NCBI GenBank assembly: GCA_963920765.1
Contig: OY987242.1
Location: 30,342,002-30,406,001 of the forward strand
DNA length: 64,000 nucleotides
Source: Ulota crispa
Taxonomy: Eukaryota > Streptophyta > Bryopsida > Orthotrichales > Orthotrichaceae
Reading direction: 5' to 3'
In this document: one piece after another, positions 1 to 64,000 of the stretch
Layout: every line of letters starts with the position of its first letter
Position numbering within the stretch: position 1 is the stretch's first letter
Position numbers and translations under genes: made by a program
Notes under the pieces: generated by a model
What the model saw: the letters and a program-made list of their open reading frames with translations, nothing else
What the model was told of the DNA's origin: nothing
The model's database searches: none

Positions 1-159
1 TGACTGCGTACCAGTCCAAATTTTCAAAAAAACTCGGCAGAGAGTTCCTTTTTGCCCATCCGTAGTGAAAATTTATCTCATGCTTTTGCAGGAATTCCTC
101 AGAAATAAGTGTATCTGATGAAGTAAACTTTGCCCCCTGTTCTGGTTTTTGTTTTGCAG
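1..159 (+). other. 3' end of an intron of the RME-8-like gene
   Basis: AT-rich sequence ending in a pyrimidine-rich stretch and CAG at 157-159, which gives the acceptor for the exon starting at 160. No upstream exon is visible, so the gene begins before the window. Confidence 0.6.
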
Positions 160-3100
160 AGTTGTAAGAATAAGATGGAATTTGAAAGCGATGGCTGGAC
201 AAGCAAGGGTGCTTTGGCACAGGGTCAGTATGAGATCCTCAATTACGTGGGCTCGGATGGAAGTGCAAGGATGGTGAAGGTTCCGTCTGCCATGGCCAGA
301 GGAATTTCAGGAAAACCCACTGAAGACGGCAGCCTGGACGCCAAGGATGGGATTAGGTGGCAGGACAGGAAAGTCCCTCCCAAAATTCAGCTGGGCTTAG
401 TCTTGGACAAAATCGAGACTCTTGTGAGGTGTTATTTCAAAACTTTCCTTACACTCCCAATTTCAGTTTTGGAGCCATGTATGTGCCACCTCTTCATGCT
501 CATTTCTGTGACTTAAACTAGTCCAATTCTTGCATTGAAAAAACGAAGGTAATATATATGAAAAAAAACTTCATCACTTGAGGCATTGTTTGGCGCGGTA
601 TGGCAGATTATCTGGTGACCTTGTTAGCAATAAGCAGTTTTTTCCACCGTCGGCTGCTGTGTTGAGCCTCTCTAAGAAAGAGATTCTATGCCAACTGGTG
701 CAAGTGCTACTTCGGCTGAAGTCCCCTGAATTTGGCAGGTATATAGATTTGTTCCAATTTCGTGGTTTTCTAGACCAAAAAATGTTGGGATTGAAGGGAA
801 ATCGTCTATTTCTATGAACTCTCTTTTCTCGTCTAAATTTTTTTTTTGCTGATCAAACTTCACGGTCAGGGTATTAGAGATTATATCGACTATCGCAAGA
901 GAAAACAAGAATGCAATGTCGAAGCTTTACTCGCTGGGTGCTTTTGAGATCCTTCTGTGGAAATTCCTTGCTGGGGATATCGTAGACTCAGAGAAAGACA
1001 TGATCTGCAAGTTCTTGTTGCAATGCCATCTGGAGCAGGTATTCTGCTGTAATTTCCAGTTTGTAATTTTCTGATGAAATATGTTTTTAGTTCTTCAATT
1101 TAGCCAAGCGATATATATCTTTCTGAAAAGTTATCACTAACAACCTGTTTTTTACATTTTGTCTGGTTTTATGACTTCAATTGTATGGATGTACCTTTGG
1201 TGGCAGGATCAAGAGACTATACTTACGAGCACTGAAATTGACCTATCAGCTTGTAACGGTAGTGCACTTCGGCTCTACTTACCTGATGGACTTATTTTGA
1301 GGCTTATGTCTGAGGTATGACCATTTTCTACTACTTATAAGATTCTGTCACCCATAGGTGACATCTTACGTAGCACATGCAAGATGACATGGCGATGAAG
1401 AAGCACTTTTTTTTTCCCCCTGAGAACAGTATCTTATTGTACGTTCAATATGGTAATACCAAAGATTTACTCGTTTTGGGTGCAGGATATGGATTCATAT
1501 AAAGTCTTTGCAACAGTATTAGATACTGAGGAAGATGCACCTGATATTATCTGGAACATGGACATGCGGAAACGCTTGCTGGATCATCTTACCTCTGAGC
1601 TGGAGGTTTATGTGAAAGTTCGTGCCAAGGATGCCAAGGCACTTTATTCGCACACTCCTCGAGCTCCTATATACTACCCTGAGTTAGCTGGTAAGTTCAG
1701 ATTTGGCTTTTCATTGCACATACATTTATCACATTATCATCAACTGTAACACACTTGTCACACGTCCAAAGTACCAGTAAAAGCTTTTTTGGGACTTTAA
1801 ACAGTCAGGTTGAAGAGTTCAAGGTGTATCCACAATTTGAAAGACCAAGCTTTAAATTGAAATCATGTTTAAGGTGGTCCAATGATTCTCAATAGCACAA
1901 ACTATTTGTTTGAGGGGTGTACTCAGGAAGTTTCAAACTCTATAGACGATATTCAAAATTACCATATAAGTACTTTAGCGAAACACCTGCATATTTAACC
2001 TTTTCTTTTTCTTTTTTGTGTTGCAGACATGGTATTCTCCGCTCCTTTCTATCTTCAGAATCTTCTTGATGAGGAGCGCTACCACGGTTACCCCATTAAT
2101 GACCCCGAAGGATTCTTGAGCAGCCTCCTGCTGGTAAGTTGAGGCTTTGAAGTTGCGTTATCTTGGTAACTTGCGTTTTTTGTGGACTTCTTTAAAATGC
2201 CATTGGATTGTAGCATTTGTGTTGCTGGAGATGAAGAGGGTCTCAGATGCGTCTTTTCTTTTGTGCGTGTTTCTTAGTAATGGGGTAGGTAACCTACAGT
2301 TGTCTTTCTGGCAATACCCCCTCTTTAACCAGATTGCCGATGTAGGATCTTCGGAAGTTGGCGAAAGCGTGGAATTTGGTGTGGTGTAAAGAAATACAGC
2401 GAATCCAGCTCCTTCTCAAAGCTCTGGTTTTGACCTCATTCCTTTAACTCAATCTTTTCTGGTGAAACTTATTTGGCGAAGAGTGTGTTGTGCAATTATG
2501 CTCGATCTGCTCCATTGTATATCAAAACTCACGAGTTCAAGTATGATTTAGTAGTTCGTTAGAAAGTACATTTTTTTTCTTACTAAACATTTGGTGAAAG
2601 TCTGAAGTGTTTTGTATGATACATTCAGGCATACATCGTCGACCGATTCCCACTCACACTACCGAGCGATGCCGAGTACCTGCTCATAAAACTGGCATCA
2701 CCCGCTTTACAGACGTGCCTCTCGGAGAATGAGAGCTCGGATCAAGTCTGTATCGAAATCTTGCAACACACAGTGAAGGTACTTCGCAGGGTGGTAGCTG
2801 CGAAGACAAAAGAAGGTGACTTGCCGAAGGAATCACTGAACTTCGCATTGGACATCTTCGTACTCGGCACTCGGTGGAGCACCGAGAACACCAGCCTTGA
2901 GTTAGCGCTAGCAGGCTCAGCGTCTTTGGTGGAGATCATCTCGTCCGACCGGAACGGCAGGAAGCATCTGTGGGAGGAACAACGATGGCAGAAAGGCATG
3001 CACTGGACTCTCAGCTCGGCTGTCAGTGACAGCACTGCCACGCCGCCACGAGGTCTCAGCCCCGTTTCATATCATGCCTTGAATGCTCTCAAGTTCTTCG

Positions 3101-5562
3101 CAGGCGACTCCGACTACAGTGAGCGCATTGTGGACGAGGGCTTCCATCTTCCTCTGCTTCTCCTGATCGTCCCATTTGTAGATCGCAAGTCCGAGTCTGC
3201 CATCTCCACGTTGCCGATCTCAGCCGCAGATGTGCTTGGTTCGTTTGTTCGTGGGGAGAGGTCCCAGAGCAGCGCACTCTCCAAGCTTCTCCCGAGACCG
3301 CTTCTGTTATGTTTGAAAAACGACGACGATCTTGGTCGCTTCATCAACCTGGCTGGGTCGGATATTCAGAACCCGACTACCATGTGGACTGCTGATGTTC
3401 GAGCGGAGCTTCGCATGCGAGCGCAGGAGCAGATCGATGACGACGTGACAGACAGCGACAGAGCGAACTGGTTGCGAACTTTCGAGTACGCGTGTCTACA
3501 AAAGGAGTTCGTGATTGGTGGCGTTTTTGTGAAGCATCTGGCGTTTGCGCACTGGGAGGGAGCTGACCTTCCAGACAACGCCGTATTTCTAGCTCTCATG
3601 ATGGAGCACCTTGACAAGGAGCGAGCCGTTGTGAGCGTTGGCAACCAGACGGAGGAGTACGAAGACAAGCACGTGATCTTCTCCGAAGGCATGCAACAGC
3701 AGGGAAGCCACGCAGCGGAGCTTGAAAAGTACGCCACGGTGTTGGTAGCGTGTCGGGAGTGTCTGAAATTCGCAGCGTCACATGGCAGGAACGATTTCTT
3801 GCAATGCTTCAAATTGCAGACGTTCTTCCAAATTGCGTTGATGGATCAGTGCGCGCCCATTGTTTGGGCGGAGCTCATGTTCACGTTCAAGGAGCTGGCT
3901 CATAATGAGTCCACTCTCAACGCTATTTTCCAGTCGAATTTGCTCGGGATAGCAGGGATCCGTCTCTGGGAGGCGCTGACAGAAAACAAGGGCGAAGAGT
4001 CGAGAGCCATTCTACACACCACGCTTGACATGCTGCTGTTCCTGAGTGAAAACATGCAAGCCACTGTCGAGGTGACGAACTATTTCGCCGATAGCGGCAT
4101 CTTCTTCCCGTTGCTCTGCATCTTTTGTGACGTGGATTTGCCGGGCCTGCACACGGGGATCGTAGTGACTGGGAGGATAGCCTCACGTCATAGACTTTTG
4201 GCAGCGTGTGTTCTCGGACAACTGCTCTTGTGTTCATGTGGAGTCAATCAACGTCTGAGCTTTCTCGGAGATTCAGCTGTGCCGAAGGATCCGTTCAGCG
4301 AGTCAAAGAAGCTCAGGGTGATGACCACGGATGTGGACGACCTCATGATGCTCTTGGAGCCAGGCGACCACGGGGAGAAGCCGCTGATATTCCAAACTCT
4401 GATGTTTCTCATGCCTCTGGAGCTTCTGTCCACCCTGGCGCACAACCCAGCGCGCGCTTGCAATTTGTACAAGGAGACGGTCTACAATCCGAGGTTAGTC
4501 TGGGACGACGAAACACGGCGTCGTGTCTCCGAGACACTGACAACAGCAGCTATTCAGTTGCAAGCGTCTGTGAAGAACCAGGTGGTTGCAGCAGGTCTTG
4601 GCTCGTGGGCTTTGGAGCTTGATCAGCCAGTGTTTACTCGTTGGATACACGCCACCCTCTCAGACGAGGACAGCACGCCTCTCTACCGGAATTCGAAGGA
4701 GTCATCCTACGTGCCTGAAATGTATTTGGGAGGTTTCTTCCTGGATCAGTTTTTGAGGATTCCGGAGTATTTTTTCGGCACCATTCTCGAACAGCGTTTT
4801 CTTCGTGAAGTGAAGAAGGCGATAGTGTTGGACTTGTATGCCGAGGATCCCGATTCTCTGCGAAGAGTGTTGCTTGCTTTACTGTTACTTTTCAAAGGCC
4901 GACCTTACCTATTATCCGGCAAGTCTTACATCGATATTTTTCTGGCCGTGAGCGACTTGTTATCCTCGACTGGTGACAAGGCTTGCATGCTTGCGCAGCC
5001 AGCCATTATTTTGACTCACTCCATTGCCAACCACAAGGACATCATCGACTGCATGGCTTCCGAGGATTTGCTGCATTCGTTGATCTCTTTTCTAAACTTG
5101 CTTGTGCCGAAAGAGGCGGCTGGATTCGCCGGCACCGATCCCAGGTTGTGCAGCCTCATGCTTTTGAGGAGGTTGCTGAGGCTGAGCCCCTCAACTGTGG
5201 AGATCACGTCGAATGCCGTTCTGCAGAAACTGGCCAACACAGCTCTTGATGTGGAAGGAAGTAAAGAAGTGTCCAAAGCGGCACGAGAGTGCCTGGCGTT
5301 GATGTGCCGTGACAAGCGCAAAGGGAAGGAGATCATCCGCTTTCTGGACTCTTCCGTGCATGTTGATAGTGTGGGCTTTTGGGATATCCCCGTTGAGAGT
5401 ATCTGGGACGACATCGCCGGGTTTGATGTTCTGCAGCATTTCCTGCAACATCGGTATCCGTCCTCGTGGTGGGCTCCCGACCAGGAAGCGTCTGTTTATT
5501 CAAGTGCAGTTGCCAATGGCGAGGATCACGAGGACCGTAAGATTTCGAAAACCACCAGCTGA
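160..5562 (+). CDS. RME-8/GRV2-like endosomal protein, C-terminal part (5' end outside window)
   Basis: Seven exons join in frame: 160-428, 583-738, 870-1038, 1207-1314, 1486-1690, 2027-2133 and 2629-5562, with a TGA stop at 5560-5562. All introns are GT-AG. The visible part is 1315 residues. Three IWN-type repeats can be read: DIIWNMDMR (near 1540), TTMWTADVR (near 3376) and RLVWDDETR (near 4494). The first is followed by YPEL and a YLQNLLDEER segment. The second is followed by KEFVIGGVFV and the third by EMYLGGFFLDQFL. From memory this matches the order of IWN repeats 2, 3 and 4 in RME-8/DNAJC13 and plant GRV2/KAM2, proteins of endosome and vacuole trafficking. The J domain with its HPD motif, normally between IWN 2 and 3, is not present in the exons or introns here. 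A GTAAGA near 5536 could serve as a donor for a different C-terminus. The last exon is much richer in GC than the introns. Family assignment is good; true orthology is uncertain. Confidence 0.8.
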
Positions 5563-7674
5563 GAAGAACCAACTTGAAGAAGCTCTACACGGAGAGGTAA
5601 ATCAACTATACAGCAAACTCTAAGATACTCAATAGTTGTTGTTTACACACTGGTCCTCCTGTAAACAGCTCTTGGATTTATATCCCAATGGTCACCAAGG
5701 GGGCAAAAGACTGGTTCAACAGTAGAAATCATTGAGTATGTGCAGAGTCTTTGCTTCCTCAAACAAAGCAGTGTATCTTGCATGGTTTTTTTTCCTTACT
5801 GGAATCTAACAAGTACTTGAAATTCAGAACCGAAGTTCCGGAGTTATCACAAGGGAGTTCACCAACAGTCGATGCAGATCTCACTCGAGTTATTGCCGAA
5901 TATCCCTGCCCTTTGAGATCAAGCTGAAGGTGAAGGGCGATCCAGGTTCTCCTCAAAGCTTCCAGTTTTTATTTTTATTTTTATGAACTTGAGTGTATAG
6001 GTTGAAACTCGCGTGTATATGAAACCAGATTTGACCTGGAGTGTAAAGATCTTGAAAGAAGTAGATCCTCCTTCCTTCCAGGTCGGAGTAGGTAGCCTGC
6101 AAGACCGAGAATATCAAACACAACCAGTGCAAAATTTGCACGGAGCAGCCTCATGCATTAACAACTTGGGAATGACGAGGCTGGACGCATGTGGGTGAAC
6201 ACATGTATACTATCAATTTTAGAGATTATTTTTACTTGGAAGACAACAAAATGAGTTGAACTGAGCGATATGGTAGAGCAGTCATTGTTGATTGGTTGCT
6301 GTTCTTCTCTGTAACTGCACTGTGGGTGGCAGTAACTTTACCCGCCTTTAATATTTGGCTGAGTATCTCTGTGTTTGCATACTTGAACTCAACATCAGTG
6401 CCACAGTATCTTCCTTTTTTCTAACATCTTGAATACCCTGACTTCGTAAATGGGTCCCAAGATGTCAAGCACCTTTGACCTAGAATGCTTTGCTAAGCAA
6501 GGACTAGTTCAACGTTTTACATTGATTGATAGATTTGTTGCTGAACATTCTATAAGGAGTATCTTACTTATCATCTGGGCTCACTTTTGCTTTATCCTAC
6601 CTTAATTAGAGTGTTGGATTTTGTGATAGTTGCTGCACAATTTGCAAGATTGTTACCAAAATTGGACCCCCAGTTCTTCTTTCCTCAAAGTCCTTTAACA
6701 ATTTCGGAATGCAATTTTGAAATTCCATTTATTTAGCAAGTCCAAATCTGTTGTAGAGTAGAAAAGACAGAGGCATTGACCAATGCTTGTGCATAAAAGT
6801 GTGAATGATGGTTGAAAGAAAAATCAACAAAATTGGTTAGCACAATACAAGAACAATTGCTCATGTTTTTAAGGAGTTTTGTTAGATTGATAACTTAGCT
6901 AGTAATTGAATTAGATCTGCAGTAAATGTCACCATTATTATGCAACTTGCTATAAATGGTACCAAAAATATAATAAAATTTTCAAGTGAAATGTGTAATT
7001 TATTGTTAGAAGAGTATTGTCTTTATTTTCTTGATAATATTAATTTTATTATCCAATTTGTATAGAATTTCTACCCATGGAACTACATTAATACATTAAA
7101 AAACTAAAGGTAAGGTAGCAACTCCCATAACTGTCAAATTAAGGGTTTTGAACATGATGATTATTAATAAACATCTAGCAATTTATAGGATCCTATTAGC
7201 AAGAGAAAAATGATGAGTTTGCACTTTTGAATGTATTATTTAGATACTGTGAGAATAAGTTGTGAATTTTTAAAGAGCCGACTGCTATTGCACCTAATAT
7301 CAACACTAAGGTTTCATGTTCACATGTTGTACATCCTTGTAATTACATCTATTCACTTCCACATATTTTCCAAGATTTTAGAGGTGATGGTTATGGGTAC
7401 AATGATGGTTATGGGTGTTGCTACCTTAACACATGTTTAGACCTAGATCACTTTAACAAAAAGTCAACCGTACTCCTTCACTTGTTTTATCTCTCCTAAC
7501 AAGCAAGTGCTTGATGAACTATACAATGCTTCCAATAAGAGAGTACACTTTACTAACTCTTGCAAACCTTGTGCACCATAGCCCCTCGTACCATTTCTAA
7601 ACAAGAAACTTGAAAGAGTATCATTTCTACACCCAAAATTTAGAGTGGAATGGTTTGACTAGCTTATATTAATT
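5563..7674. other. 3' flank of the RME-8-like gene and intergenic DNA
   Basis: The first 600 bases or so have fairly balanced composition and probably include the 3' untranslated region. A patch at about 5820-5960 is GC-richer but I cannot place it in a gene. From about 6240 on the DNA is AT-rich and I see no gene or clear repeat border. Confidence 0.4.
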
Positions 7675-7678
7675 TTAA

Positions 7679-8634
7679 CCCCTAAAGGACCAAGTGGCTA
7701 TTCAACAGCCACTAGAGAACTCGGGTAGGGTCATATGGAGTTAACTTTTACTAGATGTTCTCAAAATTGTTACGCAAGGTGCAAATATGTATCCCCCAAG
7801 TGGAAATCTAATTTTTTTCCCAATCAGATGTCCAGTTCAAAAGTTATGTTGCCCAAAAGAAATTGGGTAGTTCGGGAAGTTTGAGCATCTTTGGAGGATC
7901 TTATGCTAAAACTCTCATCAACTTTTGAAATTTGGCAAGTATGTAACTAAAAAAACATGGTGTAAAATTGTCAAAAACAAATTAAAAAATTAAGCTCTCA
8001 CATCACATTTTGAAGGGAGTCAAACTTTGTTAACTATGTTTGGGCAGTTTCAAAAAAAAAAAATCCACTAACTTCAAGCCCTATTATCTTTCAATTTATA
8101 AATCCAAAGCTCTTGAAACTTTTTTCCACATATTCCAAATGTTTGTTTCCAACATTTTACCATTCAGATTTCAAATAAAAGACTTCCTCATTGCACAAGA
8201 AATCATGAAAGAATGACTAATGTATTGCCAATTCACTAAACCTCCTTGCATTGGAAGGTGATTTAGAATAAGCTAGACTCTATATTTGCATCTGAAAACT
8301 TTCATGAGGGAACCTAACATCATATACTTGTGAATGATCAAAAAGCTCAAATTTGTGTAGAGTAAAAATTTTACTCTATGAAGGCTCAAAGTCTATTGGC
8401 CTTGTTTTGCAGGAATGAAAAAAATTTGTTTTTCTCACTTCAAACGTTATAATTTTACAATCCGCGAGGTCAAATGGGTTGAATTTTTTTGCACATGTTG
8501 ATTCATTGGTTTTACAAACTTTTGTACGGTTGAAATTGAGAAAAAATGTTTTGATTTTTGATTTTGGGTAATGCCCTAAAAGCTTGCCGTTTCTTGAGAT
8601 TTTTTCTCAAAAAACACCCTTGGTCCTTCAGGGG
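7679..8634. mobile_element. TTAA-site non-autonomous DNA element, 0.9-kb class, copy 1
   Basis: The element is flanked by TTAA at 7675-7678 and 8635-8638. The left end reads CCCCTAAAGGACCAAG and the right end, reversed, CCCCTGAAGGACCAAG. It is 956 bp with no convincing ORF. The TTAA target with CCC-starting TIRs is the signature of piggyBac and also of Sola3. No transposase is present, so the superfamily is inferred. Confidence 0.75.
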
Positions 8635-8778
8635 TTAAGAAAGTGTAAAATTTATGGCATGCATTATTCTTAGAATATGTCATTAACCCATATGGGATTG
8701 ATGGATAATTTGAGACTTTCATTACTCACAATCAGAAGTAGTTTTTAGTATGATGGTTCTTATTGGAAGTATTGACTG

Positions 8779-9032
8779 GAACACCATCGTTGTTAAATTG
8801 AAAAAAAGAATACATTTTGGGACTTCTGAATTTTGAATTTTGCATTTGTGAGAGTCCTTTGGCAATTTAAAATGAGTTTTATGATAATTCCTTCAAATCC
8901 CTACATCACTGATGTAAGATCTTGAAGAAATCATCATAAAATTCACTCTAAATTGCCAAAAATCTCTTGAAAGTGCAAAATTTAGAAGTCCCAAAATGTA
9001 TCCTTTTTCCTAATTTTACAATAATGGTGTTC
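8779..9032. mobile_element. Foldback MITE with GAACACCAT ends (family L), copy 1
   Basis: The left end GAACACCATCGTTGTTAAAT is mirrored on the right by an AT-rich end finishing in AATGGTGTTC. The inverted arms also share ACATTTTGGGACTTCT. The interior is AT-rich and non-coding, 254 bp in all. Relatives lie at 17254-17512 and, more diverged, in the GT92 intron at about 44340-44910. A partial right end is near 41600. Confidence 0.6.
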
Positions 9033-9088
9033 TAAGTAATGGTATCATGTATTAACATAATCTAACATTGCTAAAATGTGTACCTTAA

Positions 9089-9444
9089 CCCTTAAAGGAC
9101 TGACCCTAAACCCGTGGCTCAAACCTAAGAGAGTGTGCACTGTTCATGGGCAACAAACAGCCTATGGCATGTGTTCAAGAGAGATAATATTCTCCTCAAA
9201 AGAAGGAAAAGTCAATAGTGTATCCTACCCTCACAAAAAGGGCAGCAAAGACCTTGTACATCTCTTTACAAATTGGTGTTTTAAAAAATATGGAGACATT
9301 GAAAGCAGTTACTTTTGGCATTCAGTGATGTGGCACATCTCTCTGACCACTTTCAAAAAAAAATAGAAAAAAAATACTTTTCCACCCTTGGGGTGTGTTT
9401 GCGGCATTGAAAGGACAATTTTCGTCCTCTTGGACGGTTAGGGG
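9089..9444. mobile_element. TTAA-site MITE, 357-bp class, copy 1
   Basis: TTAA flanks lie at 9085-9088 and 9445-9448. The left end starts CCCTTAAAGGACTGACC and the right end finishes GGACGGTTAGGGG. It is 356 bp. The interior closely matches the copy at 41988-42345, including CCCGTGGCTCAAAC near the left end. A 96-codon open stretch across it is not preserved in the second copy and is not treated as a gene. Confidence 0.8.
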
Positions 9445-9448
9445 TTAA

Positions 9449-10213
9449 TTTAGTAGAATCATGGGAAGCAAAATATGTGAAAATTTACTATATGCACTTT
9501 CAATTCAGTACGGTAGTACTTTTGAAAATATAAGCTTGAAAATTACAGTAATAAACAAATACTAAAAACTTTTAAAAACTAACCACTTTAAGATCATCAC
9601 ATTTCAAGTTCATTTCAATAAACCTCACTCCAAATTTATCAAGACTTTTCCTTTAATCAAATTTAGAAAAATTAATGATTTGTGTGCATCAAATCTTATA
9701 TTAATAAAGTGATATGAGTATAATCTAAATTACAAAATCTACAATCTTCATTCACAAATCATATTCAAAATACTCCCCTACTTTTACACATTTTGATGGA
9801 TCTTTACAAATCTTCAAAAATGAAGAACCATGTGACCTTTAAGGATTAACATGATTGATTAGGGAGAGAATGAAGGGCTATTTCACTGCTATATAAAAAG
9901 TTTTTTTGGACATGTGAAATGTAAAGTTTGTGGAACAAGTTTTCATATGCACATCCTAATAACGCAATACTGCAACACGCAAATTTCATCAAGTGACACA
10001 ATTTTGAATTTGTATCTAACAATGAAGAGGTTCCACAAGACTTTCAAAAACATAGAATAATCATGTGACGACGTGAAAATTTTAGTTTAGCCTGCGAGAC
10101 TCTAGATTTTTCACTCGCTTTTAATTTTTTCTCATGTAATTTTATTTACAATTCCCTTTTACACTTTTTGGTAATGAGAATGGAAATTTGAATAATATAG
10201 TTTTAAAAGTATA
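9449..10213. other. AT-rich intergenic stretch
   Basis: No gene, repeat border or terminal inverted repeat could be recognised here. Confidence 0.4.
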
Positions 10214-10419
10214 CACTAAATAGTGCATTTAGGTTGCCCCACACTAATTTCTTGATATTTTACACTATGAAAATCCTTATTGGTACTACAAAAAATTTCA
10301 TCAATAATTACTACAATAAATGAAATTAAAGGGTTTGGTAATAACAAATTGGAAAAAGACAAACTAGTTGTGTGTACATCAAATATCATGTGATATCCTA
10401 GTATCTAGTTAACTCTTAA

Positions 10420-10658
10420 CCCTTGAGCGCCCAACCTATGTTCACTAAAATTCAGACTTGTACAAACTCATTCTAATTAAATTGTTATCAAAACCAAGAT
10501 TCATAAATTGACCTTATCAGTAGGGAGTGGAGACAGGCCCTAAGGTACAAGAAAAAGGACAAATGTTTTGACTATGCCAATCAAAAGATTATAGCAATCA
10601 AAAAGGAATCTTCTTTTATTCAGAGTGACCAAAATTTGGTCGCTCGAGCGCTCAAGGG
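10420..10658. mobile_element. TTAA-site MITE, 240-bp class with GAGCGC ends, copy 1
   Basis: TTAA is at 10416-10419. The left end is CCCTTGAGCGCCCAACC and the right end GGTCGCTCGAGCGCTCAAGG followed by TTGA, a one-base variant of TTAA, at 10659-10662. It lies directly against the next TTAA element. The sequence after the left end (TTCACT, then AATCC-like tracts) recurs at 52045 and 62890. Confidence 0.7.
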
Positions 10659-10662
10659 TTGA

Positions 10663-11532
10663 AGGATCAAGCACATTTTTTCTCAAAAAATACTCAAAAC
10701 TGTCATTTCTAGTGATTTGATCCCAAAAACAATCTTTTCCAAAAAACCTCAAATCTAACCTTAAGGTCTTGTAGTAGACTCATTTAAGAACATACCATGA
10801 AATTTTTGTGAAGTTTGACCATACGATTTGCGAGATATAATCATAAAAAGGTATTATATAAAAAAAAATTTACTCCTGCCCAAAATTTTGGTGCCTTTGA
10901 CCACACGTGGTGAACAATTTTTGCACTATAGGTGCTAAAGAGATTTGTCTAAAATGCTCTAAATCATGTTAGGCATAAGCTTATCTCTCTAAGTTTTTGT
11001 GATCAACCAAGACTTGGAACACACCCTCCATGGCCTTGCATTGCAAACATATGCTTAAGATTCACACTACACTAAGGTTTTCTGCCAATCAAGTTTTCTA
11101 AAGATATATTAAAGAAAATAAAAATCCAAACAACAGATTGAAAGAGTTTAGCTTCAATGACAATCTCAAGAAAGAAAATTGGAAAAAGAACCAAATCTCT
11201 AGTAGCTATTGCAATTCAAAGGTTAATGTATTTATTTAGTACACTATTGCTTTGGATAGATTCCAATGAAGGATCATCCCTTCATTGGTTCCCTTTGGGA
11301 GAAGTCAACAAAAAATGGCATGCCCAAGCTACCCCTCCAACTCAAATTCACATGTTTACCCTTGTAACTTTTGAACCGTAAATCAAAATTCAATAAAAAT
11401 TATTCTCCCACGTAACTCATGCAAAACTCTAGCTTTGGAGAAAAAACTATATAATTTGGTCATAAATTGTAATAGCATGACCTTGCCCAAAATCTCATTT
11501 GCCCCCCAAAGGGACAAATGGTCCTTTAGGGG
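10663..11532. mobile_element. TTAA-site element, 0.9-kb class, copy 2
   Basis: It begins AGGATCAAGCAC directly after the shared TTGA and ends GGTCCTTTAGGGG before TTAA at 11533-11536. The left interior (TCAAAACTGTCATTT, then a GATCTTGTAG-like motif) matches the copy starting at 61824. The outermost bases of its left TIR are missing or shared with the neighbouring element. Confidence 0.65.
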
Positions 11533-11638
11533 TTAATTGCATGTGCCTCCAAGTGGCCAAGCAATGAGTCATGAGGTAACATACAAGGATATAGTATTCT
11601 CATTGTTAAGGCAACCTAAATGCACTATTTAACGTATA

Positions 11639-11944
11639 CCAAATAATGCATTTAGGTTGCCTCAACAATTAGGTTGCCTTACCTTGGAAGTTACCTCATG
11701 ACCCACCACTTGCGCACTTGGTTGGAAGTGCATGCAACTCTTTACAAATTTAGACTTCATTTAAACATATAACTTGGATATTGCTAGTTTGTCTTTCTAC
11801 ACCTTTGTAGTAGTTGTCAAGTCTTTTAAAAATGATTTATTACAATTATTATTGCAGAAAATTACTGTAGCTATAGTAAAAGTATTTAAATGATGTGGAA
11901 TGTCGAGAAATTAGTGTGGGGCAACCTAAATGCACTATTTGGTG
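11639..11944. mobile_element. Family G MITE, copy 2
   Basis: The ends ATGCATTTAGGTTGCC and GGCAACCTAAATGCACTATT are inverted, with TA on both sides (11637-11638 and 11945-11946). The interior contains CTTACC, ACCTCATGAC and ATGCAACTC, shared with the copy at 49718. It stands head to head with family G copy 1. Confidence 0.7.
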
Positions 11945-11946
11945 TA

Positions 11947-12903
11947 GAGAATAGATGGGTCCTTCACTCAATAGGCCAATAATGCAGATGAGGCATGAGG
12001 AAGTCTCACTAGCCAGGCTTCTGCCTCATTGACCAAGTCTTATGTCAAAACCAGCAGAGAATTATTTTGATTTTGTTCCTAGAATGCACGCAAGCAAGTT
12101 ACAAATGAATAACATCACCCAAGTGTGTATCGGTACAAGGTAAAAATTGATAACAAAAATTTCTTTTTGTCAAAATGTCATTTGCCATATGAAAATGTAA
12201 ATCATACGTTTTTGTGAGTTTAAGAAAGTCAAGCCAAAATTTGTGATAAATGCAAAATTACTGCAAAAGAATGTCAAAATTGAAGTATTCTTTTACATGA
12301 ACAATGAAAAAATATTGAGTATAACAATCAAAACGATTGTCTACATGGTTGAAATTGACCAACCTTATCAAAATGTCACATTCCCATATGATGTTTTCAT
12401 AAATGCAATGTTAAAATGTACAATATAAGACCCTATACAAGAGTAGAATTGGGTTGAATGAAAGACATGGTTTTTGTTTTTTTTATATCAACTAAAAAAC
12501 ACTTTAACCTCCCATTCTATGACAGTCCACTTTTCGATAAAGATATAAATGAGCATAATCTTTTAACAAAATGCCATTTGGGATTTTCATGCAAACATAG
12601 ACCTTTGAAATTTTAGTTAATTAAGAAACTAAATCTTTGCAGATCCAAACCAATGTCCAAGAATAGTGAAAAGAGTTTTGAAAATATACATGTGTATATA
12701 TTTCTTTCTTTTTTGAAGAAAAGCGAACCTAATCCAAGTATTACACATACATGCATTGGAGCTAGAATTTTATGAAGATCACAAATACTTCAAAGTTTGG
12801 CAGTTGTAGAATGCTTACAATTTTTGATTGATTCAACTTGTTCTTTTTAATTTAATTTTTCAAACAAAAGACTCAAGGGGTCACTCTTTGAGAACTTAAC
12901 TAC
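11947..12903. other. AT-rich intergenic stretch
   Basis: No gene or clear repeat was recognised. Confidence 0.4.
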
Positions 12904-12907
12904 TTAA

Positions 12908-13444
12908 CCCGTAAATGCCCAAGGGGTAAGGGCAAAACATAAATGCATTCAAAAAAATACTCTTGTAACTTCAATGAAGTTTGTTTCAAAAGAAAAAATA
13001 AGAATCATGATGTTTAGCAATTATCCATACGGTCAAATATTCAAAAAAATTGTACTCTTATTTAATGAATTTAGAAGCATTTCCCATTTAATATTCATCA
13101 AAATTACAAATTTTATTCACAAAGTTTAAAATTTGGTTTGGTTGGTTAAAAATAGACATTCTATTTGAAAGTTCAAAAATGTAATATTTTTGATGGAGAG
13201 CACATTATTACTTTCTTGCAATAGTAAATTTTGTAACACTAGCAAATATTGAAGTGTTTGTTTTTGAAAAATTCTCCTTGATGGAGTTTAACTTGGATTG
13301 ACATAATTCAAATTGGGTTAGAAAGAAGACATGCTTTCCTAAATGAAAATATTTTTAATTTTTCCAAATTTTTTTTTTTTAATATTTTGAGCAGCCTGCA
13401 AAAAAGGGTAGCGACCAGAAAATGGACGATTGGGCGTTAAGGTG
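12908..13444. mobile_element. Probable diverged TTAA-site element
   Basis: TTAA lies at 12904-12907 and 13445-13448. The left end is CCCGTAAATGCCCAAG and the right end, reversed, is CACCTTAACGCCCAATC. The TIR match is weaker than in the other copies. It is 537 bp with no ORF. Confidence 0.5.
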
Positions 13445-14520
13445 TTAAAGAACCTTGTGAGAAAGAAGAGTATCTAATTGTATTGGATCCTATTACAAGG
13501 TAGACACATCCATATCCAATTATTTAAGGGTTTAGGGTCTTGGAAAATTCAAGAAAAAAATCTATAGGGTTTGCCTTTCAAGAAGCTATCATGGAACGTA
13601 ATTTTTGTGGAAAAATGTATTGCAGATATTTTAACACTAGTAGAAAATTTAGCACAAAATCAACAAAATTTCAACCAAAAACTATTGATTTTTTCTGAGA
13701 ATTTGGTCAAGTTGATTTGGGTACTTTTCTGTTGATTATTTACAATTTTTTGTTAATTTTTTGTTGATTTCTGTTACGTATTTTATGTTGTTCAATTCTA
13801 TTTCTTTTCAATTTTAAAATTTTTTTTTTCATAGAATTTTATTTTATTTTATAAAAAAGTGAAATTTTTAGAGGACGGGCAACTGCCCAAGCCCCGGGCA
13901 GCTGCCCAAACCCTTGGGCAGCTGTCGGCAGTGGGGTTTGAACCCCCCACCTCTATCCTCACACTCTACAACTCTATTTCATTCTCAATAACCACTAGAG
14001 AATGTGCAAATACACATGCACGTTATAATATCATGATTCTATTTGTACATTAAATGTTCATGTTTTTAGTAATCCAGTAGACTTTAGAGGCTATTTCCGC
14101 CCATTAAAGGATTTTTTTTCAAAAAACTTAGAACTAAGAAAAGTTGGTAAATATATTTTACTTTCACCTCCAACAATTTTTTTTGGATTTCAATCTTTTT
14201 ATCAAAAGTAATGAGCTAAAATCAGAGAAGGTGTTTAGAAATTTTAAATAAATTGTTTATTTCCATCCTTTTGATTTTGTTTGTAATTTTTTTTTGGAAT
14301 TCACAAATCTCCTAAGGATTGTTGCAAGCAAAGGTTGGATTCATTAATAATTATTATTTAGTGCTAGTTTTTTTTGTAAAAAGAACCTTATTTTGTTAAA
14401 ATAGCATCCATAATTTGATAGCTTCAAATAACATGAAGTCGTGAAAAGTTACGGAATTAAAACCTTGCAATTATAAAATCAAAATTTTATAGACTTTTGA
14501 ATAGTTTTGGATATTTTTTA

Positions 14521-14934
14521 AGGGCATTAATATGTGAACCACACCCTTTGAACTATTTTACCACACCCCCGGGGTAAATTTTAGATTTCTACTATCAAAA
14601 ATTTGAGTTTGAGAATTTTGAATTCAAATTTGGACTTAGAGACCACAATATTGTTTAGGACCATAAAAAAAGTTGCAATTCCACAACACCCAATGAAAAA
14701 GCTTATCTTTTTTTACAAACAAAAGTAAAATTAACAATTTTCTCCCTAACTAAACTTTTTCATTGGGTGTTGTTGAATTGCAACTTTTTTTTATGGTTCT
14801 AGACAATACCATGGTCTCTAAGTCCAAATCTAAATTCAAAATTTTCAAATTTAGCTTTTTGATGGTAGAAATCTAAAATTTACCCCGTGGTGTGGTATAG
14901 TAATTGGAAGGGTGTGGTACACATATCAATTCCC
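14521..14934. mobile_element. hAT-like foldback MITE nested in CACTA copy 1
   Basis: The left end GGGCATTAATATGTG faces the right end CACATATCAATTCCC. The arms also share TTGCAATTC and ACACCCAATGAAAAA. The flanks ATTTTTTA and ATCTTTTA look like an aged 8-bp target duplication. It sits at the equivalent position in the second CACTA copy, so the insertion predates their split. Confidence 0.65.
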
Positions 14935-15779
14935 ATCTTTTAAAGCTTATAAAAGTGTTTTATAAGATTGTTTTTTTTTAATTCATTTGGTTAGTAATAG
15001 AAGGAAAAATACTAAAAATACCCTTTAAGTCTTTCAAAATATCAAGTTTACGCCAAAAATATGTGAAACATAAAACATATTCCTTATTTTTTGTAGGAAT
15101 ATCAATTATACTCCTATTATTTTGGAAAATTAATAAAAAACTCTTCTATTTTGAAATGTTAAATATATCCTTGTGTTATTTGAAATGTAAAAATCACCTT
15201 TGGTTTCTTGTAAGAATTTGTATTAAACTATACACTTGGTTATCATATAACACAAAGATATTTTTGATGCTTTTAATCCTTAAGGGACATTTATGATTTC
15301 TTCAAAAAATTGAGGAGCATCTTTTATATTTATTTGTAAAGAAATTTTGGTATTTAAAACAACAAAAATGTTGTACTTTTTATATAAAATTTTGTTGAAT
15401 TAGTGAAATTATGTCCAAAAGTGTCCAAATCAACAGAAAACTATTGATTTTTTTGTTATTATGGTCATGTTTTTACTTGACTTTAAAGGTTGCTAATTTT
15501 AAATCTTACCAAATTGTGAAAAGTAAAGAAAATAAAACCAATCAATGTACACTCAAACTTCTAAAAGATTCTTTTTTTTGAAAACTTCTTTTATTTTTTA
15601 AAACTTCAAATTTTTTTAATGAGGTTCAAAAAGATTTTAGAAAGATTTCAAAAACAAACCTAAACTATTGTAATAGCTTTTTTATTAAAAATATTTTAAA
15701 GTATTTTGATGAATTACAAAAAGATTCCTAAAGGACTCTAATTCAGACTAAGAGATTCTATTTCTATAAATATTTTGAA

Positions 15780-16370
15780 GTACTTTAACAAATTTCATAA
15801 AGATTTTAAAAAGATTCTCAAAGATTCCAAAAAGGTTCTTGAAAATTCTCAGAGATTCTCAAAGATTTTTTGAATTTCCAAAAAGATTTTCAAAAGATTC
15901 TCAAAGATTCCCAAAGATTCTTAAAGATTCTCAAAGCTTCCAAGTAGCTTCCAAGTAGCTTCCAAGTAGCTTCCAAGATTATTCTTAAAGATTTTCAAAA
16001 ATTCTCAAAAAAATTCAAAATTCCTAGAACATTTCCAAAGATTCTCAAATATTCCAAACTATTCTCAAAGATTCTCAAGAATTCTCAAATCTTCCTAAAA
16101 GATTCTCAAAGATTCCTAAAAGATTCTCAAAGATTCTCAATTGTTCTCAAACATTCTCAAAGATTTCAAAAAAACTTGAAAAGATTCCCAAAGATTTCCA
16201 AAGATTCTCAAAGATTCCTAAAAGATTCTCAAAGATTCTAAAATCTTGAAAAGATTCTTACATATTCTTAAAAATCCTGAAAAGATTCTCAATGATTCCC
16301 AAAAGATTCTTGAAGATTCTTAAAGATTCACAAAAATTCCCAAAAGATCCTCAAAAGATTCCAAAATTTC
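15780..16370. repeat. AAAGATTCTC minisatellite in CACTA copy 1
   Basis: Degenerate head-to-tail units of about 10-11 bp (AAAGATTCTC and variants) sit in longer blocks containing AAAAAACTTGAAAAGATT. A short sub-array of the unit CTTCCAAGTAG lies at about 15936-15978. Open frames through it encode only low-complexity K/D/S/F text and are not genes. Confidence 0.85.
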
Positions 16371-16850
16371 TGTTGATTTAGATAATGGTGTCCAACTCAA
16401 CAGAATGTATTTAGTTTTTTACAGAATTCTGTTAAATTAGTCAATTAGCGTGGGCAAGTGCCCAAATCAACAAGAAACTGTTGGTTTTCTGTTGTTTTGG
16501 AAGGAGTTTTCTACTAGTGTAAAGGGCAAAGTTGCACCTCATTGGATCCTTATTAGCAATTCTAAACTAACTTTGAAATTGCTTCAATGTGTTCTTCTAA
16601 GGGCACTTGACGGTCCCAATCCCAACCCTCCCAAACTAGCTTAGCAATTGACATGTGGCAGGATTTGATTGTACAAGTAGAGTTCAATGCTCCATTATGA
16701 ATTGAATAGTGTGTGATGAAACCTTCAAAAGTAGGGTGCAGAATTGGAGACCCACTGGGAATGGATATGTCTACCTTATATCATTTTTCTTGGATTCAAT
16801 CCACCCCAAAAGTATCTATTATCCCATTGTGGTGGATAAAAGACATTTTG

Positions 16851-17237
16851 TAATATTTATGTTGACTAAAAAAATTTACAGCCCTTGATATATCTATGCA
16901 ATTTTGATTCGTAAGTCTAAAAAATAAAAGCCACCCTTTATTGTGACTTATGTGATTTATGTGATTTTTACATTTTAAGCTATTAATTAGCTTCCTCTAT
17001 AGTGTACCATAGTTTGCCACCCAATCATAGAAATGAGTAATAAAATACTTGAATGTATCTTCATCACCCACCAAGTTATGTTGTGTTTTGCTTTAATGTC
17101 AATATGGCATATTAAATGTACAAATCACTAGATTTTGTGTGCACTTTAGTGATGTAACTTTCTTCCCAAAATTCTTTGGTGTTTTAACTAATTCAAAATC
17201 AATAGACATTACGTTTATTAAACTACCATAGAATAAC
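16851..17237. other. AT-rich intergenic stretch
   Basis: No gene or repeat border was recognised between repeat H and the next TTAA element. Confidence 0.35.
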
Positions 17238-17241
17238 TTAA

Positions 17242-18425
17242 CCTCTAAAGGCCCAAAATACCATATTAGGTAAATTGGGAAAAATAGAGGGATCATTTTG
17301 TATTCCACCTTAATCTTACATATAGTAAATGTAGGCATAGCATAGCTCAAAGTTGTAAATTTTTGAAATTTTTGGAGGCAATCATTGAGACTTCAGAATT
17401 ATACAAGAAAGTGCACTCTTATTTTTTGTAATATGCTAAATTGTACATAATGACAAAAATAGTGAAAGCCCCATATATTGTTTTTCTCAATTTACCTAAT
17501 ATGGCGTTTCAAATAGTGTTTTTTGGCAACATAACGATTTTGGGCAGCTCACTACAAATGGTTATTTTCTTGAATATTTTCACACATGATGTGCCCAATG
17601 AGTTGCTTTAAGGTCCAACAATTTTCATAACTTTTGATTACATGGTTCAAAAGTGATTGCATGATATGTAGTTTTATTTGTTTATTGGGCAGCCCGAGTT
17701 GCTCTAAAAACTTTTAAAAAAATTACATTTAAAGAAAAGAAAAGAAAAGTGAAATATGTTCTTTAGATTTATGTATATGTGGGAAGCTTTGAATCATTCC
17801 ATTTTAATCAATGAGATGAAAGTTATGAGGAGATTTTGTTTGCAGGCAAGTATGGATTCTCTGCTCTAAATTAAATTTTGAAGTCCTTTATTTTACTCAG
17901 TTTTCAATATTTTGGAAAAACGAATAAAGCAAAAGGATGTAGATTTTTTATTAAAATATTTCAACCATTGGTATTAACTTTTTTCATTTTCATTATTACA
18001 TTCTTAACAATTTAGTGTTTTGAATCATTCTCTACTGTTTTTTATTTACTATTTTTTTCCATGTGTTGTGTAGTTCCAACTAATTTGAATTTTTTTGACT
18101 GTGTACCCAACTTTTCTTGGAGAATGAATAAAAAGAGTAATACAAATTTTGGAATTTTTTTCATACAAATATGACCTTGTGAAGTGCACATGCCCAAGTT
18201 TTTGGAAGGACAAAAAATGGCTTCTTGTCAATTCAAACTTAAATATCTAACAATCTACATGGTGGAAATTTTTGGTTTTGTTTTCACATCTTTTGATACT
18301 AGTGTACTACAAGATCTTATGGTTATGTGTGTCCAAAAATGATTTTTTCTAAAAATTGATACTTGTACTAGAAATGGCAGATTTGGAGTGGTTTTGGTGA
18401 AAACTTAGTCAAAAGCCTTTAGGGG
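17242..18425. mobile_element. TTAA-site element, 0.9-kb class, copy 3, carrying a nested MITE
   Basis: TTAA is at 17238-17241. The left end is CCTCTAAAGGCCCAA and the right end AAAAGCCTTTAGGGG followed by TTAC, a one-base variant. Subtracting the nested family L MITE (17254-17512) leaves about 925 bp, the usual size of this class. The interior shares TTGGGCAGCTCACTA and ACACATGATGTGCCCAA with the foldback at 55054-55809. Confidence 0.7.
17254..17512. mobile_element. Family L MITE, copy 2, nested in a TTAA element
   Basis: The inverted ends are ACCATATTAGGTAAATTGGG and CTCAATTTACCTAATATGGC. Internally, CATTTTGTATTCCACC and a GTACATAATG segment relate it to family L copies elsewhere. Borders are approximate. 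Confidence 0.55.
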
Positions 18426-18429
18426 TTAC

Positions 18430-19346
18430 TATACTCTTCAAATTTCTTATTTGCACATGGCAAACAAGTTTGAAAGAATTTGATGTTACAAAGAAGTACA
18501 TTAAATATATGACTATTAGAGAACAATTGAAGGACCTAGCCTTGGTTACCACTATCAGGGGGTGATTTACACTAAATCCCACATCGTTTTGAAATCTCTC
18601 AGTCTAATTGGTTTAGAGCCAAAAGTTGGGACTTAACATTTAGTACTACATTCCAAGTCTCACATCCTAATTGACTGCACTTTGTTTACATGTCTACACT
18701 TTTTGAAAGTTTAAGTGCCAAGAAAGGGGTGTTTTAATCAAGGTTTGGAATAGCCATTTTGTTTGATTTAACCTTTAGCCCTAGATTCATCAAGATTTTA
18801 TGCAAAAATATTGGTGGCACTTGAGTTGAAAGTTGGATTTAGCAAAATGATTCACTCAAATCTTGAGCAAAATTACTCCATATCAATGTCAAACTTTAGA
18901 AAAGTGATGCCATGTAGGCAAAATATAGTGAACTCAGAACATAGGGTGAAGTGACCCTCAGAGCTATTTTCATTGGGGGCCTAAAGGGGTCCACGCCTAA
19001 ACCTCTAGCATCCAACTTTGCAAAACGGCTTGAATAACATTCTTGATAATTTTGACCTTAAATTAGAGATTGCTTTCAAAATTATACCTCTTGTCAAAAA
19101 TTGGTTTTTTCTCTTCTTTGCCCGTGATCACCTTGAATGGCCTCCAATTCTAGTTCCCAATAGAAAATGGCCCTAAGTGGCACTATTTTTTTAGAGAAAC
19201 TTTCTCTAGAAACCCAACCTCTTGGATTGAGCAACGTGTGTTGAGATCAAAAAAAACAATAGAAAATTAATTAAGTGACATGTCAAAAAAGCCAATTGAA
19301 ATATGAATCAGCTATATATAAAACCGATTAGCTTTTGGAAAACTCC
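18430..19346. other. Intergenic stretch
   Basis: AT-rich, with no gene seen. The motif AAATCCCACATCG at about 18574 recalls sequences found near ends of plant transposons, but no partner end was found. Confidence 0.35.
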
Positions 19347-19604
19347 TAACACTAGTAGAAAATTCAGCACAAAATCAACAGAATTTCAACCAAAAACTGT
19401 TGATTTTTTCTGTGAATTTGGTCAAGTTGATTTGGGTACTTTTCTGTTGATTTTCTGTTGATTATTTACAGTTTTCTGTTAATTTGTTGTTGATTTCTAT
19501 TACTTATTTTATGTTGTTCAATTCTATTTCTTCTCATTTTTAAATTTTTTTTTCATAGGATTTGTTAATATTTTAAGAAAATGTAAACTTTTTAGGGGGA
19601 TGGG

Positions 19605-19745
19605 CAGCTGCCCGAACTTTTTGGGGCAGCTGCCCGAACTTTATGGGGCAGCTGCCCGAACTTTATGGGGCAGCTGCCCGAACTTTATGGGGCAGCTGCC
19701 CGGACTTTTTGGGCAGCTGCCCGGACTCTCGGGCAGCTGCCGGTA
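19605..19745. repeat. Palindromic GGGCAGCTGCCC tandem array
   Basis: About seven units of roughly 20-22 bp are present, most reading GGGCAGCTGCCC followed by GAACTTTAT or GGACTTTTT. Each unit contains a perfect 12-bp palindrome. Copy 1 of the element has only about three degraded units at the equivalent place. Confidence 0.85.
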
Positions 19746-20333
19746 GCGGGGTTTGAACCCTCCACCTCTCCTCTCACACTCCACAACCTTAACACATTCT
19801 CTAAACCACTAGAGAATGTGCAAATGCACATGCATGCATGAGTGTCTTAATTCTATTTGTACATTAAATGTTCATGTCTTTAGTAATGCAGTAGACTTTG
19901 GAGGCTATTTTCGCCCATTAAAGAACTTTTTTTCAGAAAACTTTGAACAAAGAAAAGTTGGTAAATGTATTTTACTTTCACCTCCAACAATTTTTTTTGG
20001 ATTTCAATCTTTTTATCAAAAGTTATGAGATAAAATCAGAGAAGGTGTTCAGAAATTTTAAATAAATTGTTTGTTTCCATCCTTTTGATTTTGTTTATAA
20101 ATTTTTTTTGGAATTCACAAATCTCATAAGGATTGTTGCAGGCAAAGGTTGGATTCATTAATAAATATTATTTAGTGTTAGTTTTTTTGTAAAAAGAACC
20201 TTATTTTGTTAAAATAGCCTCCATAGTTTGATAGATTCAAATAACATGAAGTCGTGAAAAGTTACGAAATTAAATCCTTGCAATTATAAAATCAAAATTC
20301 TATTGACTTTTGAATAGTTTTGGATATTCTGTA

Positions 20334-20746
20334 AGGGCATTAATATGTGAACCACACCCTTTGAACTTTTGTACCACACCCTTGGGGTAAATTTTAGATT
20401 TCTACCATCAAAAATTTGAGTTTGAGAATTTTGAATTCAAATTTGGACTTAGAAACCATGGTATTGTCTAAGACCATAAAAAAAGTTGCAATTCAACAAC
20501 ACCCAATGAAAAAGCTTATCTTTTTTTACAAACAAAAGTAAAATTAACAAATTTCTCCCTAACTACGCATTTTCATTGGGTGTTGTTGAATTGCAACTTT
20601 TTTTATGGTTCTAGACAATACCATGGTCTCTAAGTCCAAATCTGAATTCAAAATTCTCAAATTCAACTTTTTGATGGTAGAAATCAAAAATTTACCTTGT
20701 GGTGTGGTATAGTAATTGGAAGAGTGTGGTACACATATCAATTCCC
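20334..20746. mobile_element. hAT-like foldback MITE nested in CACTA copy 2
   Basis: Equivalent to 14521-14934: ends GGGCATTAATATGTG and CACATATCAATTCCC, with matching arms and loop. The flanking duplication is no longer clear. Confidence 0.6.
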
Positions 20747-21599
20747 ATCTTTTAAAGCTTATAAAAATATTTTATAAGATTGTTTTTCTTTAATTTATTT
20801 GGTTAGTAATAGAAGGAAAATTACTAAAAATACCCTTTAAGTCTTTCAAAATATCAAGTTTACGCCGAAAATATGTGAAACATAAAAAATAGTCCTAATT
20901 TTTTGTAGGAATATCAATTATACTCCTTTTATTTTGGAAAATTAATAAAATAACTCTTCTATTTTGAAATGTTAAATATATCCTTGTGTTATTTGAAATG
21001 TAAATATCACCTTTGGTTTCTTGTAAGAATTTGCATTAAACTATACACTTGGTTATCATGTAACACAAAGATATTTTTGGTACTTTTAATCCTTAAGGGA
21101 CATTTATGATTTCTTCAAAGAATTGAGGAGCATCATTTATATTTGTTTGTAAAGAAATTTTGGTATTTAAAACAACAAAATGTTGTACTTTCTATATAAA
21201 ATTTTGTTGAATTAGTGAAGTTGTGTCCAAAAGTATGTAGATCAACAAAAAAATGTTGAGTTTTTTGTTACTATGGTCATGTTTTTACTTGACTTTGAAG
21301 GCTGCTAAGTTTAAATCTTACCAAATTGTGAAAAGTAAAGAAAATAAAACCAGTCAATGTACACTCAAACTTCTAAAAGATTTTTTTTTTTTGAAAACTT
21401 CTTTTATTTTTGAAAACTTCAAAAAAATTTAATGAGGTCCAAAAAGGTTTTAGAAAGATTTCAAAAACAAACCTAAACTATTGTGAAAGTATTTTTGAAA
21501 GTATTTTGATGATTCACAAAAAGATTCCTAAAGGACTCTAATTCAGTCTAAGAGATTCTATTTCTATAAGTATTTTGAAGTACTTTAACAAATTTCATA

Positions 21600-22720
21600 A
21601 AGATTTTAAAAAGACTCTCAAAGATTCCAAAAAGGTTCTTGAAAATTCTTAGAGATTTTCAAAGACTTTTTGAATTTCAAAAAAGATTCTCAAAAGATTC
21701 CCAAAGATTCTCAAAGATTCTCAATTGTTCTCAAACATTCTCAAAGATTCCAAAAAACTTGAAAAGATTTCCAAAGATTTCAAATGATTCTCAAAGATTC
21801 CTAAAAGATTCTCAAAGATTCTCAAAGATTTCCAAAGATTCTTGAAGATTCCAAAGAGATTCTCAAAGATTCTCAATGATTCTCAATTGTTCTCAAACAT
21901 TCTCAAAGAGTCCAAAAAAACTTGAAAAGATTTCCAAAGATTCCAAAAGATTCTCAAAGATTCCTAAAAGATTCTCAAAGATTCTCAAAGATTCTCAAAC
22001 ATTCTCAAAGATTCCAAAAAAACTTGAAAAGATTCCCAAAAATTCCAAAAGATTCTCAAAGATTCTCAAAGATTCTCAAAGATTCCTAAAAGATTCTCAA
22101 AGATTCTCAATTGTTCTCGAACATTCTCAAAGATTCCAAAAAAACCTGAAAAGATTTTGAAAGATTCCAAAATATTCTCAAAGATTCCAAAAAGATTCTC
22201 AAAGATTCTCAAAGATTCTCAAAGATTCAGAAAGATTCTCAAAGATTCTCAAAGATTCTCAATTGTTCTCAAACATTCTCAAAGATTCCAAAAAACTTGA
22301 AAAGATTCCCAAAGATTTCCAAAGATTCTCAAAGATTCCTAAAAGATTCTCAAAGATTCTCAATTGTTCTCAAACACATTCAAAGATTCCAAAAAAACTT
22401 GAAAAGATTCCCAAAGATTTCAAATGATTCTCAAAGATTCTTGAAAGATTCTCAAAGATTCCTGAAAGATTCTCAAAGATTCTTGAAAGATTCTCAAAGA
22501 TTCTCAAACATTCTCAAACATTCCAAAAAAACTTGAAAAGATTCCAAAAGATTTCCAAAGATTCATGAAGATTCCTAAAAGATTCTCAAAGATTCTAAAA
22601 TCTCAAAATGATTCTTAAATATTCTTAAAAATCCTGAAAAGATTCTCAATGATTCCCGAAAGATTTTTGAAGATTCTTAAAGATTCACAAAAAATTCCCA
22701 AAAGATCTTCAAAAGATTCC
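21600..22720. repeat. Expanded AAAGATTCTC minisatellite in CACTA copy 2
   Basis: About 1.1 kb of degenerate 10-11-bp units is organised into a higher-order block of roughly 100-130 bp. Each block includes TCTCAATTGTTCTCAAACAT and AAAAAACTTGAAAAGATT. The tract is about twice the length seen in copy 1. Open frames here are low-complexity artefacts. Confidence 0.85.
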
Positions 22721-23151
22721 AAAATTTCTGTTGATTTAGACAATGGTGTCCAAATCAACAGAACGTATTTAGTTTTTTACAGAATTCTGTTAAATTAGTG
22801 AATTAGCGTGGGCCAGTGCCCAAATCAACAAGAAACTGTTGGTTTTCTGTTGTTTTGGAAGGAGTTTTCTACTAGTGTAATTATAATATGAGTACTAGCG
22901 GTTGGTGCTCGCTACGGTACGCATCTACCATTGGAATTTTATCAAAGTTTTCATAAGTTATATAGAATGCAAAATAAAATTTTCAATATGTTTTCAAACT
23001 ATATCTATGTGATAATATCCCAGAGACAATAAATGTGGTATTGCAAAGGTCAAGATGTGATATCACAAAAGATAATGTGATTATATCAATAATATTGCAA
23101 AGATTGAAGATGTGATATTACAGAGTTTGGGATACACGGTTACAGAGGAGG

Positions 23152-24510
23152 GTTTTTTTTTTGGGCAATTTACGACCCAATTACCTCAAAAAAAGAAGGT
23201 GAGCTTCAAGCCTATAGAAGAAAAAAAGGGAGGTTTTTTTTCAAAAAATGCTAGATTACAATAATGAAAATTGCATTGTGGTCTGGGCTTTCATAAAATT
23301 ATTATCATTGAAAATTGATGTTATCATTTAAAAATTATTTGAGATGTTGCCTAATCCAATTCCATGCAATAATTAACCCCTAAAGGACCAAGCCCTTTTT
23401 TCTGTGAAAATCACTAAAAACTGCCACTTTTAGGAGGTTTAATAAAAAAGGATTTTGTGTTTTTTTTTGGGAAATTCAACCAAAGGATCTTGCTCTAGAC
23501 TAGAAGAGGTACTTGTGGGAAAAAAATCAGCTCATTCCAAATGGAGAGGAGTGAGGTATTTACATCTAAAGTGAAAAAAAAGTTTTTTTCTATGATGCCC
23601 AAAAATTTCAGAAGCCTTTAACCACTCTTATAACAAAAAAATTGCTCTACCCAAAGTTGCGCTTTATTTTTCCAAGTAGGAGATCAAGTTACGTATGTGT
23701 AGGAGAATTTTCAAATCAATTGGAACTATACAAGAAATGGGAAAAATCACTAAGTAAAAAGAAGTAGAGAATGAGTCAAAACATTAAATTGTTAAGAATT
23801 TAATTATGGAAATGAAAAATGCCAATCCAATGGTGATAATGTTGTGATAAACAATCTACTTCCTTTGGTTGATTTTTTTTTCCAAAATAATGAAAATTGA
23901 GTAAAATAAAGGACTTCAAAGTTTATTATAGAGTAGAGATTCCATAATTGCCCGCAAACAAAAACTCCTCATGATTTTCATCTCATTGATTGAAATTGAA
24001 TGATTCAAAGCTTCTCAAGAATAAGAAAAGTTGAAGAACCAATTTCAAATTTTAATTTTAAAAAAAAAAAAATTTAAAGTAGTTTTTGGGCTACCCAGAT
24101 GGGCGATTCTCCCCAAATTTTCATAAGTTTATGCATAACTTCTTCATCAAATGTCAGAGTGAAGAAAAAGTTAGATGCTCATGTAGATCTTTGAATTTGC
24201 CACCTTTTAATCAAAAGTTTCAAAAAATCACACAAAGTAGTTTAGCCATAGACACATGCCCAAAGTCCAGCCTGTCCCCAGAAGGAACAATGGTCCTTTA
24301 GGGGTTAAGTAATGCCAAAGGATATTTGGATATTTTCAAAAAACGGCCAATGAATACTTTTTGCCCTCAAAAAAAAAATCCCATGATGCTACTAAAAGCC
24401 ATGCATAGGGACCACTTTCAACTCCAACCAAAATAGGGATGGAGTTTGCAAGCTACAAACCATTTTCAAAAAATGCCACAGAGCCATTGGTCAGCAAACA
24501 AAAAAAAAAC
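23152..24510. repeat. Repeat family K, copy 1, split by a TTAA element
   Basis: The segment 23152-23372 (TTTGGGCAATTTA, then AGCTTCAAGCCTATAGAA) and the segment 24309-24510 (AAAAGCCATGCATAGGG, then CAACCAAAATAGGGATGGA) both occur, inverted, at about 54700-55045. The copy is therefore one repeat of roughly 500-600 bp split by the element at 23377-24304. Borders are approximate. Confidence 0.5.
23377..24304. mobile_element. TTAA-site element, 0.9-kb class, copy 4
   Basis: TTAA lies at 23373-23376 and 24305-24308. The ends are CCCCTAAAGGACCAAG and ATGGTCCTTTAGGGG. It is 928 bp. The interior stretch AAAAAGAAGTAGAGAATGA, then AATTGTTAAGAATTTAATT, is shared with the copy at 61824-62729 and, inverted, with 17242-18425. 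Confidence 0.8.
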
Positions 24511-25307
24511 CCCTATTACAAAGGTCCTTTGTGATTTTAGTAGTATGATATCATAACATTGTTAACAGGGCGGGTTCTTTTCCCCTATGGGGAGGCATAT
24601 TCCTCCCAGATACTTGGAGGACCTTTAGTTATATTGTAAGTAACTATTGTAAGTAATGTGAGTGACTGAGTTGATGTCTTGTAGCGCTGGGGTCTCCTGG
24701 TTTTTTGGAAGCAAAAGGGAACCCTCCAGCACTGGTGAACAATGTTATGATAGGCAATATCTGGTGCATGCAATAAAAAAATCCGGTTGAAAATGAGCAA
24801 ATGTAAGATCTTTGCCGAAGAAGCTCAGAATCTCCCCCCACACACTTGGGCCTGGTCGGTGACCTGGTCACCAGGGCCGGCGACGATAAAGAGTTAACAA
24901 ATTAAAAAATACAAAAAGAAGCTCCCGTATCACCCCTCCACGTGTCCACCAAAACTACCTGTTCAATCTCTTAGATACTGAAATAGCAACCAACACAACA
25001 CGTGGCACACCGACGTTCCCTTCACAGTTCACACGTGGCACTGCAGACTTTTCCGCAGGCAATGCTTTCAGAGGTGCTACTCTAAGTTAACTCAAGTTAA
25101 CATGCAGCCGTTTCAAAATGGCTTCGTCTGCTCCGTCAAAGGAATTCTGAAAAACTTCCCTCCCGAAGTAGCTTTTGTAAAAGATCTCATGCATGAGAGA
25201 TGGTCGATTCAAAGCTGAGCAAGCAAGCCATGCTTCAAATCCTTTGAAGTAGTTAACTCCAGAGTACCACGCTTCTTTGCATTTGGCGCACCAGTCTTCC
25301 TTTGACG
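24511..25307. other. Upstream region of the phospholipase A2 gene
   Basis: GC content rises from about 24560. A CCTGGTCACCAGG palindrome is at about 24861-24873, and ACGTGGCAC-type ACGT cores lie at 24940-25040. These resemble plant G-box-like elements, so this is probably promoter and 5' leader. No TATA box is assigned. An open minus-strand frame near 24644-24871 is not recognised. Confidence 0.4.
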
Positions 25308-28300
25308 ATGGAATTTAACAAAGCTTGTTTGGTGGTGACGGTGTTGCTGCTGGTTGTGTTAGGATGTGCAACTCCTTCCGACGCTCTTAAAATCAACGGC
25401 AGCAATCTTCTGGTACTGGCGCTCATCCTTCCGAACTCTGTTTCTTTGATCAGCTTTAAAATTTTACTTTGTGATAGTTGAAATGTTGAAGTTCATGATT
25501 CTCGTAGGAGTTGAACATTTCAGCTAATTTGCATTGTAGTCTGCATTGTAGGGAGGACTTTTTCTAAATAGTTTGTATCGTTTTAAGTTAAGAAGAGCTT
25601 CGTATAGTTTCCCGCGATAGTTGAGACTTTGAAGTACTTGATTCTCTTAGTTTTTGAACTTTCCAACTAATTTGCACTGTAATGTTAAGTATTTCGGATC
25701 ATTCTAAGTTAAGAAGAGTTTCGTATGGTTTTCCTGAACCTTTTGAGGTGTGATATGCGATAGTTGAGATTTTGAAGTTTTTGATTCTCCTAGTCTTCGA
25801 ACTCTTCAACTAATGTGCACTGTAATCTGCACTGTTCGGAAGATTTTTTCCTAAGTACTTAGGGTCATTCTAAGTTAAGAAGAGTTTCGTGTAGTTTCCC
25901 TGATCCCTTTGTAATGAGGTGTGATTTGCGATAGTTGAAATGTTGAAGTAAGTTCACTTGATTGTCTTAGAATGATCCGAACTACTTAAAAGAAAGTCCT
26001 CCGCACAATGCAGACTATGCACAGTGAAGATTGGTTGAAAAGTTCAAAAACTAAGTTAAGAAGAGTTTCGTGTTTCTGAGGGCGTTTCTTTTTGTTAACA
26101 TCGGTTTTGTTGACTGTCCAAATTCTAGCCGCGCTTTCGTGTACTGGCGTGTTTGACTAATATTTATAGCTTTCTGAAGTTCTGAAAGTATGAAAAGAAT
26201 ATGTCGTAGCTCATGGATGATTTCTTTTGCGCGTAGTCAAGTTTTAAGTGTTTCAGCCAATTTTTATTGTGAGGATGTTTTTAATATTTAATTTTCTTTC
26301 TCTTTTTCGTTTTTTTGGTCAATATATGTAATTTGACTAATGTATTGATCAAAGTTAGCAAAACTGATATGATTTTTCATGAGTATTGCATTGGCATGGT
26401 AGCAACCAGGTTTCAAGTTCGAATTTGTTTTCATTTATTTTGGTTTCATTGAGAGGACTTTCGTAAAAAATTTGATTTCATTTGTTTTGGATTGAGTAGT
26501 TTCGAAATCGAGCATGATTTTCGGTAGTAAACTAAGGTTTGCAAGCAAAAAGTGTGATATTTATGTTGTTAGTGTTACCTGGAGTACACTGCTTGATGGA
26601 TAAATGATTATTAATTTTCAATAGTTAGAGTAAGCACTGATTTTGTTGAAAAATGTGAACTACTGTAATACCTGACCAGCTAGCTCATGTGATATACTGA
26701 GAATGTACATATGTGGTGGTTTTGCAGCCCTGTAGTAGTACATGCGAGTCCAAGAATTGCAAAAGTAAGCAACATATTATGCCCCCCTCGTTTCACCCTT
26801 TGCCTTGTCTCTTCTAGTGCAGGAGCACAACCTTGACCTCCTCCACATGCTTTTTGTTTCATGTTTATACTTCTAAGAGTTCTGCAATTGTAATAAAATT
26901 CAAGCACAACGTATTTTACACAACGATTTTGAGTTTTACCCGGAAGATCATATTATGGATGATGAAAAAAGAATGCTTTCTAGGTGGTGTTTTGTCGAAG
27001 CAACTTTCTCACCCGTCTAAATAGATGTTTAAATCTTTATCAGAAAACAACTTTGTTGTATTAGTGATTTGATGGAATGAATAAAAATTTTACATTTGTA
27101 CAAAGATATGAACAGATTCTATGCAAAATCATCAACAAGTCGAATGCAATTTGTTGTTGGATTGATTTTCATAAAATTCTCTTGTGTTGATTCATTGCAG
27201 ATCCACTCGAGCTGCGATATGGGAAATATTGCGGTCTAGGTTACACAGGTTGTGCTGGCCAAACTCCTTGTGATGGGATTGACACTTGTTGTCAAACGCA
27301 TGACACCTGTGTAGGCACTAACCTTGGTGAGTGATTACTTGCTTACCTGATGATTGTTAATTTGAACAACCTATGAACCTTCCGATTCATGTCGCTAATT
27401 TTGTTGAATAATTTTAGATCAATCCATGTCATGAAAACCCCAACTTTGACAAAACTTAAATGATATCCTCATGTTATCTATTGATTCAAAGTTCATCTGA
27501 TATTCAGAATGTCTTTTCATACAAAGATCCTCATTAGAGTTTCTAATGTTGTGAATGTGAACATTTCAAAATGGTGACGCTATTAGAGTACCTCCAATTC
27601 CAACTTCAAAAATTCATAATTAACATAATAATGAATCCGTAAAATATAGATCGAAGAGTATCGGATTCAACTCTGATTTTTTATTTTCGTGAGAAACTGA
27701 GTGAGGAATCTTTGTGATTTGTGCAATCCCTCTGAAAATCCGGATAGTGTACTATCAAGTAACAAACTCTTCGAGCCAGTCGGTACTGTAATTATTCTAC
27801 GGGAAATTACAAATAGGGGCATGAAAATGTAAAAAATTAAAAAATTACAGATAAGGGCATAGCTTTAAAATAATTTGCAAATTTTTGTAATTTTTTTTGG
27901 TTGGAACATTGGTTGATTTAAACATATCATATTAAATGTTAGCTAATTTCCAAAAAATCAGAGATGTTTCCAAAAATTGCCATTCCTTCTACTAAAATTT
28001 CTTTCTTTAGGCTTGATTGGGAGAGGCGTTTAAGTTTTTTGGAAGTTAGCTAACATTTAATGTAATATATCTAAATCAACCAATGTCCAAACCAAAAAAA
28101 TTACAAAAATTTACAAATTATTTTGAAAGTGTGCCCCTATTTGTAATATTTTTCATTATTTATTTTCATGTCCCTATTTGTAATTTCCCCATTATTATAT
28201 AAAATAATCATATAGTGCGTGCCACCATAAACCAACAAAGATGCAACAATCATATTAACTATTTATAGAAACCTTCAAAATTTTATTTCTCTTTGTAACT

Positions 28301-28962
28301 ACAAGCAATGAGATGTTAGGAAAAAAGTTACGAAGAGAAATTGGAATTATCTTTTGTCAAAAAAAAAGTTATCATCATTCATAAATTGTAACTATTGGAC
28401 ATTTTACACTAAGAGGGCAAAGAATTGGCCACCTTAGCACAAGTTGCCTCAATATTAATAATTAATTTGTATGAAATTGACAAGTTGACTAACTAAATTG
28501 ATAAAAATCCAAAGTAGAATCATGCTACTTGGCCAACGCATTTATGTCCATTGTGACAAGTTCAAGAGGTGTCATCTTGGTAGTGGAGCATGTCATAGCT
28601 AAAAGCTAATAAAACAAACTACCCAAAAATTTGACCACTTTCCATAGTTTGTTGGTTTATGGTGGCATGCACCGTAGTACCAACTCTTGTAGTTTGCTGA
28701 TGTTTGGCTTGTTTGTACAGAGAATTATTCGAACACAACCTGCAACAATGCACTGATAACCTGCGTCAAGAATTTTCGGAGTGGCAACGCAACTCAGTTT
28801 GCAGGCTCCAATTGCTCTGAAACTTCGGTTGAAGCTGTGCTTGTTGCTACCATGAAAGTAGCTTCGCACCTCAGCAGTAGCCCTGGCATGCCTGAGATCC
28901 ATCAGTATTGGATAGAAGCCTTAGTTTCTATTTTATCAGCTATCTTGATCTTTGGTTGGTGA
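25308..28962 (+). CDS. Secreted phospholipase A2, plant type, with hydrophobic C-terminal tail
   Basis: Four exons (25308-25412, 26728-26764, 27201-27326, 28721-28962) give a 169-residue protein. It hydrolyses the sn-2 ester of phospholipids with calcium in the secretory pathway or apoplast. Residues 1 to about 26 form a signal peptide with a leucine/valine core. The calcium loop YGKYCGLGYTGC follows. The catalytic motif CCQTHDTCV places His81 and Asp82. The mature part has twelve cysteines, as is usual for plant family members. Four N-glycosylation sequons occur at N91, N94, N112 and N120. The protein ends in a hydrophobic stretch (residues 153-169, WIEALVSILSAILIFGW) preceded by small residues SSSPG, which resembles a GPI-attachment signal or a tail anchor. 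All introns are GT-AG; the third holds foldback MITEs. Fold assignment is firm and the lipid anchor is inference. Confidence 0.88.
25470..26070. repeat. Tandem 140-150-bp repeats with one inverted unit in PLA2 intron 1
   Basis: Units start near 25472, 25617 and 25756 with GATAGTTGA and end with AAGTTAAGAAGAG plus TTTCG. A fourth unit starts near 25932. Its middle (about 25968-26060) is the reverse complement of the other units. It begins CTTAGAATGATCCGAACTA, whereas unit 2 contains CGGATCATTCTAAG. Confidence 0.75.
27799..28190. mobile_element. Foldback MITE in PLA2 intron 3
   Basis: GGGAAATTACAAATAGGGGC on the left is mirrored by CCCTATTTGTAATTTCCC on the right. The arms continue through TTGCAAATTTTTGTAATTTT and TTAAATGTTAGCTAA. 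It is about 390 bp and non-coding. The target duplication is not clear. Confidence 0.65.
28215..28673. mobile_element. MITE with CCACCATAAACCAACAAA ends in PLA2 intron 3
   Basis: GTGCGTGCCACCATAAACCA on the left and GGTTTATGGTGGCATGCAC on the right are inverted repeats of about 25 bp around 410 bp of AT-rich DNA. It lies about 50 bp upstream of the last exon. Flanking duplications are not resolved. Confidence 0.6.
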
Positions 28963-29646
28963 ACATGCACATGCATCTATAATGCAAGAGGATTCTATCC
29001 CTGTAGTATTAGACTACTTTTGAGTATGGTGCCTTCTCAAACTTCTTCAAGGTAGTTTTTATTCATGCAAAGGTTCTTCCTTTGCGGTTCAAAATCAATA
29101 TATTAATGCTACAAGGATAGACATGACAACAATTGTATTTCAGTAATTGCAAGAGCTTGGGCCTCAAGTTTTGTTTAAATTGTAATGCAACAGTGGTCAC
29201 TATTGTGGTTAATTTCTTTGTAAAGTTAGTACCCAAATAATGTATGAAAATTGAAGTGCTATTGAATTTTTAGTACATTTAGTAATATCTCTAGCAACTT
29301 GAGCTAATCATGAAATCTAGTGTTGGGATTGCTGCTCCAAAGCATTGTAAGGGCATTAGACATAGTTTGACTTTGATTCATGTTTGGCAAACATTGTTGG
29401 TGAAGTAAAATTCTTTCAGTGAAGTGCATATTTTTTATATCGTAAGCAATGCATTTTAGCACTTTAATTAAATGGTCAAATAAATGGTTGGATCTCTTAT
29501 TTGCATGAGTTCAACTATTTGTCAGCTCTCCTTGATCCAAGTCTTAATCAGCTTATGTTCTTTCATCTAATTGCTACTATAGAAACAGTTGTAACAAAGC
29601 AGCCGGTGTAAGAAATGCAATGAGTTTGTGTAGGCATTGTAATACA
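28963..29646. other. 3' flank of the PLA2 gene
   Basis: AT-rich and probably partly 3' untranslated region. No other feature was recognised. Confidence 0.4.
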
Positions 29647-29650
29647 TTAA

Positions 29651-29872
29651 CCCTTGAAGGACGAGGCTACTATAATACATACTATGTACGGTGGCATTTG
29701 ATGCCAACAAAAGTTTTGATTTGGGATCTTGACTACTTCACTAGAACAACATTGATCTATATTCTAACTTCTTTGTTGACTTTAAATGTAATAAAGGTGT
29801 GAATGTATTTCAAATACTAGAAAAATATCCCATATTGTACTGGCCGCAAAGGGTTGCCTTGTCCTTTATGGG
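29651..29872. mobile_element. TTAA-site MITE, 225-bp class, copy 1
   Basis: TTAA lies at 29647-29650 and 29873-29876. The ends are CCCTTGAAGGACGAGG and TTGTCCTTTATGGG. The interior AATGTAATAAAGGTGTG and ATTGTACTGGCCGCAAAGGG is shared with the copies at 29939 and 39272. Confidence 0.8.
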
Positions 29873-29938
29873 TTAATAAAAAACATCTTTTCTGTAATAC
29901 GCTTTGATGAGATGTGCTGTACGAAGGCCTTGTTTTAA

Positions 29939-30164
29939 CCTTTAAACGACAAGAGGGCATTGTATATACATTGCCGTATAATGGGCAATTGCTACCAACA
30001 AAAGGTTGTAATTTGGGATCTCAAATAGCTCACTATGACCGCATGGATCTATTCTCCAACTTCTTGGTTGATCTCAAATGTAATAAAGGTGTGGATGCAC
30101 TCCAAATACAAGAAAAATACATCGTATTGTATTGGTCGCAAAGGGCTGCCTCATCCTTTAGGGG
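29939..30164. mobile_element. TTAA-site MITE, 225-bp class, copy 2
   Basis: TTAA lies at 29935-29938 and 30165-30168. The ends are CCTTTAAACGACAAGAGGG and CATCCTTTAGGGG. It has the same orientation and layout as copy 1, about 60 bp upstream. An 84-codon open frame through it is not conserved. Confidence 0.8.
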
Positions 30165-30600
30165 TTAAAGAATTTTTTTGCAACAATGTGCTTTGATATG
30201 ACATTTATTTGGCTTTTTCAGGTAAATGTATCAAACTATTTACTAAGTTCCATTATTCAAAAATGGCTAATGCCCCTTTCACACTTGTACATTGAAATAA
30301 GGAAAGAGTGGCTGTAAAATTGTTTTATGTAGGACTGTTCACATTTACTAGAGTTATTAGGAGCCATTCCTACTTGGCAGATTTGTCACAAGGCTCGTTA
30401 TGGAGTGCTTACAAAAAGTAGATAGATAAGCATCCGCAATTTCCGCAATTTTTTGCTAATTCATTTTACTCCAAATTCTTGTAGAAAATGTACATTTGAG
30501 GGATTCTCGGAGCCATAGAAGCAGTTTTAGGAAAACTTGGCTCGAGGCCTCGATTACAAAGGACCACTGTCCCACATTTTTTGTTAACTACTGCTTTTGT

Positions 30601-30927
30601 CTACTTGGCGGTGACGTGGCGGCTTCCATCATTGGCGGCAATCACAAGCTTTGCATCCATAAGAAACCTGCAACCTGCTGCCTTCGAGCACATCTGCCTA
30701 GACTTCCACAATTCTTCCGCTTTCTCTAAGTACAATCTTCTAACCTCTGAAGTCATCATGCTTCCATTGCCTTGTGTTTTTTGAATTGAATGCGGCATTA
30801 TTTTTTGAAGTTCTTTTTCATTGGGAATGCTTCCTCTGTACTTGGTAACTTGTTCTCCTGCATTCAAATTCTTCTTCAACTCTCTTTGAAGGCTGATTGT
30901 TTGTCCTTTCCCAGAGAATGTTGACAA
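30601..30927 (-). other. Unrecognised 108-codon open frame inside the Harbinger element
   Basis: The frame has ordinary protein-like composition (segments ELKKNLNAG, RLYLEKAEELWKSRQ, AKLVIAAND) rather than the low complexity of nearby AT-rich frames. I do not recognise it. It could be a third gene of the element, part of a captured host exon, or chance. No family motif is visible. Confidence 0.25.
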
Positions 30928-31134
30928 AGTTACGTGCTTGAAACATTGTAGTATTGGTCATTCAATGATCCGCCACTTGTGTTTATGCATGCAAGTTCCC
31001 CCTTGATTTTACGAATGAGCTTTTGCAAACGACAAGTACTCCCCTTACAACTTTCTCCTCCTTCAGTCTCGTGGTCTTGCCTTCTCTCTATCTAATAGCG
31101 TAAGTGCTGTCCCATTCTTGCACAACAAACCAAA

Positions 31135-33160
31135 ATGGAAAATCAATTAAACTCCAACAACTACAACACCCCAATCCAACCAGAACCTGTTCCTCTCCAA
31201 CCTCATAGTCTCCCAGTGAGCGGTGAGCTTCCCTTTACCTATTTCTTGGCAATATGATATCATTCTTCACTTTGACATTCTTCACCTCTATTCTCTTCTA
31301 ATGTTGTTTGCACTTGACTTGCAAAACCTGCCCATGCACTCCGATGCCACAGTAAGAGTCTTTTTTAAGAAGTTCGTATGATCTGCATGTACAGAATGTT
31401 GAGTTGTTCTGTAAAGCAATTTGACATGCACGTAATCAGTTGCCATTACGGTTAGCCCTCTTTTGCACCACTTAGTTCCCTTTACTCTCCCTTTATGTGG
31501 TAGTTGGGTTCTCAATGGCCGAGTTCCAATTGAACCACCCTCCATCAGACATGCGCAGTCCACTGACCATGCGCGTATCGTTGATCGGCAACCTCGTCCA
31601 ACCTTCGCCGGTACGGAGTGCACCATTGAGTCTTGCGAGCGTAGTACCATCCCCACATGTGCAGGCGCCCAACACCTCTACCAGCTTGAATGCCTTCCTT
31701 GCAGTTGGAGGCCAAACTATTCTCGCGCGCATCCACTTGTCTCCGCATATGAGCTCTGCAAATCCTACTCCCGGCAGTAGCTCTCGATCTGCAAGGCCAT
31801 CACTTCTATCTGCAGCCAACACTTCCAGGGAGAGCAGCAAGAAGCCCAAGAAGGAGCGTGGACTAAACTAGAGTTTAATGGAAGTACTGGCCCTCATCAC
31901 TTCAAAAAAAGAGCAGCAAGTCCAAGAAGATGATGTTGTTGATGTACGAGATAATTTTGCATTTGACACGACAAAGTGGTCACGTACCCCAGAGGATGTC
32001 ATGAGAGCCAATCACTCCCCTTGCTTGCGGGACCCTGTAGCTTGCAAGGGAAAGTGGAATCTCACTATTTCAGAGTTCAAAAGAATCTCCGATTACCTCC
32101 AACAAACTGGGAGAAATGCAGCCAACTACTGGGAGCTGTCCACTATTCAACAAATGCAAGAAGGTCTATCAAAACAATTTACCAACAAAGTTTACTAAGC
32201 CATTGCTAGCTGGTACGATGACCGTCCGTCAATGAGGCCACCTCACATGCGCAATACACTCTCTCCATACAACTCTAACTATGTAGGATATGTAGAAGGG
32301 AACGACAACATGAAGGAAGACACCAACTACACGGCAACAGATGACCCATTCGTAGTAGATGAAGTACTTCCCAATGGGCTGCATATGCTGTACACTCCTC
32401 CCAAATCTCCAAGTAGCTCAACGTCCCCTCCTCATAACTACTCCTCCACTCCGTCTGCTAGCATGCAAACACCTTCTTCTGCTTGTGCTCCAAGCCCTAG
32501 GCGTGGAAGTGGCATCCCTCTCGGCATCATCCCCCAAGTTATAAGTTCTTTAGAAACATCAAGTTATACCAAGGGGAGGTCGCAAGGAAACACCGGCGTT
32601 AAAAGGAAGAGCACTGCAGCTAACACCTCAATAGTCAAAGCTACTTGGGGCATAGGCAAAGCTATGGCGCACACAATGCAGGATATTGCCTAATCCTAGC
32701 GGGAAATGGAATGTTCAAAGATGGATGCGCAATTCAGACTTTACAAAAAAACAAGGAATTCTTGAAGGAAAAATACCAAAGGTACCACACAAACGCTAAC
32801 GAGGTGAATTTCATTGTCAGGCTGGCTGTTGAAAAACAAGGAGGCATTGCCGATTGTCTTCCAGACATGACTAGCATCCTTAGTAAGGGCTTAGGAGTTG
32901 CTGATTTTCAACCAAGGGTGCACCAACCTCCTGAGCCCTAAGCTCCGCAGATGACTGAACCGAAAGGTTCCGGCGCAAGAGGCCGAGTGGTTAATGAAGT
33001 GCTCAACCTTGTCACCGTACCAGGCTACTCAAATGTTGCAATGCAAGACCCTAACTTCCAGAACTCTACACTGAACGACGTGCACTCAATAGTCAATGAT
33101 GCGGACTTGATGCAGCCACATGCTGTTGAGCCAAATGCAGATGCTGCAGTCAGAGAGTGA
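31135..33160 (+). pseudogene. Harbinger Myb/SANT-like accessory protein, decayed
   Basis: A likely first exon starts at ATG 31135 and ends near 31222 at GTGAGC. The second starts near 31509 after GGTAG. The main frame runs 31497-32690 and includes KGKWNLTISEFKRISDYLQ followed by NYWEL. This is the trihelix/SANT-like pattern of the DNA-binding partner of Harbinger transposases, which recruits transposase to the element ends. A proline/serine-rich spacer follows (about 32395-32500). One in-frame TAA at 32196-32198 and a frame change near 32690 break it. Coding text resumes in another frame to 33160 (KNKEFLKEKYQRYHTNANEV). The family call rests on pattern and location. Confidence 0.6.
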
Positions 33161-33691
33161 AGTGCTCCATGATGGATTGCACTTCTTGTCCGCAAACATC
33201 AGGGCAATGCCTAAGCTCCGTCATGCATGTATCAATCCTCACAGGAGATTGCAGCCTGCACCGCAAGGACAAGTTGATTAGTACTTGCAGCTACTATAGA
33301 ACGTAGAAGTACTACTAGTATAGAGTACCTCATGTGTTTCCAGTCCTTTCATAGGGCATGGTTTGATGAATAAAAAACATGTTTTTCTACAATTTGTTGT
33401 ACGATTATGTTTTTCGAGCATCAAATCAAGACATCAAGTACTTTCTGCAATGAATGTGATGAGAAACATATAGACATATATGTGAAGCTACCTCTGCAGC
33501 TCTTGTTATTTGTGATGCACTTCCACATAATATTCAAAATGTTCATATCTACAAATACCCTAAACTACTAGGCATGTGAAAGACAAAGACCATAGGAAGT
33601 TGCATATTCCTACCAAAAACTACAGTTGAATTGAAGAGCAGTAAACAAAAGAGGAAGTGGAGCCAAAAAGCATTTCTCACCTTCTTCTTCT

Positions 33692-35055
33692 TCAATTACC
33701 ATGAGGGCACTGAGTGGTGAGGTATACTCCTAGAAGCCTCCGCTTTTGAATTGCGGCACCATTCCACACACCATTGACTTTGGCATCGGGAAAAGCTTGA
33801 TGATTTTCTGGGTCCTCAATCCCTATGTTCTCATGGGCAGGCTTGACATAGTTCCCCTGCCTCTTGATAACAGCCAAAAACTCTTCCACGGCTTCCTTCG
33901 ACTGTCCAAGCAAAATATTGTGCAAAATGGCGCAGCACATAATAACATCTGGGAGAAAGGAAATTTCAAGGTTAGACTTGACTAATAGCTCACGGAATGT
34001 AGACTTCATAATATCAAAAGCATTTTTGACAACACACCTGTTTTTTTTCAGTCTTCTATTGAAGACGGACTTGGACATAGAAAGAGGGTTCAACTGAGGG
34101 TGAGGGATCATTAGCCAGGATAAGAGGGGATAACCTTGGTTGCCCAAAATGTAGGGAGTGAACCCATCTTCTCTCCCTTCATTACCAAACAAGTTGCCAT
34201 TTGTTGCAAGGTTGTATAAAGATGAGTGCCTCAAAACTCTTGAGTCATTGGTAGACCCTGGCATGCCCAAGAATAGGTCAAGAAATCTTTTTTTGCTATC
34301 AACTACGGCCTGGCAGTTAAGAGTATATCCCCCGACTTAAAGTAGTAGTAATCACTAGGGACATGCCGAGGTTTACCGATAGAGACGTGAGTCCCGTCAA
34401 TCACTCCAGCTATAGCCGGTAAACCACAGAGACAAGAAAACTTTTGCTGGGTCAATCTTAAGCGCTCTCCCGTGGGCAAGGAAATATTATGTTTTAGTGT
34501 GTCATTGATCACTCTGACGACATCTCAAAGAATAGACCTGACAATGCTCCTTCCGAGTGCAAACATCTCGAAGCATATGTTAAGAGGAACACTGTGTGAG
34601 AGCTTGAATAAAGTGCACACTATCCAAATTTTTACATGGATTGCAGCACGATACCTTGTGTTCTGCCTATAGATTTGTGGGGATAGGATGTTTGCAAGCG
34701 TGAATACAGAACGTCGGGACATTTGGCAGAGCTCAACCCACCTCGCATCATTATACTCCGCCATCAAAAACCGAGAAAACCAAGCAGTCAACCGAGGTTT
34801 CACCCAGAAGCCAAGGTCCTCTTCCAAAACCGTAGGTGCTATTAATAAGCAGAAGGAGTTTATCCCATTGTGCATAGCAAGCACGGGATTCTCCAAGGTC
34901 TTGCCGAGAGTGTCCAACATCATTTGCAGTGATGTGCTCGCATCCTCCTCCTCAGGACCCGCCGGCAAAGTCACAAGGTTTTGCGCAAACAACGTTTGCA
35001 CAACAAACCACACTCTAAGAATCAGCGACCGACGTGCATTGTCACTCAAATCCAT
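33692..35055 (-). pseudogene. PIF/Harbinger DDE transposase, broken
   Basis: Starts at ATG 35055 and reads to TGA at 33692. Recognisable parts in order: an N-terminal region with WVELCQMSRRSVFTLANIL, the first catalytic aspartate in AGVIDGTHV, the second in GMPGSTNDSRVL, then GYPLLSWLM and CVVKNAFDIMKSTFREL, and LHNILL near the end. The usual third acidic residue, glutamate in a VVE-type motif before AFG, appears as lysine (VVKNAF). An in-frame TGA lies at 34525-34527. A one-base loss in a G run near 34322 shifts the frame between the first two aspartates. A probable 5' untranslated intron runs from donor GGTGAGTTT near 35389 to acceptor CAG at 35068. The protein cannot be active as it stands. 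Confidence 0.85.
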
Positions 35056-35941
35056 GACAAGATGACTCTGGAGAAGAAGAGAACAGAGAACAAAATTTCA
35101 AAAGAATTGCAAGAGTAAATCATGGGGTAAATTGCAAAAGAAAACTCGAATAAAATCTTCAGCAACCAATGACACAGATGATTAATTTTTTGGAAACTCT
35201 AATCATAAATTCTCATACGAAGCACCTCCAATTCCCCTCGCGCACTCCTTTAAAAGCTATTCGAACTAGACACGCGGAGAAAGGAGCATTTGAATGAGCA
35301 AATTGCAGTGTCGCAAGCATTCAAGAGTCACAATTCAAGAGAACAAGACAAAATACTAAACGGGCAATTTCAAGAGAAGAGAAACTCACCTTCAAACACC
35401 AATTGCGACGGCGATTGCCTTCAAAGTCGACGTCGAACTTCACCTCTAGAAGATGCGGGATTGCTTTGAAGTACTAGCGACGGTCACATGAATGCAGATC
35501 GTCAAAGTATCAGAGACAATAAGAAGAAAGCAAATGAACGTAGAGCTGCTGCGCCTCCATCCGTCTCAAATGTGGAGAAGTAACAATTTGTGTGCAAATA
35601 TTAAGAGAACACTATCAATAACAACAGAGACTAAACTTGAAGAGAAGAGAAGAGAAGAAACATGACTAACGGGACTTGCTTGCACGGATGCAAGGTTTTA
35701 CAAAAGAGCGAGTCTGAACACCTCACGCCACTACAAATACTCGAGTAGACGTGGCAGGGCAAGAGCAGCCACCCTAATTTTTTAATAATATAGTATGAAC
35801 GCCCCTACGGATGAATACCTAAACACCCTAAACCGCCTCAGAAAAGATATTTACCCCATAAACCCTGATTTCTAGGGTGCACAAAAAAATTCTATGGTTT
35901 AAAACCGGTCTTACTAAATCATGAGTGCAAAAGGGGCATAA

Positions 35942-36905
35942 GGTGCCTTTTGATTATGAATTGTACGTAGCACCCCCAATTTGTAGTGATAAGTGCATAC
36001 TCTAATAAACAATACGAGGATTTTATTCTACGTTCAAATGATATGTCTTGTATATTTGGTAAACCACATTCCAATATATTTACAAAAAATGTGTTATTGT
36101 ATTGTTAGTTTATAGCATGGTTGTCACATTGAAATGCTTGTTTGTATGCTTGCTTGTACTGTACAATGGCCTACCAAAAAGATTGTTACATTTTTATTTT
36201 TATCACCTTCCTCTCATGGATTTGAGGAGCTTCCAATTCAAAAATACATACATCAAACCACCATTACTATCATGATAATTCCCAATAAACAGCTTGTTAA
36301 AATCAAAAAATTATGTGCTAACCATTTTTGGTTGTCAAAATGATTTTCAAAAAAGTGAAGAAATTTGGAGAGTCAACAATTTTTTTGGTGGGGCACTATA
36401 CACCCAAAATGTCCATACGAGCTCATGGTCTATTTGATGTAGTCAACTCATAGTTGACTTCAAGAAATGACAAAAATTAACAAAAAAAAAAAAAAAAAAC
36501 TTTGTATAAGCTTGTGACATTTGTTGTTGCCAACATGAAATGAAAATGTGGATTTAGTCATATAAAATGAAAAATAATAATTTGATTCTTCCATGTTTAG
36601 GTCAAAAATCCTAAAAATACCCTAAAAAACAAGAGGATAGACACATTTGTTTGTGGAGTCCACTTTGTGTGTCCACATGTGTTGCTCAATAGCCAAATCT
36701 TGCTAGCCAAATCTTGCTTAAAGTAACAACCTTGATTTTTAGTAAAAAAGCTAGTCCAACGCACAAAAAATTTGTGAAGTATTTTACTTGATTTTTTTTT
36801 TTCAAATGACCTAGAAAATGTGAATGAAATCTATGAGGTCCATTATTCTATTGTCAAAATTTAGATTTTATAATTTGAGACAACAATTGCAATTAAGCCT
36901 TACAA
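35942..36905. other. AT-rich intergenic stretch with M-like repeat and poly(A) run
   Basis: About 36160-36320 resembles, in inverted orientation, 56915-57075 inside the foldback element M (shared CCTTCCTCTCATGGATTTGA). A run of 18 A lies at 36482-36499. No gene was seen. Confidence 0.4.
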
Positions 36906-37115
36906 GTAGTTATTTATGCAGCTGTCAAAGGTTATTTAGATCAAATTCCTATTTCGAGCATTAATCAATATGAACATGAGCTTTTGAAGTCTACAGACTC
37001 AAATATACTTTCTGCTATCGTACAACAAAAAAACATTACTGAGCAGATTAATAGTCAATTGGCTATTTTTTGTCAAAAATTTACACAGAGCTTCTTAGCA
37101 ACTCATTCAGTTTAA
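36906..37115 (+). pseudogene. atp1: Mitochondrial atp1 3' end transferred to the nucleus
   Basis: The frame encodes the last 69 residues of ATP synthase subunit alpha and stops with TAA at 37113-37115. It begins VVIYAAVKGYLDQIP and ends KFTQSFLATHSV. It has no internal stop or frame change. The residues match the seedless-plant type of mitochondrial Atp1 as I remember it, not the angiosperm type. The sequence upstream of 36906 only weakly continues the gene, so the copy is truncated. With 37213-37580 it makes a nuclear mitochondrial insert. It could alternatively be a piece of assembled organelle DNA. Confidence 0.75.
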
Positions 37116-37212
37116 AAAAATGAAACTAGAAAAAAAGATTTTTAGACGAATGTTATGTAAATTTCCGCTTTATTATTCATTTATTATTTGGTTTTCAGGT
37201 TCCCCTTGAGAA

Positions 37213-37246
37213 GAGCCGTATGAGGCCGTAGGCTCACGTACGGTTC
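37213..37246 (+). ncRNA. Group II intron domain V remnant (ccmFC intron)
   Basis: The 34-nt segment starts GAGCCGTATGAGG and ends CACGTACGGTTC. This is the diagnostic domain V hairpin of group II introns, with the GAGCCGTA/TACGGTTC stem intact. It is followed by a domain VI-like hairpin (about 37250-37278) and the ccmFC exon. The remnant is part of the mitochondrial insert and cannot splice without the rest of the intron. Confidence 0.75.
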
Positions 37247-37279
37247 GGAAGCCAAGCCCCTGCGGTGATGTTGTGGCTT

Positions 37280-37624
37280 AGGTTAACCAACACAAAAAAG
37301 AGACAGTTTACTCAATTATTGCCTTTAGGTTCTGAACTACATATAGGAAGAGAGCATTGTTGTTTGCAAGGTATTGATCAATTACATGGACCCACCTTTT
37401 ATTCCATTTGTGGTAATTTGATTATCTATAAACCGTCCTTAAAAAATCCATTCATTTTTTATTATGATGAATCACTTCGTGCCATAATTGACTTGTTGCC
37501 ACTTGCTGCGCTTTTGTACCAAAATGAAAAAGTTGAAAAAATTAACAAAATATTTAATAGAATCAAAGTAGAAACATTTGATATAAGAATGGTTGGAATT
37601 AGAGAAGCGGCAGTCATTCTTTGA
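37280..37624 (+). pseudogene. ccmFC: Mitochondrial ccmFC exon 2 fragment
   Basis: The frame includes LLPLGSELHIGREHCCLQG, IDQLHGPTFYSICGNL and YKPSLKNP, then DESLRA, which I recognise as the second exon of CcmFC, a cytochrome c maturation protein of the mitochondrial inner membrane. It directly follows the group II intron end. After about [15 protein letters not shown] the text no longer resembles CcmFC, and a stop follows at 37622-37624. The gene is therefore truncated and its 3' part replaced. The whole insert is probably non-functional. Confidence 0.7.
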
Positions 37625-38433
37625 AGAAGCCAATGCCCCAAGGTTTCTCTATGAGCTTTCATTGCTTTTTACCTTTTCTTTGAGAGTAAAAGGAAACTGG
37701 CCTTTTTGGTCCGGCCCCTTCTTATAGAAGCGTATGTGACAATTGTCCATCATACGGCTTTGCCTATCTAAAAAGTATCTTGTCAACCAAAATAGTATAG
37801 ATTGTAGGCTTGTCTTAGTTAAGCCTTCGCAAGATAAAGTAGATCTCTAACAAATTATGTTCACCATGAAATAACACAAAATTGGATCTTGATTCTTTTC
37901 AGAGTATTTTGTTTAATAATTATCAAATATGTTTTTTTGTTTTTTGTTTTTTAAAAAAACTTTATAATCATTTAGAGATTCAGAGAGTGCTAGAAAGCAA
38001 AGATAAGCGCGGAGAGCGTAGCAAAAAAAAGTTTTTGCCATTTAACTACTAAAAGTGAAGCATCTAGCATTCACATACCACGCCATAACACATGGTTTCC
38101 ATTTTATTTTTTTAAATGAGCAAATTTGGAAAACCAAATTGGCATAAGAAGAAGTATAGTATAGAAATTCATATTTAATATTTCATAGATATTACATATT
38201 TTATTTGTAAAAAACTCATCAATTATACTAATCTTATGTAAGATGATAAACCAATTAAAGAAGCACAATCTTATGAAAAACTTCCTTTGGCCCATGAAGA
38301 GGATAGAACCCAAAATGGTTTGCGTGGTCATTCTTGAACAAGAATGGTGAACTTTGTAATTTCAAAATAAATAAATAATTGCTAATCCAAAAAATACAAT
38401 TTAGGACCTTTGGTAGTATTTCTATATTTTTTA
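37625..38433. other. Flank of the mitochondrial insert
   Basis: About 37625-37850 has composition closer to the insert (GGTCCGGCCCCTTCTTATAG) and may be further organelle DNA I cannot assign. The remainder is AT-rich with no gene seen. Confidence 0.35.
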
Positions 38434-38823
38434 GAGAATTGATATGTGCACATCCGGGGTTTGATATATGCACACCAAGGGGGAATAGATTTTAGATATT
38501 TATTATCAAAAAGTTGAACTTGAAAAGTTTAAATTTAGATTTGGATTTAGACAAAAGGAAGTTACAACAAAATAATGTCCAATTGAGAGCTTAGCTAGGA
38601 GGCAAATCACTACTTTTACCCTTGTTTGTAAAAAAAGCTAAGTTTTTCCATTGGGTGTTGTTCAATTGTAACATCCTTTGTGGTTCTACACTAAATCAAG
38701 GTCTCCAAATTGAAATTTGAATTCAAACTTTTCAAATTGAGCTTTTTGATGATAAACATCTAAAATTAACCCCCTCAACAGGTGTGCATATACCAAACCC
38801 CAAGTGTGCACATATCAATTCCC
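38434..38823. mobile_element. hAT-like foldback MITE with 8-bp target duplication
   Basis: GAGAATTGATATGTGCACA on the left and, reversed on the right, GGGAATTGATATGTGCACA. The flanks ATTTTTTA at 38426-38433 and 38824-38831 are a perfect 8-bp duplication. It belongs to the family nested in the two CACTA elements and supplies the cleanest target site of the three. Confidence 0.75.
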
Positions 38824-38832
38824 ATTTTTTAT

Positions 38833-39152
38833 GGAAAATTTTATAGACATCTCTAAAATTTGCGGTATTTGTATAAATACCCTGATTTTTTAGAAATTGC
38901 ACAAATACTCTTGGACCATAATTTTTAAGCATTTTTTTTGTTGTGCATGCTACTTCTTTCATGACCAATGTTAAAACAAGGAGTGCAATAGAACAGAAAA
39001 GAGGCATCATGCACACAAGGGAGAAAGAAGTAACATGCACAGCATAACAAATATGTAAAAAAATTGGTACAAAGACATTTGTGCAATTTCTGAAAAGCCA
39101 GTGATACCTATGTAAATATGACAAACATCAAGGGTATCCATGATATTTTCCC
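38833..39152. mobile_element. MITE with GGGTATCCATGA ends (family F), copy 1
   Basis: It starts GGAAAATTTTATAGACATC and ends AAGGGTATCCATGATATTTT plus CCC. The arms share (T)TTAGAAATTGCACAAAT. It abuts the hAT-like element on its left. Sister copies lie at 45159-45442 and 58255-58603. Confidence 0.6.
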
Positions 39153-39271
39153 TGAATTATACTAGATTTTTAGTTTTACTAGACTTTTCCCTCAAACATA
39201 TGTATGAAAAACTTGATAGTTGATACCGTATTTAAGTTATGCAAGAATGTTGTATGGTGCATGACACTCAA

Positions 39272-39497
39272 CCCTTAAATGACCAAAAGGCCCTTTGCGA
39301 CCAGTACAATACAGAGTATTTTTCTTGTATTTGGAACAGATCCATACCTCTACTACATTTGAGACCAACAAAGAAGTTGGAGAATAGATCAATGCAGTTC
39401 TAGAGAGCTACTTGAGATTCAAAATTAATTTTTTTTATTGGTAATAAATGACATTTATACATTAGTGTATATACTATGCCCTATGGTAGTTTAAGGG
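39272..39497. mobile_element. TTAA-site MITE, 225-bp class, copy 3 (inverted)
   Basis: The ends are CCCTTAAATGACC and TAGTTTAAGGG. The right flank is TTAA at 39498-39501 and the left flank TCAA. The interior CCCTTTGCGACCAGTACAAT is the reverse complement of the stretch in the 29651 and 29939 copies. It is 226 bp and lies about 440 bp upstream of the ubiquitin-eS31 start. Confidence 0.75.
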
Positions 39498-39837
39498 TTA
39501 ACTTATAACCAACAATTTCCAATTCAAGTGATTAGCGTAAGGCTTTTTCAAAAAAAATATTAAAAATTTAAGTCTACCAAGATGAAGCTTAGGATTTATC
39601 CCATTCAATAGTGGAATTACTTTTGAGCTAATGAGCTAATGAGTATATATGTTGTGCTTTAGTATTTCTTATTTGGACAACAGTTGTTGGTTATAAGTGT
39701 CATGCACTATACCTCCCACATCAAGAGAACGTAATGAAAAAATCCTCACTAACGAATGAAAAGGTAGTCCTCGAAGGATTGGATGAACAGAAAATATCGG
39801 ACGGAACCCTAGAGGCCGATCGTATAAGCAGGACACG

Positions 39838-39848
39838 AACCCTAAACC
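39838..39848 (+). promoter_or_regulatory. Telo-box in the ubiquitin-eS31 promoter/leader
   Basis: AACCCTAAACC lies about 90 bp upstream of the ATG, after a GGAACCCTAG repeat of the same core at about 39803. Telo-boxes are typical of plant ribosomal-protein and translation genes. Position and sequence are observed; the role is from general knowledge. Confidence 0.6.
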
Positions 39849-39936
39849 AGCTCTTTTTTCGCTCCTCCGTTTCGGCGACGACGCATCAACTTCCGCTGCT
39901 GAGCCCACACGAGGAGGGGCGTGCACGCCTCCAGCC

Positions 39937-40563
<627 letters not shown>

Positions 40564-40710
40564 GCCATCGGTACAGAGGTTGTGGAAGTCGGTTTTGAGG
40601 GTTGGAAAATTTATGTTCCGAGTGCAGGTGCTAGTCGAGGCAGTGTTTACTTTTCAGTCATATGAACTTTTGAGATGCAAAATTTTCTCTTGGTCTTTCA
40701 TCGACGCGCA

Positions 40711-41045
40711 GATTACTTTTCTAGTTTGTAAGTCAAGGTTATGGTATGAACTCTTCAGTCAGTTCTCACCATAGCTGCTTTTTATGTTCCGCATACTTGG
40801 AATTCATTACGGATTTTCAAGTCCATTTTCTTCTAATTGTGTGCTGTGTACATGATTGAGCGCATCTGTTTTGGAACCTCGATTATTTTTCTAGTTTATA
40901 AGTCGAGGTTATGGTATGAACTTTTCTGTTCTCACCATAGCTGATTTTATATTCTGCATGCTTGGAATTCACTACGGATTTTGAAGTCTATTTCCTTCTA
41001 TTTGTGTGCTGTGTACATGATGAGCACATCTGTTTTGGAACTCCA
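40711..41045. repeat. Tandem duplication in the 3' region of ubiquitin-eS31
   Basis: Two direct copies of about 170 bp start at 40711 (GATTACTTTTCTAGTTTGTA) and 40882 (GATTATTTTTCTAGTTTATA). Both contain GGTTATGGTATGAACT, CTCACCATAGCTG and GTGTGCTGTGTACATGAT. They differ at scattered sites and small gaps. Confidence 0.85.
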
Positions 41046-41983
41046 TTCGTGCTCATTTTAGGGTTGGATGTGCACAACTTTTGGCGTGCGTTCCAAGGTA
41101 TCACTTCGTTTATGATTGCTTGTTGAACTTGGAACTGATTGTTTATTGTATATCGAGAAGGCGGTTTAGGCAGTGTATCTGGGAAACCTGTGTTGGTTTG
41201 AGCTTTTGAGGGTTATCTTGCATCGATTGTTCCGCATTTTGAGTATTTTTTTAAGGTGTATGTTAGTAAACGGTTTCAGTTGACTTGATTCATCTAGTAA
41301 GTTATGCGTTGTTGGGACATAGAATGTAAGAAATTTGATGGTTAGTGAGTTTAATTCTAGATGGCTTAATATGAACACTAGACTGTATACATCGTGGCTA
41401 ACTAGTTTCAACCAAATTGAAGTGGCGAACTTGATTACTGGAATCAAGCCGGGTGCTTCTTTGGGTGCCTTTAGGTGTCCTTAGCTCCTGCACCAAAATT
41501 GCAGTTGCTTAGCACTTCTTTTTATGTAATATGCTAAAATGTACATAATGGCGGAAATAGTGAAAGTTCCCAAAATGTACCTCTTTCCCAATTTACCTAC
41601 CTAATATGGTGTTCTTCTCTATTTGCTAATGAGGTCTAATGAGGTCTAGGTGTTGCTTATCCAGTTTTGGTTAATTCCTCACAAGAACCATTAGAAACAA
41701 AACCATCATTTCTTTTCAAGCTAAAACAACCTAGATATCTTGCATAAAGAACATACATTTATTTGCAATAGCTAACTTTTTAATGGCAAATTTGTTGTGA
41801 ATTTCCAAAGTTGTATTATATCTACAAGATAATAAAGTTATTTGTGCACGTTTTGGCAATGCTAGTATAACACTACTCAACAAGACATAAGGTTTTCTAC
41901 ACTAAAATACAAGGAGGCTGCTCTCTAAACATTGAAAGTTAAAAAAACATACCAAGAATGTAGAAAGAGTCTAAATTCACAAA
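41046..41983. other. Intergenic stretch with a partial family L end
   Basis: Near 41520-41620, ATGCTAAAATGTACATAATG and the end AATATGGTGTTC resemble family L. No left end is clear. The rest is unassigned. Confidence 0.35.
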
Positions 41984-41987
41984 TTAA

Positions 41988-42345
41988 CCCTTAAAGGACT
42001 GACCCTGAACCCGTGGCTCAAACTAGGAGAGTGTGCACAGTTCATGGGCAGTAAACAACTTGTGGCTTGTCTCCAAGAGAGATAATATTCTTCTCAAAAG
42101 AAGGAAAAGTCAATAGTGTATCTTGCCCTCACAAAAAGGGTAGCAGGGACCTTGTACATCTCTTTACAAATTGGTGTATAAAAAAATATGGAGGCATTGA
42201 AAGAGGTTATTTTTGACATTCAATGATATGGCACATCTCTCTGCCCACTTTCAAGAAAAAAAAATTGAAAAAAATATATTTTTCCACCCTCGGGAGTGTT
42301 TTCGGCATGGAAAGGATGATTTTCGTCCTCTTGGACTGTTAGGGG
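41988..42345. mobile_element. TTAA-site MITE, 357-bp class, copy 2
   Basis: TTAA lies at 41984-41987 and 42346-42349. The ends are CCCTTAAAGGACTGACC and GGACTGTTAGGGG. It is 358 bp and similar to 9089-9444 along its whole length with scattered substitutions. Confidence 0.85.
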
Positions 42346-42349
42346 TTAA

Positions 42350-43867
42350 TGCACATAAATAAGGCTTTGCTTTTCTTTTGGTATGATTACATGATTCAAA
42401 AGAATTTGTTCAACTTGTTGTGGTTATGTTTTTGGTTTCAATATAATGCTTTAAGCATCTTACATTAGATACACTGACACCTTGACTTCATTAGTAAATA
42501 ATGTTGGACATACTTTTTGGAACGACCCCTAGCAAGAACTAGATATGAAAGAAAATGTCAAACAAGATAAGGAAGACAAAATCTCACACCGATATTAAAA
42601 AGTTGAAAGCTCCACAACTGAAAACCTTGAGAAATAAGTTTTTCAAACTCTTGTAAAGAATACATCCTTTTAGGCCTGTTGCTTTTTATGTAACAAGAAT
42701 TGAAATTATAGAAACAACCCTTTTGAGCATACAAAATAAGTTAACCCAAACACATGAAGATATCGTATTCAGGGCATTTCAAAGCTTAGTAGATTACTCA
42801 AAATAAATCTGTTTTTCTCTCAAATCCTCTTTGCAAGAGAAAAAACATCAATTTCTCGTGGTGGTTGGACTCTTGTCTTCCACAAATTTTCACAAAAGAG
42901 AGCCCACGCTTGCCCGCTTTTGCACCTTGCTATATTGGAAGACACCACAAACCAACAAATTATTGGTAAAAAATGTCAAAGAGTTATTGACTTTGAATGC
43001 TAATAACTTTTTTTTGACAAACAATAGTTCCAATGTAGTTTTGTAACTTTTACCTTAAGACCTTGAGTTCATGCTTACAATCACAAATAGTTTCCACTTG
43101 ATGAAGGGCGCTATGAACAAACTCGTATGATTGTTAGGTCTTTGTTGGTTTATGTTATCTTGCATTGCCATAGGTACACAATGCATTTTGATTTCCTCAT
43201 GAGAAAGCAGAAATTTGCTTGACAAAAAAACCCCATTTTATTATGCAAAAATGCTTCCAAAAAACTCAAGGAATGCTAAATTGTAAGCAAGGATCCATGA
43301 GCTATGAGCCATGAACCATGAACCTAGTTTGTTATTTTTATCAAAATATTAAATTTTACCCATAAATGTGTACACAAGGCCTTATAATTGTGCAATGCAA
43401 ACCTTTGTCTCTTTTGAAAACCTTACTATTTTCAAAGTTTTTTTCAATGAATTTTGATCTCAAAATTGTTTCCCACTCACAAAATCTCTCACAAAATCTT
43501 GACTCAGCGCTGCACCGCTCATGGGCTCACCATTTTACGCTCTCAAAACAACGTTGTCCCAAAAAAAAAAACTCTTGCAAAATGAAATTCCATCCCATGT
43601 TTTTATTTCATGTAGCAATTCCAAGCTGAAAGCTCGTTCGGAGATTTTAATAGATCTCCTCAAACTGTACAACTTTTCCAAACAAATGTCCAAAATTATC
43701 AGCCATCGCAGTCATCTAAACCCTTTCAGTTCTGCACAACCGATCAAAAACCCTTCCAGGTCTCTTTCACTCTCTGGTCGTCTCTCTCTCTCGCTGCGAC
43801 GGATGTGACGTGACGAAGTCGGTCCTGACGTGACGAAATCGGTCGTGACGGGTGACGACGGGATGAG
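42350..43867. other. Intergenic region between the 357-bp MITE and the GT92 gene
   Basis: AT-rich to about 43500, then mixed composition near the 3' end of GT92, which is read from the other strand. The last few hundred bases are probably its 3' untranslated region. Nothing else was recognised. Confidence 0.35.
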
Positions 43868-46800
43868 CTACGACAGGCCGGAGGGGAGCATGCCGATGGT
43901 GTCCCGCTCGAACTGCTGCACGCGTGTCCCGAACGAGGCCATGGTCTCATCCAACGTGCAGTTCTTGAGGTCGCAGGAATTGGGCTCGCCGTTGGTGCCG
44001 TCGGTGAAGTCGCGGCACACCTCGGCCTTGAGGGGGATGACGCCGTGGTAGTGGTAGAGCCGTAGCGTGTTGTTGCGGTGGTCGGCCTCCACGATGTGAC
44101 CGTCCCGCATGTACTCGCCCAGATGCACCCCCGTGGCCCACGCCGAGCGCGGCTTGAGCATGTACTTGGTGGAGTACTGCGGCGCCCACCCGTAGTCGCA
44201 GTCCGCGAACACCAGCTTCTCAAACGCCCATTTCCTGCAGACCCAAATCTCGAGTCAGTCAGGCAGAGAGCACGCCACCTCTCACAACGGTGGTCGCGAC
44301 GAGATATCACGGCCTTGCAGTGCTCCGAGACTTGAAACGTGTTATTCGTTAAATTGGGTAAAACCTAGGTACCATTGTGTATTCCACCTGAAACCCAAAA
44401 AGTTACTTTAAATCAATTTCAAAGGTATCAAATTCAGTCTGAGCCATTAAGATTTTTTCTCTTGCAAATTTCTCCTCTCCGGTGAGGGCATGTGTACCCA
44501 AAAAATGCTGTGAGTTGGAATTTAGGTGATCACCTAAATCTACTATTTTTCCCAATTTAACAAATAACGTGTTTTGAGCTTTGAGCATGAAACCATAATT
44601 CTAGATTGCATGCGTTTTGCATGCCAACATCATATTCATTAAATTGGAAAAATCAGATTCCCAAGTTGTACTTCACCTTAAACTTGACAATTTTCCTTTG
44701 ACATTTAAATGCTAGATTCAAAAATATCATATTCAAAAATATCAGATTTTGTTTAAGCCATTGAGATTTTGTCCCCCACAAATTCCTCCTCTAAAGTGAG
44801 GCCACGTGTACCCAAAAAAATGCTGCTTAAAACTAGAGCTCGATTTAAGGTGATCACCTTAAACCTAGCCAAAATCGGGGTTTAGTCTCAAATTAACGAA
44901 TATGGCGTATTGCTGTGCGTGAATTTGACAGTCTATAACCTCCACAACCTCAATGAAATGGTACAAATGGCGCACTTGTAGCATGTGTTTGTGGCATGAT
45001 CTATGACTCTGTTCCTCAACATGGAGCAGCTTAGCATTGTCGATCAGATTTGAAAGTAACCTAAGCTTTTCTATAAAAAAAAGCTAAAATGACGAGCCAT
45101 GGGAGGGACGAGTTGAGTCATTTTCATAACAGGCCCACACTTTCATAATATAAGTTACGGGAAATTTTATGGGATACCACTGAAGTTTGAAAGATACCCC
45201 AGCTTTGCTTTTTCAGAAATTACATTTTGAGGCGTTTGTTTTGTTGTGCATGCCTCTTCCCTTCTTTCACTGTGCGCACATTGCTTTTTTTGGTTTCATT
45301 ACATTCATTGGTCGTGAAGGAAGTGCAAGCACAACTAATAAATGCCTAACAATTATAGACCACGGGTAGTTGTGGAATTTCTGAAAAAGCAAAGGTATCT
45401 ATGTAAATATTGCAAACTTCAGGGTATCCATGAAATTTTCCCGTTGGATCTTGTTTAAATCGTGCTCAAGCAAGGGTACCGAAAGAAGAATATCATATGA
45501 GAACCTTGATTGAGCAGAATCCAAGCATTAAGGTTAAGCCAAGTAATATGGTAGTTCACCCTTGGTATGCCAGTTATGTCTATCGCACTCTCACAGCTCA
45601 TTTGTCTTACTTTTCACGGTACCTAGTCCACAACTTACTGTGCACTCTGTCCTCAAATATTGCAATACTGAATTCATAGTTTGTGAGCTTTTCCATGGGC
45701 GCACAATCGACTGATCGAATTTGTGATTTATTGCAGTGTGTAATGTGTATCTTTGTGTGCAAGCCGTTGATTTCAAGTTGAAGCCAAATAAAAGGGGGGG
45801 GGGGGGGGGGGGGGGGAGGTTGAGAGATGGACTGACTTGGCGTTTTCGGCGTGGCGAGTGGCGTCGTCGACGGAGAGATCCTTGGTGCAGAGCGCGTCCG
45901 CCATTTTGATGGTGTTCATGCGAATCTGGGTGACGTTCTGGCGCTCGCTCTCCGCCAGGATGGTCTCCAAGCTGGTCGAGGGAGGGATGTACAAGTACTC
46001 GTCCACGTCGAAGAAGAAGGTCCAGTTCGAAAGCGATTGCGCGCGGAACATGCAATCGTTGAGCATGGTGAACTGGTGGTGGGATCTGCCCTGGTACACC
46101 TCCAGCAGCTGCAAATTCTGCACGCTCACCCGCCCGAGGTCAATCCAGGGCTTCAACACTCTGTGCACGTCGCGACTCATCCCGCCCGCGTCGTGGAACA
46201 AGAAATGCGTGTGATTCCCGAGCAGAAGCGCGTGGTACGCCATCCACTCGCGGATGCGCTGCGCGCTCACGTCGCCGTAGAGACGGGAGACGCAGAACGT
46301 GTACTCGTAAGGGAACGGCGGGCTCCATCGACTGTCGTTGTACTCTCCCGGGGATTCCGTCAGCACGGTGAACACTTCTGGAGGTCGGAACTCGTCCGCG
46401 TAGCCCACGCTGAGCACCACGCTCCCGCCCTCGCCATCCACTCCAACGTCCTCTGCGAACATGCACACCACCACCATGGTGCCGTACATGGTGCCGAGCT
46501 CCCAATCAGGCTTGATGGGCCACGTCGTCTGCGCCGTCACGGCTCGCCCCCCCGATCGCCACCTGCACTCGTACGGCGGCTGGTGCAGATCATGCAGCCG
46601 CTTGCTGACGAGCGCCACCACGGCGAACGTCGCCGGCCCCGTCCGGTACGCGCCGAACTCGATCAGCAGATGCGACGCCACCCCGTGTGGCTGGAACGTG
46701 CGCACCTGCCCGCCGCGCGTCGTGTCCAGCGTGGACGTGTTGAGCGTGACGCCGTAGAGCCGATGCTGCAAACCATCGGAAGAGGACGCATCACCGAGGT

Positions 46801-47005
46801 GAGAGACTGCTGTCGCCGGGGATGTCATGACAGGGGACGCGCTGGGGTTGATGACTCTGTGGTTCGGCCACCACAGCTGTTGCGACAGGCGGATGTTGGT
46901 GGTGAGAAGTGCCAGCAGGAGGAGCACATTCATGAGCAGCAGGATCACGACAACGTTCAGCATTCCCGCTCTCGATGGTGGCACCTCCGTCACTCCCATC
47001 TTCAT
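43868..47005 (-). CDS. GT92 glycosyltransferase, probable beta-1,4-galactan synthase type
   Basis: Exon 1 runs 47005-45837 and exon 2 44234-43868, giving 511 residues with the phase-2 join making a lysine codon. The intron is 1602 bp with donor GTCAGT. The ATG of MKMGVTEV is chosen because the frame upstream has no ATG. Residues about 15-37 form a single hydrophobic segment, as in a type II Golgi membrane protein. The catalytic domain shows PYEYTFCVSRLYGD, HFLFHDAGG, LNDCMFRA and FFFDVDEYLYIP, where DVD at about 333-335 is the metal/nucleotide-sugar motif. It ends with KWAFEKLVF, YATGVH-like ATGVHLGEY, and LYHYHGVI. These are hallmarks of GT92 (DUF23), whose plant members (GALS) extend beta-1,4-galactan side chains of pectin in the Golgi. 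Length is close to plant GALS. Substrate is inferred. Confidence 0.87.
44340..44910. mobile_element. Two diverged family L MITEs in tandem in the GT92 intron
   Basis: The first (about 44340-44580) begins GTTATTCGTTAAATTGGG and ends CCCAATTTAACAAATAACGT. The second (about 44630-44910) begins ATATTCATTAAATTGG and ends AAATTAACGAATATGGC. Both contain GTGTACCCAAAAAA and a GGTGATCACC palindrome. Borders are approximate. Confidence 0.5.
45159..45442. mobile_element. Family F MITE, copy 2, in the GT92 intron
   Basis: GGGAAATTTTATGGGATACC on the left and GGGTATCCATGAAATTTT plus CCC on the right are inverted repeats. It is 284 bp, with an interior TTTCAGAAATTACA shared with copy 3. Flanking duplication is not certain. 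Confidence 0.65.
45794..45816. repeat. Homopolymer run of 23 G beside the GT92 donor site
   Basis: An unbroken G run (C on the coding strand) begins about 20 bases inside the intron of GT92. Its length is likely unreliable in sequencing and may vary between individuals. Confidence 0.9.
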
Positions 47006-48200
47006 CGTTCTGAAATCTCGCACGCGCGTCGTCACGAGCAATCTCAAACTCGCACTGCAAGCTTCGTTCCAGGCCAGCTATGTACCTTCACCAAATACTT
47101 CTAGTCCTCATTGGGCACACCATTCAAAAGAACGCTGTGTAAAATGCCTCTATCTTCTAACGTGGCCTGTTGCCGTGGACCTGCTTTCAGAACCCCCCGG
47201 AGCAAGTTGAGTCACCATGGTGACGTGTGTCCGTCCATCTCCTTGCAAAATCCCTGGGAAGAACAGATTCGTCAGAAACTCAGCTGATAGTCTCCCTCCC
47301 ACGCTGGAATTTCAACTACGAATTCAAAAATTCATGGATCTGTCTGAAAGGATTGATCACGAGCAATGCGGAGTCACTTCGAAGCTGAATTAACTAGTCA
47401 CGACCCTCTTCGCATTGAAACAACTAAAATTCGCTCAAACTGTTGGTAGCAGGCACGTACTCCTCCTGTACCGACTAAAACCCTGTTCCTGTTCAATCAA
47501 AGTCATGACCGCGCGAGGGCCAGCCCAGGACAGATTTACTACCCAGGCTGCAATAACAGAAATACTGTGTCCCAAGATGTCTCGGAATTCAAAGCAGCTA
47601 TGACGGATTCACTCCTCTCGAGAACAAGAGCGACCTCTCAGTCGAATTGAGATGCAGGCTGTCTAGGTTGCTCTTGTGCACGAGGCGTCTCTCTACAAGG
47701 ACTTTTAACAAGTGTGATTCAAACCTACCGAACCCAGAAATACATTGAAGAAAGGTGCGACTTTTGCTTTTTCGAGATTTAATGGTTGTGGTAGGTAGTA
47801 CCGTAACGCCGTGTGGGGATAACCGTGCAGCTAGTAGTAGCACACTAGCACTGCCCAGATACTGATCTTGCTGACAATCGTCGTTAACATTTACAGGCAG
47901 CAGTGAGTGCGGTGGAGTATTGTATAAGCACTACAGTAGCTAGTGTGCATTAGAATTTTGAGCAAGCCACTGTGAGCTGAAAGTGCCCATTTCCTGCAGC
48001 GGGGGGGTGGACTTGGAGAAATGGAGATTGGAGGGGGGGTGTAGCAGGAACGGACTTATTATTACAGCGATGGCCTGGGGTGGTGGAACCAGTAGACGAG
48101 TGAGGCTGGTGACAGAGAAACAGCCGCTGCTGCGCCAGACCATCGAACACCAGCTTGCAATCCTACGAGATTAGCAACTACTCCACTGGGACTAGTCACA
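47006..48200. promoter_or_regulatory. Upstream region of GT92
   Basis: A stretch of moderate GC content without repeat borders lies upstream of the GT92 start and probably holds its promoter and 5' leader. No TATA box or specific site can be assigned with confidence. Short open frames on both strands are not recognised. Confidence 0.35.
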
Positions 48201-48613
48201 CTGATAATGGTATTTAGTGTTGGCAACACTAATTACAAACCCCAACATTAAATGTCAACAATCCTCATAATGTTACCAACACTAAATGTCAACGTATACA
48301 TTATTTGTCAACTGTAGTAATTTTTGTGAAAATAATTTTTTTACAAGTTTACATTTAAAAATTACTTCATTTTTATTACAAAAAGTATAAAATATAAAAA
48401 TTATGAGTTAATATCTAGGCAATTAACTTAAATTCCCATTTTTATAATCAAAATTCTAGTCTGCAAGGGGTACAAGACAAGAAGAGGAGGCAATAAAGAG
48501 TGATGTACATAAAAATAAGGCAATTTTAAATGCAAACTAGCTGAGATTTAGAGTGAGTGAAGTAAAAATGCAGACAACACTATTGGTAACATAACACTAA
48601 ATACCATTATTAG
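48201..48613. mobile_element. MITE with TAATGGTATTTAGTGTT ends (family I), copy 1
   Basis: The left CTGATAATGGTATTTAGTGT and, reversed on the right, CTAATAATGGTATTTAGTGT are near-identical TIRs. The subterminal motif ACACTAAATGTCAAC repeats. It is 413 bp and AT-rich. A diverged relative is at about 58655-58940. Confidence 0.65.
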
Positions 48614-49563
48614 TATAGTCTGTGAGTAGTGCGCATGCAGTGACGGCTGTAGTGTTGATGCTTCTGCTTTTTGACCCTTGCCCGCATCTCCCGTGTTGTC
48701 GGGGCTCCATTAATGCAAGTATGCACCTCAACGAAGTCGTTAAATTCCACACATTATCATTATGGTCAAGTCCTCCGCGACCTGCCCATGCCCCATGGCA
48801 GCTTCACCGAATGTAGAATGTGGCGAGTAGAACTGTAGATGCCGACCTCTAATTCTGGATCTTGGCTCTCTGCTCCAGAGTTTAAAAAGCTGGCGAATAT
48901 TTGCCTAAATCTTACCTTGAATTATGACTGGCTATCGAAACACTGGATGGAATTGTCAGATTGGTAACACTAGCTTTGCCAGAATTTGGGTGAATAGTGT
49001 TAATGTTAGTATATTTTTTTAATTGAGCATGCACACTTCATTGATTCTATCCATTTCTATCCAAATTTTCCTTACCTACTTGCATTGATAGGTGCCTGTA
49101 GGGTGACCAACAAAAAAATTCAATTAAAACCAATTTTTGAAAGGTTGAGTTTGCTCTCAGGGTCACTCCAAATTCACTGTGCATTTTTGAGCTTTTGGAG
49201 GAAAATGTATGGAGGTTTATGTGGAGGTAGTTGATGTCAGGCCCACACAAGCTCAAAACCGGCGGTTTGAAATGGATGAAGAAGTAACTTGTATTTTTGG
49301 AAAATTGGGAGACAACCACTTTTCCAAATTTTCATCTACTATTCACCTAAAGATAACCTCTTCACCATTCTAGGGCAGAAGGTTTGAGACACTGGTTTGT
49401 GAACTCTCAAAACTGATAGTTTTGAACAAACCAGAAAAGTGGGCCTTCTAAAAGCCAAAGAATATATTTTTTTGCAAACCAGTAACTCCGCTCCCTCGGC
49501 TCCTTGTTTTTTACAAAATGTCAATTCCAAATGCATGTTCTGGCCTGTGTGGCCCAACCTTGA
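48614..49563. other. Intergenic stretch
   Basis: Mixed composition. No gene or repeat was recognised. Confidence 0.35.
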
Positions 49564-50300
49564 GAGCATCTCCACTAGTCAGCTCTAGAAGCTCAAATAG
49601 CGTGGCCGTACGGTCACTCACGTCTTTCTGATCTCCATTGGTGACCCACTCAGGGTTCTTTTCTGCACAGCCTCGCCACATGAGGCTCCAAGGCCTCTGA
49701 GCTGTCGAGTAGTTCTACACTGAATATTGCATTTAGGTTGCCTTGGCAAATAGGTTGCCTTACCTCAGTAAATTACCTCATGACTCATCATTTGGCCACT
49801 TGGAGGCACATGCAACTCACAAAATATTTAGATTTCACATGGTTTGTGACTTGGAAGCCACTAGTTTGTCTTTCTATTGCTTCATTGTTGTTGATAAGCT
49901 ATCTAAAAAGTTTGTTGCAGTGATTTTTGATGAAAGATACTGCAGCAACAGTAAATATTTATATAGTGTGAAATGTCAAGAAATTAGTGTGGGGCAACCT
50001 AAACGCAATATTATTCAGTGTAGTTTTCAGAGCGATGGTTTCTCAATTCACTTGAGAATTCCGACAGTTTTGGAGCTGACATGCCCCAAGACCCGCGTTA
50101 GCATGGAGAATAAGCCCCAGGAATCAAGCACCCCTAGTTGATTTTAGCCAAGCTTTCCATTGCTGATTCTGTGGTGCATCTAGCAAAATGCCAACGGCTG
50201 GACATCCGCTTGATTCCACAAGCCATTTCACTCCAAGGGGCCACTCAAATACCTTGTGGCGCGTGGAGGCTGAAGCCAACCGGTGGAGATGCTCTGAAGC
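49564..50300. mobile_element. Non-autonomous element with AGAGCATCTCCAC ends
   Basis: GAGAGCATCTCCACTAGTCA at the left and GTGGAGATGCTCTGAAG at the right are inverted. The subterminal parts (GAAGCTCAAATAGCG against the reverse of GGCCACTCAAATACC) also correspond loosely. Ends of the GAGCATCTCCA type are common on plant MITEs. It is interrupted by family G copy 3. The target duplication is not clear. Confidence 0.5.
49718..50020. mobile_element. Family G MITE, copy 3
   Basis: CACTGAATATTGCATTTAGG on the left and GGCAACCTAAACGCAATATT plus ATTCAGTG on the right, flanked by TA at 49716-49717 and 50021-50022. It is 303 bp and nested in the element at 49564-50300. It serves as the uninterrupted reference for copy 1. 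Confidence 0.75.
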
Positions 50301-50419
50301 AGAAAACACCAAATGGTAAGAGAGAATGGAGAAAGTAGAGGAGTCAAAAAAGTTATACTTTTTGGGGGGAAAAGTATCGTTGTGCACAACTCAAATTTCT
50401 CCTCTGCTGAACTGTACAT

Positions 50420-50553
50420 ATGAAAAGCCTCAAATGCACCGTACCCGGCAAGGACGGTCAAGTAGGAGAAGTACAAGTGTGGGATGGGAAGATCCTGCTG
50501 GGGTCCACGGAGGCTTTGCATCTGGACAAGCTACAGCTGAGAAAGTTTGAGCA
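50420..50553 (+). pseudogene. Possible isolated exon of an unidentified gene
   Basis: Open text starting MKSLKCTVPGKDGQVGEV and continuing VWDGKILLGSTEALHLDKLQ ends at GAGCAG before GTACCT, a possible donor. Composition is protein-like and GC-richer than its surroundings. The DGK-ILL-G-ALHL-LQ pattern loosely recalls the C-terminal domain of methionyl-tRNA formyltransferase, but this is weak. No flanking exons were found. Confidence 0.25.
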
Positions 50554-51521
50554 GGTACCTTACTTAAAAAGCAAGCCAATGGTACAGGGAATGAGAATAA
50601 TGTTACGGAACTACTTGTTTGAGTTTTTCACTTTTTTTTAGTGTGGGGTTGCATTAATTAATAACCCTTCAACAAACAACCTTGGATGAGGCCCATAATT
50701 GTACTTTACCCATGGAAGCATCCAACTTCCCAATATTTTCAAATTTTTGTAATAAAGAGCCACAAATAAAGTAGGGATACTTACAATATTCTCAAAGATA
50801 TCCAGGGATATAATTGATATTTATACACAAAACCAAAGGAACATTTTAATACTTCAAATAGTACATGTGTATATTTAATCTTTCAAAATAATTGAAGGAC
50901 ATTTTTGATATTTTTCCTTGAATTTAACCAGAAAGTTTTCAAATACTGACATTGGAGAATAATCTGCCCCCTTGGCCTTGGATTTTACAGCGAAGAACTT
51001 CCAACCCTGCTGGATAGTGTCATGTAGGGGCTCATTTTGTCAGAGAGGCTACTGGAGTTGGCAGGTCTAGCAAGTTTATTGTATATAATTCATGGTCAAT
51101 AACATTTCCTAATCATTGCATTGTAGTGGAGTAGGTCAGGCACAATTGGAAGCTGTCCTCGCCCAATGCCCACGGCCCTCTTTTCGATTGCCCGTTGGTC
51201 GACTCGAGCGACACACATCACACATGCACCATGGAGTGCATGCAAACAAATAATGGACAGGATCATCCACATTCGCATGTTCATCCATCCAGTTCAACAA
51301 CTCCCATCCAGTTGAAAGCGGATCTGATGTTCTGAGCGAAGGATGTAGAGTTGGCGATCTCATCCATCTTTTTCACCCCTATTCTGTTTGTGCTAGAAAC
51401 AGTGTATTCGTAAGATTTCTTTCGAAAATTTGCCTAAATAACAAATTAGTTGCCAATGCCAACCCTTCACTGCCAATTTTAAACAATCATTTTTAATGTG
51501 CGAATCACGTACCTTAGGGCA
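50554..51521. other. Intergenic stretch with a possible coding remnant
   Basis: A GC-richer patch at 51140-51370 reads on the minus strand as DEIANSTSFAQNIRSAFN and then a stop, which looks protein-like but is not recognised. Nothing else was identified. Confidence 0.25.
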
Positions 51522-52041
51522 TCTTCAATACATTCACTGGGAATGGGGCGGGGCCTGGGACGGGGAAACACTGCTATTTTTGACTAGTATATAATTAGAA
51601 TATGAGATTATTATTATTGGAAGCGTATACAAAAATGTCGTCAAACAAATAAAATGACATATGGTATTGGAAATCGGATAATTAAACTAATGTCCATTGA
51701 AAAAATAGCTAAAGCACAAACAACACGGCAAACTATATCTAATAAAGAATAATTAGATAATGGCATTCCAAATCAAATTTTCAAAATTTGGAGTGCCATT
51801 ATCTAATTATTCTTTATTAGGTATGGTTTGCCGTGTTGTTTGTCCTTTAGCTATTTTTTCAATGGGCATTAGTTTGATTGTCCAATTTCCAATACCATAT
51901 GTCATTTTATTTGTTTGACGATGTTTTTGTATACGCTTCCAATGATAGTAATCTCATGTTCTAATTATATACTAGTCAAAAAATAGCAGTGTTTCCTCGT
52001 CCTAGGCCCCGCCCCATTCCCAATGAATGCATTGAAGATAC
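51522..52041. mobile_element. Nearly perfect foldback element
   Basis: Two arms of about 250 bp are inverted around a short centre near 51780. The left arm starts CATCTTCAATACATTCACTG, then GGGGCGGGGCC. The right arm ends GGCCCCGCCCCATTCCCAAT, then GCATTGAAGATA. The arms differ at only a few positions, which suggests recent formation. There is no coding sequence. It seems to have cut off the left end of a 240-bp-class TTAA element. Confidence 0.75.
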
Positions 52042-52263
52042 TAGCGCAAGTTCACTCAAATCCAAACCCTTTGGAACTCATTCCAATCAAACTATCACCT
52101 AAAAGAGATTCACAAAAATTAACCATATTGATTGGTAGTGAACATAAATCTGAAGCTCCAAAAAAAAGGACATATCCTTCCACCATATCACATTATAACA
52201 GTCAAACGAGGAATTTTTTTCAAAACAAAAAGGCCATATTTTAACCCCTTGGGCGCTCAGGGG
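52042..52263. mobile_element. TTAA-site MITE, 240-bp class, copy 2, left end missing
   Basis: The interior TTCACTCAAATCCAAACCCT matches the copy at about 62890. The right end reads GGGCGCTCAGGGG before TTAA at 52264-52267. The left TIR is absent where the foldback element ends. Confidence 0.55.
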
Positions 52264-52701
52264 TTAAGCTTCATATCTATGAATTAAGATGGTGACGTTA
52301 GGGGCTTATTATTAACGGGAGAATATTCAGCATGTTGAATTCCACCGAACTAGTAGTCTAGTACTTCCCAGAGGACCAGTGGTCTTAAATGTGGTTTTAG
52401 TAATCCTAAAGCAGGGTTGTTTTTTTTTTTAGCTTTCTGACCAGTGACTGTGTGGCAGGATATTTTTTTTAGGCTTGCCGAATTCAAGCTTCAAGTCTAT
52501 ACAAACAAATGAGGAAAAAATAGCGTCTTCTTGCCAGATGTCGTTCAACGTTTCAAATCTAGATGCCTGCTATGCATCAGAAAAAAGAATATGTTGTTGT
52601 TTGTAGCTAGTCAACTAGGAACTTAGGTTGAAAACAAAGTAATCTTCACACAATGTGGAGTCGTATTATATGAAAATCAAGTCGTTTAGAAGTTTTGTTA
52701 A

Positions 52702-53625
52702 CCCCTAAATCCTTGGGGCCTTTATTTTGTCAAAAGACACTCAAAATTGCCATTTCTATTGCAAAGAGTAAAAAAATTTGAGAATTGGTCTTTTTGCATA
52801 TTTAACAGTAGGATCTTGTACTAGACTAGTATAAGAATGTGGAAATAAAGATTCAAAAACTTTGACCGCATAGATTGCAAGTTATTTGCATTCAAAGTGT
52901 AAAAAACAGATTTTTTTGCTCCTTGCATGACTAGACTATTTGACTTTGAACTTTTTTAACTTAAAATCTTTGCACCACGGAGTTTTGGGGTTTATTTTTG
53001 TATGGTGGAAAATTGAGTTGAGAATTTTTAGAAAAAAATCAAAACAAAAAATACTTAATTTTCATTCTTAAAAAAAACATTAGGTAGAAGAAGGTATGAG
53101 ATTGAACAAAAACTTAAATTGTTAATAACCTTGCAATGGAATTGAGACTCAATAATCCTAATGGTGAGATTGTTCTAGCAAGCAAACTTTACCCTCTCCA
53201 ACAAATTTTTTTGAAAAAATGTTAAACCTGCATTCAAAAATGAAGTTTATAAGTTATTTTTTCAAGAAGATGCTTGAGTTGCCCAAAAAACAAGATTGTC
53301 CATAACTTTCTCTTAACTAGTCCAAATGGAATGGATCAAAGCTTCAGATGTAGACAAAACCATAATCTATGAGGAAAAATAAATAAATAAAACAAATTCA
53401 AGCTTTTGTAAAAAATTTTTGCTGCCCAATTTGCATAATTTTTTGCTTATCTAGGCATAACTATTGCTTTTGGGCATTGATTGGAATAAAAATTATATTC
53501 CCCAAAAGCTAATGTGTTTTCCTATTTTCAAAAAAAGTTTCAAAAAATTGGGACAAAAATAGAGGCTGTAGGTACCTGCCCAAAATCCCATTTGTCCCTC
53601 AAGGGGACACTTGGGGATTTAGGGG
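52702..53625. mobile_element. TTAA-site element, 0.9-kb class, copy 5
   Basis: TTAA lies at 52698-52701 and 53626-53629. The ends are CCCCTAAATCCTTGGGG and CTTGGGGATTTAGGGG. It is 924 bp. The interior TCAAAATTGCCATTTCTA and AGGATCTTGTACTAGACTAG follows the class layout. Confidence 0.75.
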
Positions 53626-53629
53626 TTAA

Positions 53630-54700
53630 GATAATGTCTCTTTTGTTATAAATTTTTGGGTTTTGTAACCCATGTTTTCAAAAAAATCACTCTTGCAACA
53701 ACAATTTTTGATTTAAAAAAAAAAATTGGTCACAATCAACAAGCTCAAATTGTAAATACTTGCAGCCTAATTTTGCACTTTAAAAAAATTTGGTGTGGCC
53801 ATATATGCACCACTAAAACTTACCATATGGCCTCTAAAGCTGCCAGTCCAAAACCAAAAAAAATCCTTGTTGTGTGGCATTCTTTGAAAATGGTTTGTAG
53901 CAAGGTTTTTTTTTGCTTTTGGAATGGCAGCTTCTCATTTCATATGGTAATTTTTAGTGGTGCATGTGCGGTCCTACAAAATCAGGGTTTTTTTTTTTCA
54001 TTTTTCAAGAAGTGTCAAAGTGGCAATTTAAAATGTTACAGTGGTGCTCCAAATTTCAACATTCGTCCACATATTGGATAGAAAATATCACATTAACACA
54101 TATTACATGTCTATAATTTGGTTTTCATCCACAATTTGGCAATTTCATCCAAGATTTTGTTTTTAAATTTGAAGCCTTTTTGGTGATTTCATCCAAGTTT
54201 TTGGCAATTCTTTTGACGTTTTTTAGCCTAATTTTTTTTGGGTGCAATTGAGCACCAAATTGCCAAAAAGAAAACACTACAAGTGATTTTCTAAAGTGTA
54301 AAATTAGGATGCAAGTATTTACACTTTGATCTTATTAATTGTGACCAAATTTTCATAAAATCAAAAACTTGTGTTGCAAGAATGAGTTTTATGAAAATGT
54401 GCGTGGCAAAACCCAAAAAATTATAATATAAGAGGCATTATCTCAAAAGAATTTTAAGGGCAACTTGATTTTCAAAAAACATGGCTCCACATGGCATGAA
54501 GATCATGTTGTCTTCTGTCTAAGTTCCTAGCCTAGCTAGTTGACTTGCTAGAAACAACAACATATTATTTTTTCTATTTTGTAACAGGCGTCTAGATTTG
54601 GAATGTTGAGCAACATTTGGCTCCATGATGCTATTTTTCTTAATTTTTTTATATAGGAGCGTAGCTTGAATTCTTTTGTAACTATATGGCTTTTAAAAGC
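53630..54700. repeat. AT-rich region with a large inverted repeat
   Basis: Segments around 53640-53800 and 54290-54430 are inverted relatives: TTGATTTTAT-type arms, GCAACA and TTGTGACCAA against TTGGTCACAA. Inner arms at 53795-53840 and 53940-53965 share CCATATGGC-like text and GCACCACTAAAA. The whole is probably a foldback element of about 800 bp with unclear ends. Confidence 0.4.
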
Positions 54701-55045
54701 CTAAAAAAAACCCTGATTTATAGCTTGCTAGCTCCATCCCTAATTTTGGTTGGAGTTGAAGGTGGCCCCTATGCATAGATTTTTGCAGTATCATGGGGCT
54801 ATTAATAATGAAATTAAAGAGAAAATGGCACTAGCAACTTTTTTGATGATGCTTTTTTATTTGTCTCATCATAAAATAATGACATCAATTCTAATTTTGA
54901 TAAGAATTTTATGAAAATTACAATGCAATTTTCATTATTGCAATCTAGCATTTTTTGGAATTGTTTTCTCCTTTTTTTTCTATAGGCTTGAAGCTCATCT
55001 TCTTTTATTGGAGGCAAGTGGGCCTTAAATTGCCCAAAATAAAAG
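54700..55045. repeat. Repeat family K, copy 2
   Basis: Reverse complement of the two halves found at 23152-23372 and 24309-24510. Examples are CCATCCCTAATTTTGGTTGG and TTCTATAGGCTTGAAGCTCA. Here the two halves are continuous, which shows the 23-kb copy was split by insertion. Confidence 0.5.
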
Positions 55046-55053
55046 CCTTTAGG

Positions 55054-55809
55054 GCCTAAATGCCTAAGCAATGTTTTTTTTTGGCAACAAAGCAATTTTG
55101 GGCAGCTCACTAAAACGATTTCTCAAAATTTTGTCTTTGGAATGTTCACACATGATGTGCCCAAGGAGTAGCTTTAAGGTTCAACAATTTTCATAACTTT
55201 TGACTACATTGTCAAAAAGTTATTGCATGATATGTAGTTTTCTTTGAACTCTTGGCAGCCTAGGTTGCTCACAAAACTTCTTTAGAAATCACATTTAAAA
55301 AAGAAAAATCTTGGAAATAGGTTCTTTAGATTTATATATATATACATGGGAAGCTTTGATTCATTCAATTTTTATTTATGAGACAAAATTTATGAGAAGT
55401 TTTAATTTGCAAGTAGGTATGGCGGTTTTAAGAGTACTCCATACCTAATAGCAAACTAAAACTTCTCATAACTTTCATCTCAACAATCAAAATTGAATGA
55501 ATCAAAGCTTCCCACGCACCGGCATATATAAATCTAAAGAACCCATTTCAAATATTTTTATTTTTTAAATGTAATTTCTAAAGAAGTTTTATGAGGTGCC
55601 AAGGCTGCTGGGAGTTCAAAGAAAACTACATATCATGCAATAACTTTTCAACCATGTAGTCAAAAGTTATGAGGATTGTTGAACTTTAAAGCTACCCCAC
55701 ATGCACATTATATGTGAAAGTTTCAAAGAAAAAAAAATGAAAAATCCATGTTTAATGAGCTACCCAAAATCACTATGTTGCCAAAGAACACTCCTTGGGC
55801 CTTTAGGGG
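55054..55809. mobile_element. Palindromic TTAA-class foldback element
   Basis: The right end CCTTTAGGGG is followed by TTAA at 55810-55813. The left end is degraded (GGGCCTAAATGCCTAAG). Two arms of about 350 bp, 55083-55435 and 55441-55795, are inverted copies. Both contain GCATGATATGTAGTTTTCTT and its complement, and a GGCAGCC/GGCTGC motif. The arm sequence matches part of 17242-18425, so the element looks like a 0.9-kb-class end duplicated head to head. Confidence 0.65.
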
Positions 55810-56047
55810 TTAATAATATGAAATAGAGAAAATAATTGGAACAATTCCTTTGTAATAAAATGGTTCAATATGGAAATTGAAGTGTATCAACTGGTCAAAC
55901 TCAAATATTTCCCAATATTGCCTTCATTTTGTCTAGAACCATGAAATAGAATAAAAACAACCAACTCCAAAATAGAGAGCAAATAATCAAATTTATCCTA
56001 GTTTGTATAACAAACTCAAATTTTCCACCTTGGCACACACAAACATG

Positions 56048-57306
56048 TACATGCAGTACAATAGCAGAAATAAAGAGTACATAACTTCTCGTTTAGTGCC
56101 TAAAGGCTTAATTTTGAAATTAGATTTAGAAGATGATCCATTGAGATTTTGAAAAAAAAATTCAATCAAAAAAGCTCAGAAATTATAGGAGAACAACTTT
56201 TGTTCTTGGCCAAATAGCTTATTGTGCATTTGTAGTGAGTGATTGATTGACAAAGTGGAATAGTGTACACTCAAAGGTAATTTTTTCAAATCACAATTAC
56301 TACACCAGGTACTAAGATTTTGAAATTACTTGTTGAAATGAAACAACTCAAAACTTACAAGAGAACAACTTTTATTTTAGGCTCAAGAGCTTACCATGCA
56401 TGCCTTGTTCACAAATGAAGCCCAAACAAACCCATGGGGTTTTTTTTAGAACATTTGCCTTTGTGGGGTGAGAGTTGCACATCCACACAAATATTTGCAC
56501 ATTTCATGCTTGGTCCACTTGTTTGGGCTTCTGAGTTATTTCCTTTCAAGAAGTAACTTCGAAATCGTATTAACTGGTGTCGTAATTGTGATTTGCAAAA
56601 ATTACCTTTGAATGTACAATATTCCACTTTGTCAATCAATTACTCACTACAAATGCACAATAAGCTATTTGGCCAAGGACAAAAGTTGTTCTCTTATAAA
56701 TTCTGAGTTGTTATTATTCAAAAAGTTTTTTCAAAATCTCAGCAGATCATCCTTTAAATTTGATCTCAAAATTAAGCCATTAGGCACTAAACTAGAAGTT
56801 ATGTACTCTTTCTTTCTGCTAATGTAAAATACAGTGCCATACCAAGAAGGTTGTTGTCTCTCCAATTTTTCACCTTTTTTGAAGTCATATTTTGCAACAA
56901 AAATAGTCAACATATTATTTCTAATTTTGACAAATTGCTTATTAGGAATTACAATGATGGTAATGGTGGTTTGGTGTATTTTTGAATTGAAAGCTCTTCA
57001 AATCCATGAGAGGAAGGTTATAAAAAAGAATATTGCGACAATCTTTTTGGGAGGCCACTGTTTAGTACCCAAAAGAAAGAGTACAAAACACCCTTTTATG
57101 GCATCCAAAGAAGTATGTATAACAAAGAATACAACTGACATTTCATTCTCACATTTTTAATATGAGATGATCATGATTGCACAAGGATTATATACAAAAA
57201 AGTTGAGGATAAAATGCCAATTATGTTCTTTGTTATACCAACTTCTTTGAATGCCATGAGAGGGACTTATGTACTCTTTTTTTCTGCTATTGTACTGTAA
57301 TGTACA
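56048..57306. mobile_element. Element M: 1.26-kb foldback with GTACAATAGCAGAAA ends
   Basis: GTACATGCAGTACAATAGCA on the left and TGCTATTGTACTGTAATGTA on the right are TIRs of about 38 bp. Inside, 56060-56300 and 56595-56830 are long inverted arms (TTGGCCAAATAGCTTATTGT against AATAAGCTATTTGGCCAAGG). A separate segment at 56915-57075 recurs inverted at about 36160-36320. No transposase is seen. Confidence 0.55.
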
Positions 57307-57329
57307 TCGAGCCGTGCAGATGCCCTACC

Positions 57330-57432
57330 CAGCTCCAACGCCTTCATACAAACATGTGCAAGAGCTGGACTTGGACTCTTGGAGTGATGGTGGAGTGGTG
57401 GACAAGCAAGGTGGGCCGTAGGCGTTATCTAC
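57330..57432 (+). other. GC-rich patch with possible exon
   Basis: An open stretch MPYPAPTPSYKHVQELDL, then DSWSDGGVVDKQ, precedes GGTGGGCCG, with a CAG just upstream of its ATG. It is GC-richer than its surroundings and could be a lone exon or remnant. The family is not recognised. Confidence 0.2.
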
Positions 57433-57485
57433 AACGAGTTTATAAACGACTTTCTACAACAAAAAAGGACCAGTAACCGCAAGTA

Positions 57486-57720
57486 TAGTAGAACTCCTCT
57501 AAACCAATAACCTCTAAACTGATATCCATTATAATCTAGTATATAACACAAATCTCAATGTCAAACCACACATCAGTCATAAACCAAAGTAATTAATTCA
57601 ATAGTAGTAATACTCCTTGATGCTATCTTGGCACTAACCTCAAGGTAACTAACTAATAACTTACTTAAACTAATCTAGTTCGTGGAGTCTCAATCATATC
57701 AATTTAGAGGAGTTCTACTA
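57486..57720. mobile_element. Emigrant/pogo-like MITE
   Basis: TAGTAGAACTCCTCTAAAC on the left and GTTTAGAGGAGTTCTACTA-like text on the right form TIRs flanked by TA. The ends resemble those of the pogo-related Emigrant/Lemi MITEs of plants (CAGTAAAACCTCTATAAAT-type). It is 235 bp and AT-rich. Confidence 0.7.
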
Positions 57721-57722
57721 TA

Positions 57723-58254
57723 TGACACAACTGGTACATCCCCAATTCCCTAATATGCCATAGTTATAGTGCCCACAGACTGTGAATTTATTTCCTGACA
57801 AATGAGTGCCTCGGTGTCCTCTCCACATTGGAGTATATATAGAGGGAACGATAGTAATTGGAGTAAATCTGTCAGAGCTGGCGAATTTTAACCAAGAAGT
57901 TATACTGGGCCCGCCACAGTGGGACCTCCATTGGGGAGTGGGGACACCGCCGGCATTCCTGTAAAAAGTAATGTTGTATCCGTGACTGTCTCTGTCTGTC
58001 CCCGTGTACGGTCCAGGGCTTCAGATTCTGTTATTGAATCTGAAGAAATTATTTTTTCCTTTTGACATTATTGTCTTGTCGTGCTCTGCTTGAATTATAG
58101 TTACCCGTGGGTCCCCTGACAGCGGAGATTACTTTTTGGCGAATTTTCGCCCAATTCTTACCTCAATTTGACACTTGGCTAGCTCAATATTAAAAAAGAA
58201 AAATCGGAGTGAAAAAACCGCATGAAACCGCCAATCCCCCCTCAATGATACATT
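57723..58254. other. Intergenic stretch of moderate GC
   Basis: The region around 57890-58030 is GC-richer, with no convincing ORF. It could be a promoter or non-coding transcript. Nothing can be assigned. Confidence 0.3.
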
Positions 58255-58603
58255 GGAATTTTTTATGATATTCTCATATCCCTGAAGTTTGCAGAATTTA
58301 CGTAGATATTCATGCTTTTTCAGAAATTACACAAAGGGTTTTCAGAAATTACACAAATATCCTTGGATCATGATTTTCAGGCATTTAATTGTTGTGCTTG
58401 CAATTCTTTCAAGACCAATGTTGAAGAAGGGAATGTAATGAAACAAAAAAGAAGCAACAAACACAAAGGAAGAAGGGAAGTGGCATGCATAAGAAATCCA
58501 ACTCTTGAAAATTTTGGTTCAATGATATTTGTGTAATTTCTGAAAAAGCAAGGGTATCCATGAAATTATTGCAAACTTCAAAGGGTATCCATGAAATTTT
58601 CCC
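58255..58603. mobile_element. Family F MITE, copy 3
   Basis: It starts GGAATTTTTTATGATATTC and ends AAAGGGTATCCATGAAATTT plus TCCC. It contains the duplicated motif TTTTCAGAAATTACACAAA. It is about 349 bp. Confidence 0.6.
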
Positions 58604-58654
58604 ATGATCCATTAGGGGCTTCAAATTCTATTGGTTTCAAACTCCTACATTAAA

Positions 58655-58940
58655 TAAGGATATTTGGTGTTGGTAACACTACTTACAAAATGTAATTCAC
58701 AACACTACTAATGTATTCAACACTAAATATTGACATGAATTCTATTTATCAACTAAACATCCATCAAAAATTTTAAATCAGTAAAGCAATAATAGTGTAT
58801 GCACTAAAGTAATAGTCAACATTAACACTAATTATCAATATAAGTATTAATTGTCTAATAGATGAGAATTAAAGTGAGTTAAATGATAGGATAAATAACA
58901 CTATAAGTACCATAATACCAAACAACATTATTGGTGTACT
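58655..58940. mobile_element. Diverged family I MITE, copy 2
   Basis: GGATATTTGGTGTTGGTAAC on the left and ACCATAATACCAAACAACA on the right. CAACACTAAATATTGACAT matches the subterminal motif of 48201-48613. Borders are approximate. Confidence 0.45.
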
Positions 58941-59321
58941 GGATTCCCATCAAAGTACTTTTCCTCAAGCAAGTTTTTCTTTGCCCTGATTTTGGTTTGC
59001 AGCAAAAGCATTGTGAAAATCACAATGATTTCAAAGCTATTTTCTTTAGTATCTTTTTTTAGTTTTATAGATTTCTCATCCAAGGGAGCCGAAGGAGCAT
59101 TTTACTTGTGCCTCCTACTATATGTGGAAGGTATTTTTTAGTTTATTGTGACACATGGTTAATTTATGTGAAAATATATATATTTTTTAATTTAGGGAAA
59201 ACTAGTTTTCAGAAAAAAAATCTCCTTGAGAAAATTCGGTTCACCCTAAACCTTGAAACTTCCTATTATATTTGTCAATACTTGGAGGATGGATATATAT
59301 ATATATGTATATGTATGTATG

Positions 59322-59352
<31 letters not shown>

Positions 59353-60740
59353 TACCAATTTAGCAATCCTTTTACAGCAAACATTTTATTGCATGGATAA
59401 AAATGCATGGATAAGTGCTTTGTGGGTAAAAATGCATGGGTAAAAAACAAAAAATGTAAAAAGGTTGCACAGATAATTACTATGTGGATAAAAATTTGTG
59501 TAGGCAAAAAAATCATAGTATTTTTTTGCATGAGAAAACAATAGCAATCATTTTATTGCGTGGGTAAAATACTCTATGGGTCTACGGGTCTATGGGTATA
59601 AAACAAAAATTGCTTCATAGGTAATCTTTTGTAAACAAAAATAAACATTTTACTAGCATGGGTAAAGTTTGAAAGTGGACTACGCAAATAAAAGTAAAAA
59701 AGAAATTCTTTCATTGGAAATGTTTTGCGTAAGTGGGCCTAAATTTATTTTTGCGTCCAGTTGGACTAATGGGTGCCTAAACTAGTTGACAATAACTGGT
59801 TTAATGGATGAAAGTGCACTCGTGGATGATTTTAACCATACGTGCATGCATTGGCTTGATCCACAAAAGAACAAACAAACAGAAATTACATTGGTCCCAA
59901 ATGTGATCGTCACTTATAACTTCAATTATCAATACCTCAGTCTACAGCTAAAGCATGTTCTAACGTAGTTTTAAACATCTATTTAATTTGATTTTTGGCA
60001 ATTTTCTGCTTTAAACAGACCTTGTTTTTATAATAGCGACCTTAACACTACAAAAAAATTAAAAACAAAAAGAAGGAACAGATGAAATCCCTCTGAAAGA
60101 AACATCAGCTTTGCCAATATTTGAGAGAGAGTTACTAGAAATAGCTGGTTTTTGGATAAGAGTTTCATGTGGACAATTCTATCAATATTTCCCTTACTTC
60201 TTTCTAATAAACATATTGAAGAAAAAATCAATTTCCCCTTTACAAACAAATTAATTACATTTACATTCATCGTTCAAAGGTGGAAGGTCAGCTCCTCGAG
60301 GATTATTGCGCTAACAAATCGAATTTATACACAAAACAATTCATCTATATCTTGTAACAACAAATTAGTTTCAGTGGCTAGATTTTTTGCTAAGTTTTGG
60401 CAAGTGGTCCAAAATGTGATTTTGTTTTCCTTCTTTGACCCTAATGAAAGAAGCTTCAATGCAAAGGTAAAATACAATATAACACTCTAGCAGAAAATGA
60501 CCTAGAGGAGCTAGGCACATAGATTACAAGACAAAGGTGAACACTTGCCCCAAAACAACAACCCAGCCAACAAGGCACCACCAGAGCATTGATTAGATCA
60601 TACTAAGGAAACTAAAAGGATCCTGAATACAATCCCAAAATGCGATTTTTGTGATTAATCTAAAGTGGCTAAAAACACCAATGAATGTGTTAAAAATTCA
60701 AAATTAACAATCTGGTATGCACATTTAATTATAGCAGTTA
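58941..60740. other. AT-rich intergenic stretch with TA microsatellite
   Basis: A (TA)n/TATG microsatellite spans 59292-59347. Around 59390-59610 short phrases such as ATGGGTAAAA and GGATAAAAAT recur irregularly. No gene was seen. Confidence 0.45.
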
Positions 60741-60744
60741 TAAT

Positions 60745-61224
60745 AGGGGTAGTCACGGCACTTTCTTGGGCAAGTGTGAAGAATGAGAATGCAGACATGC
60801 CGTGTTGTTGGTGGCTGTCAGAGCTTGTAGTTTGTTTAGGGTGCTAAATTTCTTAAAGCCCCATTATTCTCCTCTGAAGGTGAAGAATGGAGTGGAGAAT
60901 GAGTTAATGTGTGAACTTCTTACCATGGTCTGCTTGTTTTCTCTGCTTGTGAATTGCTTTTCACCCTAACTCTTTATGCTTCTCCAATGACTACCCGTGC
61001 TGCCTTTTTCTAAGTAAACCATTCTCCACTCTCCACTCTCCACTCTCCACTCTCCACTCTCCACTCTCCACTCTACGCTCTCCACTCTCCACTTTCCATC
61101 ACATACAAATGGGGTGTCACAGCATTTTCACAAAAAACAAACTCCTATTAACTCCTACTTTCACTCAGCCAATTCTCAATTTACATTCACCTTTCATTAT
61201 CTGAGAAGCCGTGACTACCCCTAA
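60745..61224. mobile_element. MITE with AGGGGTAGTCACGGC ends
   Basis: AGGGGTAGTCACGGC on the left and GCCGTGACTACCCCT on the right are perfect 15-bp TIRs around about 450 bp. It encloses a heptanucleotide minisatellite. Target duplication is ambiguous because the flanks are AT-only. Confidence 0.65.
61023..61097. repeat. CTCTCCA heptanucleotide minisatellite
   Basis: About ten near-perfect head-to-tail copies of the 7-bp unit CTCTCCA, with one variant unit CTCTACG. It lies inside the MITE at 60745-61224. Confidence 0.9.
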
Positions 61225-61586
61225 TGATTTTTATATGGTAGAAAATCAGTCAATCTCTGAACATTGTAGACTCGGAATCTTTCCTGTCATAAGCTGGTTA
61301 TCCTGGAATCTCACCTGAGCAAGGCTGCCAGGAGTCCAGGAACCAGGGGCAGGGGCCAGGGGGTCAGGTTTCGTTCTAGAGTCGGTACTACTTCTGTACC
61401 GTTTCGGTACCTTCTGCACCGAACCCTCCTCGAAAAATTCCTTCAACCATGCCGTGCACAGCGTCCGAGCAGCTTTTTCAAGCTCCCCCTCTAAGAGCAT
61501 CTCCAGCGTTACACTGCAGTGTCTGACATACTTCAAGCGTGGATAATTACTGTAGTGCTAAGGTAGACAGACCCATACGCGATCGT
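61225..61586. other. Intergenic stretch with GC-rich patch
   Basis: 61310-61500 is GC-richer and holds an open minus-strand frame with LEKAARTLCTAWLKEFFEEG, not recognised. A GAGCATCTCCAGCG motif at 61497 resembles the end of the 49564 element but has no partner. Confidence 0.3.
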
Positions 61587-61590
61587 TTAA

Positions 61591-61819
61591 CCCCTGAGCA
61601 TCTAGAGTTATTTTTGGACTTAGGAGAAAATGGGGGTTTAATGGCCACCACGGCTTGGAAAATTACATTTAGAAAAAGTGACCGTAGGATTTGAAAAATG
61701 ACTATCTTCTTTGTTGATGAGAACTAGCAATGACTGTTTTCACCGTACAGATTAATAGAAAAAATGAGATAAAGTTGTGGGCCCCAACGACAGGATCATG
61801 TTGCTGGGGCACTCAAAGG
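61591..61819. mobile_element. TTAA-site MITE, about 230 bp, first of a chain of four
   Basis: TTAA is at 61587-61590. The left end is CCCCTGAGCATCTAG and the right end GGGGCACTCAAAGG, followed by TCAA (61820-61823), which is shared with the next element. Confidence 0.65.
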
Positions 61820-61823
61820 TCAA

Positions 61824-62729
61824 CCCGTAAAGGACCAAGCAAAGTTTTCACCAAAAACTCTTCAAAATTGTCAGTTTTAGAGCATTAACCAAATTTGATA
61901 ACAAAAACAATTTTATGCACATGTGACGGTAGATCTTGTAGAACAATGGTTTTAGAAGATGTGGAAAAAAATTCAGAGTTTTCCACCTCATGGATTGGAA
62001 GTTAGAATGGTTTGAATATTCAAAAACGTCTTGTGAAAAATACAGCTACCCTTCAGAAGGTGAAATTCCTAAGGAAAAAAGGCCATGTGGGTGGTGTTCT
62101 CTAAGTTCCTTATTCCACCTAAGTAAAGTACATGTGAAAAAAGTTTCAAATCATTTAGAGTTGTATAACATATGGAAAAAAATTAGTAAGTAAAAAGAAG
62201 TAGAGAATGATTCAAAACACTAAATTGTTAAGAATTTAATTATGGAAATTAAAAATGCCAATCCCAAAGGTAATAACATTGTTATAAACAATATTCATCT
62301 TTTGATTTTTTTTTTCCCAAAATGTTGAAAATTGAGTAAAATAAAGGACTTCAAAGTTTATTTTGGAGTAGAGAATCCATAACTGCCCGCAAACAAAAAA
62401 TCCTCATAACTTTCATCTTGTTGATCCAAACGGAATGATTCAAAGCTTCTTACATTCACATAAATCTCCTAAACCAATCTAAAAATTTTGTTTTTGAAAA
62501 AAGTGATTTTTAAAAATCTGCCTAGACTGCTTGACAAATGTAAAAAACAACATATTAGGCCATAAATTTTTACTCGTAATTCCAAATGTCATGAAATTTA
62601 GTGCATATGAAAGATAAACCTTGTCCCCACATTCTATTAAAATTTCAGCCTAAAACATGAAAAGCTCCAATCACAGGTACCTGCCCAAAATTGCTATGTT
62701 TCTAAAAAAGGGGTCTGGTCCTTTAGGGG
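61824..62729. mobile_element. TTAA-site element, 0.9-kb class, copy 6
   Basis: The ends are CCCGTAAAGGACCAAGC and CTGGTCCTTTAGGGG, with TTAA at 62730-62733. It is 906 bp. The interior AAAAAGAAGTAGAGAATGA is shared with 23377-24304. Confidence 0.8.
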
Positions 62730-62733
62730 TTAA

Positions 62734-62878
62734 CCCATGAGCAAGGTTTTTTTTCTTGGCAAAAATTTGCCAATTGCCTCAAATTTTCACAAATAACTTT
62801 TAGTCCCTCCAGATTAACTCAAATGGGGAGGGGACAGCTAAGCACTCGTTTGCCAAGAAAAAAAATCCTACCCCTGAG
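62734..62878. mobile_element. Short TTAA-site MITE, about 145 bp
   Basis: CCCATGAGCAAGG then TTTTTTTTCTTGGC on the left; GCCAAGAAAAAAAATCC on the right. It shares TTAA 62730-62733 with the preceding element and overlaps the start of the next one. Confidence 0.55.
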
Positions 62879-63110
62879 TGCCTAGGCCATATTCACTCAA
62901 ATCCATACCCTTGTGTACTTAATCCAATAAAAGTATTACCTAAGTAGAGTCAAATAGCTTGAATTTTTTTGAGTGGTAGTAGACACATGCATGGAGGTAC
63001 TTGAAAAAGTATAAGTCTTTTGACTTTACCATTAAGAAGAGGATAAGAGTCAAACATGGACATTTTTCAAAACTGAGCGACCACATAGTAGTTGCTAGGG
63101 CGCTCAAGGA
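62871..63110. mobile_element. TTAA-site MITE, 240-bp class, copy 3
   Basis: The left end is CCCCTGAGTGCCTAGG and the right end GGGCGCTCAAGG before TTAA at 63111-63114. The interior TTCACTCAAATCCATACCCT matches copy 2. The left TTAA is altered to CCTA. Confidence 0.6.
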
Positions 63111-63114
63111 TTAA

Positions 63115-63600
63115 AGGTTTGGGGTATCTCAAGATCTCGGATTTTTTTTGGAAAAAAATATGTAGGGTCAGCCTTTCAACAAGCTATCATGGAATGCAAT
63201 TTTTGTTGGAAAAAGTATTATAGAGTATTTTATATTAAAGGGCAGAGTTGCAACTTCTAGGGTCCCTATTAGCAACTCTAGACTAACCTTGAAATTGCTT
63301 GGATGTGTTCCCATAGTGGCACTAGATGGTCCCAATCCCAACCATCCCAAAGCCGCTTAGCAACTGACATGTGGCAAAATTTGCTTGTGGAAATGGCATT
63401 CACTGCTCCACTATGGGTTCAACAGTGTGTGGTAAAAGCCTCAAATCTAAGGTGCAGGATTGGAGAGGGGTCGGGAATGGGTGTGTCTATCTTATAGACC
63501 CCTCATAATTCTCTCATGGCATTCAATCCCAATGTGTCAAAGCAATGGCTCTTCAAAACATTATTCATCCTAAGTTTAGTTAGCTTTATCCTCTAAAATA
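63115..63600. repeat. Repeat family H, copy 2
   Basis: AGGTTTGGGGTATCTCAAG, then GGTCAGCCTTTCAACAAGC and TTATATTAAAGGGCAGAG. It is continuous across the point where copy 1 is split by CACTA. Confidence 0.7.
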
Positions 63601-63617
63601 GACAAATCTGTACTCGA

Positions 63618-64000
63618 CCGTTTAAGGGTTTGGGGTACCTCGAGGTCTTGGAAAACTCAAGATTAATAAAATCCATAGGGTTAGCCTTTTAACAAGCTAT
63701 CGTGGAAAGTCATTTTTATGGAAAAAGGTATTGTCAAATATTTTATATTAAAGGGCAAAGTTGTAGCTCATAGGGTCCCTAAAAGCAACTCTAGACTAAC
63801 CTTGAAAGTGCTTGGATGTGTTCCTATAATGGTACTTGATGGTCCCAATCCTAACCCCCCCAAAGTAGTTTAGCAATTGACATGTGACAAAATTTGCTTG
63901 TGCAAGCAAAGTTCACTGCTCTACTTTGGATTCAAGAGTGGACGGTGAACATGTCAATAGTAGGGTGCAAAATTGAGTGCTGCTTAAAAATGGGTATGTT
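63618..64000. repeat. Repeat family H, copy 3 (runs off the window)
   Basis: AAGGGTTTGGGGTACCTCG, then GGTTAGCCTTTTAACAAGC and TTATATTAAAGGGCAAAG. It is a direct repeat of copy 2 with a period of about 505 bp and is cut by the window end. Confidence 0.7.

What the first reader, a model, noticed from the sequence alone, without database searches (positions are those of the whole stretch)
7675..63114. A dense TTAA-targeting transposon family, piggyBac- or Sola3-like, in a plant genome
At least fifteen elements sit in TTAA (or one-base variants) and start CCC[CT]TAAAGG or CCC[CT]TGAG. There are several size classes: about 0.9 kb (7679, 10663, 17242, 23377, 52702, 61824), 357 bp (9089, 41988), 225 bp (29651, 29939, 39272), 240 bp (10420, 52042, 62871) and smaller. 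TTAA plus CCC ends is the classic piggyBac signature. From general knowledge piggyBac is rare or undescribed in land plants, while Sola elements are known from moss. All copies here lack a transposase, so the driver lies elsewhere in the genome.
Basis: partly seen in the sequence, partly recalled or inferred. Interest (0 to 1): 0.78.

Follow-up and report, generated by a model that had tools for sequence, protein, structure and literature searches.

The report
Moss genome packed with piggyBac transposons
This moss chromosome is full of short mobile DNA pieces that jump into TTAA sites, and the same genome holds many longer elements with a piggyBac-type jumping enzyme, a transposon group best known from animals and little documented in land plants.

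Summary
The window has 19 exact TTAACCCYTRA ends (0.25 expected); the 275-Mb genome has 55,720 (2,128 for the pattern read backwards).

The host is a moss: a LEAFY exon matches PDB 4bhk in 87 of 89 residues.

The driver exists: 120 matches to the piggyBac transposase family DDE_Tnp_1_7, best 1.3e-73 (116 of 528 candidates scored). Ten of the first 20 loci have TTAA-CCC-type ends 5-7 kb apart around the transposase. Window element 12904-13448 is made up of the two ends of one of them, L018, 0.4 Mb away. A 0.9-kb element shares both ends with a 5.6-kb relative whose right arm is that of a transposase locus. A copy nested in a sister copy shows TTAA duplication.

Corrections: the '0.9-kb class' is several families; the 225-, 240- and 357-bp classes and 7675-8638 are tied to piggyBac mainly by the terminal motif.

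New: 17 of 25 sampled transposase loci carry upstream, on the same strand, a conserved ~95-residue domain without a Pfam match. Sampled transposases look broken.

The parts
7675..8638 (+). 956-bp non-autonomous element (7679-8634), TTAA on both sides
   Evidence: Ends; 40 candidates scored of 1,843, best 40 rows 88-100% (itself included) and nearly full length; unrelated flanks in sister copies and an empty site in L032
9085..9448 (+). ~356-bp element, TTAA both sides
   Evidence: 88.6% to 41984-42349; copy also in L021
10409..11536 (.). 0.9-kb element whose terminal repeat is split by the 239-bp element
   Evidence: 252 bp at 81% and 567 bp at 78% to the two ends of L040; first part also in the right arms of transposase loci L012 and L039
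10416..10662 (+). 239-bp element (10420-10658), CCCTTGAGCGCC end, TTAA left, TTGA right; nested in the element above
   Evidence: same terminal motif on transposase locus L016 (both ends) and L023 (right end)
12904..13448 (.). 545-bp element, TTAA both sides, made up of the two ends of the transposase-bearing element L018
   Evidence: L018 right end 1-387 matches 12904-13292 at 82.5%, left end 1-167 matches 13448-13283 at 71.5%; L018 bracket and transposase
17238..18429 (.). 1.2-kb composite element, TTAA / TTAC flanks
   Evidence: right end scores 50 to L040 right end, shuffles at most 28
23373..24308 (+). ~0.93-kb element, TTAA both sides
   Evidence: copy in L019 at 80%; both ends match L040/L012 ends beyond the terminal repeat
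29647..29876 (+). 225-bp-class element, TTAA both sides
   Evidence: family with the next two; ends
29935..30168 (+). 225-bp-class element, TTAA both sides
39268..39501 (-). 225-bp-class element, TCAA / TTAA flanks
41984..42349 (+). ~358-bp element, TTAA both sides
   Evidence: 88.6% to 9085-9448
52038..52267 (.). 240-bp-class element; left terminal bases missing
   Evidence: right end exact TTAACCCCTGAGCGCC; 52 bp at 83% to 62892-62943
52698..53629 (+). ~0.92-kb element, TTAA both sides
   Evidence: right 53 bp shared with 10409-11536; both ends match L040/L039 beyond the terminal repeat
55440..55813 (.). element with one clear right end; left end not found, start given only as the edge of a shared block
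   Evidence: exact TTAACCCCTAAAGGCC; blocks shared with 17238-18429 and 23373-24308
61587..61823 (+). ~229-bp element abutting the next one and sharing its TCAA
61820..62733 (+). ~0.9-kb element, TCAA / TTAA flanks
   Evidence: about 310 bp at 86% to 23373-24308; left end matches L040/L039 beyond the terminal repeat
62867..63114 (.). 240-bp-class element, left flank CCTA, right flank TTAA
   Evidence: 86% over 246 bp to a copy in L013; ends

Best explanation
The window elements are non-autonomous members (MITEs) of several piggyBac-superfamily families in a moss nuclear genome. They inserted by cut-and-paste at TTAA, duplicating those four bases, and were moved in trans by piggyBac transposases encoded by 5-7-kb elements elsewhere in the genome that carry the same ends. 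Shown: the terminal motif and its excess, TTAA duplication for one family, piggyBac transposases between TTAA-CCC-type ends, one window element made of the two ends of such a transposase element, and others sharing long ends with transposase loci. Inferred: catalysis, movement in trans, internal deletion as the origin of the short elements, and that amplification is not recent (scored copies of the 7675 family are at most 93% like the window copy).
For: 19 ends against 0.25 expected; 55,720 against 2,128 genome-wide, 3,503 against 0 for a longer motif. DDE_Tnp_1_7 gives 120 matches over its cut-off, best 1.3e-73; L011's frame matches PDB 6x67 at 1.6e-25 and piggyBat 9c0f at 2.7e-21. Ten of the first 20 loci have paired ends. 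All three catalytic Asp in 17 of 25 loci (my reading). Window 12904-13448 matches both ends of L018, 387 + 167 bp of 545. L040 shares both ends with 10409-11536, and its right 1.2 kb is 87.5% like that of transposase locus L039, with further repeats matching back towards the transposase. Filled and empty site in L032.
Against: Of 21 ends of bracketed loci (plus L019) compared with the window, only the two ends of L018 match it. L040 has no recognisable transposase; the left ends of L012 and L039 were not found. Beyond the right end, L012 and L039 both continue into sequence like the right end of L013/L019, turned round; I read this as an abutting second element, but it is not resolved. The 225-, 240-, 357-bp classes and 7675-8638 share little beyond the terminal motif with the transposase loci sampled. 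15 of 25 transposase loci show no complete pair of ends. 8 of 25 lack one or more catalytic Asp, and none of the 25 shows one uninterrupted frame for the whole protein.
Confidence: 0.95

Rival explanations
1. The small elements belong to Sola3, another superfamily recalled to duplicate TTAA and to occur in moss, and share CCC ends with piggyBac by convergence.
For: The 225-, 240- and 357-bp classes are tied to the sampled transposase loci by little more than the terminal motif. No Sola profile was at hand, so Sola elements in this genome are not excluded.
Against: The same motif flanks piggyBac transposases, including the GAGCGCC form of the 240-bp class on L016 and L023; 12904-13448 is made of L018 ends; 0.9-kb elements share long ends with piggyBac loci.
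Confidence: 0.03
2. The TTAA is part of the repeat, and the elements spread as segments or satellites, not by transposition.
For: TTAA stands beside nearly every copy, and without an empty site it cannot be told from the element.
Against: L032 holds a copy inserted in a sister copy, with one TTAA in the uninterrupted sequence and two around the insert; seven copies compared have unrelated flanks, five with TTAA on both sides and two with a one-base variant on one side; the 239-bp element splits a terminal repeat at a TTAA.
Confidence: 0.01
3. The piggyBac sequences are contamination of the assembly by an animal or fungus.
For: piggyBac is chiefly known from animals and fungi (recalled); no read data were available.
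Against: Matches lie on contigs C1 to C11, including C1 with the window and C4 with the moss LEAFY exon; the end motif runs through the listed part of C1 and the window.
Confidence: 0.01

Closest known systems
piggyBac superfamily (PDB 6x67, recalled to be the cabbage-looper piggyBac; piggyBat, PDB 9c0f)
   Same: TTAA target, CCC ends, DDE_Tnp_1_7 domain with three Asp and a Cys-rich tail
   Different: Moss host; elements 5-7 kb long; a conserved upstream ~95-residue domain in 17 of 25 sampled loci; very many short copies
Coral CMITEs (PMC2872659, passages read)
   Same: MITEs with TTAA duplication and CC[CT]T ends, one family derived from a piggyBac-like element, one inserted at a TTAA of another element
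   Different: Coral; there the internal region is more conserved between families than the terminal repeats, here families share mainly their ends
PiggyBac MITEs of angiosperms (PMC10004981, one passage read)
   Same: MITEs in land plants filed under piggyBac
   Different: That passage groups MITEs by TIR and TSD; here the transposase-bearing partners are in hand
Sola3 (recalled)
   Same: TTAA target duplication, reported from non-seed plants
   Different: Other transposase; nothing here requires it

Membership tests
piggyBac superfamily | TTAA target site duplication | tested here: met
   Filled and empty site in L032; TTAA on both sides in 5 of 7 copies of the family, a one-base variant on one side in 2. 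Window: 9 of 14 elements exact on both sides
piggyBac superfamily | 12-19-bp TIR with CC[C/T]T terminal motif (definition read in PMC2872659) | tested here: met
   Most window ends CCC[CT]T. Ten bracketed loci: the two ends agree in 8-12 of the first 12 bases. Exceptions: CCCCA at both ends of L020 and L022 and one end of L017; TCC at the left of L023; several window ends
piggyBac superfamily | DDE_Tnp_1_7 transposase with three catalytic Asp | tested here: met
   120 matches over the curated cut-off; 17 of 25 loci keep all three Asp, 8 do not (read by eye)
piggyBac superfamily | C-terminal cysteine-rich domain | tested here: met
   Cys pattern seen by eye in e.g. L010, L013, L014, L020; not found in L009, L028, L039
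piggyBac superfamily | Seamless excision restoring one TTAA | not testable with these tools
   Needs allelic or cell data
piggyBac superfamily | Short copies share ends with transposase-bearing elements | tested here: met
   12904-13448 with both ends of L018; 10409-11536 with L040 and the right arms of L012 and L039; subterminal matches for 17238, 23373, 52698, 61820. Inconclusive for the 225-, 240-, 357-bp classes and 7675-8638
MITE | Short, high copy, TIR and TSD, no transposase | tested here: met
   1,843 candidates for the 956-bp element, 40 scored; no piggyBac domain listed in the window
Sola3 | Sola transposase in a full-length relative | not testable with these tools
   No Sola profile at hand; the paper recalled to define Sola was not held

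The most novel reading that the evidence does not exclude
Mosses host their own large branch of piggyBac in which the transposase is accompanied by, or spliced to, a conserved ~95-residue domain not known elsewhere, and this branch, perhaps gained from another kingdom, is a main source of short DNA transposons in this lineage.
Probability: 0.4. Interest if true: 0.72.

Novelty: new variant of a known kind. Interest (0 to 1): 0.6.

Why it matters
piggyBac is a standard TTAA transposon tool for animal cells, and its natural range in land plants is poorly documented. A moss with hundreds of transposase candidates and tens of thousands of ends gives plant-resident TTAA transposons to study, an upstream domain whose role can be tested, and a way to ask whether mosses gained piggyBac sideways; Mariner elements of Physcomitrium have been reported as closer to fungal than to plant ones (PMC7466625, passages).

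Tried and rejected
Sola as the driver: not needed once piggyBac loci with shared ends were found. One-family reading: rejected by self-comparison. L040 as the autonomous parent: it shares both ends but no transposase was recognised in it. That the L012/L039 right end is merely an inserted short element: L039 and L040 stay alike for 1.2 kb at 87.5% and further towards the transposase, well beyond the part shared with the short element, so I hold it unlikely; similarity of L012 and L039 to turned-round L013/L019 ends just beyond it stays unexplained. Relatives of the upstream domain: none convincing (best PDB hit a TRPC1 chain at 0.019; three chance-level Pfam hits of single members, E 0.026-0.13). 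Viral carriers: one scan of viral contigs with one transposase found nothing; it reaches close relatives only. Ten paper searches listed no paper on piggyBac transposases in a moss; the library holds open-licence papers only, and a piggyBac survey and a Sola paper that I recalled were not held. Structure prediction was not used because its stated rule names other sources than these loci.
Full report
What was checked. The window lies at C1:30342002-30406001 of a 274.8-Mb genome in 157 contigs. The exact end motif TTAACCCYTRA occurs 19 times in it, against a mean of 0.25 in 100 dinucleotide shuffles; TTAACCCYTRARNRCC with one mismatch occurs 17 times against 0.07. In the whole genome TTAACCCYTRA occurs 55,720 times against 2,128 for the pattern read backwards, and TTAACCCYTRAGCGCC 3,503 times against 0. 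At two ends an element this is of the order of 27,000 elements with exact ends, or one end per 4.9 kb (my arithmetic).

Host. SAM_LFY gives six matches, the strongest (1.2e-27) on C4. An exon downstream (L031; translated) matches PDB 4bhk in 87 of 89 residues (204 bits), far above PROTEIN LEAFY 2vy1 (141 bits), and has D, as 4bhk does, where 2vy1 has H. That 4bhk is the Physcomitrium protein and that this D marks the moss type is recalled. The host is therefore a moss; ten contigs of 15.8-41.4 Mb (lengths) and C11 of at least 5 Mb would fit a moss with 11 chromosomes (inference).

Families. Blast of 15 window stretches against the window shows the 357-bp pair as one family (88.6%) and the 225-bp trio as another (74-80%). 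The 0.9-kb elements are several: 7675-8638 stands alone in the window; 10409-11536, 23373-24308, 52698-53629, 17238-18429 and 61820-62733 share terminal stretches of 30-60 bases or internal blocks. For the 956-bp element, 40 of 1,843 candidates were scored; the 39 best rows besides itself are 88-93% alike and nearly full length, three further rows are partial.

Target duplication. In L032 a full copy of the 7675 family sits inside another copy of the same family: GTCAAACTTTG-TTAA-[CCCCTAAAGG ... CTTTAGGGG]-TTAA-CTATGTTTGGG. The uninterrupted sequence is present in the window (8010-8060) and, with one change, in the inserted copy itself. The six best sister copies and the window copy have unrelated flanks; five of these seven have TTAA on both sides, two a one-base variant on one side. 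In the window the 239-bp element 10420-10658 sits in a TTAA inside the terminal repeat of the 0.9-kb element (TTAACTC-TTAA-...-TTGA-AGGATC); the relative L040 shows the unsplit end TTAACTCCTAAAGGACC. A terminal repeat that reads CCCTTAA thus holds a target site for its own kind.

The driver. PF13843 (DDE_Tnp_1_7) gives 120 matches over its cut-off on C1-C11, best 1.3e-73, with 116 of 528 candidates scored, and none in 14 control genomes. A frame of L011 matches 6x67 (1.6e-25) and piggyBat 9c0f (2.7e-21). I fetched 20 loci around transposases chosen from the best and the less broken matches and five more later. In ten of the first 20 the transposase lies between TTAA-CCC-type ends 5.0-7.0 kb apart (L011, L013, L014, L016, L017, L018, L020, L022, L023, L026). 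For L016 the left end lies at the edge of the stretch and for L023 it reads TTAA-TCC, so these two pairs are less sure. The two ends agree in 8-12 of the first 12 bases. 17 of 25 transposase loci keep all three catalytic Asp by my reading; L009, L016, L024, L025, L027, L028, L041 and L042 do not (in L042 the second lies in another frame). Ten of the 120 rows have no stop in the matched part, but none of the 25 loci shows one open frame over the whole protein, so whether any copy is active is open.

Link between window elements and the driver. The clearest case came from comparing the 900-base ends of the ten bracketed loci, and the right end of L019, with the window: of these 21 ends only the two of L018 match, and both match the same window element. 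L018's right end 1-387 matches 12904-13292 at 82.5%, and its left end 1-167 matches 13448-13283 at 71.5%, which together make up the whole 545-bp element. L018 (C1:30792000-30800000) lies about 0.4 Mb from the window and carries a transposase with three Asp. Second, L040 (C10) is a 5.57-kb element whose two ends match window element 10409-11536 over 252 bp (81%) and 567 bp (78%). L040 itself has no recognisable transposase. Its last 1.2 kb is 87.5% like L039 up to L039's end, and the stretch before it matches L039 in tandem repeats reaching back to about 250 bases from the end of L039's transposase region; L012 shares the last 0.8 kb (72.6%). The left ends of L012 and L039 were not found. In a genome search with L012, 38 of 40 scored places match only its last 590-810 bases. 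Just beyond their right ends L012 and L039 both continue into sequence that resembles the right end of L013 and L019 turned round; the first 122 bases of this in L012 recur widely (1,411 candidates, 40 scored). I read it as a second element abutting the first, but did not resolve it. Third, comparing 80-base window ends with ends of the long elements against a few shuffles that keep the first 16 bases, 11536, 18429, 23373, 24308, 52698, 53629 and 61820 score well above the shuffles, 9448, 10662 and 61587 by 8-11 points, the rest by 7 or less or not at all. For the 225-, 240- and 357-bp classes and 7675-8638 the assignment rests mainly on motif and TTAA.

Upstream domain. Frames upstream of several transposases share a stretch of about 95 residues (alignment A1). 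A profile of 14 copies finds it in 17 of 25 transposase loci, on the transposase strand, 1.6-3.1 kb upstream. Only L026 (2e-13), L028 (4e-7) and L042 (0.006) are outside the training set. It is not found in L012, L013, L015, L019, L021, L039, L041 and L043, so the branch linked to the window's 0.9-kb elements lacks it, while L018 has it. Controls: none in the window, L029, L031 or L040; L030 has a match at 0.55. In the genome one copy finds 88 places; 36 of 88 lie within 8 kb of one of 116 listed transposases, each of the 36 with a transposase downstream on the same strand (among 38 pairs one further transposase lies on the other side), against a mean of 0.58 and a maximum of 4 in 1,000 random draws. 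No Pfam family or solved structure matches convincingly. Whether it is a 5' exon of the transposase or a second protein cannot be told from DNA alone.

What is known. I saw passages, not whole papers. A review of land-plant transposons says that plant TIR elements fall in six superfamilies, and the word piggyBac does not occur in it (PMC9033089). Against a claim of first discovery: two piggyBac papers name plants among hosts in passing (PMC10813416, PMC8086355), a plant review lists PiggyBac among plant superfamilies (PMC10794571), a 2015 survey lists PiggyBac among superfamilies found in all groups studied (PMC4438587), a MITE review lists it among angiosperm MITE superfamilies (PMC10004981), and the Ceratopteris and Stipa genome papers tabulate 1,230 copies over 122 kb and 1 copy (PMC6890710, PMC8319324). 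Ten searches listed no paper on piggyBac transposases in a moss; the library is partial.

Verdict. The finding is real, and piggyBac is the right superfamily. It is a known kind of element in an unusual host, at high load, with an upstream domain that appears new.

Noticed in passing
L009, L010, L011, L014, L016, L017, L018, L020, L022-L028, L042 (weak), L044, upstream of the transposase: Conserved ~95-residue domain on the transposase strand without a Pfam family or convincing PDB relative; possible 5' exon or second protein.
   Followed up: partly
L012:6434-6555 and L039:6731-7303: Just beyond their right ends both transposase loci run into sequence like the right end of L013/L019, turned round; perhaps abutting elements that share a TTAA.
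   Followed up: partly
window 33692-35097, - strand: PIF/Harbinger-type transposase remains: 33692-34336 matches DDE_Tnp_4 at 1.5e-25.
   Followed up: no
L030 (C1:33973746 region) and four other places: Five weaker SAM_LFY matches outside LEAFY; L030 also has a frame with a BED-like zinc-finger look (my impression), so a LEAFY-like SAM domain may sit in a mobile or hAT-like gene.
   Followed up: no
window 10201-10260 and 11600-11700: The words TTTAGGTTGCC and TAGTGCATTTAGG or near variants and their complements recur in both places, perhaps another short repeat family (seen).
   Followed up: no
L012:4873-5494: Long simple repeat between transposase and right end that reads HTYI without a stop.
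   Followed up: no
window 40087-40563 and 45773-47077: Ubiquitin-S27a fusion gene and a glycosyltransferase family 92 frame among the transposons.
   Followed up: no
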